A DNA stretch of 64,000 bases from Hexactinellida sp. DTS-2022 (taxonomy: Eukaryota; Porifera; Hexactinellida): positions 372,001 to 436,000 of the forward strand of contig JAPNXP010000009.1 of NCBI GenBank assembly GCA_028753945.1, in the 5' to 3' direction. How positions within the stretch are numbered: the first letter of the stretch is position 1; every line of letters starts with the position of its first letter. The notes below the pieces were generated by a model. It was not told the origin of the DNA and made no database searches. It worked only from the letters and a program-made list of their open reading frames with translations. Both the position numbers and the translations under genes were made by a program. This document shows positions 1-64,000 of the stretch, one piece after another.

Positions 1-315
1 CAACTTTTAACTATTCAAGATGTAACATTGGACTTAAATATCTAAAAGGACAATTTACAGGTCCCAAGGGTGTCCTTATATAGAGAATTACATTTAATTG
101 TTATACGAATGCTATTATTTATTTATATTTCACGCTTAGTTCGTTTGAATTAACTAATAAGTCAGTGTTAAAGCGATACAATGTATTATGTAGTATTTAT
201 AACATATGGATATTATCAGGTTGTATTTATAATTTTAACATTTTACATCTTGTTGTTAAGCGACTATTTTGGTAAGATTTTGTTCCTTAATTAGTTCCTA
301 TTAGAAAATGATTTG

Positions 316-482
316 CAAGGAATTATCCAGGAGCGCGAGACGCTCCTTTTGGAGTTTGATTTTTGGAAAATTTGAATTTAGGAGCGCGAAAATTTGGAAT
401 CCTCTCCTATACCGTAACGTAAATTTGTGATTTAGGCGTATGGATTTAGATCAGACCAGGATTAAGAGCGTATTTACAAATG
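316..482 (+). mobile_element. Family H miniature element, copy 1
   Basis: A roughly 165-bp interspersed element recognised because it recurs in this window (943-1128, 41484-41668, 46040-46207, 49096-49275, partial at 40326-40405). It carries the hairpin-like core GGAGCGCGAGACGCTCC near one end and GGATTAAGAGCGTATTTACA near the other. No coding capacity. Class is not recognised. It is probably a non-autonomous DNA element, because other copies sit cleanly inside different elements. Confidence 0.7.
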
Positions 483-754
483 TTTCTATAAATAAATTAT
501 TACACTGATGGTTTTTGTCGGATAATTGTTTGCTAGAATTCAATCTGATATTGTTAGCAACTATTTTGGCATTTTGGAATGCAGAGAGGGTCTCTCATAC
601 TTATCTCGTTTCCCTATTTTGCCAACAAATATGCACACTCCACTTTGGGGGACAGTTATTATCAATGGACAACTATTGATAACAGGAACAAAGTGTAGAA
701 TTATACATACAATAGTTATATATTGGGACAGTTGGTATTCAGTATTCACTTAGG

Positions 755-905
755 GGTTCAAACGTTACGTAACGCTTCCAAGGGGAGAGAGAGTTAACTA
801 ATGTGTGACAGAATCTTTTTTGTTACAAAATAGTCCAAAAAGTGTGACATAGGGAGGGGTGTCTAATTTTCGGGAGTTTACTTTACGAAATGTTTGAACT
901 TGCGT
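755..905. mobile_element. Family J element (GTTACGTAAC-type terminal repeats)
   Basis: About 150 bp beginning GGGGTTCAAACGTTACGTAA and ending with a matching inverted arm near TTTGAACTTGCG. The interior includes TGTGTGACAG and AGTGTGACATAGGGAGGGG. Relatives lie at 33700-33862, 58515-58724 and, in part, 40130-40230. The architecture (terminal inverted repeats, no ORF) is that of a MITE; I do not assign a superfamily. Confidence 0.6.
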
Positions 906-942
906 AGGGAGGGTTATTTATATTTAATGAAGATTGTCTACC

Positions 943-1128
943 AACCAGTATATTATACAGCCATTTGTAAATACGCTCCTAATCCTGGTCTGATCCAATT
1001 TCATACGCCTAAATCACAAATTAATGTTACGGTATAGGAGAGGATTCCAAATTTTCGCGCTCCTAAATTAAAATTTCCAAAAATCATACTCCAAAAGGAG
1101 CGTCTCGCGCTCCTGGATAATTCCTTGG
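943..1128 (-). mobile_element. Family H miniature element, copy 2
   Basis: Inverted relative to the copy at 316-482. It starts CCAGTATATTATACAGCC and ends CTCCTGGATAATTCCTTGG. Together the two copies form a large inverted pair with a 460-bp spacer just upstream of the kinesin-13 gene. Confidence 0.7.
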
Positions 1129-1142
1129 TCTAAATATAATTT

Positions 1143-1285
1143 CAGTACGTATACTTATACATATATAATGTACAGTATGTACCCATAAGTATGTATCCAT
1201 AAGTGTGTACCCATAAGTACCCATTACAGTATACTTCTAAATACATAATGTACAGTATGTCCCATACCCCCTATATGGGACAGTA
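1143..1285. repeat. Degenerate short tandem repeat (ACCCATAAGTATGTA-like)
   Basis: Repeated blocks of the form GTACCCATAAGT and TACAGTATGT occur between the family H copy and the kinesin-13 start codon. It lies in the presumed promoter or 5' UTR. No clear core promoter element could be singled out. Confidence 0.45.
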
Positions 1286-1312
1286 TATAACTAACTATGC
1301 CCCTAAGTTAGC

Positions 1313-4300
1313 ATGAGCACGCCTTGCCTGGAGTTATCAGTCGGCATAGACGTGCGTATCCAGCGCAGCAACGGACGGGTTCACTCCGCTACGATTAACC
1401 GAGTCGACTGGGACACCCGATGCGTGGCTGTAGAATGGCAGGAGAACAACCAGGCTAAGGGGAAGGAGATAGACATAGAGTCAGTCCTAGCGCTAAACAC
1501 GAACATATCCCTGCCCCCTGGCCTCCAACCCGAGGTGTCGCGACCCGCGGAAATGGAGCAGGAGAGTTTCGCGCAGCCCCCCGTCTGTCAGCGGGCCGCT
1601 AACCCTCTCCTCCGGTCGGACAGACAACTCCGGAGCTCGCGACAGGCCCCCCTAGCCCCCGCGGTCTCCGAGTCGGACGTGTCCCTCCCGCCCCGCCCCC
1701 CCTCACAGCGCCAACTCAATCGGTCCCTTATCCCGGTGGCGCCGCCCTCCTCGCACGCGCGGCGGGCCCCCTCCCCGATCTCGGAGCTGGAGCCGCCCCC
1801 CGGGCCCCCCAGCCCCCCGGAGAAGAAGCGGTCCGGCTTCAAGCGGCGGTCCAACTGCGTCCGGGAAGTGGACCGCATTTCGCGGAACCGCGAGGAGAGA
1901 CGGGTCTCACATGTGCAGAAGAAAGTGGAGCCGGTGCACCCACAAGTGGACATACAGAGAATGATACAGGTACAGTATAGTATAGTATAGTATAGTATAG
2001 TATATCAGATTAGGTAGTATAGTGTATACAGGTAGAGTATAGTCAGATTAGGTAGTATATACAGGTATAGTATAGTATAGTCAGATTAGGTAGTATATAC
2101 AGGTATAGCTATGGTATAGTCAGATTAGGTACTAGATACAGGTATAGTATAGTATAGTCAGATTAGGTAGTATATACAGGTATAGCTATGGTATAGTCAG
2201 ATTAGGTACTAGATACAGGTATAGTATAGTATAGTCAGATTAGGTAGTATATACAGGTATAGCTATGGTATAGTCAGATTAGGTACTAGATACAGGTATA
2301 GTATAGTATAGTCAGATTAGGTAGTATATACAGGTATAGCTATGGTATAGTCAGATTAGGTACTAGATACAGGTATAGTATAGTATAGTCAGATTAGGTA
2401 GTATATACAGGTATAGCTATGGTATAGTCAGATTAGGTACTAGATACAGGTATAGTATAGTATAGTTAGATTAGGTAGTATATACAGGTATAGCTATGGT
2501 ATAGTCAGATTAGGTACTAGATACAGGTATAGTATAGTATAGTATAGTATAGTCAGATTAGGTAGTATATACAGGTATAGCTATGGTATAGTCAGATTAG
2601 GTAGTATATACAGGTATAGTATAGTATAGTCAGATTAGGTAGTATATACAGGTATAGCTATGGTATAGTCAGATTAGGTACATGATATAAGGTATAGTCA
2701 GGTTCTTTTATTATGACCATTCAAGGGGAACAAATTTCAAAACAAATTTCAAAAACAAATTTCAGTTGCACGATAAGGATAGCTCGAATCCAAATAATAC
2801 TAAAAGAAAAACGTTCAATAGAATAGACAAATGATTGATTGGTTAGATGAATTTATTTTCATTTGGGATCGAGAAAAAGTGTTCACTTTTGGAGGTTTTA
2901 CTGTAGTAATGTAGTACAGTCGAAATCGGGTTTTTTTGCCCCCCAAAATGCACGACAAAAGGAGGCAAAAAAAACAATAAGCAAAAAAACCCGATGGAAA
3001 ACACATTAAAATATCACATTTTTGCACGACAAAAGGAGGCAAAAAAACCCGTGGCAAAAAAACCCGATTTCGACTGTAGCTAGATATAAGTAAACTATTT
3101 ATTACTTACTCACTCCACAGGAGTACAGAAGCAAACTGGTGTTCCTCGCTTCCAACGCCGCAGAGCCTATGGAGCAGCCCCGGATATCCGTGTGTGTCCG
3201 GAAGCGACCGCTTAACACCAAGGAGACCCGCGCCCGCACCCTCAACGTTATAAGCATACCACAAGGTGACGTCATATACGTACACGAGCCCAAACATAAA
3301 GTGGACCTCACACGCTACTTAGATAACCACCAGTTCCGGTTTGATTACGCGTTCGACGAAGCGACGGACAACCGGACTGTGTACCGGTACACCGCCGCGC
3401 CTCTGGTCCAGAGCGTATTCGCGGGGGGAATGGCAACCTGTTTCGCTTACGGACAAACCGGTTCCGGTAAGACACACACCATGAGCGGTCAGTTCTCCCC
3501 CACGGGGGAACAAGATCCCACTAACGGGATATACGCACTCGCCACACAGGACGTATTCCGACTGCTCGGGACAGCGGAGTGTCATAAACTGGAACTAACA
3601 CCTCTCTGTTCCTATTTCGAGATATACAGTGGCAAGGTGTATGACCTGCTTAACGGCCGCAAGCGTCTACAGATCCTAGAGGACGGAAAGCAACAGGTAC
3701 AAGTGGTCGGTTTAGAAGAAATACGTGTGTCAAGTCCAGACGAGGTTCTACAGTTAATAGCCCGCGGCAATACGATACGCACCAGCGGCAAAACAGCTGT
3801 TAACCAACAGTCGTCTCGGTCCCACGCGGTGTTCCAGATTATTCTACGGCGGCAGAACGGACGGCTGCACGGAAAGCTGTCCCTTATAGACCTAGCGGGT
3901 AACGAGAGGGGCGCGGACACAGCTAACAGCGACAGACAGACACGAATGGAGGGTGCGGAGATTAACAAGAGTCTCCTAGCTCTAAAGGAGTGTATTAGGG
4001 CACTAGGGAGGAAAGGAGCGCACCTGCCATTCAGAGCTAGTAAGCTCACGTTAGTCCTTAAAGACTCATTTGTAGGCGACAACTCGCGTACTTGTATGAT
4101 AGCTATGATAAGCCCGGGATTAGGGTCGGTTGAGAATACGCTTAATACACTCAGATATGCAGACAGGGTCAAGGAACTGGCTCCATTAGAAGGTGCAGGG
4201 TTTAATATACCGGGGGCACAAAATGGTGTCGCTATTGATTGCAAGGTGTCAAGTAGCAAGAATGACTTAATTCAGACCTTAGAGGTACATGATAAGTCAT

Positions 4301-4602
4301 CAGAAGAAGTTCTACAGTTCCACACGGCAATGCAGGATTTGATTGAGATGTATGACGAATTCCTTAGCTACAACAACAGGCATATGGTATTGGAACAAGA
4401 ACTAACCCGACAAAAGGCTGAGTTACACGTGTCAGCTGATAATCCCGATTTCCCTATGGACGAGTACGTATCGGCGCTAACACAAATAATCGACAATGAG
4501 GAGGGGAATATTGTGGAACAAAGAGAAATGTTGGAAGCTTTTAAGGAGCGAATGACAGCTGAGGAAACAGCTAGCAAGCGTGTTAAGCGTTTGCATATTT
4601 AG
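1313..4602 (+). CDS. Kinesin-13 (KIF2/MCAK-type microtubule depolymerase)
   Basis: Two coding exons, 1313-1969 and 3121-4602 (phase 0; donor GTACAG, acceptor CTCCACAG), give 712 aa, the usual kinesin-13 length. The N-terminal segment (about residues 10-60, [13 protein letters not shown] and [13 protein letters not shown]) matches the KIF2 N-terminal domain. It is followed by a Pro/Ser-rich linker and a basic neck. The central motor has the P-loop [11 protein letters not shown], switch I SSRSHA, switch [13 protein letters not shown] and the family-specific KVD finger in [10 protein letters not shown]. These features place it in the internal-motor group that removes tubulin from microtubule ends at spindle poles and kinetochores, rather than a walking kinesin. 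The C-terminus is acidic and helical and ends in a basic tail. The start is the first ATG of the open frame, just before the conserved N-terminal domain. KIF2A, KIF2B and KIF2C cannot be told apart here. Confidence 0.95.
1970..2692. repeat. 77-bp minisatellite filling the kinesin-13 intron
   Basis: The marker GCTATGG recurs at 2108, 2185, 2262, 2339, 2416, 2493, 2580 and 2657: exact 77-bp spacing except one 87-bp step caused by two extra TATAG pentamers. Each unit is two diverged half-units containing GTATAGTCAGATTAGGTA. The array starts at the splice donor itself, whose first bases GTACAGTATAG already look like repeat sequence. Confidence 0.9.
2915..3078. mobile_element. Family K MITE in the kinesin-13 intron
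   Basis: Near-perfect terminal inverted repeats of about 26 bp (starting TACAGTCGAAATCGGG, ending CCCGATTTCGACTGTA) bound a 164-bp element. Inside, the block GCACGACAAAAGGAGGC occurs twice. It ends 42 bp before the exon 2 acceptor. A related element lies at 10505-10712. Confidence 0.8.
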
Positions 4603-4689
4603 TTTAGGCTGAAACTTAATCTCTGTACTTCTGTACTTACGTGCTCTCTCACTTATTGGCTGTAACATCTTATTATTAGCTACTCAAGT

Positions 4690-4803
4690 GACCTAATAAC
4701 TTATTGTCCGCAATAACTATAATGACCGTAATAAGTAATAACTTAATAACCGTAATAACTTAATGACCGTAATAACTTGATATTCGTAATAACTTGTTAT
4801 CCG
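4690..4803. repeat. Tandem repeat of an AATAACTTAATGACCGT-type unit
   Basis: Several imperfect copies of a roughly 17-bp unit (ATGACCGTAATAACTT) lie just downstream of the kinesin-13 stop codon, in its 3' flank. Confidence 0.6.
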
Positions 4804-4807
4804 TATA

Positions 4808-4996
4808 CTATAGTATACTCCGCTTAATAGAGCCACCGGTTAATATATTTCTCTGCTTATTTGGGTCAAAATTTCATAGGATTTATAGGACGGAATTACA
4901 GTTTGGCTTATAATATTTTCGATTATTAGATTTCTCCGCTTAATCTGGTCAAACTACCCTGTAACAAAACTGACCCTATTAAAGGGAGTCAACTGT
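4808..4996. mobile_element. Family E MITE (CCGCTTAATAGAGCC terminal repeats)
   Basis: The terminal repeat CTCCGCTTAATAGAGCC is mirrored at the right end before AACTGTA. Internal copies of CGCTTAATC-GGTC recur, with a mid block GGATTTATAGGACGG. Same family as 26123-26392, 48995-49095 and 54196-54278. Confidence 0.7.
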
Positions 4997-5062
4997 ATAT
5001 CCATTTGTTTGTTGGGTATTTGGGATTATAATAAATCTGTTTTATTACAAATTAACTTTTAG

Positions 5063-8021
5063 GAACCTGGTACGAAGGGAGGGGTGTCCCCCATAGGTCG
5101 CCCCCTCTCCTCGAATGTGTATCTAAAGAAAACAATCGCAAAAGGGTAAACAAACAAGGGCTTTCTGTATATACAAGGGCTTAATTAATTATATATCGGC
5201 CAACAGTCAACACAATTCTAATGTAAATTTTCAGGCACTGGCAAGTTCATTTTAAATAATTGAAATTCACTTTTGCGAAGCCGGTTTATATATAGAAAGG
5301 TGTTGGCCGTTATTATACGTAAGCACAACAATTTTATATATCAGTGGTTCTCAACTTGAGTCTGCATACTAATTAATACAGTAGAACCTCATTAATACGA
5401 ACACCAACGGACAGACAAATTTGTTCGCTTTATCCGGAGTTCGTATTAACCGGTGTAATACCCATTGAATAGCCATTGTAGGGGCCTGATTTTGTGTATA
5501 TGTTTGTTCGTCTTATCCGGAAATTCGTATTACCCGTGTTCGTACTAACGAGTTTCTACTGTATGTGTTTGGGTACAACAAGATATTTTTCAGTATACTA
5601 GTATCAGGGGTCCGTAGGAACTACATAGGAACTACAAGTTAAAGGAAGTCATACAAGAAGTTGTAGAATTGTCATGGTTATAATACCATGGTCATAATAA
5701 TAGAACTTTTATACAAGGTAGTTGGACTGTCATACAACACTACTATCAAGGGGTCCGTATATCGAAAGGTTGATAACACTGTCTATATACGGACCATGGA
5801 TAAGCATGTGCCTATAGTTGGAAGGCGCAGGAGGTTCCCGAGACGGAGCTGGCCCCCGGGGAGCTGGAGAAACTGGTGGGGGACGAGGTGGAGAGCTACG
5901 GGGAGAAAAAGAGAGCTCTGGAAGGGATGCTAACCTCCCAGAGCCTAGTCACTGGAGACCAGGTAGGGACATTGGAATGTAATAGTATACTACAGACAGG
6001 TATGCTTATGTGAACTTCAATGGACAAAATTTGTGGACAAAAAAGAAACATGAAAGAATAAATTAATGTGAATAATGTCATAATATACTGTACAATCAGT
6101 GCTTAGTGTGAACTATTTCCGTCTGCTTAATATGAAACACTTTCTTATGAACAAGCCCTATGGTCCCAATTTAACAACTTACATAGGGTTTGTATTAAGT
6201 TGAGTTCGCTTATTAAAGTTCTTTATTATGAACACAATTTTTGGTCCCTTGAATGTTCATAAAAAGGAACTTGACTGTATACAAATATACCAATCAATTG
6301 CCAGAGAGTATATTTGTATTGTATAAAGCTGTAATTGATTGGTTTAGATTTGCTATATGCATATAGGTGCGTAACATTCCTATGGTGCACGTAGGTAACT
6401 CAGACTGACTGGGTTAAGGGAGAGGTGATGATACCGGACTTCCACTGCTCCCGGTGCCGGGACCATTTCTACGGACTCACGAATGAGCCCTGCGAGGAGG
6501 AGCAGGAGAGACTCCTACGGTACTTAGAGTAACAACTCCTATAGTATACAGTAGAACTCGTTAGTACTAATCATTTGTATTGAAAAGGCTTTGAAGGGGA
6601 CTGAAAAAGTGGTCGTATTAACCGTATTCGTACTAACGAAGTTCTTGTGTAATTAACAAAAGTTTCGGGTTTAATTTTTTGAGGTTAGCAGTGCTCGACA
6701 AATTTGGTCAGCTTGCTACAGAATTCCATTTTGTCGAGCACTGGAGTGTAGCCGAATTAAGCATGTATGTATTCTGGTATATCCGCTCTGCCTTAGAGAG
6801 GAGGTAGCTCAGAGAGAGAGGACAGGAGGGGACTCCCCCTCCCGGGCCCGACACCCGCGGGAGACCGGGGGCCGGAGCCCCGCGCCCCCCCACCGGAGAG
6901 AGGGGCCCGGGAGGGATCAGCTGATGCCGGAGAGCCAGGAGGGGGGCGGGACCAGAGGGGGCACCAGACACCTGAAGGGGGGACAGCTGAGGGAGGGGGA
7001 GAGAGAGCCGCTTGGTGGGTACACAGAGGAGGAGCATAGTGGAACCAAGAGAGGTGTTAGTTCCGGTAGGAAGCTAGCTACTAGGGAGCAGTCTGGTGTC
7101 TCATTGGTTAATGGTTCCGGAGATAGTTCCATATTGGATCGCAGCAAAGCTGATAAGTCTAAAAATAGAAGTGTTACTGGCGACGCTACTGACGAGGTGA
7201 TCAGGACAGGCGGAACTGAAACCAAGGATTCTGAGAATACTGGTAAGCCAGGGCAAACTGGAACCAGTGGTGTCCATAGTTCCCATTCCAGAGAATACGC
7301 CGGTAGCGAGGGAGCGAGTAAGACAGGTGTTAAGAGCTCAGGAGGGGAGAGAGGAGACAGGGGACACAAGGGGAGACATAGGAGGCATAAGGGGGAGGGA
7401 GATAGTTCCAGTTCCGGTTCCGGTTCTGAGGAGTCAGCTGACTGCTCTGAGGGAACAGCTGGGGAGGGCAAGAGACGTAAGAGGGGTAAGAATAGGGGTA
7501 CCAAGGGGGGTAAGGAGTCCGATACAGAGGGTAGCAGCTCTGGAGAGGGGGGGACAGGGGACAGGGGACAGCGGAGGGGGGCTGTATCCGGTGTGAGAGG
7601 AACAGAGGAGGACAGGGGTAGCACCCTGGGGAGGGGGCTAGAGGGGGCGGCGGGAGGGACAGAGAGAGAAGAGACAGCGGGAGACAGGAGAGGGACACAA
7701 GGGGGTACAGTTAGTGGCGCTGCTGGGGGCGATATAAAGCCAGCTGTTAGTGGGAGAGAGGGAGTAGGCATACAGTTGGTAATGGGCGGGGAATGGGGAG
7801 GGAGAGGCAAGCGGGAGGGTAATAGGGGCAATGTCCCCGGGTCCGCTGTGGAACAGAGAACAGCTGACCGGAGGGAAGAGAGGGTGCAGCTAGAGTCCCC
7901 CTCTCAAATCCTGAATAGCCTCCTAACCGCAAAGAGACCCGGGACCGCCTTCCAAGGTGTTAGTTCCGGTTACAACTTCGCACTTACGCATCCTTACACG
8001 TTCTCTTATTACAAATGTTAA
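5063..8021 (+). CDS. Unrecognised multi-exon gene with Cys-rich patch and Gly/Arg/Glu/Ser-rich tail
   Basis: I do not recognise this protein. Exons that join in frame are 5831-5962 (phase 0, donor GTAGGG), 6395-6519 (donor GTACTT) and 6797-8021 (stop TAA at 8019-8021). A plausible earlier exon is 5063-5145, between ATTAACTTTTAG and GGGTAAAC; its open frame joins 5831 in phase 0, but no start codon was found. The predicted protein is over 500 aa: an acidic helical segment, then a compact patch with HCSRC and a later Cys (residues from about 6430-6490), then about 400 residues rich in Gly, Arg, Glu, Ser and Thr, ending in a less biased segment around TAKRPGTAFQGVSSGY. The splice across 6519/6797 reads straight through into the tail frame, which is the best evidence that the low-complexity ORF is real. 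Start and 5' exons are uncertain. Confidence 0.55.
5193..5320. mobile_element. Family L MITE (GGCCAACACCTTTC terminal repeats)
   Basis: The left arm ATATATCGGCCAACA is answered by the right arm AAAGGTGTTGGCCG. The interior holds CACTTTTGCGAAGCCGG. Relatives: 27365-27480, 42650-42740, 50573-50705 and 62795-62912. Confidence 0.6.
5377..5563. mobile_element. Family A MITE (pogo/Tigger-like), reference copy
   Basis: A 187-bp element bounded by TACAGTAGAACCTCATTAA and its inverse ending TTTCTACTGTA, with TA at each edge. The interior repeats the terminal motif several times. Two units in a row, 16 bp apart (TTCGCTTTATCCGGA at 5424 and TTCGTATTAACCGGT at 5440), fit the CENP-B box pattern TTCGnnnnAnnCGGG except its last base. 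TA target sites, CAGT ends and repeated subterminal motifs are the known design of pogo/Tigger elements; the assignment is by that analogy. Confidence 0.75.
6085..6283. mobile_element. Family C MITE (CTGCTTATTATGAACA-type)
   Basis: About 190 bp with ends of the form TACAGTCAGGTCTGCTTA and its inverse, and a conserved middle around ACATAGGGTTTGTATTAAG and GGTCCC. This copy lies in the intron of the unrecognised gene between 5962 and 6395. Other copies: 16080-16235, 19360-19556, 20627-20812, 37935-38112, 47141-47338, 50953-51150, with fragments near 2695, 51245 and 53690. Confidence 0.7.
6545..6652. mobile_element. Short family A MITE
   Basis: An internally deleted family A copy: TACAGTAGAACTCGTTAGTA at the left, then the shared middle AAAAGGCTTTGAAGGGGACT, then CGTACTAACGAAGTTCT. 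Located in the last intron of the unrecognised gene. Confidence 0.65.
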
Positions 8022-8295
8022 TATTCTAAATATTATATTTTTCTATTACTTATTGTTTCTATTTTGTTATGAGTCAAACTGTTATGGAAATTGCCTTTGA
8101 CACTTCTCAAATAGTTTACATTTAAAGTTCAGAAAATTGCGATATAGTAACACCTTAATTCCAGTTCTAAAAGATATAATGGAAGAAATGACTCACCTGC
8201 AAACTTACGCGATGACATCTTTAATCGTGTCATTCCCCTTCTGCTCTAATAAACAGATAATTACTAATACAGAACTTAATATATTCCCATACAAT

Positions 8296-8452
8296 ACAAT
8301 TGTAACCAAGGTTTCTCCAGGGATAATTAGCTTTATTTTGTGCGCCAAAATTATAATTCCATTTTACTGAATGGGAATTTACATTCCTCGCCTAAATAAT
8401 AAATTCCCGCGCCCTCTGGAGAGTACATTCCTGGAGCAAACCTTGTAACTAA
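8296..8452. mobile_element. Inverted-repeat element in the convergent 3' intergenic gap
   Basis: Arms GTAACCAAGGTTTCTCCAG and CTGGAGCAAACCTTGTAAC bound about 150 bp between the convergent 3' ends of the unrecognised gene and the CLK gene. The remaining sequence from 8022 to 8584 shows nothing else I can name. Confidence 0.5.
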
Positions 8453-8584
8453 GAAACACAATAAATTTAACAATGATGAACACTAGAATCACAAATCCTC
8501 ATCTTAACTAATTAAAATTAATTAATTAATCTATACTAACTAGACTAATAACAGTGTGCTATATGCTATTTGTGTATAAATGTG

Positions 8585-10444
8585 TTATGTCCACGTGTCA
8601 GCTATGAGTGTCTCGTTTTTACGACAGTCACTCCTCAGGGCTGATGGCAGGGGGCAGTAGAAAGGATGTTGGAGGGCCTCGATCGCGGTTAATCGTTTCT
8701 CGGGCTGGTACTCCAAAAGACGGGCTATAAGGTCGAATAGGAGGTCTTCTTCATGAGATTTCCCGATTTGGTACCGTTTCAGATTATAGCAGTGTTCGCG
8801 TACGTATTTAGCCTCCGGACTTCGTTCGTCCCAATCGACGCGACCTTTGAAGAAATACTTTCCCTTTCTGGTCGCTTCTATCATTCGTCTCGGGAACGGA
8901 CCAAGGATGCGCTCCATCATAACCAAGTGCTCCCGATTGTCGTGCGTCTGGAAGAGAGTGTGACCCCGGTATAACTCGAATATTATAGTTCCGATGCTCC
9001 ATAAATCGCAGGGGTGTGACCAACCCAACTCGAGCAACACCTGCGAACAAACACTGGCATATCCTATTCTCGTGGGACCATGTTATTATCCATTGTTTTA
9101 ATAAGAACTGTAACTAGTTAGATGCGTTACTGGACCATGGATATACCATATTAACTATGTCCTTATATGGAAATTCTGAATAGGAACATTTGGGGACGGG
9201 AAAAATGGTGCAGTATCCATAGTGCCATTAAAGTTTTGTGATTTTAGAGCACTTGGAAAGTTAGTTTCTAGCATTCACATTATTTCTGTGGAACCAGGTT
9301 CTTACTATAGTAGACTCTGTTAGTAGGAACACCAGGGGACCGTCTTAATATGTTCGTATTATCCGGAATTCGTATTAACCGGAGTCACTTGCATGCATTT
9401 GTATAGGCTAGGGGAATTAACCTTGTACTCCTTAACCGTGTCCTATTAACAGAGTCCACTGTACTAACTAAATAGCTAAATTGCGGCCGTAATACAACTA
9501 AATAACTAAGCTAATAATCAACTTACTTCGGGGCCTCTATAGTGCCGAGTCGATACAACAGTGCTGTGGTGCTCATCGTCGTGTGTGGCCGACCCGAAGT
9601 CTATGAGTCTAATATCGGCACTGGACAGGAGCCTGGCCCCCCGCTTGTTCCGCTTTCCCCCTCTGTCGGGACTCTCAGAGGCGAGGAACATTATATTCTC
9701 AGGCTTCAGATCGGTGTGAGTCAGCTTATGTTCGTGTAGGAACTTTATAGACTTTATAAGTTGGTAGGATATTTCACGTACATTGTCCAGGGGGTAAGGT
9801 TCGTATTGGTTCTCCTTCAAAAAGTCGAACACACTCAGCCCTAGCAACTCAAACACGATACAAATATGTCCGTGGTGGTCAAACCAATCCAGCATTTTCA
9901 CACAGAGGCGTTTCCCTTCTCCGCTTGCTTTGGAAATACTTTCTAGGATCCTAATCTCGATTTTAGCCGAGTACCGATATTTATCTACGTTCTTTATTAT
10001 TTTAACTGCCACTTCCTCCCGTGTGTATTTGTGTCTGCAGTGCGCAACTTTCCCAAAAGTCCCTTCTCCGAGAGTGCCGATTATAACGTAGCGAGAATCC
10101 AGGATATCATCCGGATAGTAAATAAGGTGTCCCTCCTTGTCGTCCTCGGGGGGCCGCTGGTCCTTGGGGGACCTCTGTCGGCGTTTCCTCCGCTCGGATC
10201 GCCCGCTGCTTGAGTGTCGCTTGCGTTTGTTATGAGAGCTCCTGGTTGTCGCCTCTCTATAAGTGGTATGTGGACTTTGGTGCTGCGTGGAGGTTTTCCT
10301 GTTCCAGTGGAACTTGTCGGAACTAGGGGTGCGACTGCGGGATCTGTAGCTGTTGCAGGGACGGACGGACGGGTAGGAGGGGTAGTTGCCCTCTCGACTG
10401 CGGGCAAACGAGTGCTGGTACTCGCTTCGGTAGCTCCTGTCCAT
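8585..10444 (-). CDS. LAMMER-type dual-specificity kinase (CDC2-like kinase, CLK)
   Basis: Two exons on the minus strand, 10444-9527 and 9040-8585 (phase 0; donor GTAAGT, acceptor TTCGCAG), encode 457 aa. The N-terminus (about 1-105) is rich in Arg and Ser, typical of CLKs, which phosphorylate SR splicing factors in the nucleus. The kinase domain then shows [14 protein letters not shown], the HTDLKPEN catalytic loop, DFGSA, and the LAMMER signature as [12 protein letters not shown] in exon 2. All are CLK-specific, so the family assignment is firm. The activation-segment APE motif, split by the intron, reads GPE, with Gly for the usual Ala. The gene is convergent with its left neighbour. A family K MITE ends about 60 bp upstream of the start codon, in the promoter or 5' UTR. 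Confidence 0.95.
9306..9466. mobile_element. Family A MITE in the CLK intron
   Basis: Bounded by AGTAGACTCTGTTAGTAGG and GTCCACTGTA. It contains TTCGTATTAACCGGAG and the block ATGCATTTGTATAGGCTAGG shared with copies at 17775, 30018, 45843 and 51637. It makes up much of the single CLK intron. Confidence 0.65.
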
Positions 10445-10504
10445 ACTATAGCTGTTAGATCTATTTATAGCTCTATGGGGCCTAGGGACTGGAGTTATAT
10501 TGAG

Positions 10505-10712
10505 GTACAGTTGAAACCGGGGTTTCTAACTAACTATTTATTCTAAATGTGTAAGAAATTCCATTTTTGTTTTATTTTCAATCGGTTTATTCTAAATGTG
10601 TACCAAATTCCATTTTTTTTTCAATCGGTTTATTCTAACTACGTACGTATTGGGTTATTCTTATTTTATTTCTATGCAAAGAATTGGTTAGAAGAAACTG
10701 GTTTCGACTGTA
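10505..10712. mobile_element. Family K MITE upstream of CLK
   Basis: Ends TACAGTTGAAACCGG and TGGTTTCGACTGTA, with an internal near-duplication of AAATTCCATTTTT...TCAATCGGTTTATTCTAA. It starts about 60 bp 5' of the CLK ATG. From 10713 to 11047 I see only AT-rich sequence with short inverted repeats. Confidence 0.65.
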
Positions 10713-11047
10713 ATATATTACTGTTGTTCTGTCACGGAAAATTTTGTCCCCTTGGAAATTTTTCTAGTGACAATTTTCCAGTGACAGATTAATTGAAAGG
10801 TACCTACTATACTACGGCCCAATTATAACGGCTAACGAACGGTCTTACGCCAAACCATTTATTCAAGGGATTGCAGGTTTGGAAATATTTATCGATAGAC
10901 ACGCAGTCTAATCATATCATAATAATTAGAATCGGTATTTCTAAATATACAAGTATAATTATTGTATAAAACCATAAATTTCTAATTTCGCACTTGTATA
11001 GCCGAATTTCCGCTTGTCTAAGTAATCATTATATGTGTGATAGATAT

Positions 11048-11137
11048 GAAGTGAACTCCCGTTATAATGAAGTCGGATATAACGAAGGAATTTACAGGTC
11101 CCAAAAGCACTTCGTTATAACGAGAGTTGACTGTACA
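11048..11137. mobile_element. Short family B MITE
   Basis: TGAACTCCCGTTATAATGAAG at the left and CTTCGTTATAACGAGAGTT before GACTGTA at the right, with the block GGAATTTACAGGTCCC inside. It lies about 340 bp upstream of the beta-catenin start codon. Confidence 0.65.
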
Positions 11138-11472
11138 TTATATATCAATGATTGATAAACTACGAATATATATCTAGACAAACTGAGTCATCTTAAAATT
11201 GGCCCAAAATAATTATGAGAAACAAATTTGAACAAACAGATTAGTAATCATTTGAAAATAAATCTATTTATATATATTGTTGACATAGCAACATGTAACT
11301 ACTCAGGAATGTGTATTACTTTGTACTATTCCTGGTCAAGGGCTTGACGATATACTGAAAAGTATAAATAAGGTACATTTACATTCGTGTAATGAATCAA
11401 GTAACATTGAACCAACTTGTAATTTCTTTATTGAATTTGCTATTTGCATATAATTTTGGGAAACACTGAATA

Positions 11473-14400
11473 ATGGAAGACTTGAATGCACAAAGAATGT
11501 TGTACCGACTCCAAGAACAAAAGGCTCTTACAATTGCCGGCATGGATACCAATCCATACAATAGGTATGTTAGTTTCTCATAAATTAATTACAAATTTAG
11601 TTACAATAAATTTGTTATAGTATTTGTTTATTTTCTTTTTTTGAGACCTAGTTTGTTTTTGTGTGATATATTTGATAATGTTAGCAGAATATTCATCTAC
11701 ATGTAACTTGTATTATTTCAATGAATTTCTAATTTTTCTAATATTTTTTGAATACTCATGTTCCTAATAATATCTGTTGCCATCTAATTTCATCCAAAAT
11801 TAGCATAAAATCCTTGCAGCTTGAATTTTGTGCGCTTATAAATGTTATTTTGTATTAGCTAGGGGGACTTTATATAAGTTATCCCTTCAATATATTCTCT
11901 GGTTATTTTGCTAGAATCCATGTTTTTTTAAATCATTTATGGGTTTTCAGGGATTTTTGTTGCTAAATGCAAATGCCTGAAAATGAATATCCCATAGTTT
12001 TTATTACACTTTTCTAGTTATTTCTTGAAGAATAGCATTATTTGTACTAAAAATGAAATGCATATTTATTGGAACAACACAAGCCAAATAAATGCTCTTT
12101 AGCTAATAGCTATAGTCCAAGGTACCCTAGAAAGTATTTGAATAATGCAATGAAAAATACCGAAATTCCTGGAATGTTCGAGTTCCATTTATAATATTTA
12201 TTTAATTAATAAGTGTCCGTCCTCCTTCCGAAAATCGACAGTGAAATCAGCTTACGTATATTGTCTATTGAAAGTTTTCCATTGAGTCAAGTCGACCCTT
12301 TGTAAGAGTTATGATAGCTAAATTTATTAGTATTGCGTAATATGTTTTGTTTACCAAGGTAGTAGATGATATTTCAAGTTCAACGTTTATGAATTATGAC
12401 AACAATTTATGGTTTGGAAGGTTTCGTAGCAAATATGACTACAATATTACAAGTAAAATGTTCTTGATTTAGTACCCAAACAAATTGTAATTCTTTTGAT
12501 GTCAATAGACTATTAATCTCGTTAATTTGATTATCACTACAACACGATTCAGTCCCAATCAAATATTGTAATACTTAATGACACGTATATAATGAATTCG
12601 AATAATACGAACATATTTCGACGGCCCCTACTAATGAGATTATACTCTTACTAATTACAGTTAATTGAGACAAATTTCCTGAAGTTAATTCTATTAATTA
12701 AGCAGAACCGAATTTATCAATCAATTCCTGTCTCTCTCTCAATTACATTCTGAAATTAAGAAATATAATTTTATGAAACATCTTCATTTCATACCAATTA
12801 ACCAGGTCTACTATTTAATTGGCCAATCTTGTTGTAATTACGCACATACCACAATCACCTCTGGTTGCTAGACTGTATCTCAATAACACACAACGGTTAA
12901 TGGGTACATACCAAATGCACTTATCCGTTGCTATTATCATAAGAGGCGGACTTAAATATGCCCCAATTAAATAGAAAAGTGTTAATTGCTATAATCTTAA
13001 TGGATTTAAATCCTTCCCTATTAACAGAATTGGTATTTTTCCTTGTAAAAATAATTTGTTGGCACCCTCCTACTAATCATTTTTTAATTGTTGACTCTCT
13101 TTAAATTCAATCCATTTTATCTTATTACATCACAATTTAGTTCTAACAACTTGTTACTATGATAATTACACATTTACACACGTGGGTATTACAGTAATTA
13201 TGTCCATACAGGTCCACCCTTGTAATAATACACTTGTGCCTTATGCTGTGCTATTCAAACTCACTTATTTATTAAATTTAAGTACGCTACATTCCTGTGT
13301 ATATTGCGTAACTCTTCTTGATTGTGTCACGAGTCACATGTTTGTTTATATTGTTGTTGTTGTTGATGTTTCATATTGTTTACACTTACGAATTTATTAC
13401 TTTTACTCATGTGATTTTCGAGCTTTCAACCTCACTGAATAAAGTCATTCATTTTGTGACTTGTACATTCTTGTTAATTTGTATTACAACTCCAGTTATA
13501 ACGAAGTCGGATATAACGAAATAACCGCTTATACCCGAAATAGAATTTTCCCCCAGAGCACTAAATGCATTAATTATTATCCGCTTATACCGAAGGAGTT
13601 TACAAGTCCCTCGCACTTCGTTATTATAACGAGAGTACACTATATCAGTTAATAAGGAGTACAAAGTTTAATTCCCCTAGCCTATACAAATACATGCAGG
13701 TGACTCCAGTTAATATTAATTCCGGATAATACCAATTAACGAGTATATACTGTGCATTACTTTCTACACTTCGTATAGAAATACCTCAATTATTGTAGAA
13801 GATCAATATAATATGATTAGTGCATGTAACAATGTTTCGTTTGACGTTATTCCACGCAGCTGTAGTGAGTTGCCTCCTCGGCGACATGTTTTTGTGTTCT
13901 AACCAAATCCTATCTTTATCGATGATTCAACTTTATCTCTATACCAATGCAATTTTGCCACTCAATTACTGCGATTATCACAGAGCGTTTTATTATATCT
14001 GCTTTCAGTTTTTGTAGGCTAGTTTAAAGGTTAATTAGAAGGGAGGTTCTAAGCTATTGAATGGCCATATGTGTTGATTGTGCTATTATTATCATGGGTC
14101 AATTGATGGTTAATTACATCTATAACTTAAGCCATTATTCTGATTAGTGCAATTGCTACGCCTTGCCATATGTATGGTCACCTGGCGTTGAATTGCTTTT
14201 GCTTATTCAGCTATGGTGACCGTGTTTGTGGCAACCTTTGGTCCGAACATAAATGTTTGGTTTTATTCATCAGAATGGCTACAATTTACATATGATAGCT
14301 CTATAAGGAATTAATAAGGTGAATTTATTTCTACAAATAAGTTCGTTATATCCGGATATTCGTTAAATGTAAGCGGGTAATAATTAATGCATTTAGTGCT

Positions 14401-17400
14401 CTGGGGAAAAATCTCCATTTCGTTATATCCAACTTTGTTATATAACGGGAGTTCACTGTACTTCGAAACAATCATTGTATATTGTTTGATTTGTATAATT
14501 TATGGTCCAAAAGGACTTGAACACAATCGACCTTATTATTCAGGGCATAAATTAAAGGGTACAAACGTGCCCCTATATACTCACAAGGAAAATGGTTTAA
14601 GTACGGTCTCAATTAATAATAGCGATTGTATGAACCTATTTCGACAGTTCCTTTGAAACCGCGGTTAATTTATAGAATCTCTATATAGAGATTGTAGTTG
14701 GTTATAGTGCGCCTGGCAAGTATAAATAGAGTATAATTCATAACACTTATTTCGTTCTAGAAGAGAATATGAATTGAGATTGACTCAAATTGAAGATAGC
14801 ATAAATCAACTACATTTCTCGTACTCACAACAGTGTTCTCCACAAAGGACAAATAATTGTGAGTTTATTTATTGTTTATAATTCTGTTTGTTTATTTATT
14901 GTTTATATTTCTGTTTGTTTATTTATTGTCTGTTTTCTGTTTGTTGTTTATTTTGTTTGATTGTTTGTTTGTTTACTTTGTTTGATTGTTTGTTTGTTTG
15001 TTTGTTTGTTTGTTTGTTGTTTGTTTGATTGTTTGCTGTTTGTTTGATTATTTGTTGTTTGTTTGTTTGTTTGTTTGCTTGTTTTTGTTGTTTATTATCT
15101 GTTTTAACAGCATTAAATTAAATATCAGTGAACTTTCAAAAATAAATTGTCCATGATAGCTAAATTCTAGATTAGTAACAACCACATTTTACGTTAAAAT
15201 ACTTAGTCTTATATTGCTTTGTATAAATCTGATTGCACAACTCATTAGTATTTGTTAGTGACAACAATATATTGCATTTGTAATCTCAAGTTTTCTAAAA
15301 ACCGCTTAATAAAACATCGAACAATTTAAAAAAAAAGACTTTGTCAGTGAAAATTTACAATAAACCTGAAAATTTACATTAAAAAGGTGTTCGCCGATAT
15401 GCAAGTATTTCCTTTCAGAAAATAATATTTTTGTAATATCCGTACTTATCTCTCCCACAGCTAATCTGTGAACAATCGATCAGTTAATTATCTTATAATT
15501 TAGATTAGTATCTATTTCCACCTGGTATATTCACATGTTCTACCTATTCAAGTGTGTTCAGGGCATTTTAACGGTTAACCTCAACAAGTTGTATTATACT
15601 CCATTAATTATCTTAACACATTATTAACACGGATATCTCATTATGTGCTTGAGGACAACCAATCAATTTAGAAGGTTAATTAAGCCATTGATCAGTTTTA
15701 TAATTCTGTACGTATAACGAGATTATTCTATAAGTTTATAGGTCACCACTTTGTCTGAAAATAATTTGGGCTTGTAACATGGTTTTTAATTATCTTCTCA
15801 GCTGTCGCTTACTCCTATTATCAATTGGGACATAAGATCATCAATATGTTTATGGTTGAAAACATTTAGAATATTATCGGAATTTAATGTACTAACACGC
15901 TATCAAATTCCTACTCTATGTAAGTTGGTTATTAGTTGATCGGTTCTATTCAGATTGTGGAGGTTTCGAATTTGTCTCTTTGCAAATTCAACAAAATTGT
16001 CATCTTATTCCACAGAAAAACCTTTTCTTTCAAAGTGATAAAAAAATTATGTTGTAAATGCAAGCAAATTAACTCTATACAATCAGGTACTTTTATTATA
16101 AATATTCAAGGGACCAAAATTGTGTTCATAATAGAGAGACTTCATAATATTATAAGCGAACTCAACTTAATACAAACCCTATTTAAGTTATTAATTTGGA
16201 CCATAGGGCTTGTTCACAAAAAGCAGACTGTATAATACAATAGTTAGAAATAAATACTTACTCTTAAAACCCCAAAGCGTACTAACTGAGTTTGCAGTAT
16301 AGAAATACGCGAATGAAGCCCAAATACATTCGTTTCTCCTAATCTATTTAACTGCCTCCCTTAACTGAATCCCACTATCATTTCAATACAATCACTGTAT
16401 AACTAAATTCTGCAGCCATAGAGAGGGCAATAATCTCGTTACACTAGAAACAACTGTTCTCAGCTAGATTTGAGATTTGTATGATTTCACCCTCTCGAAT
16501 AATGGTCTGGCCTTCTCGTACCAATTCTAGTTATATAGGACCTGAATTCTTAGTTTCAATTATCCCATTACTTTCATTCAGATTATCAAAGAGCCCGCTT
16601 TAATTTTCTAATTTGTATGCTTAAAATTATAATTTCCATGTACGAAATAATAATTTTATTACAGTAGAACCTCGTTAGTACGAACACGGTTAATACGAAA
16701 ACTATTTCAGTCCCCTTCAAAGCCTTTTCAATACAAATAATATTAGTTTTAATACGAATTCCGGATAAAGCGAACACATTTAACAGTCCCTTGGTGTTCC
16801 TACTAACGAGTTAACTGTATCACTATAGGAGTTATACTGTCCGTACTAACGAGGTTATACTGTAGTTATAATAATATTATTGTTAGCTCCATCAGACGTA
16901 ATGGAGAAATACCAACCCGCACAGAATACACACGATTCCGGGATTGTAACCCGGCAAACAAGTCCGGGTTTCGACGACGAAGATTCCGGTACTGACGAAC
17001 ACATTTTGTACCCCTGGAACCAGGCCTCTCAGGGGACATGGGATCCCTCTTATTCTACACAAATAGGTGACTTATAATCATACTGTAGACTCGTTAGTAC
17101 GAACACGGATAAGGCGAATATCGGTTAAGGAGTACTACAAGGTTTTATTGCAAATGCATGCAAGTTACTCCGGTTGATACGAATCACCGGATAATTTTAA
17201 CTGTCTCTAGTGTAATTTAAAAGTGAATTATTTGACACTTACAATTCACATTTTGTTTTTTGGTAAAGTTATTTTGGGATATCTTTGAATCCGTTTATTG
17301 GTGATTTTTTCCCTATTCTTTATTGTGGGAATTTAATAGACTTACTTTATCCACCAGTGAACCTAATGAGTATATGTGTTATTTCATAGTTGAAAGTTCG

Positions 17401-18783
17401 TTAATTGTACGGTCTCACAACTTAGTCAGTGATTTATTGCACATAGAATTTGTGTGAATAAAGCATACACCACTTCGCAAATACTCCAACAAACATGTCA
17501 TTGTTATATTGTATTGTGCATTGTATTTATTTAAACTTATAATTCAATACTTTGTGTATTTATTTGCTTTTCATGTTAGTGACTGGAGGGAATGATGCGA
17601 AATTAGGGACACAAGGGGACAGGTTGAAAACTGCAATGTTCCCCTCCTCAGCCCCCTCAGAGCAACCTTATGTCTCCGAAAAAACAGATTTGCAAACTAA
17701 TGTGCAACGATTAACTGAGTCTACTCACCTTATAAAGCAATCTATTACAAACCTACTTCAGTACAAAGTACGTACATAGTAGAACCTCGTTAGTACGAAC
17801 ACGGATAAGGTTTAATTCAACCTTTTCCAACCGTGGCCCCCTATAGAAAATACCAAACATTATATGGACCCCCTCCCATTGACTGTAATACAAATTTTGT
17901 GAACTTGTGGACCCCATTTTGGGAACCACCGCCCTAGCCTATACAAATGCATGCAAGTGACTCCGGTTAATACGAATTCCGGATAATACGAACATATTAA
18001 GACGGTCCCTTGGTGTTCCTATTAACTAGATTTAATAGGGGACAGTATTTCCATATTATCGCGATGTCGTGTGATGATAAATTCCTTCCAGTGTAGATTC
18101 GTACTTTAGACGGTTCGACTGAAAACTTAGTATAAAGCAGAACCCGCATTTTCCGTGTGTATATTGCCTCTACTAGTTTGCCTGTAATTGATTATGTAAG
18201 CTGTGATTTCTATGGTGAGCTTACAAGGTTATACGGTTCACTGAATATTCATTTTCAAGTATTCGAATTATATTTGAATAGTGTGTTTTCCCAAGCCTCT
18301 TTCTATGAATTTGACCTCACCTGTAGCCATTTAATGCTGAGCTATGAGTGCCATATGTTTGTTTTCATATTTTGACAAAGACAACCTGAGGTGCCGATAT
18401 AATTGGGAATTCGCGAGATTCAAAGCCATTCTTTGGTTAAAACGGCTTCCATGGGAATGGGTGACATTTCCAAATTCACCTACCCCCTGCATACAGTTAA
18501 AAATAGCCGATGTATGCGGATATTTATTTAAAATTAACCATTTTAATTTACAAACTTTTGATGTTGAGAATCACTATTAGTTGGTCAACTTTGGAAATTT
18601 CCGTTTTTGTCTACATGTTCTTTAATTTTATTCATTAAACTCTCATACAAAGTCATATAGCGAAATACCCGCTTAATACAAAGTTAAATACATTGCCCAT
18701 GATTGATAAAGTAATTTACTTTGCTCTTCTTATAACGAACTAAGTAAACCAAGGGTCCCTTTGACTTGCTTATAACGGGTACT

Positions 18784-18816
<33 letters not shown>

Positions 18817-21800
18817 TTTTAGACTGACACAGACATAACAACACTTGTAATCCCTGAACTTTTGAAAGTTCTCAAAAATCCTGAAAGAGATGTAATCGAG
18901 AAATCAGCTTTGGTATGTTTGCTAATTTGAATTTATTCCCATAAGTTATGACGCAGCGTCTCAATCTATACTAAAGATAATACGAATTAATTGTTTATGA
19001 TATAACTGTTAATGTGAAGTATTCTATTCTGACAGGACATTAGTTTATCGCAATTGTCATTCTATAATTCTAGTTTGAACTCTTACAGATACATTACAAA
19101 ACAAGTTCCATTTATTTAGATTAAGTTCCTTTAATGAGTTTTCAAAGCTTACTTTGTTATAATTAGAAAACTGGCTTCTATTCATTGATACAAGAATTTC
19201 CAGGAACTGATATGCCCCAATTAAAATTCAGTGAAATTGTCTATACTTTTAAAATTATTTAATTAATTAATTAGAGGAATTTCTTGTATATCAGACAACA
19301 ATTTTCTGGCAAAATCCTTTTTTTTAACATAAAAATTCAGGTTTGCAAAGTCGGGTTTTTACAGTTCAGGTCTGCTTATTGTTAACAATTTTCCGTCTGT
19401 TTAATATGAAAACTTTTTATTATGAACAAGCCAATTTAATAACTTACATAGGGTTTGTATTAAGTTGAGTTCGCTTATTATTATAAAGTCTCTATTATGA
19501 ACACAATTTTAATAATATCCTATTGAATGGTCATAATATAATAACATGACTGTATATCAGAAGGTTATAGCCGATATAAGCAAGCCCTAACACATCTAAT
19601 TATAACTTATCCCTAGGTTATCGACACCCTCGCAAAGAGCGAGGCCACTCGTCAGGCCATCCTCTCCTCCCCCCTTCTTCTCACCGCTCTCATACAAGCT
19701 GTGGGCACCAATGTTAGCGACGAGACCGCTAAACTAGCCGCCAGTGCTATTTCCTCTCTATCTCTGTCGCATCTCGGAGTTAAGCTTATACACTCCAGCG
19801 ATGGAATAGCTTTCATTGTAAGTAGAGCCGCATTATATGTAGGCAGTGTCTTATACAGCCATTTGTAAAGTAGAATGCCTTATATGGCCAGTATATTATA
19901 CAGCCATTTGTAAAGTAGAATGCTTTATACGTAGGCCAGTGTATTATACAGCCATTTGTAAAGTAGTGCCTTATATGCTACGGTCTATAAAGCCCATACT
20001 AACTAAGCTTAAACAATATGTACAGTCAACTCTCGTTATAACGAAGTGCTTGGGACCTGTAAATTCCTTCATTACTTCCGGATATTCGTTATAAGCGGAT
20101 AATAATTAATGCATTTAGTGCTTTGGGGGGAAATATCCGACTTCGTTATAACGGGAATTCACTGTATGTAGACGTTCTATAAAATCCCATACAAACAGTC
20201 TATAAATTTGGTAGCCAAAAGCCCCTGCCATCTATGGATATTTAAGTCAAGAAAACCTGGTCTAGAAATATACGGTCTACATAAGTTATTTCTTGTAAGC
20301 AATACATTAGTAGATCAGTTAATTTACACTCTTGTGAGACACAAAATAGCTTATAACATGCCAGTGTTATATTATTATTGCCATGATATATCCCACTTGC
20401 AAGGAATTTGCATATTTAATCAATGTCTATTAGAGTTGTTAATTAAATGTACATTAATTGCAATTAATTACTCGTCTGTTATAACAGATAATAAATTTGT
20501 CTACAGTTGAACTCAATTTGATTTTAAATCCCTTTCAAAATATTCAGTAGATCCCTGTTAATTAATGCTTAATTAATTGTTTAACTTATCTATGAAACAA
20601 ATTAAAACTTGACTGAATAAATTACAGTCAGGTCTTCTTAATGTGAACTTAATGTGAACAATATTTCGTCTGCTTAATATGAAACACTTTATTATGAACA
20701 AGCCCTATGGTCCCAATTAACAACTTACATAGGGTTTGTATTAAGTTGAGTTCGCTTATTATAAAGTCTATTTTTGGCCCCTTGAATGCCCATAATACAT
20801 AACCTGACTGTATATTTATATTTATATTTAATTTGTAGATGTCCCTTCTCACATCTGAGACTCAGCACGTAATTATGTTTGCCATCACCTGTCTACACAA
20901 CATTCTGTCTTGTCAGCAGAACTCCAATTCCAATGTGTACAAGGAGGAAATACGGAGTAGAGGTTAGTTATTATTTATGCTAGCAAATTACTGTCTAATC
21001 TCATTAGTAGGAACACGGTTAATAACTTAATACAAACACTATTTCAGTCCCCTTCAAAGCCTTTTCAATACAAATGATATTGGTTAATACGAATTCCGGA
21101 TAAGGCGAACACAATTTGATTGTCCCCTGGCGTTCTACTTTAAAAAATTACTAAAAATTTAAATTAAATAAAAATTATAAAAGATTTGACTTGACTAACT
21201 ATTTGTGTCCCTGATGTTCCTAGTAAAAAGGTTCTACTTTAAAAAATTACTAAAAATTTAAAATTAAATAAATATCAAAACAAATTGACTTAATTACTAT
21301 TTGTGTATAGGTGGTGTACAGCACCTGGTGCGACTCCTGAGTGGGAACAGAGATAAGATCCTCGGAGTGATAGCGGACTGTCTGCACCTGCTAGCTTACA
21401 ACAACGAAGAGACAAAACTAGTTATCTACAACTACAGAGGCCCTCTCCTTCTGATTAAAATAATCGCAGAGACTAGTTATGAGAAGTTGCAATGGTTGGC
21501 AGGAAGATTAATTAAAATACTCGCTTTGTGTCCCAGCAATAAACACGCTATTGTACAGGTTAGTAATAAGTTAACAACAAATTTGTTTATTATTCCATTA
21601 GAACCTGTTTAATCCGACACCAGTTGGGATAGGAAAAAATGTCGATTGCCAAATTATGCAAGTTCTATTGTATTTCTTGAGTTTGTTTACTTATTTGTTT
21701 ATGATTTCTTGAGTTTGTTTACTCGTTTGTTTACTCATTTGTTTACCTATTTGTTTACTCATTTGTTTACCTATTTGTTTACCTATTTGTTTACTCATTT

Positions 21801-24800
21801 GTTTACTCATTTGTTTACCTATTTGTTTACCTATTTGTTTACCTATTTGTTTACTCATTTGTTTACTCATTTGTTTACTCATTTGTTTACCTATTTGTTT
21901 ACCTATTGTTTACTCAGGCGGGGGGCCTAACTGTGCTATCCAAACACCTCAACACTTCCAGTCCGAGAGTCTGTCAGATGTACCTGCGCATCCTACTTAC
22001 GCTATCTGACGCCTCGAGACCAGAGGTACCCATTGCATAATTAAATAGTTAATACAGTAGTGTTCGCATAATAGCAATTGTATAATAGCAATATTGTTCT
22101 ATTAGCAAGTTATTTTCAGTCCCCAAGCGAGCATTTAATGTTAATTCTGTTCCTCTAATAGCAAGTTCGCCTATTAACAAGAAATTTTGTGCAAAATGCG
22201 ACTTGCTATTACGTGAACACTACTGTAGTTCAAGTGCTCTATAAAATATTTAATTACAGTAGTGTTCGCCTAATAGCAATATTGCTCTATTAGCAAGTTA
22301 CTATTTGTCCCCAAGCGAGCATTTAATGTTAAATTTGTTCCTCTAATAGCAAGTTCGCCTATTAACAAGAAATTTTGTGCAAAATGCGACTTGCTATTAG
22401 GCGAACACCACTGTAGTTCACCCAATTAACCGTTGGGCTCTATTAAAATGAGTCTACTGTATGTTATAATGACGTCATAATTCATGCTTTATTTTAGGAG
22501 AATTTGGAACCAATGGTAGCTATGTTATTGAATTTGTTGCAAGCGAAAGAGGACATCGGGCTTAAAACTTCTGCCGTAGGAATTCTATCCAATGTTACAT
22601 GCAACAATCCACAAACCAAGGTAACTTATACACTATTATATTTAATTACACAATAATATTTCATTACACATTTACACTACATATATTATTGTATTAGACT
22701 ATATTATTACACTATATTATTGCATAATACAAATTATTGCATTACTATACAATTCGTTGAATAAAAACAATGATTAAGTACTGAATTATATTTATAAATG
22801 ACAAATTCTGTTAATTAAGAATTCACGAGTGTATATATTTCAGAACACACGGTGAATGAGTTGAATGGGCGTATATTTCTTGTAATCAATTATAGAAATG
22901 CATTCCTATTATACTATTTTCCGTGTACTCATCTTACATAACTTAACAGAACCATCAAGATTGCTAGATTATTTCTAAGAAAATGATTAAACTTACAACA
23001 TGTTATGCTCTAGTCACTGATACAATTTATACTAACTTAGGACTCCCATAGTCAACTTATTGTCATTCAGGTCAATAAGTTACAGGATTTTATTTGGTAT
23101 CTTATTGCTATTGCTTTGTTAAGTCGTGTTCTTTTCAATTGAACTATGCACTAAGTTGTAATGGCTATAAATCCTTTAATCTATAAAGCTTCTCTCCTAA
23201 ATGATTTGTTAACAATTATAAGAGAATTTTATCTTTCCTAGCTCAATAAATTGAATACTACCTTTAGTATGAATACCTAGGGACTTTCAAAATTTGTACC
23301 CCTTATCAAAAATTATTAACCCTACTTATAAAGGTTAATTATTGATGTAGAAAAAATACCTTGTTTGTGCCTTAAAATTACATTATAAGGTGTTGGCCCA
23401 TATACAATTTTTCTTATCCTAAATTAGTATTATCAGGAGAAAATTATTAAGCATTGAATTTCTATGGCATAGTACGTATTAACTAGAATCTACAATATAG
23501 TATAACCTCGTTAATACGAACACCAACGGACGAAAAAAATGTTGTTCGCTTTATCCGGAGTTCGTATTAACCGGAATATTACCCATTTAATAGCCATTGT
23601 AGGGACCTGATTTTGTGCAACTGTTTGTTCATCTTACCCGGAAATTCATATTAACCGTGTTCCTACTAACGAGGTTCTACTGTATTTATAATCTTAGTAT
23701 TTATACCGTACTTACTATTCTCTCCCGTAGACCTCAATATGCGATCACAACGGTATACAAGTTCTACTCAACATAGTATCTGGTATTTCACAGAAAAGAG
23801 ATATCAACATAAATTCCCCGCAAATAAATGAACTTCTAGAAGGGATTATTTGCACATTAAGACATGTCACTTCGAAACATGAAAGAGCGGAGTTTGCTCA
23901 AAATGAAGTGAGAATACAAAAGGGACTTGATGCCATTTTACAGCTGTTCCTCACTACTACACACTGGACACTGATTAAAGTTAGTTTCTATAACTAATGT
24001 CCGTAATTAATCTACATTACAATCGTTATAACCAAGTATAAGGGACCTTGTTTACTTTGATATAAGCGGAGTGAATTCAACTACTTTATCCGTCTGGAGA
24101 ATAAATATTACAGTGATGTTCGCGTAATAGCAAGTCGCAATTTACACGAAATTTTCACGAAATTTGCTTGCTAATAGGCGAACTTACAATTAGAAAAACA
24201 GAATTAACATTAAATGCTCGTTTGAGGACAGAAACAACTTGCTAATAGAGCAATTGTTTTTAGGCGAACACCACTGTAATTCGTTGTAAGCGGGTACTTC
24301 GTTATAACGGGAGTTTACTAACTTAATTTATTGGAAAAATAACTTATATGTAGACCGTCTATTTCTAGACCAGGTTTTCTTACATTTACATTCGTATTAC
24401 CCATAGACGGCAGGGCTTTTGTCTACAGAATTTATAGACGGTCTACAAATTTTGGCTTATTTGTATGGGCATTTATAGACCGTCTACATATAAGGATGGT
24501 CTTTATTGTATTATTTCATAGGCTTGTCTCGGTTTGCTACGAAACCTGTCTAACTGCACTCACAACAGAACTGAACTCAGAAAGCTGTCAGTTATTCCGC
24601 AGCTAATCGAGCTACTGAAGAGGTCAATTGAAATCCTATTCAAGTCTACAGATCCATCGAATAGCACTGTAAGTACCATATTAATTATGGGAAAATTCCA
24701 AAAACTCAACTTTTTTGAAAATTTTCAAATTAATTATACATATAAATTTATTTTTTTTTGCAAACTTTTTTGCAAACTTTAATGGGAATTAAGGTGTTAC

Positions 24801-27204
24801 AATATATTCTATATTTAGCTACAAGAAGGTGTGAACATGGAAGATGTGCTGATACTAATTCTGGCCACAATCGAGATTCTGGGGAGAGACTCCACTAACC
24901 GGAACCTAATCGGGAAACATGACATAGTTCCAATTCTAATTCGAGTTAGTTGCATTTGCTATAAACTTGCTATTCATTTGCTATTCATTTGCTATAAAAT
25001 TGCTATTTTTAATTTGAAATTTTTAATTTGCTATAAATGCTATAAATTTGCTATTAATTGACTTTTTAAATTTGCATTAAATTTGCTATTAATTTGCTAT
25101 TAATTTGCTATTAATTTGCTATTAATTTACTATAAATTTGCTATAATTTGCTATAAAATTGCTTTAAATTTGCTTTAAATTTGCTATAAAATTGCTATAA
25201 AAATTGCTATTAATTTGCTTTAAATTTGCTTTAAATTTGCTTTAAATTTGCTTTAAATTTGCTATAAAATTGCTATTAATTTTCTATTAATTTGCTATAA
25301 TTTACTATAAATGCTATAAATTGGCTATACATACCAACTGCATTTGACTAATTATACCCATAGCTGCTGTACTCAGAGCGCAAGCGCATAATCGAGCACT
25401 CAATCGGCTGTCTCTGCGAGTTAGCCTTGGACCCCTACACCGTACAGGCCATGGAGCGGGCCAATTTCACCGACACCCTCCATAAGCTAATCCCGCGATG
25501 CCAAGACGAGACCATTGAGGCATACGCCAATATGACACTACACAGGTTAAGCGAGCAGAGATCGTACCCACATAAGATAATGGCGGAGAGTTTGATGTCC
25601 GGATTCCACCCATCCATAGTCCATCCTGCTGCAGGCAACGTTACACCGGTCAGTTTATTTATTAATTAATAAGTTATTAAAATCTTAGTTGCCAATTGAA
25701 AGTGAAAGTGAAAGTAGTAGTTAATTGAATTTCAATTGAAAATTAAAAAATGAAAGTGGGTTTTTTTCTATTTATACCTTGGACCCCAGGGCATCTATGT
25801 CATATGATATTATTAAAAGTTAAGTTAAGTTAATAAGTTGTAAGTTATAAGTTATAAGTATTAAGTTAATTAATTAACTTAACTTAATACTGTAGTGGCA
25901 ATTGGATGCTGTTGTTATTTGTGTTTATTTAGATTGACATGGATTATTTTGGTGTGACAGATGATCCAAACTTGGCTTTCTACAATCAGGACACGGGTTA
26001 CCCCCCCATTCCATCTGACCAGTTAGATTACTATGGACCCTGTGTACAACTCCAGGTTAGTATTATAACAGAGCTAATTATAACTCAGTTCTTATAACAA
26101 CAATATTGCTTAATATAGGAAGTACAGTCGACTCCGCTTAATAGAGCCACCGGTTAATAGATATATCCGCTTAATCGGGTCAAAATTTCACAGGATTTAT
26201 AGGACGGAATTACAGTTTTACTTAAAATATTTCGGTTAATATATTTCTCCTCTTAATCGGGTCAAAATTTCACAGGATTTATAGGACGGAATTACAGTTT
26301 GGCTTAAATATTTCGGTTAATAGATTTCTCCACTTAATCGGGTCAAAGTAACCTGGTCCCGAGGTGACTCTACTAAGCGGAGTCGACTGTGTATTTATAT
26401 TTCTATATTTATCCGATAGCCTAATCACCACACGATCCCTCAGAATCAACTACAGCCGTCTCAGAATGCCTATGACCCAAGGGCGACTCCTTCCTTCTAC
26501 TTAGATAAAAACAGTTACTACGATATGAACTCACAACCTATGCAGGTTAGTTTATACAATGCACAGTTAAATACTCGCATTCTTATACACAAATTTTTTT
26601 AATGATAAATATCAGTTCTTTTGGCATATACTCTCCATAACAATAAATACTACAGTGGTGTTCGCCTAATAGCAATTGTTCTAATAGTCCCCAAGCAAGC
26701 ATTTAATGTTAATTATGTTCTTCTAATAGCAAGCAAATTTCGTGCAAAATGCGACTTACTATTATGCGAACACCACTGTACCTATTGTAAAATTAGTTTA
26801 AGATCAAACTAATGAACAAATATCCATACAACCAACAATATAAAATATTTATTTGTATTTGAAGTAGAGCTTCCTTACTTGTAGACGGTCTATAAAAGCG
26901 CATACAAACTAAGCAAAAAATTTGTAGACCGTCTATGAATTTTGTTGACCAAAAGCCTTTGCCGTCTATGGGAAATACTATCAAGAAAACCTGGTCTAGA
27001 AATAGACGGTCTATTTCTAATTGATATATACTAACTAGGTTCTACTGTATTTATTTGTATTTGTGTTTACAGATGTATTACCAGCCCGAGCAAGACCTGA
27101 GCTACTCCTACACACCTACTATATTAGACTATTCGACTCAACAGAATAGAGAATTCTTTCCAGCTCCTCACGATAACTCACAAAACGTTTTTAGAACTTT
27201 TTAA
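11473..27204 (+). CDS. Beta-catenin (armadillo), divergent
   Basis: Seventeen coding exons join in frame: 11473-11564, 14761-14858, 16887-17066, 17580-17767, 18823-18912, 19617-19817, 20839-20962, 21311-21558, 21918-22025, 22498-22620, 23731-23979, 24522-24668, 24819-24944, 25364-25648, 25933-26055, 26444-26545, 27073-27204, giving 871 aa. Most are phase 0 and all follow GT-AG. The N-terminus has the degron DSGIVTRQTSP (residues 80-90), then ILYPWNQASQGTW, matching the region after the degron in other beta-catenins. AMFPSSAP and NVQRLTESTHLIKQSITNLL correspond to the alpha-catenin-binding segment. The armadillo array spans about exons 5-14. The Lys residues that serve as the charged buttons in human beta-catenin (K312, K435) have counterparts in YNNEETK and CNNPQTK. 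The C-tail is rich in Tyr, Asn and Gln and ends VFRTF, without the usual DTDL PDZ ligand. The role is junctional adhesion and/or Wnt signalling; which dominates is not decidable here. Confidence 0.93.
13485..13648. mobile_element. Family B MITE (CGTTATAACGAAG-type)
   Basis: Left end ACTCCAGTTATAACGAAGTC, right end CACTTCGTTATTATAACGAG. The interior has ATGCATTAATTATTATCCGCTT. Confidence 0.65.
14335..14462. mobile_element. Family B MITE
   Basis: Contains CGTTATATCCGGATATTCG, TAATTAATGCATTTAGTGCT and the right end TATAACGGGAGTTCACTGTA. The left end is degraded. Confidence 0.65.
14873..15090. repeat. GTTT-type tetranucleotide microsatellite
   Basis: A long imperfect run of GTTT, GATT and GTTTATTT units in beta-catenin intron 2, starting 15 bp after the exon 2 donor. 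Confidence 0.85.
16080..16235. mobile_element. Family C MITE
   Basis: An inverted copy with AATCAGGTACTTTTATTATA at the left and AAAGCAGACTGTATAA at the right. In beta-catenin intron 2. Confidence 0.6.
16659..16864. mobile_element. Family A MITE just before beta-catenin exon 3
   Basis: TACAGTAGAACCTCGTTAGT at the left and ACGAGGTTATACTGTA at the right, ending about 20 bp before the exon 3 acceptor. It carries the family's middle block CCCCTTCAAAGCCTTTTC. Confidence 0.75.
17081..17215. mobile_element. Family A MITE right after the exon 3 donor
   Basis: Begins ACTGTAGACTCGTTAGTACG about 15 bp downstream of the exon 3 donor and contains TGCATGCAAGTTACTCCGG. Confidence 0.65.
17775..18030. mobile_element. 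Family A MITE carrying a nested hAT-like insertion
   Basis: Starts AGTAGAACCTCGTTAGTACG about 10 bp after the exon 4 donor and resumes CCTATACAAATGCATGCAAG after the insertion at about 17817-17931. The hAT part has GTGGCCCCCTATAG and ends GGGAACCACCG, followed by CCCTAGCC. A second copy with the same nesting lies at 30018-30255. Confidence 0.7.
18648..18790. mobile_element. Degraded family B MITE
   Basis: Recognisable by AAAGTCATATAGCGAAATACCCGC and, near the right end, TTGACTTGCTTATAACGGG. It lies just upstream of beta-catenin exon 5. Confidence 0.45.
19360..19556. mobile_element. Family C MITE
   Basis: TTCAGGTCTGCTTATTGTTA at the left, ACATAGGGTTTGTATTAAG in the middle, ACATGACTGTATA at the right. 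Ends about 60 bp before exon 6. Confidence 0.65.
19844..19980. repeat. Triplicated family H terminus
   Basis: Three tandem units at 19844, 19890 and 19938 (46 and 48 bp apart), each carrying ATTATACAGCCATTTGTAAA, the outer end of family H, followed by GTAGAATGCCTTATA-like sequence. No other part of family H is present. Confidence 0.7.
20026..20168. mobile_element. Family B MITE, well-preserved copy
   Basis: TACAGTCAACTCTCGTTATA at the left and CGTTATAACGGGAATTCACT at the right. It contains TTCGTTATAAGCGGAT, another near match to the CENP-B box pattern. Family I sequence follows directly. Confidence 0.75.
20164..20295. mobile_element. Family I element (TAGACGGTCTA-type)
   Basis: Core motif TAGACCGTCTA or its inverse, plus CAAGAAAACCTGGTCTAGAAA and AAAAGCCCCTGCC. 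Better copies: 24340-24497, 26873-27015, 37530-37668; fragment at 61893-61925. Confidence 0.6.
20627..20812. mobile_element. Family C MITE
   Basis: TACAGTCAGGTCTTCTTAAT at the left and AACCTGACTGTATA at the right, ending just before the exon 7 acceptor region. Confidence 0.7.
20990..21310. repeat. Family A MITE whose right end is locally duplicated
   Basis: The family A copy at about 20990-21140 runs into two tandem units of roughly 80-100 bp, each with TCTACTTTAAAAAATTACTA and ACTATTTGTGT. The second unit supplies the acceptor TTTGTGTATAG of beta-catenin exon 8. Confidence 0.55.
21681..21912. repeat. 12-bp minisatellite before beta-catenin exon 9
   Basis: About 19 units alternating TTGTTTACTCAT and TTGTTTACCTAT. 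The last unit ends in TTTACTCAG, which is the exon 9 acceptor, so the array also acts as the polypyrimidine tract. Confidence 0.9.
22053..22230. mobile_element. Family D MITE (CCTAATAGCAA-type), copy 1 of an adjacent pair
   Basis: ACAGTAGTGTTCGCATAATA at the left and ACGTGAACACTACTGTA at the right. The interior has CCCCAAGCGAGCATTTAATG. A second copy follows after about 25 bp. Confidence 0.75.
22254..22416. mobile_element. Family D MITE, copy 2 of the pair
   Basis: Same orientation as the previous copy. ACAGTAGTGTTCGCCTAATA at the left and GGCGAACACCACTGTA at the right. Confidence 0.75.
23502..23685. mobile_element. Family A MITE before beta-catenin exon 11
   Basis: Closest to the copy at 5377. 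Two CENP-B-box-like units 16 bp apart, TTCGCTTTATCCGGA at 23545 and TTCGTATTAACCGGA at 23561. Confidence 0.75.
24008..24320. mobile_element. Family B MITE interrupted by a family D MITE
   Basis: Family B halves (CGTTATAACCAAGTATAAGG at the left, TACTTCGTTATAACGGGAGTT at the right) flank a complete family D copy at about 24110-24284. The inner copy has TACAGTGATGTTCGCG and GGCGAACACCACTGTA at its ends. Confidence 0.7.
24340..24497. mobile_element. Family I element before beta-catenin exon 12
   Basis: Four TAGACSGTCTA-type motifs, with CTAGACCAGGTTTTCTTACA and GGCAGGGCTTTTG. Ends about 25 bp before the exon 12 acceptor. Confidence 0.65.
24955..25330. repeat. 11-bp AATTTGCTATT-type minisatellite
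   Basis: Dozens of imperfect AATTTGCTATAA and AATTTGCTATT units occupy almost all of the intron between exons 13 and 14. Confidence 0.85.
26123..26392. mobile_element. Family E MITE with an internal duplication
   Basis: TACAGTCGACTCCGCTTAAT at the left and AAGCGGAGTCGACTGTGTA at the right. The middle block GGATTTATAGGACGG is present twice, making this copy longer than the others. Confidence 0.75.
26650..26782. mobile_element. Family D MITE
   Basis: TACAGTGGTGTTCGCCTAAT at the left and TATGCGAACACCACTGTA at the right. Confidence 0.75.
26873..27015. mobile_element. Family I element
   Basis: TTGTAGACGGTCTATAAA at the left and CTAGAAATAGACGGTCTA at the right. Lies in the last beta-catenin intron, inverted relative to 24340-24497. 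Confidence 0.65.
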
Positions 27205-28091
27205 ATATTAGCATACCAATTTTACTTTATATATTTTTTGTAAAACATGGTTACTACTGAATTAAATTATTGTTTTAATACTTTTAAATTTGAAAGAATA
27301 TTATTCTATCTAGTCAAATCCTTATTTTTATAAAAAAAATCTATTTTGTATATGTTTATGGGCTTACTTCTTGGCCAACACCTTTTCAATATATAAATTT
27401 GACTTTGCAAAAGTTATTTTTGGTGTAAAAAAATGAACTTGTCTGTATTAAAATTACTAAAAAAGGTGTTAAAACATTTGGTCCTAAGTTACCAAGTTTG
27501 GTACAATTTCAAGGTTTTCCATATAAGGGGAGAAATTTGAAATTTAACTTTTCCAGGTGCGCGAAAATTGAGAGATCCTCTCATATGCAATACAAAATGA
27601 GTAATTTAGGCGCGTGTGAGCGAGCTCTAATTAAATATAGGCGCGCAGAAAATTTGCATGAATGAAAGACCGAAAAGGGATTATATTTATATTGCATTAG
27701 TTTCTGACTTTACTGTAAGAAAACAGTTGTCAAAAGCAAAATTATTGCCAATTAGTTAAAGTAGTTATTCTGGTTATTTTCATGCCACCATATGTAAAAA
27801 ATCAGAAAACATGGTGCATGGTTAAATACGATATCAGTGAAATAATTATTTCACACAAATCAAGTCCACTGTTTTAGGTTTATGTTTTTGTTCACTTGTA
27901 GACAATTTCTACATTTCTAACTTCAAAAGTTGTATCTAAGCGCCGTGGATATATAATTTATGATTTTTTTCAGTAATCCGAGTTTCTTATACTATCTGTC
28001 TTATTATACAAGTAAAATTGATTTTGCAATCATTGAAATTATTTTATTTCAAGACTACAATCCGATTCGGGATTTTAGTTCCCACTGAGTT
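27205..28091. other. Intergenic gap beta-catenin to guanine deaminase 1
   Basis: Contains a degraded family L element (27365-27480, starting TTGGCCAACACCTTTTC) and a family H relative (about 27530-27668, with GGTGCGCGAAAATTGAGAGA and GGCGCGTGTGAGCGAGCTC). The H relative also occurs at 39410-39535 and 57957-58112. The rest is AT-rich with no recognisable feature. Confidence 0.55.
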
Positions 28092-29462
28092 ATGTCTCAG
28101 ATTGAGAAGTCCGATATAGTGCGTGTGTTCAGGGGTCCGCTTGTCCACAGTCCCCTGTTGGGAGAGGTGGCCATATCGCACTCGCTCCTGGGCGTAGACG
28201 CCGAGGGGAAGATAGCGTTCGTGCGGCCGCTCCAGGAGCTGGAGGCGGTGCGAGCGGAGTTCGGGTTTCCGGAGAGCTGCCTGGTGCAGCTGTCCCCCTC
28301 TCAGTTCCTGGTGCCCGGGTTCGTGGACACACACCTCCACGCGACGCAGTTCCCCAACCTGGGGCTGGGGCTGCACCTGCCGCTGCTGGAGTGGCTCGCC
28401 GCGTACACCTACCCGCTGGAGGCCCGCTTCGCGGACGCCGCCTACGCCAGGCGCGTCTTCCGCGAGGTGGTCCGACAGACGCTGGTGGCCGGCACCACCA
28501 CGGCCTGCTACTACACCTCCGTCCACGCGGAGGCGAGCCGGGCCCTGTGCGACCTCATGCTGGCGGCCGGACAGCGGGGGCTCGTGGGCAAGGTGTGCAT
28601 GGACCGCGACTGTCCCTCCTCCCTCCGCGAGACCCTCGAGAGCGGCCTTGCGGGCAGCAAACAGCTGATGGCGCACATCGCCCAGCTGGGCTCGCCGCTG
28701 CTCGCGCCCGTGCTCACGCCGCGCTTCGCACTGGTCTGCTCTCGCGAGAGCATGTCCGCCCTGGGGCGGCTCGCCCGCCAGGAGCTGTGCCGCGTGCAGA
28801 CGCACATCTCCGAGAGCCGCGCGGAGGTGGCGCGGGTGAAAGAGCTCTTCCCCGAGGCGCCCTCCTACGCAGAGCTCTACCGCAGCTGCGGCCTGCTCAC
28901 GGAGCGGACCGTGCTCGCGCACGCGGTCCACCTGACCGACCAGGAGCTGCGGCTCTGTCGCGAGGAGGGCGTCGGCATCGCCCACTGCCCCGTCTCCAAC
29001 TTTGCGCTGCGCAGCGGGCTCCTGGACTGCCGGGACCTGATCGAGAGAGGCCTCAAGCTGGGACTCGGCTCGGACGTGTCCGGCGGCTACGCGGCGGGCA
29101 TGCTCGAGGTGATGCGACAGACGCTCCTCGCCAGCACCTGTCTCGCATTCCAGAGTCGGGACCCTGACTACCGGCCCCTCGACTACCGAGAGGCCTTCCA
29201 CCTGGCCACGCTGGGCGGCGCCCGGGTCCTGGGGCTGCAGGGGCAAGTCGGCACCCTCGAGGAGGGAAAGGAGTTCGACGCTCTGCTCGTGGACATGCGC
29301 ACTTCCCCCGGGCAGTGGGCGCTGCTCGCACAGCTGTCCGTCTCGGAGCTCTTCCAGCGGTTCTTCTACACTGGCGACGACAGGAACATACGGGAGGTGT
29401 ACGTCAGGGGACGGAAAATAGATACCAACGAACCGTGGGCCAATCAAATCACTTCCGATTAG
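28092..29462 (+). CDS. Guanine deaminase, copy 1 (intronless)
   Basis: 456 aa, the size of animal guanine deaminases, which hydrolyse guanine to xanthine and ammonia in purine catabolism in the cytosol. The amidohydrolase zinc site is complete: DTHLHA (H81, H83), QTHISES (H238), AHAVH (H277) and GSDVSGG (D328). No intron, and strikingly GC-rich compared with the AT-rich flanks. The protein differs from copy 2 (59533-60894) by only five substitutions inside the shared block. The shared sequence starts at CAGATTGAGAAGTCC, three codons in, and ends at ATACCAACGAA, so the first codons and the last dozen (including the stop) are unique to this copy. No poly(A) tract or target duplication was seen. 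Start chosen at the only ATG before the conserved block. Confidence 0.95.
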   Translation: MSQIEKSDIVRVFRGPLVHSPLLGEVAISHSLLGVDAEGKIAFVRPLQELEAVRAEFGFPESCLVQLSPSQFLVPGFVDTHLHATQFPNLGLGLHLPLLEWLAAYTYPLEARFADAAYARRVFREVVRQTLVAGTTTACYYTSVHAEASRALCDLMLAAGQRGLVGKVCMDRDCPSSLRETLESGLAGSKQLMAHIAQLGSPLLAPVLTPRFALVCSRESMSALGRLARQELCRVQTHISESRAEVARVKELFPEAPSYAELYRSCGLLTERTVLAHAVHLTDQELRLCREEGVGIAHCPVSNFALRSGLLDCRDLIERGLKLGLGSDVSGGYAAGMLEVMRQTLLASTCLAFQSRDPDYRPLDYREAFHLATLGGARVLGLQGQVGTLEEGKEFDALLVDMRTSPGQWALLAQLSVSELFQRFFYTGDDRNIREVYVRGRKIDTNEPWANQITSD

Positions 29463-30730
29463 GCATATTTTTATTTATTCCGATTAATTATTATATAATT
29501 ATTGGTTTATTTCCGAAAAGGAATTTCCATTTCTTGTTTATAATCAGGGAATTTGGGACCATGACAGGATCATTTCTATTACCTGAATATTCATTTCCTA
29601 TTTTAAAGTCTCCTTATTTGGCACTCTTTATTTGATGTGTTACATTTTATGTTGCTCCATGGTTACCATATAGTTATGTTGGCATTCATAACATAGAGTC
29701 TCTTTATTTGTTATTTCATCGACTTTATTCTAACCAATCTGTTATGATATACCGGTATCTGGTTAAGCGGAGTCGACTGTATATCTGTAAGTATTGTAAC
29801 TTAGGAATTATATGTTTACTTCTTTTACTTTAAAACTAGCACTTTATTCTTCTAACCACTGCTTTTGTTTTGGTCACTCCGCTTGAACACATTTGGAAAA
29901 CTACTTAAGCTGTATATAATATATATTGATTCTGTGTACATTTATACCACAAAAGGTAGGTCATAATTAATCAAGATTCCCTAACTATACTTGAATACTT
30001 ATTTGACCACAAATAAATACAGTAGATTCTCGTTAATCCCCCTAGCCCAGCGATTCCCAACCTTTTTCAACTGTGGACCCCCTATAGTTTGTATCAAACG
30101 TTCTGTGGACCCCTCCCATTGACCGTAATACAAATTTTGAGATCTTGTGACCCCAGGTTGGGAACCACTGTCCTAGTCTATACAAATGCATGTAAAATAC
30201 TCCGGTTTATACGAATTTCCGGATAATACTTCCGTCTTAACGAGAGTCTACTGTAATAACGCATAACGTCATTGAGTATTCGGTATTTTGTGATTTGTTG
30301 TTGTAATTAAATCACAAATTCTTGTATGCATCTTGGAAGGCTTCATTGCATGATTTATTTCTTGAAATACCATTTTTTGATTACTTTATTTTCACAACTT
30401 TTTCTATTTTTATTTTTTTGGGCTGTTACCTGAATTTTGTTCTGTAATTTTTTTTTTTAAATTATTGCAAATATAGAACATCTATATTATTAATATTACT
30501 ATTACTATTGAAAAATAATAGTGACCCAAGAAATATTATAAATATGATAAATAGTGTGTGTCATGATAAATTTGTTTATTTTGACTCAACACGTTCAAAC
30601 AATACACTTCTACTATTGTTTACTAAAAACATTTTCCTATAAATACAAACAATTAGTGTCAATACCATACAAACCTCACATAACTAACAGACACAAACAT
30701 ACATTTATCCACACGAGAATGCTATTATAA
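29463..30730. other. Intergenic gap guanine deaminase 1 to FZR1
   Basis: Holds a family E fragment near 29755-29783 (AAGCGGAGTCGACTGTATA) and the composite element at 30018-30255. From 30256 to 30730 it is AT-rich presumed promoter DNA of FZR1, without a motif I can name. Confidence 0.5.
30018..30255. mobile_element. Family A MITE with nested hAT-type element
   Basis: Outer MITE ends: TACAGTAGATTCTCGTTAAT and CGAGAGTCTACTGTA. The inner element (30048-30170) has hAT-like ends CAGCGATTCCCAACC and GGTTGGGAACCACTG, flanked by an imperfect 8-bp duplication CCCTAGCC / TCCTAGTC. That end sequence and 8-bp target are known for hAT elements. Confidence 0.75.
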
Positions 30731-32338
30731 ATGGACCCTATTTACGAACGCCGACTCTCCCTAAGGGGTACCAAGCTACAAACGCCCCCTTCTTCCCCCC
30801 TAACCCCCAGGTTCAAAACCCGTACCCCCCAGCGTCCCTCCTCCCTCGGAAAGAGGACCGCCACTCACACATTTAACTCACCACCCGCGATTCGCCGGAA
30901 CCTAAACCTGTCCCCCCCCGAGCTCTCCCCCTCGAAGCGACCGGTGACTGGCGACCGGTTTATCCCAGTGAGGTGTCGGCCCCTAACCAGCATCCTATCC
31001 TACACTGAGAACGAAACCCGCGCCTCTATAAAGCCCCCTTCCAGCCAAACCCCCTCTCTGGCCCGCGACCCCTCTCCCGACTCGCACAAAGAGGCTGTCA
31101 CATACAACTGTCTCCTCCGAAACGAGATCCTCGGCTCGGACATAACAGACCTCCCGGTCTCGGGCTCCCTAGGCTCAGAAGGCAAGTGGGGCATGTCCCC
31201 CTCGCGGCGGCAGAGCTGTCCCTCCATCCTCCACTTCCGGTCCAGCCTCTCCCGCCCCGGGTCCCTGTACTCTCCCACAGCGTGCTCCCTATCCCCACTC
31301 ACGCCCTCCTCGCAGAAACTGCTCCTCTCTCCGAAGCGCGTCACAAGGAAGATATCCAAAACACCTTTCAAGGTGTTGGACGCCCCAGAGCTGCAAGACG
31401 ACTATTACCTAAACCTCCTCGACTGGTCCGCGAACAACATGCTGGCTGTCGGCCTAGGAACCTCAGTGTACCTTTGGAATGCGGCGAACAGCCAGGTGCA
31501 CAAACTGCACGATTTCCAGGGAGAGGGCGACTGTGTGACGTCAGTCAGCTGGGCTGAGTCCGGTTCCGCCCTATGTGTGGGCACCCGAACAGGTGTAGTC
31601 AGCATATGGGACGTACAGGCGAGTACACGTGTGTCTAGCTACCTACGTCACGTGGAGAGAGTCAGCAGCCTAGCTTGGAATAACACCTCAGTTTGTTCCG
31701 GGTCCCGCGACAAGGCTATCTACCAGTGGGACACACGGGCCGCCTCGGGGGAGGGCCCGACCCGGAGTCTCAAGTTCCACACTCAGGAGGTGTGTGGCCT
31801 GAGGTGGTCAGCTGACAAACTCCACTTAGCGTCCGGGGGTAACGATAACCGACTCTTGATTTGGAACGAGCACGGCTATGCGCCGATACACCGGTTCCAG
31901 GAGCACACCGCCGCGATAAAGGCGCTCGCGTGGTCCCCTCACCAGTACGGTCTGTTGGCCACTGGCGGAGGGACGCAGGATAAAACCATCCGCTTCTGGA
32001 ATGTGACTACCGGTCAGCAGTTGAGTCAGATCGATACCGGGTCTCAGGTTTGTAATCTCTGCTGGTCGCTGCATAGCCAGGAAATAGTGAGTACGCACGG
32101 GTTTTCACAGAACGAGATTCTGATTTGGAAATACCCATCGCTGCTCCAGGTTGCGAAGTTAACCGGTCACGCGAACCGTGTTCTCTACCTGTCGCTTTCT
32201 CCCGACGGACAAACTATAGTCACAGGGGCCGGCGACGAGACGCTCCGCTTTTGGAATGTGTTTAGTAAAGCGTCCGCTCCAAAAGAATTCTGTTCCCCAC
32301 TTCAAGAAGCGATCTCTTGCAACAGTAACTATAAATAA
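30731..32338 (+). CDS. FZR1: APC/C co-activator Cdh1 (Fizzy-related, FZR1)
   Basis: 535 aa, intronless. The N-terminus has the C-box DRFIPVR (residues 75-81), which docks Cdh1/Cdc20 proteins on the anaphase-promoting complex, and LLRNEILG. RKISKTPFKVLDAPELQDDYYLNL leads into a seven-blade WD40 propeller (about 215-520) with Cdh1-typical GSQVCNL, STHGFSQNEILIWKYPS and GAGDETLRFWNVFSK. These match Cdh1 better than Cdc20, so it should activate the APC/C in late mitosis and G1. The expected C-terminal Ile-Arg tail is absent: the frame ends CNSNYK, and I find no convincing splice to an IR-coding exon downstream. TP and SP sites in the N-terminal 110 residues suggest the CDK control known for the family. 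Confidence 0.94.
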   Translation: MDPIYERRLSLRGTKLQTPPSSPLTPRFKTRTPQRPSSLGKRTATHTFNSPPAIRRNLNLSPPELSPSKRPVTGDRFIPVRCRPLTSILSYTENETRASIKPPSSQTPSLARDPSPDSHKEAVTYNCLLRNEILGSDITDLPVSGSLGSEGKWGMSPSRRQSCPSILHFRSSLSRPGSLYSPTACSLSPLTPSSQKLLLSPKRVTRKISKTPFKVLDAPELQDDYYLNLLDWSANNMLAVGLGTSVYLWNAANSQVHKLHDFQGEGDCVTSVSWAESGSALCVGTRTGVVSIWDVQASTRVSSYLRHVERVSSLAWNNTSVCSGSRDKAIYQWDTRAASGEGPTRSLKFHTQEVCGLRWSADKLHLASGGNDNRLLIWNEHGYAPIHRFQEHTAAIKALAWSPHQYGLLATGGGTQDKTIRFWNVTTGQQLSQIDTGSQVCNLCWSLHSQEIVSTHGFSQNEILIWKYPSLLQVAKLTGHANRVLYLSLSPDGQTIVTGAGDETLRFWNVFSKASAPKEFCSPLQEAISCNSNYK

Positions 32339-33468
32339 CAGAGTAAGAGCTTCTATCACTTGCTTTGCTAAATATTTCTTTACTTTTACTACTAATCTGA
32401 TCTACTTTTCCAGATGTTGTATTGTTATTGTTGTTGTTGTTGTTTGTTTCTCTATCATATTATTATGTTGTAGGTTATATTGCAAGTTGTGTTGTACTTC
32501 TTATGAACCTGTATGTAAGGACAATTTGTTTGTTTGTTTATTGTTGTTTGTCTATATTACAAATAATATCGAAGTAGTTTGTGTTACGTTTTTAGGCCGG
32601 ACAGACTTTATCATTTCCTTATAAGGAAATACTTTAAATACCATCTTGCCTGAATAGTTGTTGGGAGATTATACATTTATTTTCATAGATTCTACGTAGT
32701 ATTTTTATTTTATCACATAAAACATACCATGGATATATTAGATAGTTATTTAATTTTAATTGATTAGTTAACAGTTAACACACAATTTTCTTATATTGTT
32801 GAGGGTTCATCAAATATAATATTTCGAACTTTCCTATTCGATTTCCCAAAAAACCGTTATTTGCCGATATTCGCCTCCGATAAGAGCATCTATTCTGCTC
32901 ACAACTTGACTGTATTTATACTTTTCGTGCTACTGTGCAGGTGTTGCTATCTGTATCACAGACAGAATAGCAGATGTTTGTATGCAGGTGTTATTCTCTG
33001 TATATTCTAGTATAGTTCCACTTATGTGAACACCTGTGACATACATACTCAGGAGTATATAGTATACAATTTACAACAAGGAATTAGTTTTAAATTTTAC
33101 ACTCTAAATTCCCTCTCGAATTTTAGATACAGTATATCAAAAATGAAGTTTTGTGATTTTTCGGTATATCTTCCTTTTTCGGTTGAAATTCTGTGATTTT
33201 ATTTGGAAAGATTGGTTTAGTAACAAACAGGATGGAATGGCATAGTGTATTACTAACGACTCTATTATAAATAAAGCCATTTAATGTAGCTAGCTATCCG
33301 ACCATCTGATTATCTACAGAAGCCAGGGTAGTTTGGAAAGTAGAAACCTCTTTCAATTCAATACAATACAATATAATATAATTCTATTATAATAAGCCCA
33401 GTTAGAGAATATTCTAACTGAGAGAGTGAGGTCTGACGTCTGCGTTATTACTTGCTATTATTGTGTTA

Positions 33469-33613
33469 TCATATAACCTCGTTAGTAGGAACACTATTTC
33501 AGTCCCCTTCAAAGCCTTTTCAATACAAATGATATTGGTTAATACGAATTCCGGAAAAAGGCGAACATATTTACAAGGTCCCCTGGTGCACGTACTAACG
33601 AGGTTCTACTTTA
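33469..33613. mobile_element. Family A MITE
   Basis: AACCTCGTTAGTAGGAACAC at the left, CCCCTTCAAAGCCTTTTC in the middle, ACGAGGTTCTACTTTA at the right. Confidence 0.7.
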
Positions 33614-33699
33614 CATTATTTATGTTAATTTCTAAATGGTCAAATGTGGTACATTTAACACTAAGTTTGTTCACATTGTCCTTACATTAATACTGCTAT

Positions 33700-33862
33700 A
33701 TTGGGCCGTTCAAACGTTGCGTAAAATCCCAGGAAAATTAATCCCCCCTCCCTATGTCACGCTTTTTGGACCATTTTGTAATACAAAAGGTGTTTAGTCA
33801 CACATTAGTTAACCCCCTCCCCCTTAGAAGCGTTACGTAACGTTTGAACGCCCCATTTAATA
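33700..33862. mobile_element. Family J element
   Basis: GGGCCGTTCAAACGTTGCGT at the left and AAGCGTTACGTAACGTTTGA at the right: the most symmetrical copy of this family in the window. Confidence 0.7.
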
Positions 33863-33869
33863 TATAGAT

Positions 33870-33981
33870 GTACCTCGTTAATACGAACACCAACGGACGG
33901 TAAAATGTTATTCGCTTTATCTGGAGTTCGTATTAACCGGAGTAGTAATGCCCATTGAATAGACATTGTAGGGACCTGATT
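33870..33981. mobile_element. Truncated family A MITE
   Basis: Left half only (ACCTCGTTAATACGAACACC to TGTAGGGACCTGATTTT). The right half is replaced by the tandem array before the V-ATPase c'' gene. Confidence 0.6.
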
Positions 33982-34110
33982 TTATTATATACCCATATAC
34001 CAGTTAGCTCTCTCATTATTATACACCCATATACCAGTTAGCTTTCTCATTATTATACACCCATATACAGTTAGCTCTCTCATTATTATACACCCATATA
34101 CAGTTAGCTA
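33982..34110. repeat. 33-bp tandem repeat immediately upstream of V-ATPase c''
   Basis: Four units of TTATTATACACCCATATAC...GTTAGCTCTCTCA with a 33-34 bp period. The array ends 16 bp before the ATG, so it must lie in the promoter or 5' UTR. Confidence 0.85.
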
Positions 34111-34125
34111 GTTCACAAGTACGCA

Positions 34126-34746
34126 ATGTATTCCATTCCCTACCAAGTGGCCTACTACACTGCATTCAGTGCAGTGCTTCTAATAATCCTGTACTACAAT
34201 CTAACCGGGTACGGATATCGATTCGACATTGGGTGGGTCCTAGAGTCAATGTCTCCGCTTATATGGGCTGGACTAGGGATTGGTATCGCTATTTCCGTAT
34301 CCGTCATAGGAGCCGCTTGGGGTATATTCATGACCGGATCTACCATCCTTGGAGCGGGTGTGAAAGCGCCTCGCATTCGTACGCGTAACCTGATTAGCAT
34401 AATATTCTGTGAGGCAGTGGCTATATACGGAATTATAATGGCAATCGTGCTGAGTAACAAGATCCAGAATTACGACCAATATAAGGCAGAGACCGACATG
34501 GATTATTACAGAATTCAATTGTTCGCCGGTTACTCAATTTTCGGGGCGGGGCTGACTGTCGGTTTTACGAACCTCGCCTGCGGCATTTGCGTCGGACAGG
34601 TCGGCTCCGGGGCGGCTCTGGCTGACGCTCAGGACGGTGCGCTATTTGTCCGGATCCTAATTATCGAGATATTCGGGAGTGCGATCGGTCTTTTCGGAGT
34701 TATAATCTCAATAATACAAAGTGCTGGCGCCCAAATGACTCCATGA
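34126..34746 (+). CDS. ATP6V0B: V-type ATPase subunit c'' (V0 proteolipid)
   Basis: 206 aa, intronless. It forms part of the membrane c-ring of the proton pump that acidifies endosomes, lysosomes and secretory vesicles. Five hydrophobic segments match the c'' layout (one extra N-terminal helix compared with subunit c). [23 protein letters not shown] and [18 protein letters not shown] carry E96, and [11 protein letters not shown] plus [14 protein letters not shown] carry E181. Both acidic residues sit in membrane helices, as expected for proton carriers. The start is the ATG just after the tandem array; the length agrees with the family. Confidence 0.96.
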
Positions 34747-34904
34747 TAGTGTATATTGTATATAGAGATGTTTAGCTGTTATAACGGGATCTCTGTTTGG
34801 TGTATTTTGTTGTTATTTACTTGTTCTTTATTATTGTTTGTTAGAGATATTCATATACACACATACAGAGCAAATTCCCTACTAATCATTTGTAAATTAT
34901 ATAT

Positions 34905-34975
34905 TAATACGAACGTATAAAACGAACAAATTCAACGGTCCCTCTATTAACGAGAGTACCTTGGATATTTTATTG
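34905..34975. mobile_element. Family A MITE fragment
   Basis: TTAATACGAACGTATAAAAC and GGTCCCTCTATTAACGAGAG, downstream of the V-ATPase gene. Confidence 0.5.
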
Positions 34976-35085
34976 GTAATATGGAATGTTAGAAAGTATT
35001 CATTGTCCGAACTAAACCGGAACCTAGTTATTATAAAGCACATTCCAAATGTATGATCCCTTTTCCCTGATACAAATACTTTTAA

Positions 35086-36606
35086 TTAATGAGTCTTATT
35101 TCTGATAACCGCATCTTGATGGGTTGTAAGTTTGTTAACTTTCTTCACTATACACTTGTGTAGGCACTTTGGTGTACAACTTGGTATAAGAATAACAAAC
35201 ACTATGAGCCATACTAACCTCAATACAACGGACACATTTAATGACACCCAAATAGGGAGTGTGTTTATGGCTGTGTCTAGTATAGCTTTACAAGTAGTGA
35301 GATTCCCAACTGTGTTTTGCCTGTAAGCTAACAAGGTTGTGTTGTAGAGTTGTATTGTAATAGCGCTGTTAATATTAACACAGATTATGTGTTCTCTAAT
35401 AAGTTCCAAATAAGTGCTTTCTAAAAGCACCAACACGCCTAGATTAATACCCAGCAAAGTGAAGGTTATACTGAAGAAGAATGCGTATAGTAGTAACCTC
35501 TTTTCTAAATCTGTCAATTCTGTTCTTCGTCCGGTTAGGCTCTTAGCGCGTAGTGACACCAAACGGAGTTTCGTTAGAGCTACGATTGCGAGTGTAATTA
35601 CTATTCCGGCATTGATTGATAGTAGTAATACGAACATAGTTAGAAATACTATAGGACCACTCACGTACACTTGTTGTGATTGATAATTCCCTGCAAAAGG
35701 TGATTGCGGATTAATAATACAAACAATTGTAATTAGGATGAGAGGAACAACTAAACTTATGGCGACTTGAACACTGAATACAACACGCTCTCTCGTCACT
35801 CTAAGCGGTAGAAATATTACTAGCAGGATATTTATAAACCCAGTTATTATCCAATAGAACGTGGATATAAAGAAGAAATAGAATAAAGCGCCTATTACGT
35901 TAGTTACTATTCTTCTGTTCCCAGGATTTGTAACCTGTTCAAACATGTGAGCCAATAGGTACAGCTGTCCTTCTGTGTTCCTATCGCAGAGCAATCGCTC
36001 CCTCCCCAGAATATCTATGGTAGTGTTAGTTACGAATATTCCCAAATTGGAAAGAACTACCATAAACAGAGATGCGCGTGTAACCTGGAATTCACAGCTG
36101 TTATTCTTTGTACAGTCTAAATAGGTAGCGACTAGCCAGCCAATCAGCGTGAGCACACTCATAACTAGGCCTATAGCACTTATTGATAGAAACAGGATTT
36201 GTGTTAGGAGAGTTAGGTTTGTCTCAGTTGGGTCCCAAGCACACGGGGGGTAACAAATAGACCCCTTGGGTTCATATATAAACTTGTTCTCACAGTCTAT
36301 CGATATGATTGAATAGTTAGTTATATTGTTAATGTTTAAAGGGGGTAATTCGTCCGGGAGTGAGTTTATTCTTGCCTCGAATAATCCTTGTGAACTTCGT
36401 GAAGTATTATATGTTGTTATGACAACCAAAGTGATAGCAAAGGGCAGGAATACTATTGTCCATATGATGATGATAATAACAACAACAGTAACAATACAAA
36501 TATATTTACTTCTCAAGTTTGTTTGTGTCTCTTTTGTTTGTTTGTTTTCCTTTTCATTGGTTTTATTTTCTCGCATTTCTATCAGATCAGTTCCGTTTCT
36601 ATTCAT
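35086..36606 (-). CDS. Seven-transmembrane protein resembling class F (Frizzled/Smoothened) receptors, no CRD
   Basis: 506 aa, single exon. A polar N-terminus is followed by a very hydrophobic segment (about 35-66), which looks like a signal anchor, then a short Cys-containing extracellular stretch ending GSICYPPCAWDP, and seven further hydrophobic helices. Class F-like features, by eye: CYPPC just before TM1, a conserved-looking Cys in GRERLLCD after TM2, YFFFISTFYWIITGF in the TM3 position (Frizzled has YFFSMASSIWW), and a basic loop followed by LEKRLLLYAFFFSITF before TM6. No cysteine-rich Wnt-binding domain is encoded, and the KTxxxW Dishevelled motif is not present after TM7. Several N-glycosylation sequons occur. 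It could instead be another 7TM family, so the class F label is tentative; a multi-pass membrane protein is certain. Confidence 0.5.
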   Translation of the reverse strand: MNRNGTDLIEMRENKTNEKENKQTKETQTNLRSKYICIVTVVVIIIIIWTIVFLPFAITLVVITTYNTSRSSQGLFEARINSLPDELPPLNINNITNYSIISIDCENKFIYEPKGSICYPPCAWDPTETNLTLLTQILFLSISAIGLVMSVLTLIGWLVATYLDCTKNNSCEFQVTRASLFMVVLSNLGIFVTNTTIDILGRERLLCDRNTEGQLYLLAHMFEQVTNPGNRRIVTNVIGALFYFFFISTFYWIITGFINILLVIFLPLRVTRERVVFSVQVAISLVVPLILITIVCIINPQSPFAGNYQSQQVYVSGPIVFLTMFVLLLSINAGIVITLAIVALTKLRLVSLRAKSLTGRRTELTDLEKRLLLYAFFFSITFTLLGINLGVLVLLESTYLELIREHIICVNINSAITIQLYNTTLLAYRQNTVGNLTTCKAILDTAINTLPIWVSLNVSVVLRLVWLIVFVILIPSCTPKCLHKCIVKKVNKLTTHQDAVIRNKTH

Positions 36607-36734
36607 TTAGTTTCAAATGATTTGCTTTTTGTTATTTATAAGCATACTGATTACTAAATTTTATCTGCAGTCTACTCACGTACTAATTAGGGTAATTTGG
36701 TAATTAATTAAACCATTTAAAAACATAGATGCAT

Positions 36735-36902
36735 TATACGATTATACGTTATACGTTCGGGGAGCGTATAATGGACCATATATACGTTAAAATCGTTATA
36801 CGTTATACGTTGTATGGTGATTATACGTTAACGTATGATGCCATTATACGTTCACCTATCGTATAATGGTACCATATATACGTTATACGTTACGTATAAT
36901 GC
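36735..36902. repeat. Cluster of direct and inverted TTATACG motifs
   Basis: More than ten copies of TATACG or its inverse CGTATA lie within about 170 bp, with strong local palindromes such as TATACGTTATACG and ACGTTACGTATAATG. Not coding. Confidence 0.75.
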
Positions 36903-37148
36903 AACTATGTTTAAAAAGGTATCAGTCGACACCCCTTTCATATCTGTTACGGCTGAAAGTGGTTCTTACCGGAACTAATTGTCAGAAACAGCTGATTACT
37001 TCCGTTCATAAACAATTTGTGCGGAAACATAACACATTCTCATATTATACAGAATCCTTCTTCCGAATTTCTAGATTTCCCTCTTACATCAATGCAGTTA
37101 TGGCTTGTATCCTTGGTGCGGTCATTATTATGAGTGCTTGTAATTATA

Positions 37149-37304
37149 TACTATTGGAACTCTCGTTATAACGAAGTGCTTGGTGTAAATTCCTTCGTTA
37201 TATCCGAATATTGGTTATAAGCGGATAATAAAGAATGCATTTAGTGCTCTGGGGAAATCTCCATTTCGTTATATCCGACTTAGTATAACCGGAATCCACT
37301 GTAT
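37149..37304. mobile_element. Family B MITE
   Basis: GAACTCTCGTTATAACGAAG at the left, AATGCATTTAGTGCTCTGG in the middle, ATAACCGGAATCCACTGTA at the right. Confidence 0.7.
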
Positions 37305-37529
37305 TCAGATTATACAAGTTCACAAGTTTTAATTAAGTTGGGCTAAGTTTGCAATTTATGTGTAGTTTTCTCGATCAGCTGATCCAGGTGTTCTTAAATA
37401 GAACCATCTGATTGGGCACATATTTTCAAACATTTAACCATCTCAGTTATTTGAATAGGTCATCATCAGATGTTAAATAATCGAATTAACTCCGTGGCCT
37501 TAATTTTAAATTTTCGATGGATAAATTGA

Positions 37530-37668
37530 TTTTCTAGACCAGGTTTTCTTACATATACATTAGTATTACCATAGATGGCAGGGCTTTTGGTCTACCGAAT
37601 TTATAGACGGTCTACAAATTTTTGGCTTATTCGTATGGGCTTTTATAGACCATCTACAATATAAGGAT
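37530..37668. mobile_element. Family I element
   Basis: CTAGACCAGGTTTTCTTACA, GGCAGGGCTTTTGGTCTAC and TATAGACGGTCTACAAATTT in the order of the copy at 24340-24497. Confidence 0.65.
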
Positions 37669-37684
37669 GCTCAATTTGATTTAT

Positions 37685-38595
37685 AAGTATACTAGCCGAA
37701 AAACCGCCCTCCGGGCGGCATTTTTCTGCTATTTTACTATGCTTTACTACGCTTTGTATTTGGTGTTATGTTTATTTTCACGTTTTAATCGCTTTCTCGC
37801 TGTATTGGGCGTTTGTTTACAATCATTACCAACACGCGAACGTTTTTTAAGTGGCATACGTATAGTTGATAACAGGTTTGGATTTTGTATGTAAATTATG
37901 ACTGAAGTTGGCAAAATATGTCAACCCGATCTATATATAGTCAGGTTCTTTTATGATAAACATTCAAGGGACCATAAATTGTGCATAATAGAGAGACTTC
38001 ATAATAAGCGAACTCAACTTAGTACAAACCCTATGTAAGTTGTTAAATTGGGACCATAAGGCTTGTTCATAATAAAGCAGACGAAATCTTGTTCATAATA
38101 AGCAGACCTGACCGATAGCAATAGGTATGACTATTAAATTGTCCAACAACACAAAGTAAGGTTGAATTTTATTGGTCTATATGTATATTCAATTGTTGTT
38201 TATATTATGGGAAATCATATAGGGAAACTGAACACAAATAACTGATTGGATAAATGAATTTACTCTCGACCAATTAAATTACAGTCTCAGTAGGCATTCT
38301 ATACTGCACACTTTACAATTGATAGAGACATAAAAATCCTTTTATACGAATTGAATGCTAGATGCTAATCCATACTGGAAAATCCTCGAATTTAATTGGT
38401 TAAATATTTTGGCACCTTGGGGATGGAAGATGTGAATATTTTTCTTAAAAATTCCTTATCTGGAGTGGTGAGATAATTCCTAGATAATATGCAAAATTTG
38501 GTACAGATCGGTTCAAGCATCTCAGAGGAGATGTGAGGACAGACAGACAGACATACACACAGACAGACATTGTATTTTATATATATAGATAACTG
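37685..38595. mobile_element. Retroposon-like interspersed repeat interrupted by a family C MITE
   Basis: Begins ACTAGCCGAAAAACCGCCC with a GC hairpin and ends with a segment containing TTTGGTACAGATCGGTTCA, a GACAGACAGACA run and TATATATAGAT. Similar 3' ends recur in invertebrate retroposons and SINE-like repeats, from memory only. A family C copy (37935-38112) splits it. Confidence 0.4.
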
Positions 38596-38687
38596 TATAT
38601 TTTAATAAATTTGTACAAACTGGTCAGTTATCAACGCGATTAACTTGTGTTCGTTCCTTGCTTTCTTTAAACAATTTTCTTGTGAAG

Positions 38688-38827
38688 TCAACTCTGTTAT
38701 AACGAAGTGCTTGGGACCTGTAAATTCCTTCGTTATATCCGGGTATTCGTTATAAGCAAATGAAAATTAATGCATTTAGTGCTCTGGGGGAAAATCTCCA
38801 TTTCGTTATAACCTGAATTCACTGATT
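38688..38827. mobile_element. Family B MITE
   Basis: GTCAACTCTGTTATAACGAA at the left, TTAATGCATTTAGTGCTCTG in the middle, CCTGAATTCACTGA at the right. Confidence 0.65.
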
Positions 38828-39104
38828 GTGATTCTCCTCTTTTGCCAAACCATTAATTGTGTAAGAACCCACAATGTGTAAGATTTAACTGTCGTTTTGA
38901 ATATTACTTACAGAATTATATTTGACACACTATTATCTACATTATGTAATATTAGTATAACTGTTTTGTGGTAATATGAATATTTATCACACATCTTCAC
39001 TCTTTCTGTACCAATATCATTCGGATATCATTTATACGTAACTCACTAAGATTTTCATATATCAGTGCTAATTTTATTATTGGCTCTTACAATTATATGC
39101 TATG

Positions 39105-39313
39105 CTTAAGGTAATTTCCTTATAACCAAAGCTTTAAATTACGCAGTTGGTTAAATTAATTATTAATTATTTTCCTGATAACTTCTTAGAGTATCTACAG
39201 TCATTCTGCTTAAGGTAATTTCCTTATAACCAAAGCTTTAAATTACGAAATTGGTTATATTAATTATTAATTATTTCTTGATAAATTTATAGAGTATCTA
39301 CAGTCATTCTGAA
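39105..39313. repeat. Tandem duplication of about 105 bp
   Basis: Two adjacent copies begin CTTAAGGTAATTTCCTTATA and end TATCTACAGTCATTCTG, with a handful of differences. Confidence 0.8.
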
Positions 39314-39409
39314 TTCTGCTTACAGTTCACATATGTTAACTATGGCGTATTTTTAATAGATTTATAGAAACGGTTATTAGTAACTATTTCGCACCAGTAT
39401 GCACTTATA

Positions 39410-39740
39410 CTTGAAAGGAAACTTTCTAGGCGCGCGCGAAATTCGAGAGATTCCCCATATACTTAATACAAATAAGTAATTTTAAGCGCGTGTGAGTGAG
39501 CTCAAACTAAATCTAGGCGCGCTGAAATTTCCTCAAAATTAAATTGTGGTTTTATACAACCTGAACTCCCGTTATAACTTAATTAAATACTCTTTTACTG
39601 TGTCTTATGGCTCATGATATTATTCCCTTTCTTTGTTTCGTTATAAGCGGAGTAAAATCAATTAGTCTATGGTGAATATATGTAGGTTCCTTGTAATCAG
39701 GAATTCCTTATACCGGGTGTTCACCATATACGTACGATGA
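39410..39740. mobile_element. Family H relative followed by a degraded family B element
   Basis: 39410-39535 has GGCGCGCGCGAAATTCGAGA and GGCGCGTGTGAGTGAGCTC. 39558-39735 starts GAACTCCCGTTATAACTTAA and contains TTCGTTATAAGCGGAG. Confidence 0.5.
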
Positions 39741-41422
39741 TTTGGCTTGATTATAAAGTTACAAAATTGTGCCACTAATTATATAATACCCTGATACCTT
39801 GTGATTTGCACGAGTGATGGCATAGTTTTATACTTAGCAAGAGAGACCTCTGCTCCATAACATCCTCATTAGCTAATACTGTGTATAAGGGTAGGTATAC
39901 GAGGTTATGCCATTATACTGATTGTGCAATACTGTACCTGTAATATATTCTTATTAATGTAATTATAGGTTTAGGTATTATTTGTCCTGAATTTGAGTTT
40001 TAAGCAGTTTTATCAAATACTGTTTATGGAATTAATACAACTTGCCTGGAAAATAACTCCGTTATTATTTGTAAATCTCAATTCTAGTTAATTATTTTGG
40101 TAAAAAAAATTATAACAAAAATCCCGAAAATTTGTCATGAATTTGTGACAATTTTGTAATAACACACATTGGTTAACCCTTCACCTTTGGAAGCGTTAAT
40201 TAACGTTTGAACTGCACCTTAGTATGTATAGTACTCCGTCCAATTTACCGTCAACATTTATTCGTCTTATCTCATTCGAAATTCGTATCTTTAACAGGTA
40301 GTTATAACTTATAAGCAGGTTTAATCAAAGGAATTATCCAGGAGCGCGATACACTCCTTTTGGAGCATGATTTTCGGAAATTTGAATTAGGAATTTTAAA
40401 TTGGATCATATCAGGATACCCACCCGGCTTTAAATATTTAAAATTCTTTGAAGCTGACAGAAGGGTGTACGTATTAACCTGTTTAACTTACGGAGACTTT
40501 TCTCATTTTCACAATCTGATTAATAACCACATAATCTGATTGAAGATATGTTTCATTTCAGACCCAATTTATGATTAGCATATTTAGTTGTTAGATATTT
40601 ATCTTTTATCCCATCTGGTAATGCAGCTATTGGATTGTGCAATGCCTTCGTTAGTTCATTATTTTATTGTGTTTTTACAGATTTAATCAAATCTAATTCG
40701 TTTTATGTATGCTGCAAAGATTATATGAATAAGTACCATTGAAGCATAATCGTATCCATGTAGATACCTGCGTTATTTTAACTTGAATTTATTCACATAA
40801 TCTGAAAGATTTATTATACAGTAGTTAACGATATTAATACATTGTTGGGGTTTTATATTATGGTTCTTATAACCGGTATGTTCATATTTTTCGCTCCTTG
40901 GATTAACGAAATTTTGAATAAAATTTCTAACTCTTCTAAAATCTAATTAGAACACACTGAAATGTGTCATAATTTATTACAATTCAATCAGGTCATGTCA
41001 CTATACTAGCTATGCTATGGTTGTTCTAATCAATGCTAGTTAATCACTTACTATGTTCTAGTGTACTCTCATTGTTCTGAGTTTCTAGCTCATTTTCAGA
41101 TAATTCAAGTAAAATTAGGTTTCAATTTATTTCGATTGAATTCTTTTGTAACCGATTGTAGAAATGCTTGTCCGGACTTGTTCTTATCGGCCTTCTGGTA
41201 TCTTTGAGATTCTTCAGATTATTTTATTGTTATTTATTCTTACAAATCTAATACAATAACTTAAAGAGAACTGAACCCATATATACCAGTCAACTCTCGT
41301 TATTACGAATACCAAGGGACTGTCGAATTTTGTTATCCTTAACAGGTGTTAATTAATAAAGGTTTTGGATATGCTACTGGATTTAACTTTTAATTTGGAA
41401 TAGGAAATATCCTAGTATACTA
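39741..41422. other. AT-rich intergenic stretch with repeat fragments
   Basis: Contains a family J fragment (40130-40230, AAGCGTTAATTAACGTTTGA), a family H fragment (40326-40405, CCAGGAGCGCGATACACTCC) and a family A/B-type end near 41286 (GTCAACTCTCGTTATTACGA). Otherwise nothing recognisable. Confidence 0.5.
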
Positions 41423-41732
41423 CAGTAGAACCTTCATAATCCGACCCTCTATAATCCGGAATTCAGCAGAACCGACATTTTATCCAGTGTATTATACAGC
41501 AATTTGTAAATACGCTCATAATCCTGGTATGATCCAGTTTTCATACGCCTAAATCACAAATTAATGTTACGGTATAGGAGAAGATTCCAAATTTTGCGCT
41601 CCTAAATTCAAATTTTCCAAAAAGCATGCTCCAAAAGGAGCGTCTTGCGCTCCTGGATAATTCCTTGATTTTATCCCTATATATCCCAACGGTGTCGGAT
41701 TATACAGGTTTTACTGTACATTGCCACATTGG
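41423..41732. mobile_element. Family G MITE interrupted by a family H element
   Basis: Outer ends TACAGTAGAACCTTCATAAT and ATTATACAGGTTTTACTGTA enclose CCTCTATAATCCGGAATTC and CCCAACGGTGTCGG. A family H copy (41484-41668) sits inside at a TATCC/TATCC-like junction. Confidence 0.7.
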
Positions 41733-42128
41733 CTTTATTTTGGAGTACAATTCGGTTGTAAGGATTCAAGCCCTGTACCCTGCTAATAGAACATTCTAGA
41801 AGCCTCATTTGCTACCAAGTACCCCACTCTATTAACATTGCTAATCATTCTTCTACCTTCATTTTACAACATCTCGATTTAAACTGAAAACTTATTTCTA
41901 ACAACCTTTCTCAATACAATAATTATACTTCCTTTATCAATTTATTTTAGTGTCAATCATTACAACAGAACTGGCAGTTATTTATGAATGCATTTGTTTA
42001 CTTATAATCGCCTGTATTACTATTCCAATACTATCAAATGTCTGCAACAAAGTTCTACCTACTCAAGGCTTCTGTAGTATAAATACTCTGAACAGAGTAC
42101 CTCTATAAACTCAGTTTGTATATCAATA

Positions 42129-45100
42129 ATGGAAGGATTTTTGTCTTTTAAAAAGGGTGCTCTTCGATTCAGAAAAGTGAGTTTGGAATTCATAAATTTG
42201 TATTTATTGAATAAGTTTGAATTTGTTGTTTTATCGAATAAGTTTGAATTTGTTTGTTTTATCGAAAAAGTTTGAATTTCTTGTTTTATCGAATATGTTT
42301 GAATTTGAGTTTGTTTTAGGTTGAAATGAAAACGTACTGGTTTGTTCTCAAACAAGACCCTACGAACGCGGAATACCAATACGTACTAACCTGGTACAAG
42401 AGCGACAAGAAAAACAAAGTTAAGGGGTCTATTAATCTCCTACCCAGCATGAATATACTAACCGAACAAAGCAAGCAATTCTTGCTAGGATATTATTTCA
42501 TGGTTAAAACGGCCGACAATGAAATGTTCCACTTTTCAGGACAGTCCCGGAATTCTGTGGAAACTTGGGTTGCAAAAATACGAGAAGCAATCATGACTGG
42601 TAAGAATATTATATTTATTTGTAAATATTAGTGACTTCGTAATGTATTTATAATGGGAACACCTTTTCCAATATATTTTTAGTGCATTTGCAAAGTTATT
42701 TTCAAAAAACACCAAAAATTCACCTTTGCGAACATGGGTTTAATGTAAAGTTGTTAAAAGTAAGCCTAAATTATTTCCAATTTGTGTTAAAAAAAACAGA
42801 GCCTGTTTTTTGGGTCAGATTTATTCAAACTAGCTGGTCCAGTTAACCCGATAAACCAGATTGTGTTTGTTTATCTTTCTTATTGCTGTTGTTGTTGACA
42901 GTTCTAAATTGAAATCACTTATTCTATACCAATTAATAGACAGAATGATTGACTTTATTCGCCTAATTTCCTACGGACTTTGTGATTCAGTGTTAGTCTA
43001 TGGGTGCTTATAAATGCTGATGAATTGATTTACTAACTATGGGAACTTATAAACTGGTTTCTTATTGAATTAGTGCGAAATCTCTATCCTTACCTTATTG
43101 GAAACTATTTTAATTTGTGTTATTCGAACTTATGATTGTAATTCTTAAATTCGTCACCTTTTTGACCCTGTTATAGTCTGATGGTAAATGGAAAAGTATG
43201 GTTGTAATAAAACTGTTTTATAAGGAACTGAACTAACACTATAAGTTCTCTTTGGTACTAAAGTAACTTATTAATAATTACATAATCTATTAATATACTC
43301 TTGTTTAATTTCATAAGCATTTAATACAACCGCACACTGTTTAAATTATGAATATTAATTATTACTAACTAATGCTTATTCTATGGAAGTCTGCATATTT
43401 GCTAGATTTAGATAACATAATTCGCACTGAAATTTGATTGCATTGTATTTAATATTAGCAACAATAAAATTTGAAATCTAACGATTCGTTTAATTTTCTA
43501 ACATTTTATTGCTATCTAATTATAAAGCAAATCGTTATACTGTACCTCTATTTGGTTTTAGCTACAGGTTATAATTAAATTCCAACAAGAATTATAAGGA
43601 ATAATTTAGTTTTAGTACTGGAATTTGAATTTTATTCCTTAAACGTAGATTATCATCGATTTTCTATATTTCTAAATCTAATTTTTGAATATATTTGCAA
43701 CCTTCCCAAGTACTTAAACAACATTTTTCACTGTGAAGTAATGGAATTATCCTTTTTAACGTAGATACCTCTACGTTGCTTAGTTCTATTTGCAAACCCA
43801 AATGGAGTTGTAAATTACTGTTAATTTAATCTCAACCAGATTGAGAATCCTTGCAAATACAATGTTTATTTGTTACAATGAAGCTTTTCAATTTATATCT
43901 CCTTTCTAGATTTCTACGCTGGGACAACTAAGGCTAACAAATTCATGAAAGAGAGGGTCATTAACATGGACATATCCAACAATTCAATCTCCCTTGTACA
44001 CCCATTATCAGAAGAAACGATTTTAAAATGGCGACTCTCTCAAATTATTTCATTCGTCTTCAACGAAACAGAATTCTCATTTTCGATCTGTTCAAAGTGC
44101 AATAAATCTTCCGGCCGCTTTGCCCAGGTTATTTCCCTCGAGACGGGCATATTTATAATCAGTAGTCTGGAGGAGCGATTGGCTAGCATTTACCAAGGAG
44201 AGAAGCTCAGTCATGAAAAGACAATTTCCGGGGACATTTACAGAGTACCACATTCCTGCAAACGAATCGACAAAGAAGGGATTTACTACTCTAACTCAAG
44301 CACACAATCTCATAACAAAACAAAACGTATCTCACTCGCCTGCATTCCTTTAAAATCCCCTAAGCCCACCACGCGAACTCCCCACTCACAGCCAAAGTAC
44401 AAGCGCTGTCCCACCCCGACCTCCTTTATAGAGGGCATACCGGACAGCCCCTCTCTCCCATTCATCCGGCACTCAAGCGTTCCATCCACACACTCCCGTA
44501 ACCACGGTCACGACTCGGTATCTCTCTACGCGAAATCCGCAATCGCGAGTCCTTCTAGCATGCGGTCTTTCCGCGTCGGACATTCCATATCTTTCAACCC
44601 CTGCCACTCCCAAGAGGACCTTATAGGCGCCACTTTCCACGGGTACCTCCCAAAGAGTCCTTCTCTCTCCTCAGCCAAACACACAGCGCACACCAAACAG
44701 GGGTATACGCAGCAAGCCCCGCGACACCTCTCTCAGTACTGGTCCAGTCCCCCCGTTGCCCCTGGCGACTGGAGTTATGCGACGCACACAGCTGTGAGGA
44801 GCAGACACGGGTCACTAGGGGATCAGCCCGCCGAACCGATGGACTCTCCTTTCACGCGGAAATCTCTAACCCCTGTCCCCAACAGCTCCCGTATACACCA
44901 CTCCGAGGACTCACACAACAAGCTATCTATCATTTCCGAACTGGACCGGTCATACCAGAGCAGTTCCCAGGTTGGGTACGATTGCCATTCGCTCCCAATT
45001 CGGAGAAGGCGACTAATCGACCCCAGACCGCGACCCTCCCTCGCTAGCAACACCTTCCAGTTCCCCCTCGGGTCTCTGCCCGTTAAACTCACCAAGGAAC

Positions 45101-45414
45101 CGAACTACTCCCAGGGCGGGAATATCATTATTAACGAGACGGAGTATCAGATCCCCAGAATGGTCCCGGATTATGTGAGCCTGTATGATGTCCCTTCTCA
45201 CTTTGTGAGCGATCCCGGAAGCGACACAGGGGGGAGCACCCCTCCTGGTAACAGCTATGACCGCTATACCGACCGTAACAACTCGAAACGTTTGCAAACT
45301 AATCGCAAGGATTCCGTTAATAGCAGCAATGTCAGTAGCACCACTCTATCCGAGGGGCTGCCTTATAGCCAGGAGGACAGCGATTCCGGACCGGACAGGA
45401 TTACTCTACTGTAA
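42129..45414 (+). CDS. DOK/IRS-like docking protein (PH plus IRS-type PTB)
   Basis: Three exons, 42129-42176, 42320-42599 and 43910-45414, join in frame to 610 aa. Residues 1-110 form a PH domain: MEGFLSFKK at strand 1, KTYWFVLK, and the closing helix with the invariant Trp in ETWVAKIREAI. Residues about 115-235 look like an IRS-type PTB domain (SISLVHPLSEETILKWRLSQI, then a Phe/Cys-rich sheet region and LEERLASIYQG). PH followed by IRS-PTB is the DOK and IRS architecture: membrane recruitment, then docking to phosphotyrosine receptors. The long Ser/Pro-rich tail carries YQIP (Y522) and YDVP (Y535), YxxP sites of the kind that bind Crk or RasGAP SH2 domains once phosphorylated. The acidic end is SQEDSDSGPD. 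DOK fits better than IRS because of the size and the YxxP motifs. Confidence 0.82.
42177..42319. repeat. Short tandem repeat forming intron 1 of the DOK-like gene
   Basis: Four to five imperfect copies of a roughly 26-28 bp unit, TGTTTTATCGAATAAGTTTG, make up nearly the whole intron. Confidence 0.75.
42600..43909 (+). other. DOK-like intron 2
   Basis: AT-rich. It holds one degraded family L element at 42650-42740 (GGGAACACCTTTTCCAATAT, CACCTTTGCGAACATGGGT). No other exon or RNA gene seen. Confidence 0.55.
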
Positions 45415-45842
45415 CCTGTAGCCTGTAGTCCCCACCCAATAGGGGACAGGAATTGTACCAAAGTCACTTCGAACATACGTTCGCTGTCTCGACCTGAGTA
45501 ATTCAGTCTTAAAATATGTTTTTATTTTATCTAATAGATCAGAGATCTTGTGTTTACAAATGAGTTGGGGAATTGGGAATCTGGGCCGTATATTTATTTA
45601 GATTCCGAAGCGCGAAAGTGGCGTTTGTTTGTTTTCGAGTCTGTTTAGCTCACATGTTTACCTTATAAGCCTTAGGCACAGCTGCAACAGAAGTGAATAG
45701 CGGTTAACTGGATTCCCTTATTACGAAGCGGGTTTTAACGCTTAAGTTATTTTCTGGCTTAGTATGACAGGATGGGACATTTAGAGGGCAATCGGTTAAA
45801 TTTGTATCATTTCCCTTCCTTCTATAGTATCTACCTTATTAG

Positions 45843-45972
45843 TACAGTAGACTTGTTAATAGGAATACGGATAAGCACAAGTTTAATTCCCTAGTCTATA
45901 CAAATGCATGCAAGTGACTCCGTTTAATACGAATTCCGGACTAATTTCGTATTAACGAGAGTTTACTGTATT
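45843..45972. mobile_element. Family A MITE (uninterrupted form of the composite type)
   Basis: TACAGTAGACTTGTTAATAG at the left, TTCCCTAGTCTATACAAATG in the middle, CGAGAGTTTACTGTA at the right. It shows the empty site into which the hAT element at 30048 was inserted. Confidence 0.7.
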
Positions 45973-46039
45973 TAACTCCTTAGTACAAAAAGATCAGTAT
46001 ACCTGAATTTAAATTTAGGATTTATATTACATATTGGGA

Positions 46040-46207
46040 CCAGTGTATTATACAGGCATTTGTAAATACGCTCCTAATCCTATCTGATCCAATTTCCATA
46101 CGCCTAAATCTCATATTAATGTTACGGTATATGAGAATATTCCAAATTTTCGCGCTCCTAATTAAATTTTCCAAAAAGAGTGTCTCGCGCTCCTGGATAA
46201 TTCCTTG
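46040..46207 (-). mobile_element. Family H miniature element
   Basis: CCAGTGTATTATACAGGCAT at the left and CTCCTGGATAATTCCTTG at the right. Confidence 0.7.
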
Positions 46208-46662
46208 ATTGGAACTGTTGATATTTGATTAAGTTTTTGCTTCTGATAAGTATAACGGGTTATAAGAACCTAGCGTATATATGCTTACAGTACAGAAACT
46301 TGTGTAAAAACAAATAATATCAGAACTTAAATGGCACCAGAAGCCCAATGGCTTGTTGTTAATGCTCTTAGCTTTGACATAAATATGAATCATCGTTATT
46401 AACATTTGGCATTTCATTATGCCATGTCTGTAGACGTATAGACACCTTAAAATCTCACACTTTTAGGAATAGATTATTAATATACTTAATAATTTTATGT
46501 CACACTTAAAGAATGCTTATCACGGCATTCTAACAGCTTCGCATTCATTTAAATTATAATTGCATCAGAGTTCAAATCGAGTCTCACCTAAATACATGTT
46601 TGATAATCCATTTATAATTTTATAGTCAGGTATATTGTACCCCCTTGTATTCCCATAATTCG

Positions 46663-46785
46663 CTTAATAGCAAGTCGCATTTAGGCGAACTTGCTATTAG
46701 AGGACAAAATTAAGATTAAATGCTCGCTTGGGGACTGAAATAGAGCTAAATAAAGCAATTGCTATTAGGCGAACATTACTGTATG
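46663..46785. mobile_element. Family D MITE
   Basis: CGCTTAATAGCAAGTCGCAT at the left and GGCGAACATTACTGTA at the right; the left terminus is damaged. Confidence 0.65.
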
Positions 46786-47140
46786 ACATGTCTAGTCAGT
46801 GAATCAGTTTATTAGAATTTGTTGGATCTTAAATCGGTGACATATGGAAAAGCCATATTATATTCGTATAAGCAGCATAAAGTACTCGTAATTAGCAACT
46901 CTTAAACTTTATTTATTGTCACTCCAATGCGATCGTGGCGTGGTGCTCTCTGAAAGTTTGGCGATCTGTTAATCAGCTGTACTGTATGCATTCTTGCAAC
47001 TTTGCCTTCCAATTTTGAATATTTCCTTGATGCGTTTATTGATAATAACCTTCTCATATTGGTGTTATGATTGTCCAGATCATTTCTCGATAGTTTTGTC
47101 AGTGAATGCATTCAGGCTAGTAAGACAAACTTTCCTGAAT

Positions 47141-47338
47141 ATTGTCAGGTCTGCTTATTGTGAACAATATTTCGTCTGCTTAATATGAAGACTTTTAATA
47201 TGAACAATACTTATTTGTCCCAATTTAACAACTTACATAGGGTTTGTATTAAGTTGAGTTCGCTTATTATAAAGTCTCTCTATTATGAACACAATTTTGG
47301 CCCTTGAATATTCATAATAAAATAACCTGACTGTATTG
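47141..47338. mobile_element. Family C MITE
   Basis: GTCAGGTCTGCTTATTGTGA at the left and ATAACCTGACTGTA at the right. Confidence 0.7.
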
Positions 47339-47558
47339 AAATTTTTCATTAAAATAGTTTATTTGTAATGAATAATATAACTGATTACAGTCAGTTCTTA
47401 GTTATTTTCTGAACAATATAACAATAATTATAATTTAATTGATTTTGGTTTGATTTTTCTAATGAACCGTTTTAATTGTTGTCTAATTGAAGTGAGTAGG
47501 ATGCACAGGTTTAGCGAAGATAAATAAAAATTGTCTATTACACAATATAAACATATAT

Positions 47559-47748
47559 ACAGTAGAGCCTCTGAACAACGGACACCTTGGGACCGGAACC
47601 GTTGTCCGTTATTTAGAGATTGTCCGCTATTTAGAGGTTTCTTTTCTATTAGACATATGCTAAATATATAAATCCGTGCCACGAGGGTTGTCCGTTATTT
47701 AGAGGTTGTCCGCTATTTGGAGTGTCCGTTATGGGAGGCTCCACTGTA
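47559..47748. mobile_element. Family F MITE (GTTGTCCGTTATTTAGAGG repeats)
   Basis: TACAGTAGAGCCTCTGAACA at the left and GGAGGCTCCACTGTAA at the right. TTGTCCGYTATTTAGAG occurs four to five times inside. The only copy in the window. Confidence 0.75.
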
Positions 47749-48994
47749 ATACCTTCTATTATATAATTTATATTATTTTCAAAATCTTTTAAGTCCGTAT
47801 TAACTAAACAGTCATGTTAAATAATTGGATGTATCTAAAAAATACAATCAAATTTATTTATTAACTCCAAACATTTTGTCCCGTTATACATTTGTTCCGT
47901 TATACATTTTGTCCCATTAAATATTTATCACTTCTGACACTAGGACATTTACTTTATATATTGGAATCTATATTGGTTATACAGATGGAATAATATATAA
48001 ATAAATGTAATTACTTAATCGACTCAATCTGATGGCACAAAGATATCTAATATTGGAAGATTAGATTATTATAAGAACTATAACTTTGTAATATTCATAC
48101 ACACTAATTTCGCTAATTTAAATATAATTTATGGAATACAAATGAGAGAGCAATAACCGATTTGAAAAGATAGTCCATTTCAATGATTATATAATATAGA
48201 ATTAATTAATTCTAAATGAGTTAATATTAACTTTCAAAAAATTATAATCTTTTTAGATTTCCTAATACCACACCTGTAACATTTGCCCTGATATTGTATT
48301 ACCTCGAATTACCTGATTCCCATTAAAGTATTGTATTACTCTTCCCAATTGAAACCTCAACTCTTATCTTTTAGCGTCAATTCCCTTTAAAGGTTGATTA
48401 ATTTGCTGATATTATATTCCCCATCTTGTTACTACAGACATCTGTAGCGAATAATGCATTAATTACGTGAGTCGTCTGGCGATATGGATACTCGCATCAA
48501 CTTACTAAATATGTACATTTGTATTAGACTATGATAACAGTTCAATTTCTTGCATCTTAAAGATAATATGCGAGTGCCAAATGGTGTTTAGTTGTAAGTT
48601 AAAATTCTAATATTCCTTTCAACCCTCAATGTTCTAGATTCTACCACAAATACGGTTTATATTTATTTCATTTTTATTGAGTGTAAAAGAACAGTAATTA
48701 ATTAATTAACTTTAGAGTTTACAAATATAATTAGGTCACAAATTCCTTTCTTATCTTAGTTACAATTGCTTATAATCTAAGTCTATTACCTAGAGAGACA
48801 TATTATAATATTAATTAAAGGGTATACCTTAACTTGTACGTTAGGGTATATATCAGTCTGATATTATAATTATTGTAACCTTGATGTAAGCAATTTTAAA
48901 ACATTAGGGCAGTGCTCACTTTCTCTCATCTCAATGTATTGATTTGTTGAGGCATCAAAACTAGTTTATAATTATTTTAAAAGTGCAATTTATA
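47749..48994. other. AT-rich intergenic stretch
   Basis: Apart from a short TTGTCCCGTTATACATTTG near-duplication at about 47875-47920, I see no gene, RNA or element here. Confidence 0.5.
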
Positions 48995-49290
48995 TACAGT
49001 ATACTCCGCTTAATAGAGCCACCGGTTAATTGATTTCTCCGCTTAATGGGGTCAAACTACCCTGTAACAAAACTGACCCTATTAAACGGAGTATACCAGT
49101 GTATTATACAGCCATTTGTAAATACGCTCCTAATCCTGGTCTGATCCAATTTTCATACGCCTAAATCACAAATTAATGTTACGGTATAAGGAAAGTTTCC
49201 AATTTTCGCGCTCCTAATTATTTTTTTCCTAATTCATACTCCAAAAGGAGCGTCTCGCGCTCCTGGATAATACCCTGGGGTCAACTGAAT
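48995..49290. mobile_element. Family E MITE interrupted at its right end by a family H element
   Basis: Family E runs from TACAGTATACTCCGCTTAAT to AAACGGAGTATAC, where family H (49096-49275) begins. GGGGTCAACTGAA after it resembles the missing family E end. Confidence 0.65.
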
Positions 49291-49716
49291 TTCTGTGGAG
49301 GTAAGAAAATTCCTTGGTATTTACTGCCAACCCAACCCACAACACAATATAAAATAGAACAAATCCTGTTTAATTAAGCACATCTCGCTTTCACTTCAAG
49401 TTCTAACGTATTAAGTTAACACGAGGGGTGTGCCATTACTTAATCTTTAATACCACTTGCATTAATTATCTCTATCCAGGTGCCTTGTTGATTGCTGAAA
49501 TGCAATTCTATAGCTTATAACGTAGTTTTTAACATATTTGAACTCTCCTCTGATGTGATATGTGCTATTTATAAAATAACTCTGCTAATATGCTTTTACT
49601 TGTAACATGCTAATTAAAATGGTTACTATTTATTCTGGCTACTTGGGTTTCCAAAAATCTCAAATTCGACCCCCAATCTCGAGATATATTCTTAATAAAT
49701 TAATACATTGATATAC

Positions 49717-49878
49717 AGTAGAACCTAGTTAGTAGGAACACCGTTAATTAATACGAACACTATTTCAGTCCCCTTCAAAGCCTTTTCAATACAAATGATA
49801 TTGGTTAATAAGAATTTCGGATAAGGTGAACATATATTGACGGTCCCTTGGTGTTCCTACTAACGAGGTTCTACTATA
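49717..49878. mobile_element. Family A MITE
   Basis: TACAGTAGAACCTAGTTAGT at the left and ACGAGGTTCTACTATA at the right, with CCCCTTCAAAGCCTTTTC inside. Confidence 0.75.
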
Positions 49879-50952
49879 GGTTGATCTACCTGAATTATTA
49901 AATTCCATTTCAATTAAAATGACAGCCTTTGTTTTAAAGATTGAGAAGATCCTAAATATCATTGTCTATCTATGTCATGATTTAAAATTAATAATCAAAT
50001 TCACAAATTAATTGACAAATTGTTAATTAATAAGCTCACAAGTGTAATCATAAACAGATATTCTAAATAATTGGGTGTACAGTGACTCTCTAAATGACCT
50101 CGCTATATCACTGAGTTGAAACTAACAATAAACTTAGGTCACAACTAACTACTCTGTCAATGATGTCTTGCTATAATCAGGTTACAGTACTGAATTGCAA
50201 ATGGCGACAATAATTAGCACAAATGCTTGTTGGGAGTGTTAGACTCGTAAATTGATATTCTAATTAATGATTTGAGCCATAAATGAGGTTACTTTATAAG
50301 TCACAAATCTTATAGGAAATATTTTTGATTACCCTTTTGTGTTTGTCAGACATTAGTTAGCCGAATTCAGTTTAATTCAACTGCAATGACCTCAGGTTAC
50401 TAATGAGAATCGTATTATTCAAAATATTTGGGTTGTTTTAATCAAAAATTATTGTTAATTTAGTCTATTGAAGGTGTAAATTGTATATTTATTAAAATTT
50501 TATTTGACCGACTCATTTTGATATTTTGTAACTTTTAGGTGCCCTCAACATTGACGTAAGGACTATGAAAGACTTACTTATATATCGACCAACACCTTTC
50601 CAATAAAAAACCCGGTTCACATTGTTTATAATGGTTAATTTTCATATTTAAAATAACCTTGCGACTGAATGTTATATTAGGAAAAGTTGTTGGCCGATAT
50701 ACTACATAGTAAGTAATTCGAACTAAGGTATATGAAATTGTTTATAATAAAAAGTTAAAACATTAAACAAGTCTGAGGTTTAATAAGAATCACAATAAAC
50801 CAGACAATTACACAATTTCATTTAATTATTATGTTAGTGATATATCGGAAAATGTTTGAATAGTTACAAGACGGAATTCAATAAACCATCTGGAACATAA
50901 TTATAATCTGTGTACCATTCTCTATAACATATTTCCTATTATTCATCAAATA
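49879..50952. other. AT-rich intergenic stretch with one family L element
   Basis: The family L element spans about 50573-50705 (TATATCGACCAACACCTTTC at the left, GTTGTTGGCCGATATACTA at the right). The remainder is featureless to me. Confidence 0.5.
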
Positions 50953-51330
50953 CAGTCAGGTCTGCTTATTATGAACAAGATTCCGTCTGCTTAATTTGAA
51001 GATTTTTTATTATGAACAAACCCTACGGTCCCAATTTAACAACTTACATAGGGTTTGTATTAAGTTGAGTTCGCTTATTATGAAGTATCTCTATTATGAA
51101 CACAATTTTTGGTCCCTTGAATGTTCAAAATAAATGAACCTGACTGTATAACGAACTCTTTCCTAAACCATTAATTAATATTTCTACTATATTATAAACC
51201 AAATTAATAGATTTGCTACAAACTTGATATGATGGGATTATTATACAGTCAGGTTCTTTTATTATTAACATTCAAGGGGCCAAAGATTGTCTTCATAATG
51301 TAATAGAGACACAATAAGCAGACCTGACTA
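50953..51330. mobile_element. Family C MITE plus a second shortened copy
   Basis: The full copy at 50953-51150 has TACAGTCAGGTCTGCTTATT and AACCTGACTGTATA at its ends. The shortened inverted copy at 51245-51330 has TACAGTCAGGTTCTTTTATT and AAGCAGACCTGACTATAA. Confidence 0.7.
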
Positions 51331-51636
51331 TAATATATGCAGTGCGCGATAATAAGATAAAATATTTTTACTGAAATGAGAATATTTACAGTTGTAAAGT
51401 TGGAATTTGCAAACGAATCTAACTAAGAACTATTTTATGCGAACTAGTATTTCTACTCTGATTAACAATCTAATTAAATACCAAAGATGAATTCTGATTA
51501 TTGGAGAAATTAAATAAGAAAAGGAGGAGTTAAGTAATTACTCTAGCAAGGAAAATATAATTTTTCTATAGCAACAAACTATTTGTTAGAACAGTACTTA
51601 TTTGATCTTGCTATTATATGATCCCGCTCTAATTAC

Positions 51637-51748
51637 AGTAAACTCTCGTTAATACGACAGGGGATTTGTATAGCTAGGGGAATTAAACCTTGTACTCCTT
51701 AACCGATATATCTCTTATCATTATTCGTACTAACGAGTCTACTGCATA
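51637..51748. mobile_element. Family A MITE
   Basis: TACAGTAAACTCTCGTTAAT at the left and ACGAGTCTACTGCATA at the right. Shortened interior. Confidence 0.6.
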
Positions 51749-51777
51749 TTGTATTTAGAGTGGAATTAGCTCACAAA

Positions 51778-51906
51778 ATGCCAACTTCTGTTGACGGGTC
51801 GGCTAGTCAAGCTTCTGTTCTTGAGAAAAGAAACTCTCCTCATCCCTCAAAAGATTTTCTACACTTCAAAGCTCCCTCTAAGTTTGTTGTTATTTATCTT
51901 ATTTAA
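51778..51906 (+). CDS. Possible short ORF or first exon
   Basis: A 42-codon reading frame, MPTSVDGSASQASVLEKRNS onward to a TAA, has a base composition more gene-like than its AT-rich surroundings for its first 36 codons. No family resemblance, no clear donor and no partner exon. It may be chance. Confidence 0.15.
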   Translation: MPTSVDGSASQASVLEKRNSPHPSKDFLHFKAPSKFVVIYLI

Positions 51907-53111
51907 TTTGTTATTTAATTAATACAACATGTTAGTTACAGTTTAATTCACTTTTAAGTTTAACAGGATTTGTGCACATAATTTTCCTAATCATTCTTTG
52001 TTCTCTCAATTATTTAATTTACCAATAAGGTAAACGAACAAATCACTAGATTTGATTAGAGATTTTCCTGGAAATTTCAGCATTCAGGTTTTATTTATGA
52101 GTCAAATATGTGATTTTATATTATTTAATCAGCAGCCGTTATATATGTAATTGCTAAATTGTTCCAATTAATTACACGTAAATTATATAACATATGGTAA
52201 TCACAATTTTCAGCTGAACATAATTAATATTTATTAAATGAAATATAATTGAAAAAGTATTTATTTTTTCGACAAGCTAACAGACTAATTTAAATTTTTT
52301 ACTCAATTCAAGAATATTATAGGAATGTTATTGTTTTATAGTTTTATTTTAATTTTATTTTAATTAAAATTATTTGGACTTGAGCACGATGTAAGGAACA
52401 TTATTTCAGGTCCCATGATTATTCCAAATAGAGAGAATTAACTTTATATACTACATATATGATCCCCTGGAATTCAGTGGACAATTAACAAATTACGTAT
52501 ACTATTACATTGTTAGTTGAAATTGGTTGAAATAGTTGATTATAGGAATTACTGCATTTAATTAGTTAAACCTTCTAACAGATCCATTTGAGAAAGTAAT
52601 TTACATTTAATTAATTAACCGTCAATGAATTGATATATTAGTAAGTTCAGTACTGTATAATCAATTCTAATTTACTTGGAAGAGATACCATTTCCATGGA
52701 ATTTAATTATTGTTAATTAATTAATTTTAATTAACACACCACTACACCGTGTAGCGTAACTGAAATTTTAATTATTACGCGTTGAATTATCTTGAATTTT
52801 CTTTTATTAATTTGAGGTTTGAATGATGTGTATGTTGTTAGTAAACTTGTTACAGAATTAAATACATTGCGTTTCATGAGGGAATAAGATTACATTGTGG
52901 AGATAACACAATTGGGATCATGATTTAAATAAATAACTGAGTTTTAATTGCATATAAATCGAATTGAGCAGCTGTCCACAACTTTAATTATTTAGAAAAT
53001 AAAATAATTTTATTCCTAAGTTAAAACACAAAATGCAATCAAAATTAATCGAAAAACAACTGGAATTCATTGGTATTCATCCCTATCTAATTCCTGGTTG
53101 GTCAGTTCACA
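51907..53111. other. AT-rich 3' flank of TRAPPC10
   Basis: No gene or repeat recognised. Expected to hold the TRAPPC10 3' UTR next to 53111, but I could not fix a polyadenylation site with confidence. Confidence 0.4.
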
Positions 53112-53575
53112 TTACGGATGTATAGGCACAACCATGGACGCGGTTGAGTCGTATGCCTGTACGCCTGTTAGTGGCAGCATGGTGTAGGGCACCGCAGCGG
53201 GAGAGGAGCTATCTGAGAACTGAGCGGTTATGTAGCTACTCGTATTGTGCCAGGTGTAGGATTTGAGGGTAAGGGAGAGACTCGGGAGATATAGCTGTCC
53301 GTGGGAAAGCGCGCGGATCTTAAACCTCAATTCCTGACACGCGTTTTTCATCGGCTGTAGTCGCAGTGACCCGGAAACCTCGTTTCCGATTTCCCAAGCG
53401 CCGCTTTCGCTCCTGAGCTCGTACTCCACCTCCACAATGTCGTCTATGGGCGCCTGCCACTGTCGGGGCAGGTCCCGGATGTTACGAATGTTAACGGACA
53501 GCCGGCAGTCCTGGTTCTGTCTGAGGGCAGCGTCCGACAGCTAGAAACAACAACAACAACAACAATAACAACAAT

Positions 53576-53613
<38 letters not shown>

Positions 53614-56600
53614 AATAATAACAACAACAATCCGTGTTCCTATTAACGAGAGTCTACTGTATATTGGTATGTTGGGATAATTATACAGCCGGGTTCGTTT
53701 ATTATGAACATTCAAGGGGCCAAAAGATTGTTAATTCCAGTATATAGAATTACTTGTACAGTATAGAGAGTATACTATACTGTGGAATAACCTTATTAAC
53801 AGAGTCTACTATACTTACCTCCAGTTGAGAGGTTAGTATGAACATGGTTTGCACGTCGCTGAGTCGGAACCTGAACACGTGCTCCAGGGTGGTCTCCTCC
53901 TGTCCCACGAGAGAGTACTGGATCAGCAGCTGGCAGATCTGACTCAGAACCGGGTTGAACTCCTTATCCACCTACACACACATTCCGTAACATATCCTAG
54001 GTTGTCATGGAAATAGTTCGACTAACCAAAATAGAAATACAGTCAAAAAATATCCGTTAATTCGTACTCTCAAGGGAAAATATATTTGGTCGAATTAGCG
54101 AGTATTGAATTGACTGTATGTATTTCAACTAACATTAGTGTTGATAGACCATGAATATGGCAGAAAGCCATAATCCATGGTTCAACAATAAAGTTAGCAC
54201 CTCGGGACCAGGTTGCTTTGACCCGATTATGCGGAGAAATCTATTAACCGGTGACTCTATAAAGCGGAGTCGACTGTATTTCCATTTTTGGTTACAGAGG
54301 AATGCCTACCTGATAAAGGAGTGTCCGGGTTTCCCCCGGGTGTACCAGACAGTGCAACTGCTCCTTGGTCATCAGGGACTTTAGGAGCGAGCTCTGCTTA
54401 ACCTTCATGTCCCGGAGTACAATAGGCAGAGGGGCAGTCGACTGAACAGTTAGCTTTACAAAGGATAGATCCCCACTACTGTATATATCGTATTTGCACT
54501 GAAACGGCATGTAGAACACAAGTGGAATAACCGCACCGTAATCGTGATGCGCTTTCTTATTCACCCATTTACAGGTCGCGGTTAGCTGCAGAACGCACCC
54601 GCAGGAGATCCCGTCCCCGGTCGGGGGGTTCAGCGTGTAGAGACTGTCGGTAGGCAGCTCCACCTCAGTGGGGACTCTTCCCAGGATGTTACCGCTGCTC
54701 ACCGGAGAGTGCATCTTGTTCTCGGCGGCCAGGTTCTCCGGCTTCAGCGCCTCGGGGTCGCAACGTACCTTAGACGGACACAGATTATACACTGTTATAA
54801 CGTACCTTAAAGGATACCCATTAAATACACAGTTATAACGTACCTTATTCAGAATTAACTAAACACACAATGGGGTATAGTAGCACTCGGGAATGGAAAT
54901 ACATGTACAGAAGAACCTCGTTAGTAGGAACACCAGGGGACCGTCAAAATGTGTTCGCTTTATCCGGAATTCGTATTAACCAATATAATTTGTATTGAAA
55001 AGGCTTTGAGGGGACTGAAATAGTGTTCGTATTAACGAAGTTCTACTGTAAGTACGTGTTATCCGAGTGTACATACTAACCGAGTTTACCTACATAGAAA
55101 TGCATACTGCTTTATAACCGAGTTATACTGCATATGTGCTAATTACCTGTAACTGCACTTGGTGCTTCGCCCCTGGCTTTATATCCGGAAGCGTAACCTG
55201 GTATTTATCTCCCTCGAGTCGGAAGTCCCCGCTTAACACCTCTAACAACAACATCTGACTACAGCTGAGCGATATACTGGACCCACACAGGATTATAGTC
55301 TTCCCCTCGTTAAACACGTTAAGTGTGACCTCAGACGGCTTCCCTGCCAGCAGGAATCCGCCCGGACACTCCACAGAGAGGGACGCCTTGGCCTCACAAG
55401 GCACCACCTCCAACTCCTCGCCCGGGAGAGACAGCCCGGTCCTGGGGTCCGCGGTGTGTCGGAACTGCACACACGCGAAGTCGAGAATAACGTCCTCGAG
55501 GTGGTAGGTGCCCGCGGTCCGGCATTTGGTGGAGAGTACTATCCGGTTCTCTCCAGGGACCATGGACACGCCTTTGGCTGAGAAGTAGAAATCGAAGTGA
55601 ACCGACTCCTGTGAGTGGGTTTTGCTTAGTCTCCGTTTGGACCTGTACCGCTCTCCCCCTGACCCTTGTACCCCTGCCCCTTGTACCCCTGTCCCCTCGG
55701 GAACATCGTCCAGAGAGGTGTAGCTGTAGAGACGCGTCCAGTAACCAGGGACGTTAGCGATTGGGGAGAGAAGCGACTCTCTGCCCTGGAAAATCAGTTT
55801 CAGAGAATCTATTACGATCCCAGTCGGGGCCTTATTAACGAGACACAGCGTAAGGGTGATGACGTCACCTGCCTGCCATTCTGTCTTATCGTAGCAGATG
55901 CCGTTAACCGCGAACAGCAGGGAGAACTGAATGGAAATGAGTTCCTTTTCGCTCTCCTCTACTATCTGACTAACGCGCTGTTTGAAGCACTCAAAGAATT
56001 TCTCCTGTGAGTGTGAGCTAAGTATAGGAGGGGTGCACGCTAGGAGCACACAGGTGGTGAGGTACTCGTGAGGAGGGTTGTCCGGACTGTTCTGCGAGGC
56101 CGCTAGGAGGGAGAGGGAGTTGAGACGTAGCACGGGCCACTTGTCAGAGTAGTACAGCTTGCAGGCCTCGGTTAATACGTCCTGCGCCTTCGCAAGGTCC
56201 CGCTTCGCCAGGAGGAACTTTGCGAAGTTCATACTCGCGTGCATGGCCATCCTCTTTCTCCCCGCGTGCTTGAGGGCCCCGATCAGCTGTTCGGCTAGCT
56301 CCACGTAGCTCCGGTTAAACGAGTCCCGCGAGGCGAGCACGTTAAGCAGGTCCTGTGCGCTGCTCGAGGTGTCGCTACTGGTCATACTCCCCCAGAGCTC
56401 TTTGAGGGTCTCACTGCTCTGTGTACCCTCGCTGGATATGAACCCGGATATCTGCCCGAGCGCGTGCAACTTGTACAGCTGGACGTGCCACAGCTGGGCG
56501 CGGACCACCCATTGAGAGGGGCCCTGTCTGTCCGCCGCCAGTTCAACCGAGAACTGCTTAAGCGGGTTTACAGGGTTGTTACTGAGCTGGTCTAGAATAA

Positions 56601-57819
56601 CGTCCAACACGTTCTTACACATGAGATAGCTCCACGCGTCTAGAGATCCCACTGGCAGCTGCAGCCGCATAGAGTGGCTCTCCTCTCCCAAATCCTTGAG
56701 GAGCTTCAAGGCGCGCTGTCCCACGTCCCACGCCTGCCCGAGTATAAATAGGAGCGTCGCTTGTCTCTCGAATATAACTGAGCGCAGCTTGAACAGGCTG
56801 CAGGTTCTGTTCTCGAGTGACGAGTCGTGGCTCTGGTCGAGAGAGAGCGCTATGTGCGGATAATCCAGTAGCACTTCCTGACAGCAATGTTGTAGTGTCT
56901 CGAACCAGCGAGACTTCTTAGCTTTGTTGAGAGCTATCTTTATAATCAGATAGTGTAGCATAACGTCAATCTCGTCATAGGCTAGTAGCGCCGCTTGATA
57001 CATACCCATGTGTTCGTACGCGAAACAGAGCTGTTCCTGCATAAGGAAATAGTGAAAGAAGTTCCATAGGGGCTTATCTTGATCCTCTCGAGTCATGGAG
57101 AGTAGAGTCTCGTATTTGTCTGTTTGGGATATAAAGTACTTCTTCATGCTCGTGAATAGAAACGTTATGAACTCGTTGTAATGCTTTTCTGTTGCCTGGT
57201 CGCCCTTCTCGGGGAGAGTTAGCTGATAGAACTTCTTTGCAAAGGCAGGGTTTTCTGAGGTGAGGTCCTCTTTTATAGTCATTATAACATTGTTGATACT
57301 GCTCTGTGCGTTTTTGCGTAGCGTAGAAGCGTGTTGCGTTACGTGTATTAGAATCCAGTTTTCGTAGCCGAACTGCTCAAGGGTCATAAGCCAGGTTTTA
57401 ATCTCGCTTTTGGTGCTCTGGTTGTACCAGGAAATCTCGTTGGAAGAGGTGAAGAATAGATGAATAAGCGGAGTTCCGAATAAAAACTTTTTGTGGTTAA
57501 AAAAACTACTTTCTAACTTCTCAAATGTTTCAGGCGCGAATTTCTCAAACTTTATTTTACAAGGAAGAAGCGATACATTTCCGTCTTTGTATTTGTCGTC
57601 GACGAAGCTTTGCTTGCACAATTCAGTCTCGAGTTTCGGTTTGAGAAGTCGGAATAGGTTCTCCTCCGTGTTGTACGTAACTAACACCTCTTTAACCTTC
57701 GGTCTGCTCTCCCCCCGGCCCAGGGGCCCTCTGTTGGGGAGGGGACTGTCGTGGAGATTGGCCGTCCGCTGTCTCCGCCCCCCGAACAGCTTAGACAGTT
57801 TCCCTTGCGCCTGAGACAT
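53112..57819 (-). CDS. TRAPPC10: TRAPPC10 (Trs130-like subunit of the TRAPPII complex)
   Basis: Four exons on the minus strand, 57819-55147, 54768-54310, 53971-53819 and 53540-53112, all phase 0, give 1237 aa, close to the size of animal TRAPPC10. Matches to the family by eye include LWNFFHYFLMQEQLCFAYEHMGMYQAALLAYDEID (family: WSFCEYFMVQEELAFVFE...ALVQYDELD), the following helical-repeat region with QATLLFILGQAWDVGQRALKLL, and a C-terminal beta-rich half. TRAPPII acts as a tether and Rab11/Rab1-type exchange complex at the Golgi. The first 45 residues are basic with no family counterpart; the ATG is the first in the frame. Exon 1 alone is 2.7 kb, so most ancestral introns are gone. Confidence 0.93.
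53547..53632. repeat. CAA trinucleotide microsatellite in a TRAPPC10 intron
   Basis: An AACAAC run with a few ATAACA interruptions. On the gene's strand it is (GTT)n directly against the exon 4 acceptor TTTCTAG, so it doubles as the polypyrimidine tract. A fragment of family C follows near 53690. Confidence 0.85.
54196..54278. mobile_element. Family E MITE fragment in a TRAPPC10 intron
   Basis: CTCGGGACCAGGTTGCTTTG to AAAGCGGAGTCGACTGTA; the left end is missing. Confidence 0.6.
54905..55050. mobile_element. Family A MITE in a TRAPPC10 intron
   Basis: ACAGAAGAACCTCGTTAGTA at the left, AAAAGGCTTTGAGGGGACTG in the middle, CGAAGTTCTACTGTA at the right. Confidence 0.7.
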
Positions 57820-57956
57820 GCCTATGGTACTATATATGCGTACTTGTTATAATAGTTATAAATATAAAGTGTTTCCTCAATTAAATACCAGGCGATAGTT
57901 CATTATTAACACCTTTAAAGGTCGCCCCATTTATATTTACCCATTTTATACAGGTT

Positions 57957-58112
57957 TCATCCAGGTGCGTAATTACAAAGGAAACTTTTCTAGGCGCGCG
58001 AAAATCGAGAGATGCTCCCATATACATAATTATCACAAATTACTATTTAGGCGCGTGTGGGTGAGCTCAAACTAAATCTAGGCGCGCAGAAAAATGTGCC
58101 TGTATGAAAGCC
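57957..58112. mobile_element. Family H relative between divergent genes
   Basis: TCTAGGCGCGCGAAAATCGA, GGCGCGTGTGGGTGAGCTC and AGGCGCGCAGAAAAATG in order. It occupies most of the 390-bp divergent promoter region between TRAPPC10 and the gene at 58211. Confidence 0.55.
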
Positions 58113-58210
58113 TGTCCGTATTTACTAAATAGTTTATCGCACATTCTGGTATAAGTATAGAGGCTATATCGAATGGCCTAATAACAAGTGTAACACAATC
58201 CCACTATAGT

Positions 58211-61200
58211 ATGCACTCCAGGTCTAAGCCAACGAGCAGACACGAGTATCTGAGGGACATTAGCGAGTCTTTCTACCAGGATTACACCGGGGGGCACATG
58301 GGGGGCGTAGGGACAGGAGTGAGCACCAAGGGATGGGGCGCGCGACATGATACGGATATCTACAAGGGCAACGCTCTCTGTAATCTGGCACACGACCCAG
58401 GAGCCCCTCACACTGTTGATAAGAAATCCCTTCTCACTCATATATCCACTTGCTACTCCCGCTCCCTCATGCGCTCTCGATCTGCTGTGAGTTTATATGC
58501 GCTTAGCTCTCGTTATAACGGAGTCAAAGGCACCCTTAGGGGCGTTCTAACGTTATGTAAATATACCAAGGGGGAGGGGGGGGGGCAACCAGTGTGTGAC
58601 TGACCACCTTTTATTATTATTTTTTTATATTACAAGCAGGTCAGAAAGCTTGACTAAGGGAGGGGATATCTAATTTCCTGGAATTTTGCGTTACATAACG
58701 CTTGAACGGCACCTTATAACGAAGTTTAATTTACTTAGTTTACTTCGATGAAGCATGTAGTCGAGTAAATTAAACTACTTTAGAACAGTAGAATTTGTTG
58801 ATAATTCCACCCAAGGCAGGGGCGTATACTCGGGATGGGGATTGCCCGGATTGGTAGGGCCATTTATGCTAACTTGCATCATACTTAATAGAAGATGATG
58901 GCTCTTGACAAATTATTGGTAGGGCCATGGCCTCACCAACCCTACCGGAGCCTACGCCTATGCAAGGGAATGGCCAAAAATGGCCATTATGTAAGGTGCC
59001 TGCTACACACAGGTTGATTATATTATGGGAAGTCATGCATGTGGGGACCTATTCTAAGTGGCCGTTATAGACAGGTTCTACCGTCTATAACTTCGTTATA
59101 AGCAGATATCTCGTTATATCCGACTTCGTTATAACGGGAGTTCACTGTACCCCGCTCATCAGCTGTTCACAAGTTGCTGTTGTATTTAGTCCGACACCCG
59201 AGAGAGGATCTGGAGCACTAATATAATAGACGGGAAGAAGGTCGCGTCTAGACCCAGGTCACAGTCCGCGAAAACTTCAAACAAACGAGGTGAGTGCTAG
59301 TAGGCTACTCCATAAATAATCTTATGTATTAGATTACATCATTTTTGCTGTTTTGTCTGTTTGTTTGTTTGGTTGGTTGGTTGGTTGTTTGTTTGTTTGT
59401 TTGTTTGTTTGTTTGTTTGTTTGTTTGGTTGGTTGGTTGTTTGGTTGGTTGGTTGTTTGTTTGTCTGTTTGTTTGTCAAGAAGTGACTGAGGAACTGCGG
59501 TAATAATAATATGTGAGCAATAGACAAATACTCTATTGTGTATCTAATATTGTGTATTCGTTGGTATCTATTTTCCGTCCCCTGACGTACACCTCCCGTA
59601 TGTTCCTGTCGTCGCCTGTGTAGAAGAACCGCTGGAAGAGCTCCGAGACGGACAGCTGTGCGAGCAGCGCCCACTGCCCGGGGGAAGTGCGCATGTCCAC
59701 GAGCAGAGCGTCGAACTCCTTTCCCTCCTCGAGGGTGCCGACGCGCCCCTGCAGCCCCAGGACCCGGGCGCCGCCCAGCGTGGCCAGGTGGAAGGCCTCT
59801 CGGTAGTCGAGGGGCCGGTAGTCCGGGTCCCGGCTCTGGAATGCGAGACAGGTGCTGGCGAGGAGCGTCTGTCGCATCACCTCGAGCATGCCCGCCGCGT
59901 AGCCGCCGGACACGTCCGAGCCGAGTCCCAGCTTGAGGCCTCTCTCGATCAGGTCCCGGCAGTCCAGGAGCCCGCTGCGCAGCGCAAAGTTGGAGACGGG
60001 GCAGTGGGCGATGCCGACGCCCTCCTCGCGACAGAGCCGCAGCTCCTGGTCGGTCAGGTGGACCGCGTGCGCGAGCACGGTCCGCTCCGTGAGCAGGCCG
60101 CAGCTGCGGTAGAGCTCTGCGTAGGAGGGCGCCTCGGGGAAGAGCTCTCTCACCCGCGCCACCTCCGCGCGGCTCTCGGAGATGTGCGTCTGCACGCGGC
60201 ACAGCTCCTGGCGGGCGAGCCGCCCCAGGGCGGACATGCTCTCGCGAGAGCAGACCAGTGCGAAGCGCGGCGTGAGCACGGGCGCGAGCAGCGGCGAGCC
60301 CAGCTGGGCGATGTGCGCCATCAGCTGTTTGCTGCCCGCAAGGCCGCTCTCGAGGGTCTCGCGGAGGGAGGAGGGACAGTTGCGGTCCATGCACACCTTG
60401 CCCACGAGCCCCCGCTGTCCGGCCGCCAGCATGAGGTCGCACAGGGCCCGGCTCGCCTCCCCGTGGACGGAAGTGTAGTAGCAGGCCGTGGTGGTGCCGG
60501 CCACCAGCGTCTGTCGGACCACCTCGCGGAAGACGCGCCTGGCGTAGGCGGCGTCCGCGAAGCGGGCCTCCAGCGGGTAGGTGTACGCGGCGAGCCACTC
60601 CAGCAGCGGCAGGTGCAGCCCCAGCCCCAGGTTGGGGAACTGCGTCGCGTGGAGGTGTGTGTCCACGAACCCGGGCACCAGGAACTGGGAGGGGGACAGC
60701 TGCACCAGGCAGCTCTCCGGAAACCCGAACTCCGCTCGCACCGCCTCCAGCTCCTGGAGCGGCCGCACGAACGCTATCTTCCCCTCGGCGTCTACGCCCA
60801 GGAGCGAGTGCGATATGGCCACCTCTCCCAACAGGGGACTGTGGACAAGCGGACCCCTGAACACACGCACTATTTCGGACTTCTCAATCTGCATTATTAT
60901 TATTGGGATGTGAATACTTTTGAGTATTTATTGCTTCGTGGGTTCAATATTATCCATTCCTTAATTAGTGGAATGTATCACGTGAATAATGTTTAGTTCC
61001 AAAGGTAGATAGTATGTAAAGAAATGATGTTTACAAATTACATTAGAAAAGGTGTTGCAATAACTATCTGTTCTGTCAATAGGAGAGTCACGTGAGATAG
61101 GGAGTGACGTCAAGAGGTTCCTGGACTCTCGCACGCAGGAGGAGCGCGGACAGATCTACAAGTACTTACAGGAGAAAGCCTTAGAGAGCAAAGAGGCAGA

Positions 61201-61731
61201 GGGGACTGAGGGTAGATCTCCGAAGAAAACTGGTAGGTAGCTTTGGTTACTTTTCTATTTTTAGATATGTTCAGGGTTTTATCCAGGAGCGCGCCATACG
61301 CCTAGAGGCTATAAATTGCGATATGTTTGCGTTTAGGAGCGAAAAAACTGCCGAAAGTCCCCATAGAGTAATACAAAGTTACAAACTAACTAACATTTTA
61401 GACGTACAAATGATACTCTAGTGACCTTAGGACAGTTAGGAGTGTTCAATTCTACTTCTGTATAATACCCTGGGTTTGTTAGTTACTCTGTTTAGGCAAA
61501 TCAGAGGGCACACCCTCGAAGGAGGACAAGGGCCCCGAGGGAACTGAGACGGAGAGAAAGCCAGGGGCCCCCTCCCCACGCAAGGGCCGCTATTCGGACA
61601 AATACAAACACCAGAGGGTCAAACAGGCCCAGTCAGCCACCGGGACTATTTTCTCCGTCACCCCCTCGAGGCAACCCGCGCACTATGCAATCTTCCCGGA
61701 CTGGCCCTCTGAGAAAGATTCTAAGAAATAA
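58211..61731 (+). CDS. Unrecognised basic protein, four exons, host of a nested gene
   Basis: Exons 58211-58486, 59190-59289, 61083-61232 and 61496-61731 join in frame to 253 aa. I do not recognise the family. The N-terminal 90 residues include HEYLRDISESFYQDYTGGH and a Gly-rich stretch. The middle is charged and helical (DVKRFLDSRTQEERGQIYKYL). The end is Lys/Pro-rich and closes with a motif that looks conserved, SRQPAHYAIFPDWPSEKDSKK. No signal peptide or membrane segment. The small soluble basic profile with an aromatic C-terminal motif would suit a cytoskeletal or ciliary accessory protein, but that is only a guess. Intron 2 (59290-61082) contains guanine deaminase copy 2 on the opposite strand. 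The gene is divergent from TRAPPC10. Confidence 0.75.
58515..58724. mobile_element. Family J element in intron 1 of the host gene
   Basis: GGGGCGTTCTAACGTTATGT at the left and GCGTTACATAACGCTTGAAC at the right. Confidence 0.6.
59080..59152. mobile_element. Short family B MITE
   Basis: CTATAACTTCGTTATAAGCAG at the left and TTATAACGGGAGTTCACTGT at the right; ends about 40 bp before exon 2 of the host gene. Confidence 0.6.
59345..59480. repeat. GTTT/GGTT microsatellite next to guanine deaminase copy 2
   Basis: A run of GTTT, GGTT and GTCT units just 3' of the copy 2 stop codon and just after exon 2 of the host gene. Confidence 0.9.
59533..60894 (-). CDS. Guanine deaminase, copy 2 (intronless, nested in an intron)
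   Basis: 453 aa on the minus strand with the same zinc ligands as copy 1 (DTHLHA, QTHISES, AHAVH, GSDVSGG). Internal differences from copy 1 are E for D near residue 6, G for A in SVHGEAS, N for D in CMDRNC, R for K in ARVRELF and R for Q in LQGRVG. None touches the metal site, so the enzyme should be active. The shared sequence begins right after the ATG (ATGCAGATTGAGAAG) and stops at ATACCAACGAA. The last seven codons and the stop come from local DNA. Flanks share nothing obvious with copy 1. No poly(A) tail is visible; the GTTT microsatellite sits 3'. GC content is high like copy 1. Confidence 0.94.
   Translation of the reverse strand: MQIEKSEIVRVFRGPLVHSPLLGEVAISHSLLGVDAEGKIAFVRPLQELEAVRAEFGFPESCLVQLSPSQFLVPGFVDTHLHATQFPNLGLGLHLPLLEWLAAYTYPLEARFADAAYARRVFREVVRQTLVAGTTTACYYTSVHGEASRALCDLMLAAGQRGLVGKVCMDRNCPSSLRETLESGLAGSKQLMAHIAQLGSPLLAPVLTPRFALVCSRESMSALGRLARQELCRVQTHISESRAEVARVRELFPEAPSYAELYRSCGLLTERTVLAHAVHLTDQELRLCREEGVGIAHCPVSNFALRSGLLDCRDLIERGLKLGLGSDVSGGYAAGMLEVMRQTLLASTCLAFQSRDPDYRPLDYREAFHLATLGGARVLGLQGRVGTLEEGKEFDALLVDMRTSPGQWALLAQLSVSELFQRFFYTGDDRNIREVYVRGRKIDTNEYTILDTQ
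61270..61405. mobile_element. Degraded family H relative in intron 3 of the host gene
   Basis: TTTATCCAGGAGCGCGCCATACG and TTTAGGAGCGAAAAAACTGCC follow the order of family H; the rest is eroded. Confidence 0.4.
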
Positions 61732-62079
61732 TTCTTGTTTTGAACAACAATCCTAATAGCTCTTCTCCCAAACTGTTTACTTATTTTATATGATTTCTAT
61801 ATTCAATCAGTTCTTGTTTATACTTAATTCTCCTTAATTATCCCTTATTATGTCACAAGGGTACCATTAACTGTTCATTAGGTAAAAAAGTGGTCTATTT
61901 ATAGACGGTCTACATATAAGTTATTTCTCTGGAATTTAGCAATCATACATTACATAATAGTGCAGAGTAGTGAAGCCTGGCTGTACGTTACAAGCCCGTG
62001 ACCCTCTTGTGAGAATCTGAATAGGAACTCAATAAATACAGCATAAATACTCTCTATTAGAACATAGTTATATGTACAA

Positions 62080-62709
62080 ATGTCTGTCAAACCGTGTCAG
62101 CTCAAAATGATACTAATCGGGGACGCGGGGGTTGGTAAATCCAGTCTTATGAACCGGTATATAAACTCTCGGTTCGACCAGTCCTCTTTCACTACGATTG
62201 GCGTCGAGTTTCTCAACAAAGAGATTATAATGGACGCGCGTCGGTTCACTGTCCAAATTTGGGACACGGGTGGGCAGGAGAGATTCCGGAGTTTGCGGAC
62301 CCCGTTCTACCGTGGGTCGGACTGCTGTATCCTCACATTCGCGCTTGATGACAGGGCCAGTTTCGCGAACCTCGACATGTGGAAAAAGGAGTTCCTACAC
62401 TACTCGGACGTGGCTGGACTCGAAAGCTACCCTTTTATAGTTCTCGCGAACAAGGCAGACCGGCCGGCCCACATGAGACAGATTAGCAACGAAGAAATAG
62501 AGGAGTGGTGTAAGACCAACGACTCAATCGGGTATTTTGAAACCAGCGCCAAAGACAATATATGCGTTGATGACGCTTTCCAAACTGCCATTCGGTTGAT
62601 GGTTAAAAACTCGAAACACCAAATTCACAAGCGACAGAGCATCAATAGTGTGGACCTGAACGCTAGGTCTGAGAGCGCGTGGGGCGTAAACTGTTGTAAG
62701 AGCAGCTGA
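62080..62709 (+). CDS. Rab9-type small GTPase
   Basis: 209 aa, intronless. Rab9 directs late endosome to trans-Golgi recycling. G1 is GDAGVGKSS (14-22), and the effector region TTIGVEFLNKEI (38-49) is Rab9-like. After switch II, ERFRSLRTPFYRGSDCCILTF matches Rab9 almost word for word, as do WKKEFLHYSDV and FETSAKD. NKAD supplies guanine specificity, and CCKSS at the end gives two prenylatable Cys. Switch II reads WDTGGQE: the normally invariant Ala before GQ is Gly (residue 64), while the catalytic Gln is kept. Family I and other repeat fragments lie upstream (61893-61925). Confidence 0.93.
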   Translation: MSVKPCQLKMILIGDAGVGKSSLMNRYINSRFDQSSFTTIGVEFLNKEIIMDARRFTVQIWDTGGQERFRSLRTPFYRGSDCCILTFALDDRASFANLDMWKKEFLHYSDVAGLESYPFIVLANKADRPAHMRQISNEEIEEWCKTNDSIGYFETSAKDNICVDDAFQTAIRLMVKNSKHQIHKRQSINSVDLNARSESAWGVNCCKSS

Positions 62710-62794
62710 TTAATTATTTTATGCAATAAGGGAATATTTTAACTAATATAATTCATAATTGTGTATACTTTGTTTGTATTTTTATAAACTATCA

Positions 62795-62912
62795 ATTAAA
62801 TTAGGAATATTTTCTAATGTAATTTTCAGGCACCAGCAATGTCACTTTTTAGCATCAAAAATCACTTTTGCGAAGCCGGGTTTTATATTGAAAGGTGTTG
62901 GCCGATGTACTA
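62795..62912. mobile_element. Family L MITE
   Basis: TTTTCAGGCACCAGCAATGT, CACTTTTGCGAAGCCGGG and GAAAGGTGTTGGCCGATGTA, nearly the same order as 5193-5320. Confidence 0.6.
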
Positions 62913-62933
62913 TATAAGTAAGCCCTTTAAGTT

Positions 62934-63094
62934 ACAGTAAAACATCGTTAGTCCGAACACCAGGGGACCGTCAAAACACGTTCGCATTATACATTATCCA
63001 GAATTATTCTAAACCAATATCATTTATATTGGAAGGCTTTGAAGGGACTGGATAGTGTTCGTATTACCCTGTTCCTACTAACAAGTTATACTAT
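62934..63094. mobile_element. Family A MITE upstream of NDC1
   Basis: TACAGTAAAACATCGTTAGT at the left and TAACAAGTTATACTATA at the right, ending about 17 bp before the NDC1 start codon. Confidence 0.65.
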
Positions 63095-63110
63095 AATAAT
63101 ATCTGTTAGC

Positions 63111-64000
63111 ATGTTCGAAGAGGCGTCTCTCCCGCCTAAGCCATTCCGTAGCGAGTTCGTAGCTCGCACAGTTAGCTCTGCTCTCTGGCTGTTCCTTATA
63201 AACTGTTTCCTCGCCCTCCTATACTCCCTCGGATCCTGTGTCCTACACCCCACTCTCCTCTTCTCCACGGAGTGGCTCGTAATATCCCCGCATTCCCTGT
63301 CCCTCCTTTTCCAACTCGATATATTCTCCTGTCTCTCCATCGCTCTCTTCTCCAGCTCCTATGCCATTAGACTACAGCTATTCCCCTCTCGCTATAAGCT
63401 TATAATCTCGTTTATAAGCAGACAGTCAGTAGCCTTCCTATGCATATACACCGTATTGTCCTGGGCTAATGTTGTCACGTGGCGGCGCCATGACTTCGCA
63501 TTGGTATTCTATCCGGCCGACCGGCTAGAAGAGTTGGTGTACCTATTCTACGGTCTCGCGTTTGGTATTTATACTTCCCTCTCCTTCCTCTCCTCTCAGT
63601 CGCACACGCTTTCTTTCCCAGTTATCCAGCAGCCTAAGCTCTCCCGTATACAGCTGGAGATATTCTCATTCTCGAAGCTACACTTGTTACACACCCTCAT
63701 ACGTCTATGGTTATACAGCTCGCTATCTCTCCTCGCTATAACAGCCCTGGTCCCCGTATGGCTCGTGTCGCACTCAACTCTGTCGGTCCTATTCCTGATC
63801 CTAAACCCTGTGTTCCTCATAAAGCTAGTCTTCATACTATCTCTATCTATAACACAGAACTTGCTCGCATGGCGACTATTCAACATATCCCACACCCACC
63901 CCTATCGGTTCCCCTGTGGCCCCACCCCCTTCCCCTCTCCCCTGTCCCTCCCGGAGGCGGTACGCACCCCCTGTCCGCTCCTGTCCCGTCTCGCGTTCCA
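63111..64000 (+). CDS. NDC1: Nucleoporin NDC1 (5' part; runs off the window)
   Basis: An open frame from ATG 63111 to the window end (296 codons, no stop, no intron). NDC1 is the transmembrane nucleoporin that anchors and helps assemble nuclear pore complexes. Six hydrophobic segments lie in the first 260 residues, as in NDC1. LSFPVIQQPKLSRIQLEIFSF matches the conserved loop (human has PFPIIQQYKFLRFR), and after the last helix HTHPYRFPCGP and PLLSRLAF parallel the family's start of the soluble domain. The C-terminal half is outside the window. The antisense frames in this interval are shadows. Confidence 0.82.
   Translation, partial: MFEEASLPPKPFRSEFVARTVSSALWLFLINCFLALLYSLGSCVLHPTLLFSTEWLVISPHSLSLLFQLDIFSCLSIALFSSSYAIRLQLFPSRYKLIISFISRQSVAFLCIYTVLSWANVVTWRRHDFALVFYPADRLEELVYLFYGLAFGIYTSLSFLSSQSHTLSFPVIQQPKLSRIQLEIFSFSKLHLLHTLIRLWLYSSLSLLAITALVPVWLVSHSTLSVLFLILNPVFLIKLVFILSLSITQNLLAWRLFNISHTHPYRFPCGPTPFPSPLSLPEAVRTPCPLLSRLAF

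Follow-up and report, generated by a model that had tools for sequence, protein, structure and literature searches.

Introduction

In Drosophila, the Amy genes form palindromic pairs whose concerted evolution is described as confined to the coding sequence, with flanks that appear independent of each other (PMC3924832). For yeast duplicates in which homology is detectable mainly in the coding region, pairs that arose by whole-genome duplication, coding-restricted conversion is stated for almost all cases on the basis of a personal communication cited in the review, according to which the restriction most likely results from purifying selection on coding DNA (PMC3924837). In mammals, the concerted regions of the pairs BMP8A/B, DDX19A/B and TUBG1/2 are reported to have a raised GC content, and GC3 is significantly higher in two of these three pairs (PMC2720389). 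According to the Drosophila review, GC might also promote conversion instead of resulting from it (PMC3924832).

Here, we describe two guanine deaminase genes, copies A and B, which are located in opposite orientations and with about 30 kb between them in a 64,000-nucleotide stretch of contig JAPNXP010000009.1 of Hexactinellida sp. DTS-2022, referred to as the window. Judging from the window, the genome is intron-poor and animal-like. Like Amy-p/Amy-d and Hsp70Aa/Ab of Drosophila, as these are described in the review, A and B are linked inverted paralogues; unlike them, they encode another enzyme in another genome, are 30 kb apart with genes in between, and B is probably nested in an intron (PMC3924832). 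The case of A and B is known from one genome, and the interspecies proof in this comparison lies on the side of Amy and Hsp70 (PMC3924832). The yeast pairs resemble A and B in that homology is mainly coding, but differ in their origin by genome duplication (PMC3924837). BMP8A and BMP8B are likewise inverted, at a distance of about 235 kb; however, the mammalian pairs contain introns, which are converted as well, and the evidence presented for them comes from several species (PMC2720389). By analogy, the guanine deaminase pair most likely works like these Drosophila, yeast and mammalian conversion pairs, and the process itself is already known. A search of a literature collection found no paper that combines guanine deaminase with gene duplication and gene conversion.

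Two guanine deaminase genes share a coding block

The two genes and the parts into which they can be divided are:

28092..29462, + strand: guanine deaminase copy A, single-exon open reading frame of 456 codons, GC3 0.89
28098..29432, + strand: shared block in copy A, 1,335 bp, 99.18% identity (blastn), 11 mismatches
29433..29462, + strand: private 3' end of copy A, last nine codons (PWANQITSD) and stop
59533..60894, - strand: guanine deaminase copy B, single-exon open reading frame of 453 codons, GC3 0.89
59557..60891, - strand: shared block in copy B, 1,335 bp, 99.18% identity (blastn)
59533..59556, - strand: private 3' end of copy B, last seven codons (YTILDTQ) and stop

Both open reading frames are intact and match the guanine deaminase profile TIGR02967 over its full length with 414.3 bits for copy A and 413.5 bits for copy B, the cut-off being 375.4 bits. 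The best PDB match of copy A is the guanine deaminase 2uz9 (365 bits), which we take to be the human enzyme. Copy A was aligned to 2uz9, and both translations contain THLHA, THIS, LAHA and GSDVSGG, presumably the HxH, H, H and D metal-site motifs of the guanine deaminase/amidohydrolase superfamily. Profile score and metal-site motifs thus predict both copies to be guanine deaminases of this superfamily. A C-terminal stretch, GDDRNI..VYV.G, is common to copy A and 2uz9, and a similar stretch occurs in the yeast enzyme. In a single-protein scan of contigs, bacterial matches were found at 15 or more loci; a recent bacterial origin is unlikely, since those listed are 26-37% identical. Horizontal transfer from a GC-rich bacterium was provisionally rejected as the main reading, as the bacterial matches listed are distant and the best solved relative is 2uz9.

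A blastn comparison of the window with itself aligns the shared block without gaps. It is the longest non-self match among those listed, followed by one of 689 bp in a tandem array, which argues against a match by chance. The block runs from CAGATTGAGAAGTCC to ATACCAACGAA, as the initial annotation had it. Its 11 differences are scattered over positions 18, 204, 420, 431, 511, 743, 1059, 1068, 1148, 1149 and 1275 and cause five residue changes (D/E, A/G, D/N, K/R and Q/R), the number counted previously; to the four synonymous codon differences already named (TCT/TCC, AGT/AGC, CCT/CCG and ACT/ACA), a fifth, ACC/ACT, can be added. By the NG86 method, dN of the core is 0.0056 and dS is 0.0159, and 4 of 271 fourfold sites differ. 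At its 5' edge, the block abuts the start codon in copy B (ATG followed by CAG) and begins one codon after it in copy A (ATGTCT followed by CAG); at its 3' edge, it ends seven codons short of the stop in B and nine in A. The C-terminal residues and the stop are therefore each gene's own, as had been claimed; the start codons, which had also been regarded as separate, may share a common origin and be offset by a 3-bp indel, because an in-frame ATG stands at the block edge or one codon before it.

Unrelated flanks and the origin of the pair

Outside the block, the two loci were said not to match. This is borne out by the alignments: on both sides and at all five lengths (30, 60, 120, 300 and 600 bp per side), the flanks of A and B score no better than shuffled sequence (p 0.16-1.0, 20 comparisons). 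Homologous flanks, which the initial annotation had regarded as evidence against its own reading, were thus looked for and are absent. It had also asked for a genome-wide copy count: DNA and protein searches of the 112-Mb genome found guanine deaminase in two places only and hence no third full-length source copy, although a heavily intron-split one, or one in a stretch outside the sequence searched, could escape such searches.

Near-identity at synonymous sites is thus combined with unalignable flanks, which is one of the features of concerted evolution confined to the coding region. We consider it probable that A and B go back to an old inverted duplication, and that ectopic gene conversion has homogenised their constrained coding core, whereas flanks and terminal codons drifted. 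A single intronless guanine deaminase would have been duplicated long ago, with the copies inverted, and flanks and unconstrained terminal codons would have diverged to saturation. Purifying selection may have held the core similar enough for ectopic conversion, the repair of one copy from the other, which would have erased synonymous differences repeatedly; linkage and inverted orientation probably aid this exchange, and mismatch repair that favours GC may have lifted the GC3 of the core. Sharp edges at the limits of the coding sequence are expected here, because conversion tracts stop where homology stops. Conversion of the coding block, as proposed in the initial annotation, is the best-supported reading because identity is restricted to the coding sequence, the flanks are unrelated, no third source was found and an actin gene, L040, provides a parallel (see below). 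This reading falls short of proof: in a pair known from one species, a single event of core copying looks the same inside the block, and the age of the duplication is judged solely from the divergence of the flanks. Residual flank homology, a possible trace of an old duplication, was not found, which counts against this history. The phenomenon is also less exceptional than it had appeared, since concerted evolution confined to coding sequences is already documented in the reviews on Drosophila and yeast (PMC3924832, PMC3924837).

Two further features of the window bear on the origin of copy B:

59290..61082, + strand: probable 1.8-kb intron of a putative host gene, holding copy B in antisense orientation, splice sites read by eye
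59342..59497: stretch with an AAAC/CCAA-type microsatellite, past the 3' end of copy B, with matches at many other genomic places

The putative intron has a phase-1 donor (CGAG followed by GTGAGT) and an acceptor (AATAG followed by GAGAG), and two open exons are joined in frame when it is removed; neither of these putative exons matches an NCBIfam family. The near-identity of the core could in principle stem from a recent segmental duplication or from an assembly duplication of the locus. This is very improbable, given the absence of flank homology, the 11 differences between the copies and the inverted position of B inside a distinct, probable intron of consistent phase, which also argues against an assembly duplicate. 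The earlier argument that an ordinary duplication carries its flanks along holds if the duplication is recent, but not otherwise.

A recent retrocopy was likewise rejected. It should show the UTRs of its source, poly(A) and a target-site duplication; A and B have no UTR or flank in common and no target-site duplication above shuffles, and only an A-rich microsatellite was found, which starts about 35-55 bp 3' of the stop of copy B. The stretch 59342-59497 might represent the remains of an A-rich tail, or it might just be a simple repeat. An origin of copy B by old retroposition is possible, because the AAAC-type microsatellite might be a decayed A-rich tail. That the guanine deaminase genes have no introns is in itself no sign of retroposition, since the genome is intron-poor and long single open reading frames are common.

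The initial annotation offered the capture of a bare coding block as a new exon as its alternative to conversion. Only the 1.3-kb core would have moved recently, for instance as a truncated cDNA, by template switching or by break repair with filler DNA, and the host site would have supplied start, tail and stop. Such an event would leave a single core block that is sharply bounded and, as here, differs by 0.8%, copy B lies inside the probable intron of another gene as an insertion would, and the A-rich microsatellite about 35-55 bp beyond its stop could be read in the same way. However, the two breakpoints would have had to lie only a few codons away from the two ends of the coding sequence, the first at most one codon past the ATG and the second at most 30 nt from the end of the open reading frame, and an in-frame ATG would have been required at the edge, the chance of which is about 2% per codon in the flanks of A and B. 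Target-site duplications do not exceed those in shuffled sequence (p 0.785 for B and 0.28 for A; 200 shuffles each). Retroposition begins at poly(A) and would therefore bring along the last codons and the 3' UTR. Capture is disfavoured by the coincidence of the breakpoints with the ends of the coding sequence, and we regard it as unlikely.

Transport as cargo of a mobile element was rejected, too: all four flanks were searched genome-wide, and no sign of it is visible, because three of them (both 5' flanks and the 3' flank of A) match only themselves and the fourth matches elsewhere only within 59342-59497. The latter, the 3' flank of B, has at least 79 other matches in the genome, all within this stretch among those listed. 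Since simple repeats and very common words are passed over in this search, a flank matching only itself is no proof of rarity.

Copy A lies upstream of an open reading frame called FZR1 and downstream of an AT-rich, repeat-laden stretch; from 10.4 to 28.0 kb of the window, there is no open reading frame of 130 codons or more. Long single open reading frames in the window encode, among others, a Cdc20/Fizzy-type WD40 protein (FZR1; 30731-32338, single exon, GC3 0.69), a kinesin and a TRAPPC10-like protein. The genome is rich in uninterrupted gene families, and its kinase-bearing open frames reach up to 3,418 codons. As judged from self-match offsets, units of about 77 bp are tandemly repeated at 1964-2698, in an array that adjoins KIF2-like kinesin open reading frames. 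Dispersed repeats of about 130-200 bp, SINE-like in size and roughly 80-93% identical, occur on both strands at many places between 316 and 51150.

Actin genes of the same genome

The genome contains 75 matches to the actin family, 32 of which extend over model positions 6-403 and are free of stops; the others comprise fragments and stop-bearing copies, and actins are found on many chromosomes. Thirty actin loci were fetched, oriented and compared. The flank test used 18 of these loci, namely L029-L047 except L031, whose frame is interrupted by a stop; L048-L058 were left out, most of them being truncated or more divergent. For flanks of 300 bp, the 99th percentile of 150 shuffles served as the threshold. 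Pairs that differ in length were anchored at their stop codons, which puts the fourfold counts of L045 off in this test. Among the 54 pairs with a fourfold difference below 0.15, both flanks exceed the threshold in 26, neither does in 24, and four are mixed; these pairs do not represent independent events but mainly reflect two flank classes, which have the coding sequence in common but not the flanks. Near-identical coding sequences with unrelated flanks are therefore not confined to guanine deaminase in this genome, but not all actin pairs follow this pattern.

Between L036 and L040, 6 of 173 fourfold sites differ. Their flanks do not match above the threshold, although 31 of 38 bp adjoining the start and 11 of 12 bp that follow the stop are alike. 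The flanks of L040 belong to another class than those of L036 and align with those of L045 (155/171 and 136/158), L044 (28/30 and 135/143) and L042 (65/74 and 94/108). In MAFFT alignments, the coding sequence of L040 differs from that of L036, the closest of 11 copies compared, by 44 nt, from L044 by 63, from L042 by 79 and from L045 by 91; L040 and L045 differ at 19 of 158 fourfold sites. Coding sequence and flanks of L040 thus point to different closest copies. Sixteen diagnostic sites separate the classes, each being uniform within three class-I copies and within three class-II copies; across them, L040 has the pattern 1112222211.22221, with six class-I states, nine class-II states and one that is neither, arranged in runs. 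Partial conversion restricted to the coding sequence would leave such a mosaic, which nevertheless does not prove it, as the sites are unpolarised and the class-I states may be ancestral. The actin family can be regarded as a partial replication, within the same genome, of the pattern seen in A and B.

Within class I, L036 and L037 differ at 13 of 296 positions of the 5' flank, 11 of 98 of the 3' flank and 14 of 174 fourfold sites, and L033 and L036 at 5 of 288 and 10 of 94 flank positions and 3 of 179 fourfold sites. Flanks and fourfold sites diverge similarly, so that class-I pairs fit plain duplication, which counts against conversion as the main reading. The actin L031 (G000:C12:388424-389542) has an internal TGA and is 98.5% identical to L030, with a match that extends beyond both ends of the coding sequence, which suggests a recent pseudogene.

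The homogenising template might also have been a transcript, with cDNA of one copy recombining into the other and the exchange limited to transcribed homologous sequence. Edges near the limits of the coding sequence, both in A and B and in some actin pairs across chromosomes (L036 on C1, L042 on C15), would fit, as would the abundance of uninterrupted gene families; DNA-templated conversion, however, predicts equal edges without special machinery, and we consider a cDNA template improbable. It is an equally long shot that dispersed uninterrupted genes such as guanine deaminase and the actins are homogenised as whole coding units, perhaps cDNA-templated, with GC-biased repair driving their cores; if true, coding sequence and regulatory flank would evolve as separable modules.

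Base composition of the shared block

Measured in steps of 60 bp, the GC content ranges from 0.25 to 0.38 outside the block, except for 0.52 in the upstream step of B that lies farthest out, and from 0.53 to 0.82 within 300 bp inside each edge. A and B thus represent a clean two-copy case, in which the limits of near-identity coincide with those of the coding sequence and with a GC step from about 0.3 outside to 0.53-0.82 inside. The GC3 values of the copies, 0.888 and 0.892, are the two highest among 49 nonredundant open reading frames of at least 250 codons from the window and other loci of the genome, a sample enriched for actins and HSP70s, the latter family having entered this comparison only; the other 47 have a mean of 0.591 and a maximum of 0.798. 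GC3 forms a dome along the block, with 0.70 and 0.77 in its outer 30 codons versus 0.92-0.93 inside (permutation p 0.0002 for each copy). Arginine is preferred to lysine (0.83-0.85 versus 0.36-0.67 in seven comparison genes).

GC step, GC3, dome and arginine preference fit GC-biased conversion, and it is plausible, albeit unproven, that GC-biased repair raised the GC3 of the core. The suggestion of the initial annotation that conversion was GC-biased gains from the rank of the two GC3 values of 0.89 and from the dome; however, these tests are weak, because one of the seven comparison genes, FZR1, also has a dome (p 0.001), the actins are not GC-extreme (GC3 0.63-0.72 in 12 copies compared) and the substitutions are unpolarised. 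The pair is useful for asking whether composition promotes conversion or conversion lifts GC, a question left open in the Drosophila review (PMC3924832). Antisense open frames pass through both copies, at 28044-29447 on the - strand (467 codons) and at 59788-60996 on the + strand (402 codons); frames of this length are expected from the very GC-rich codon usage.
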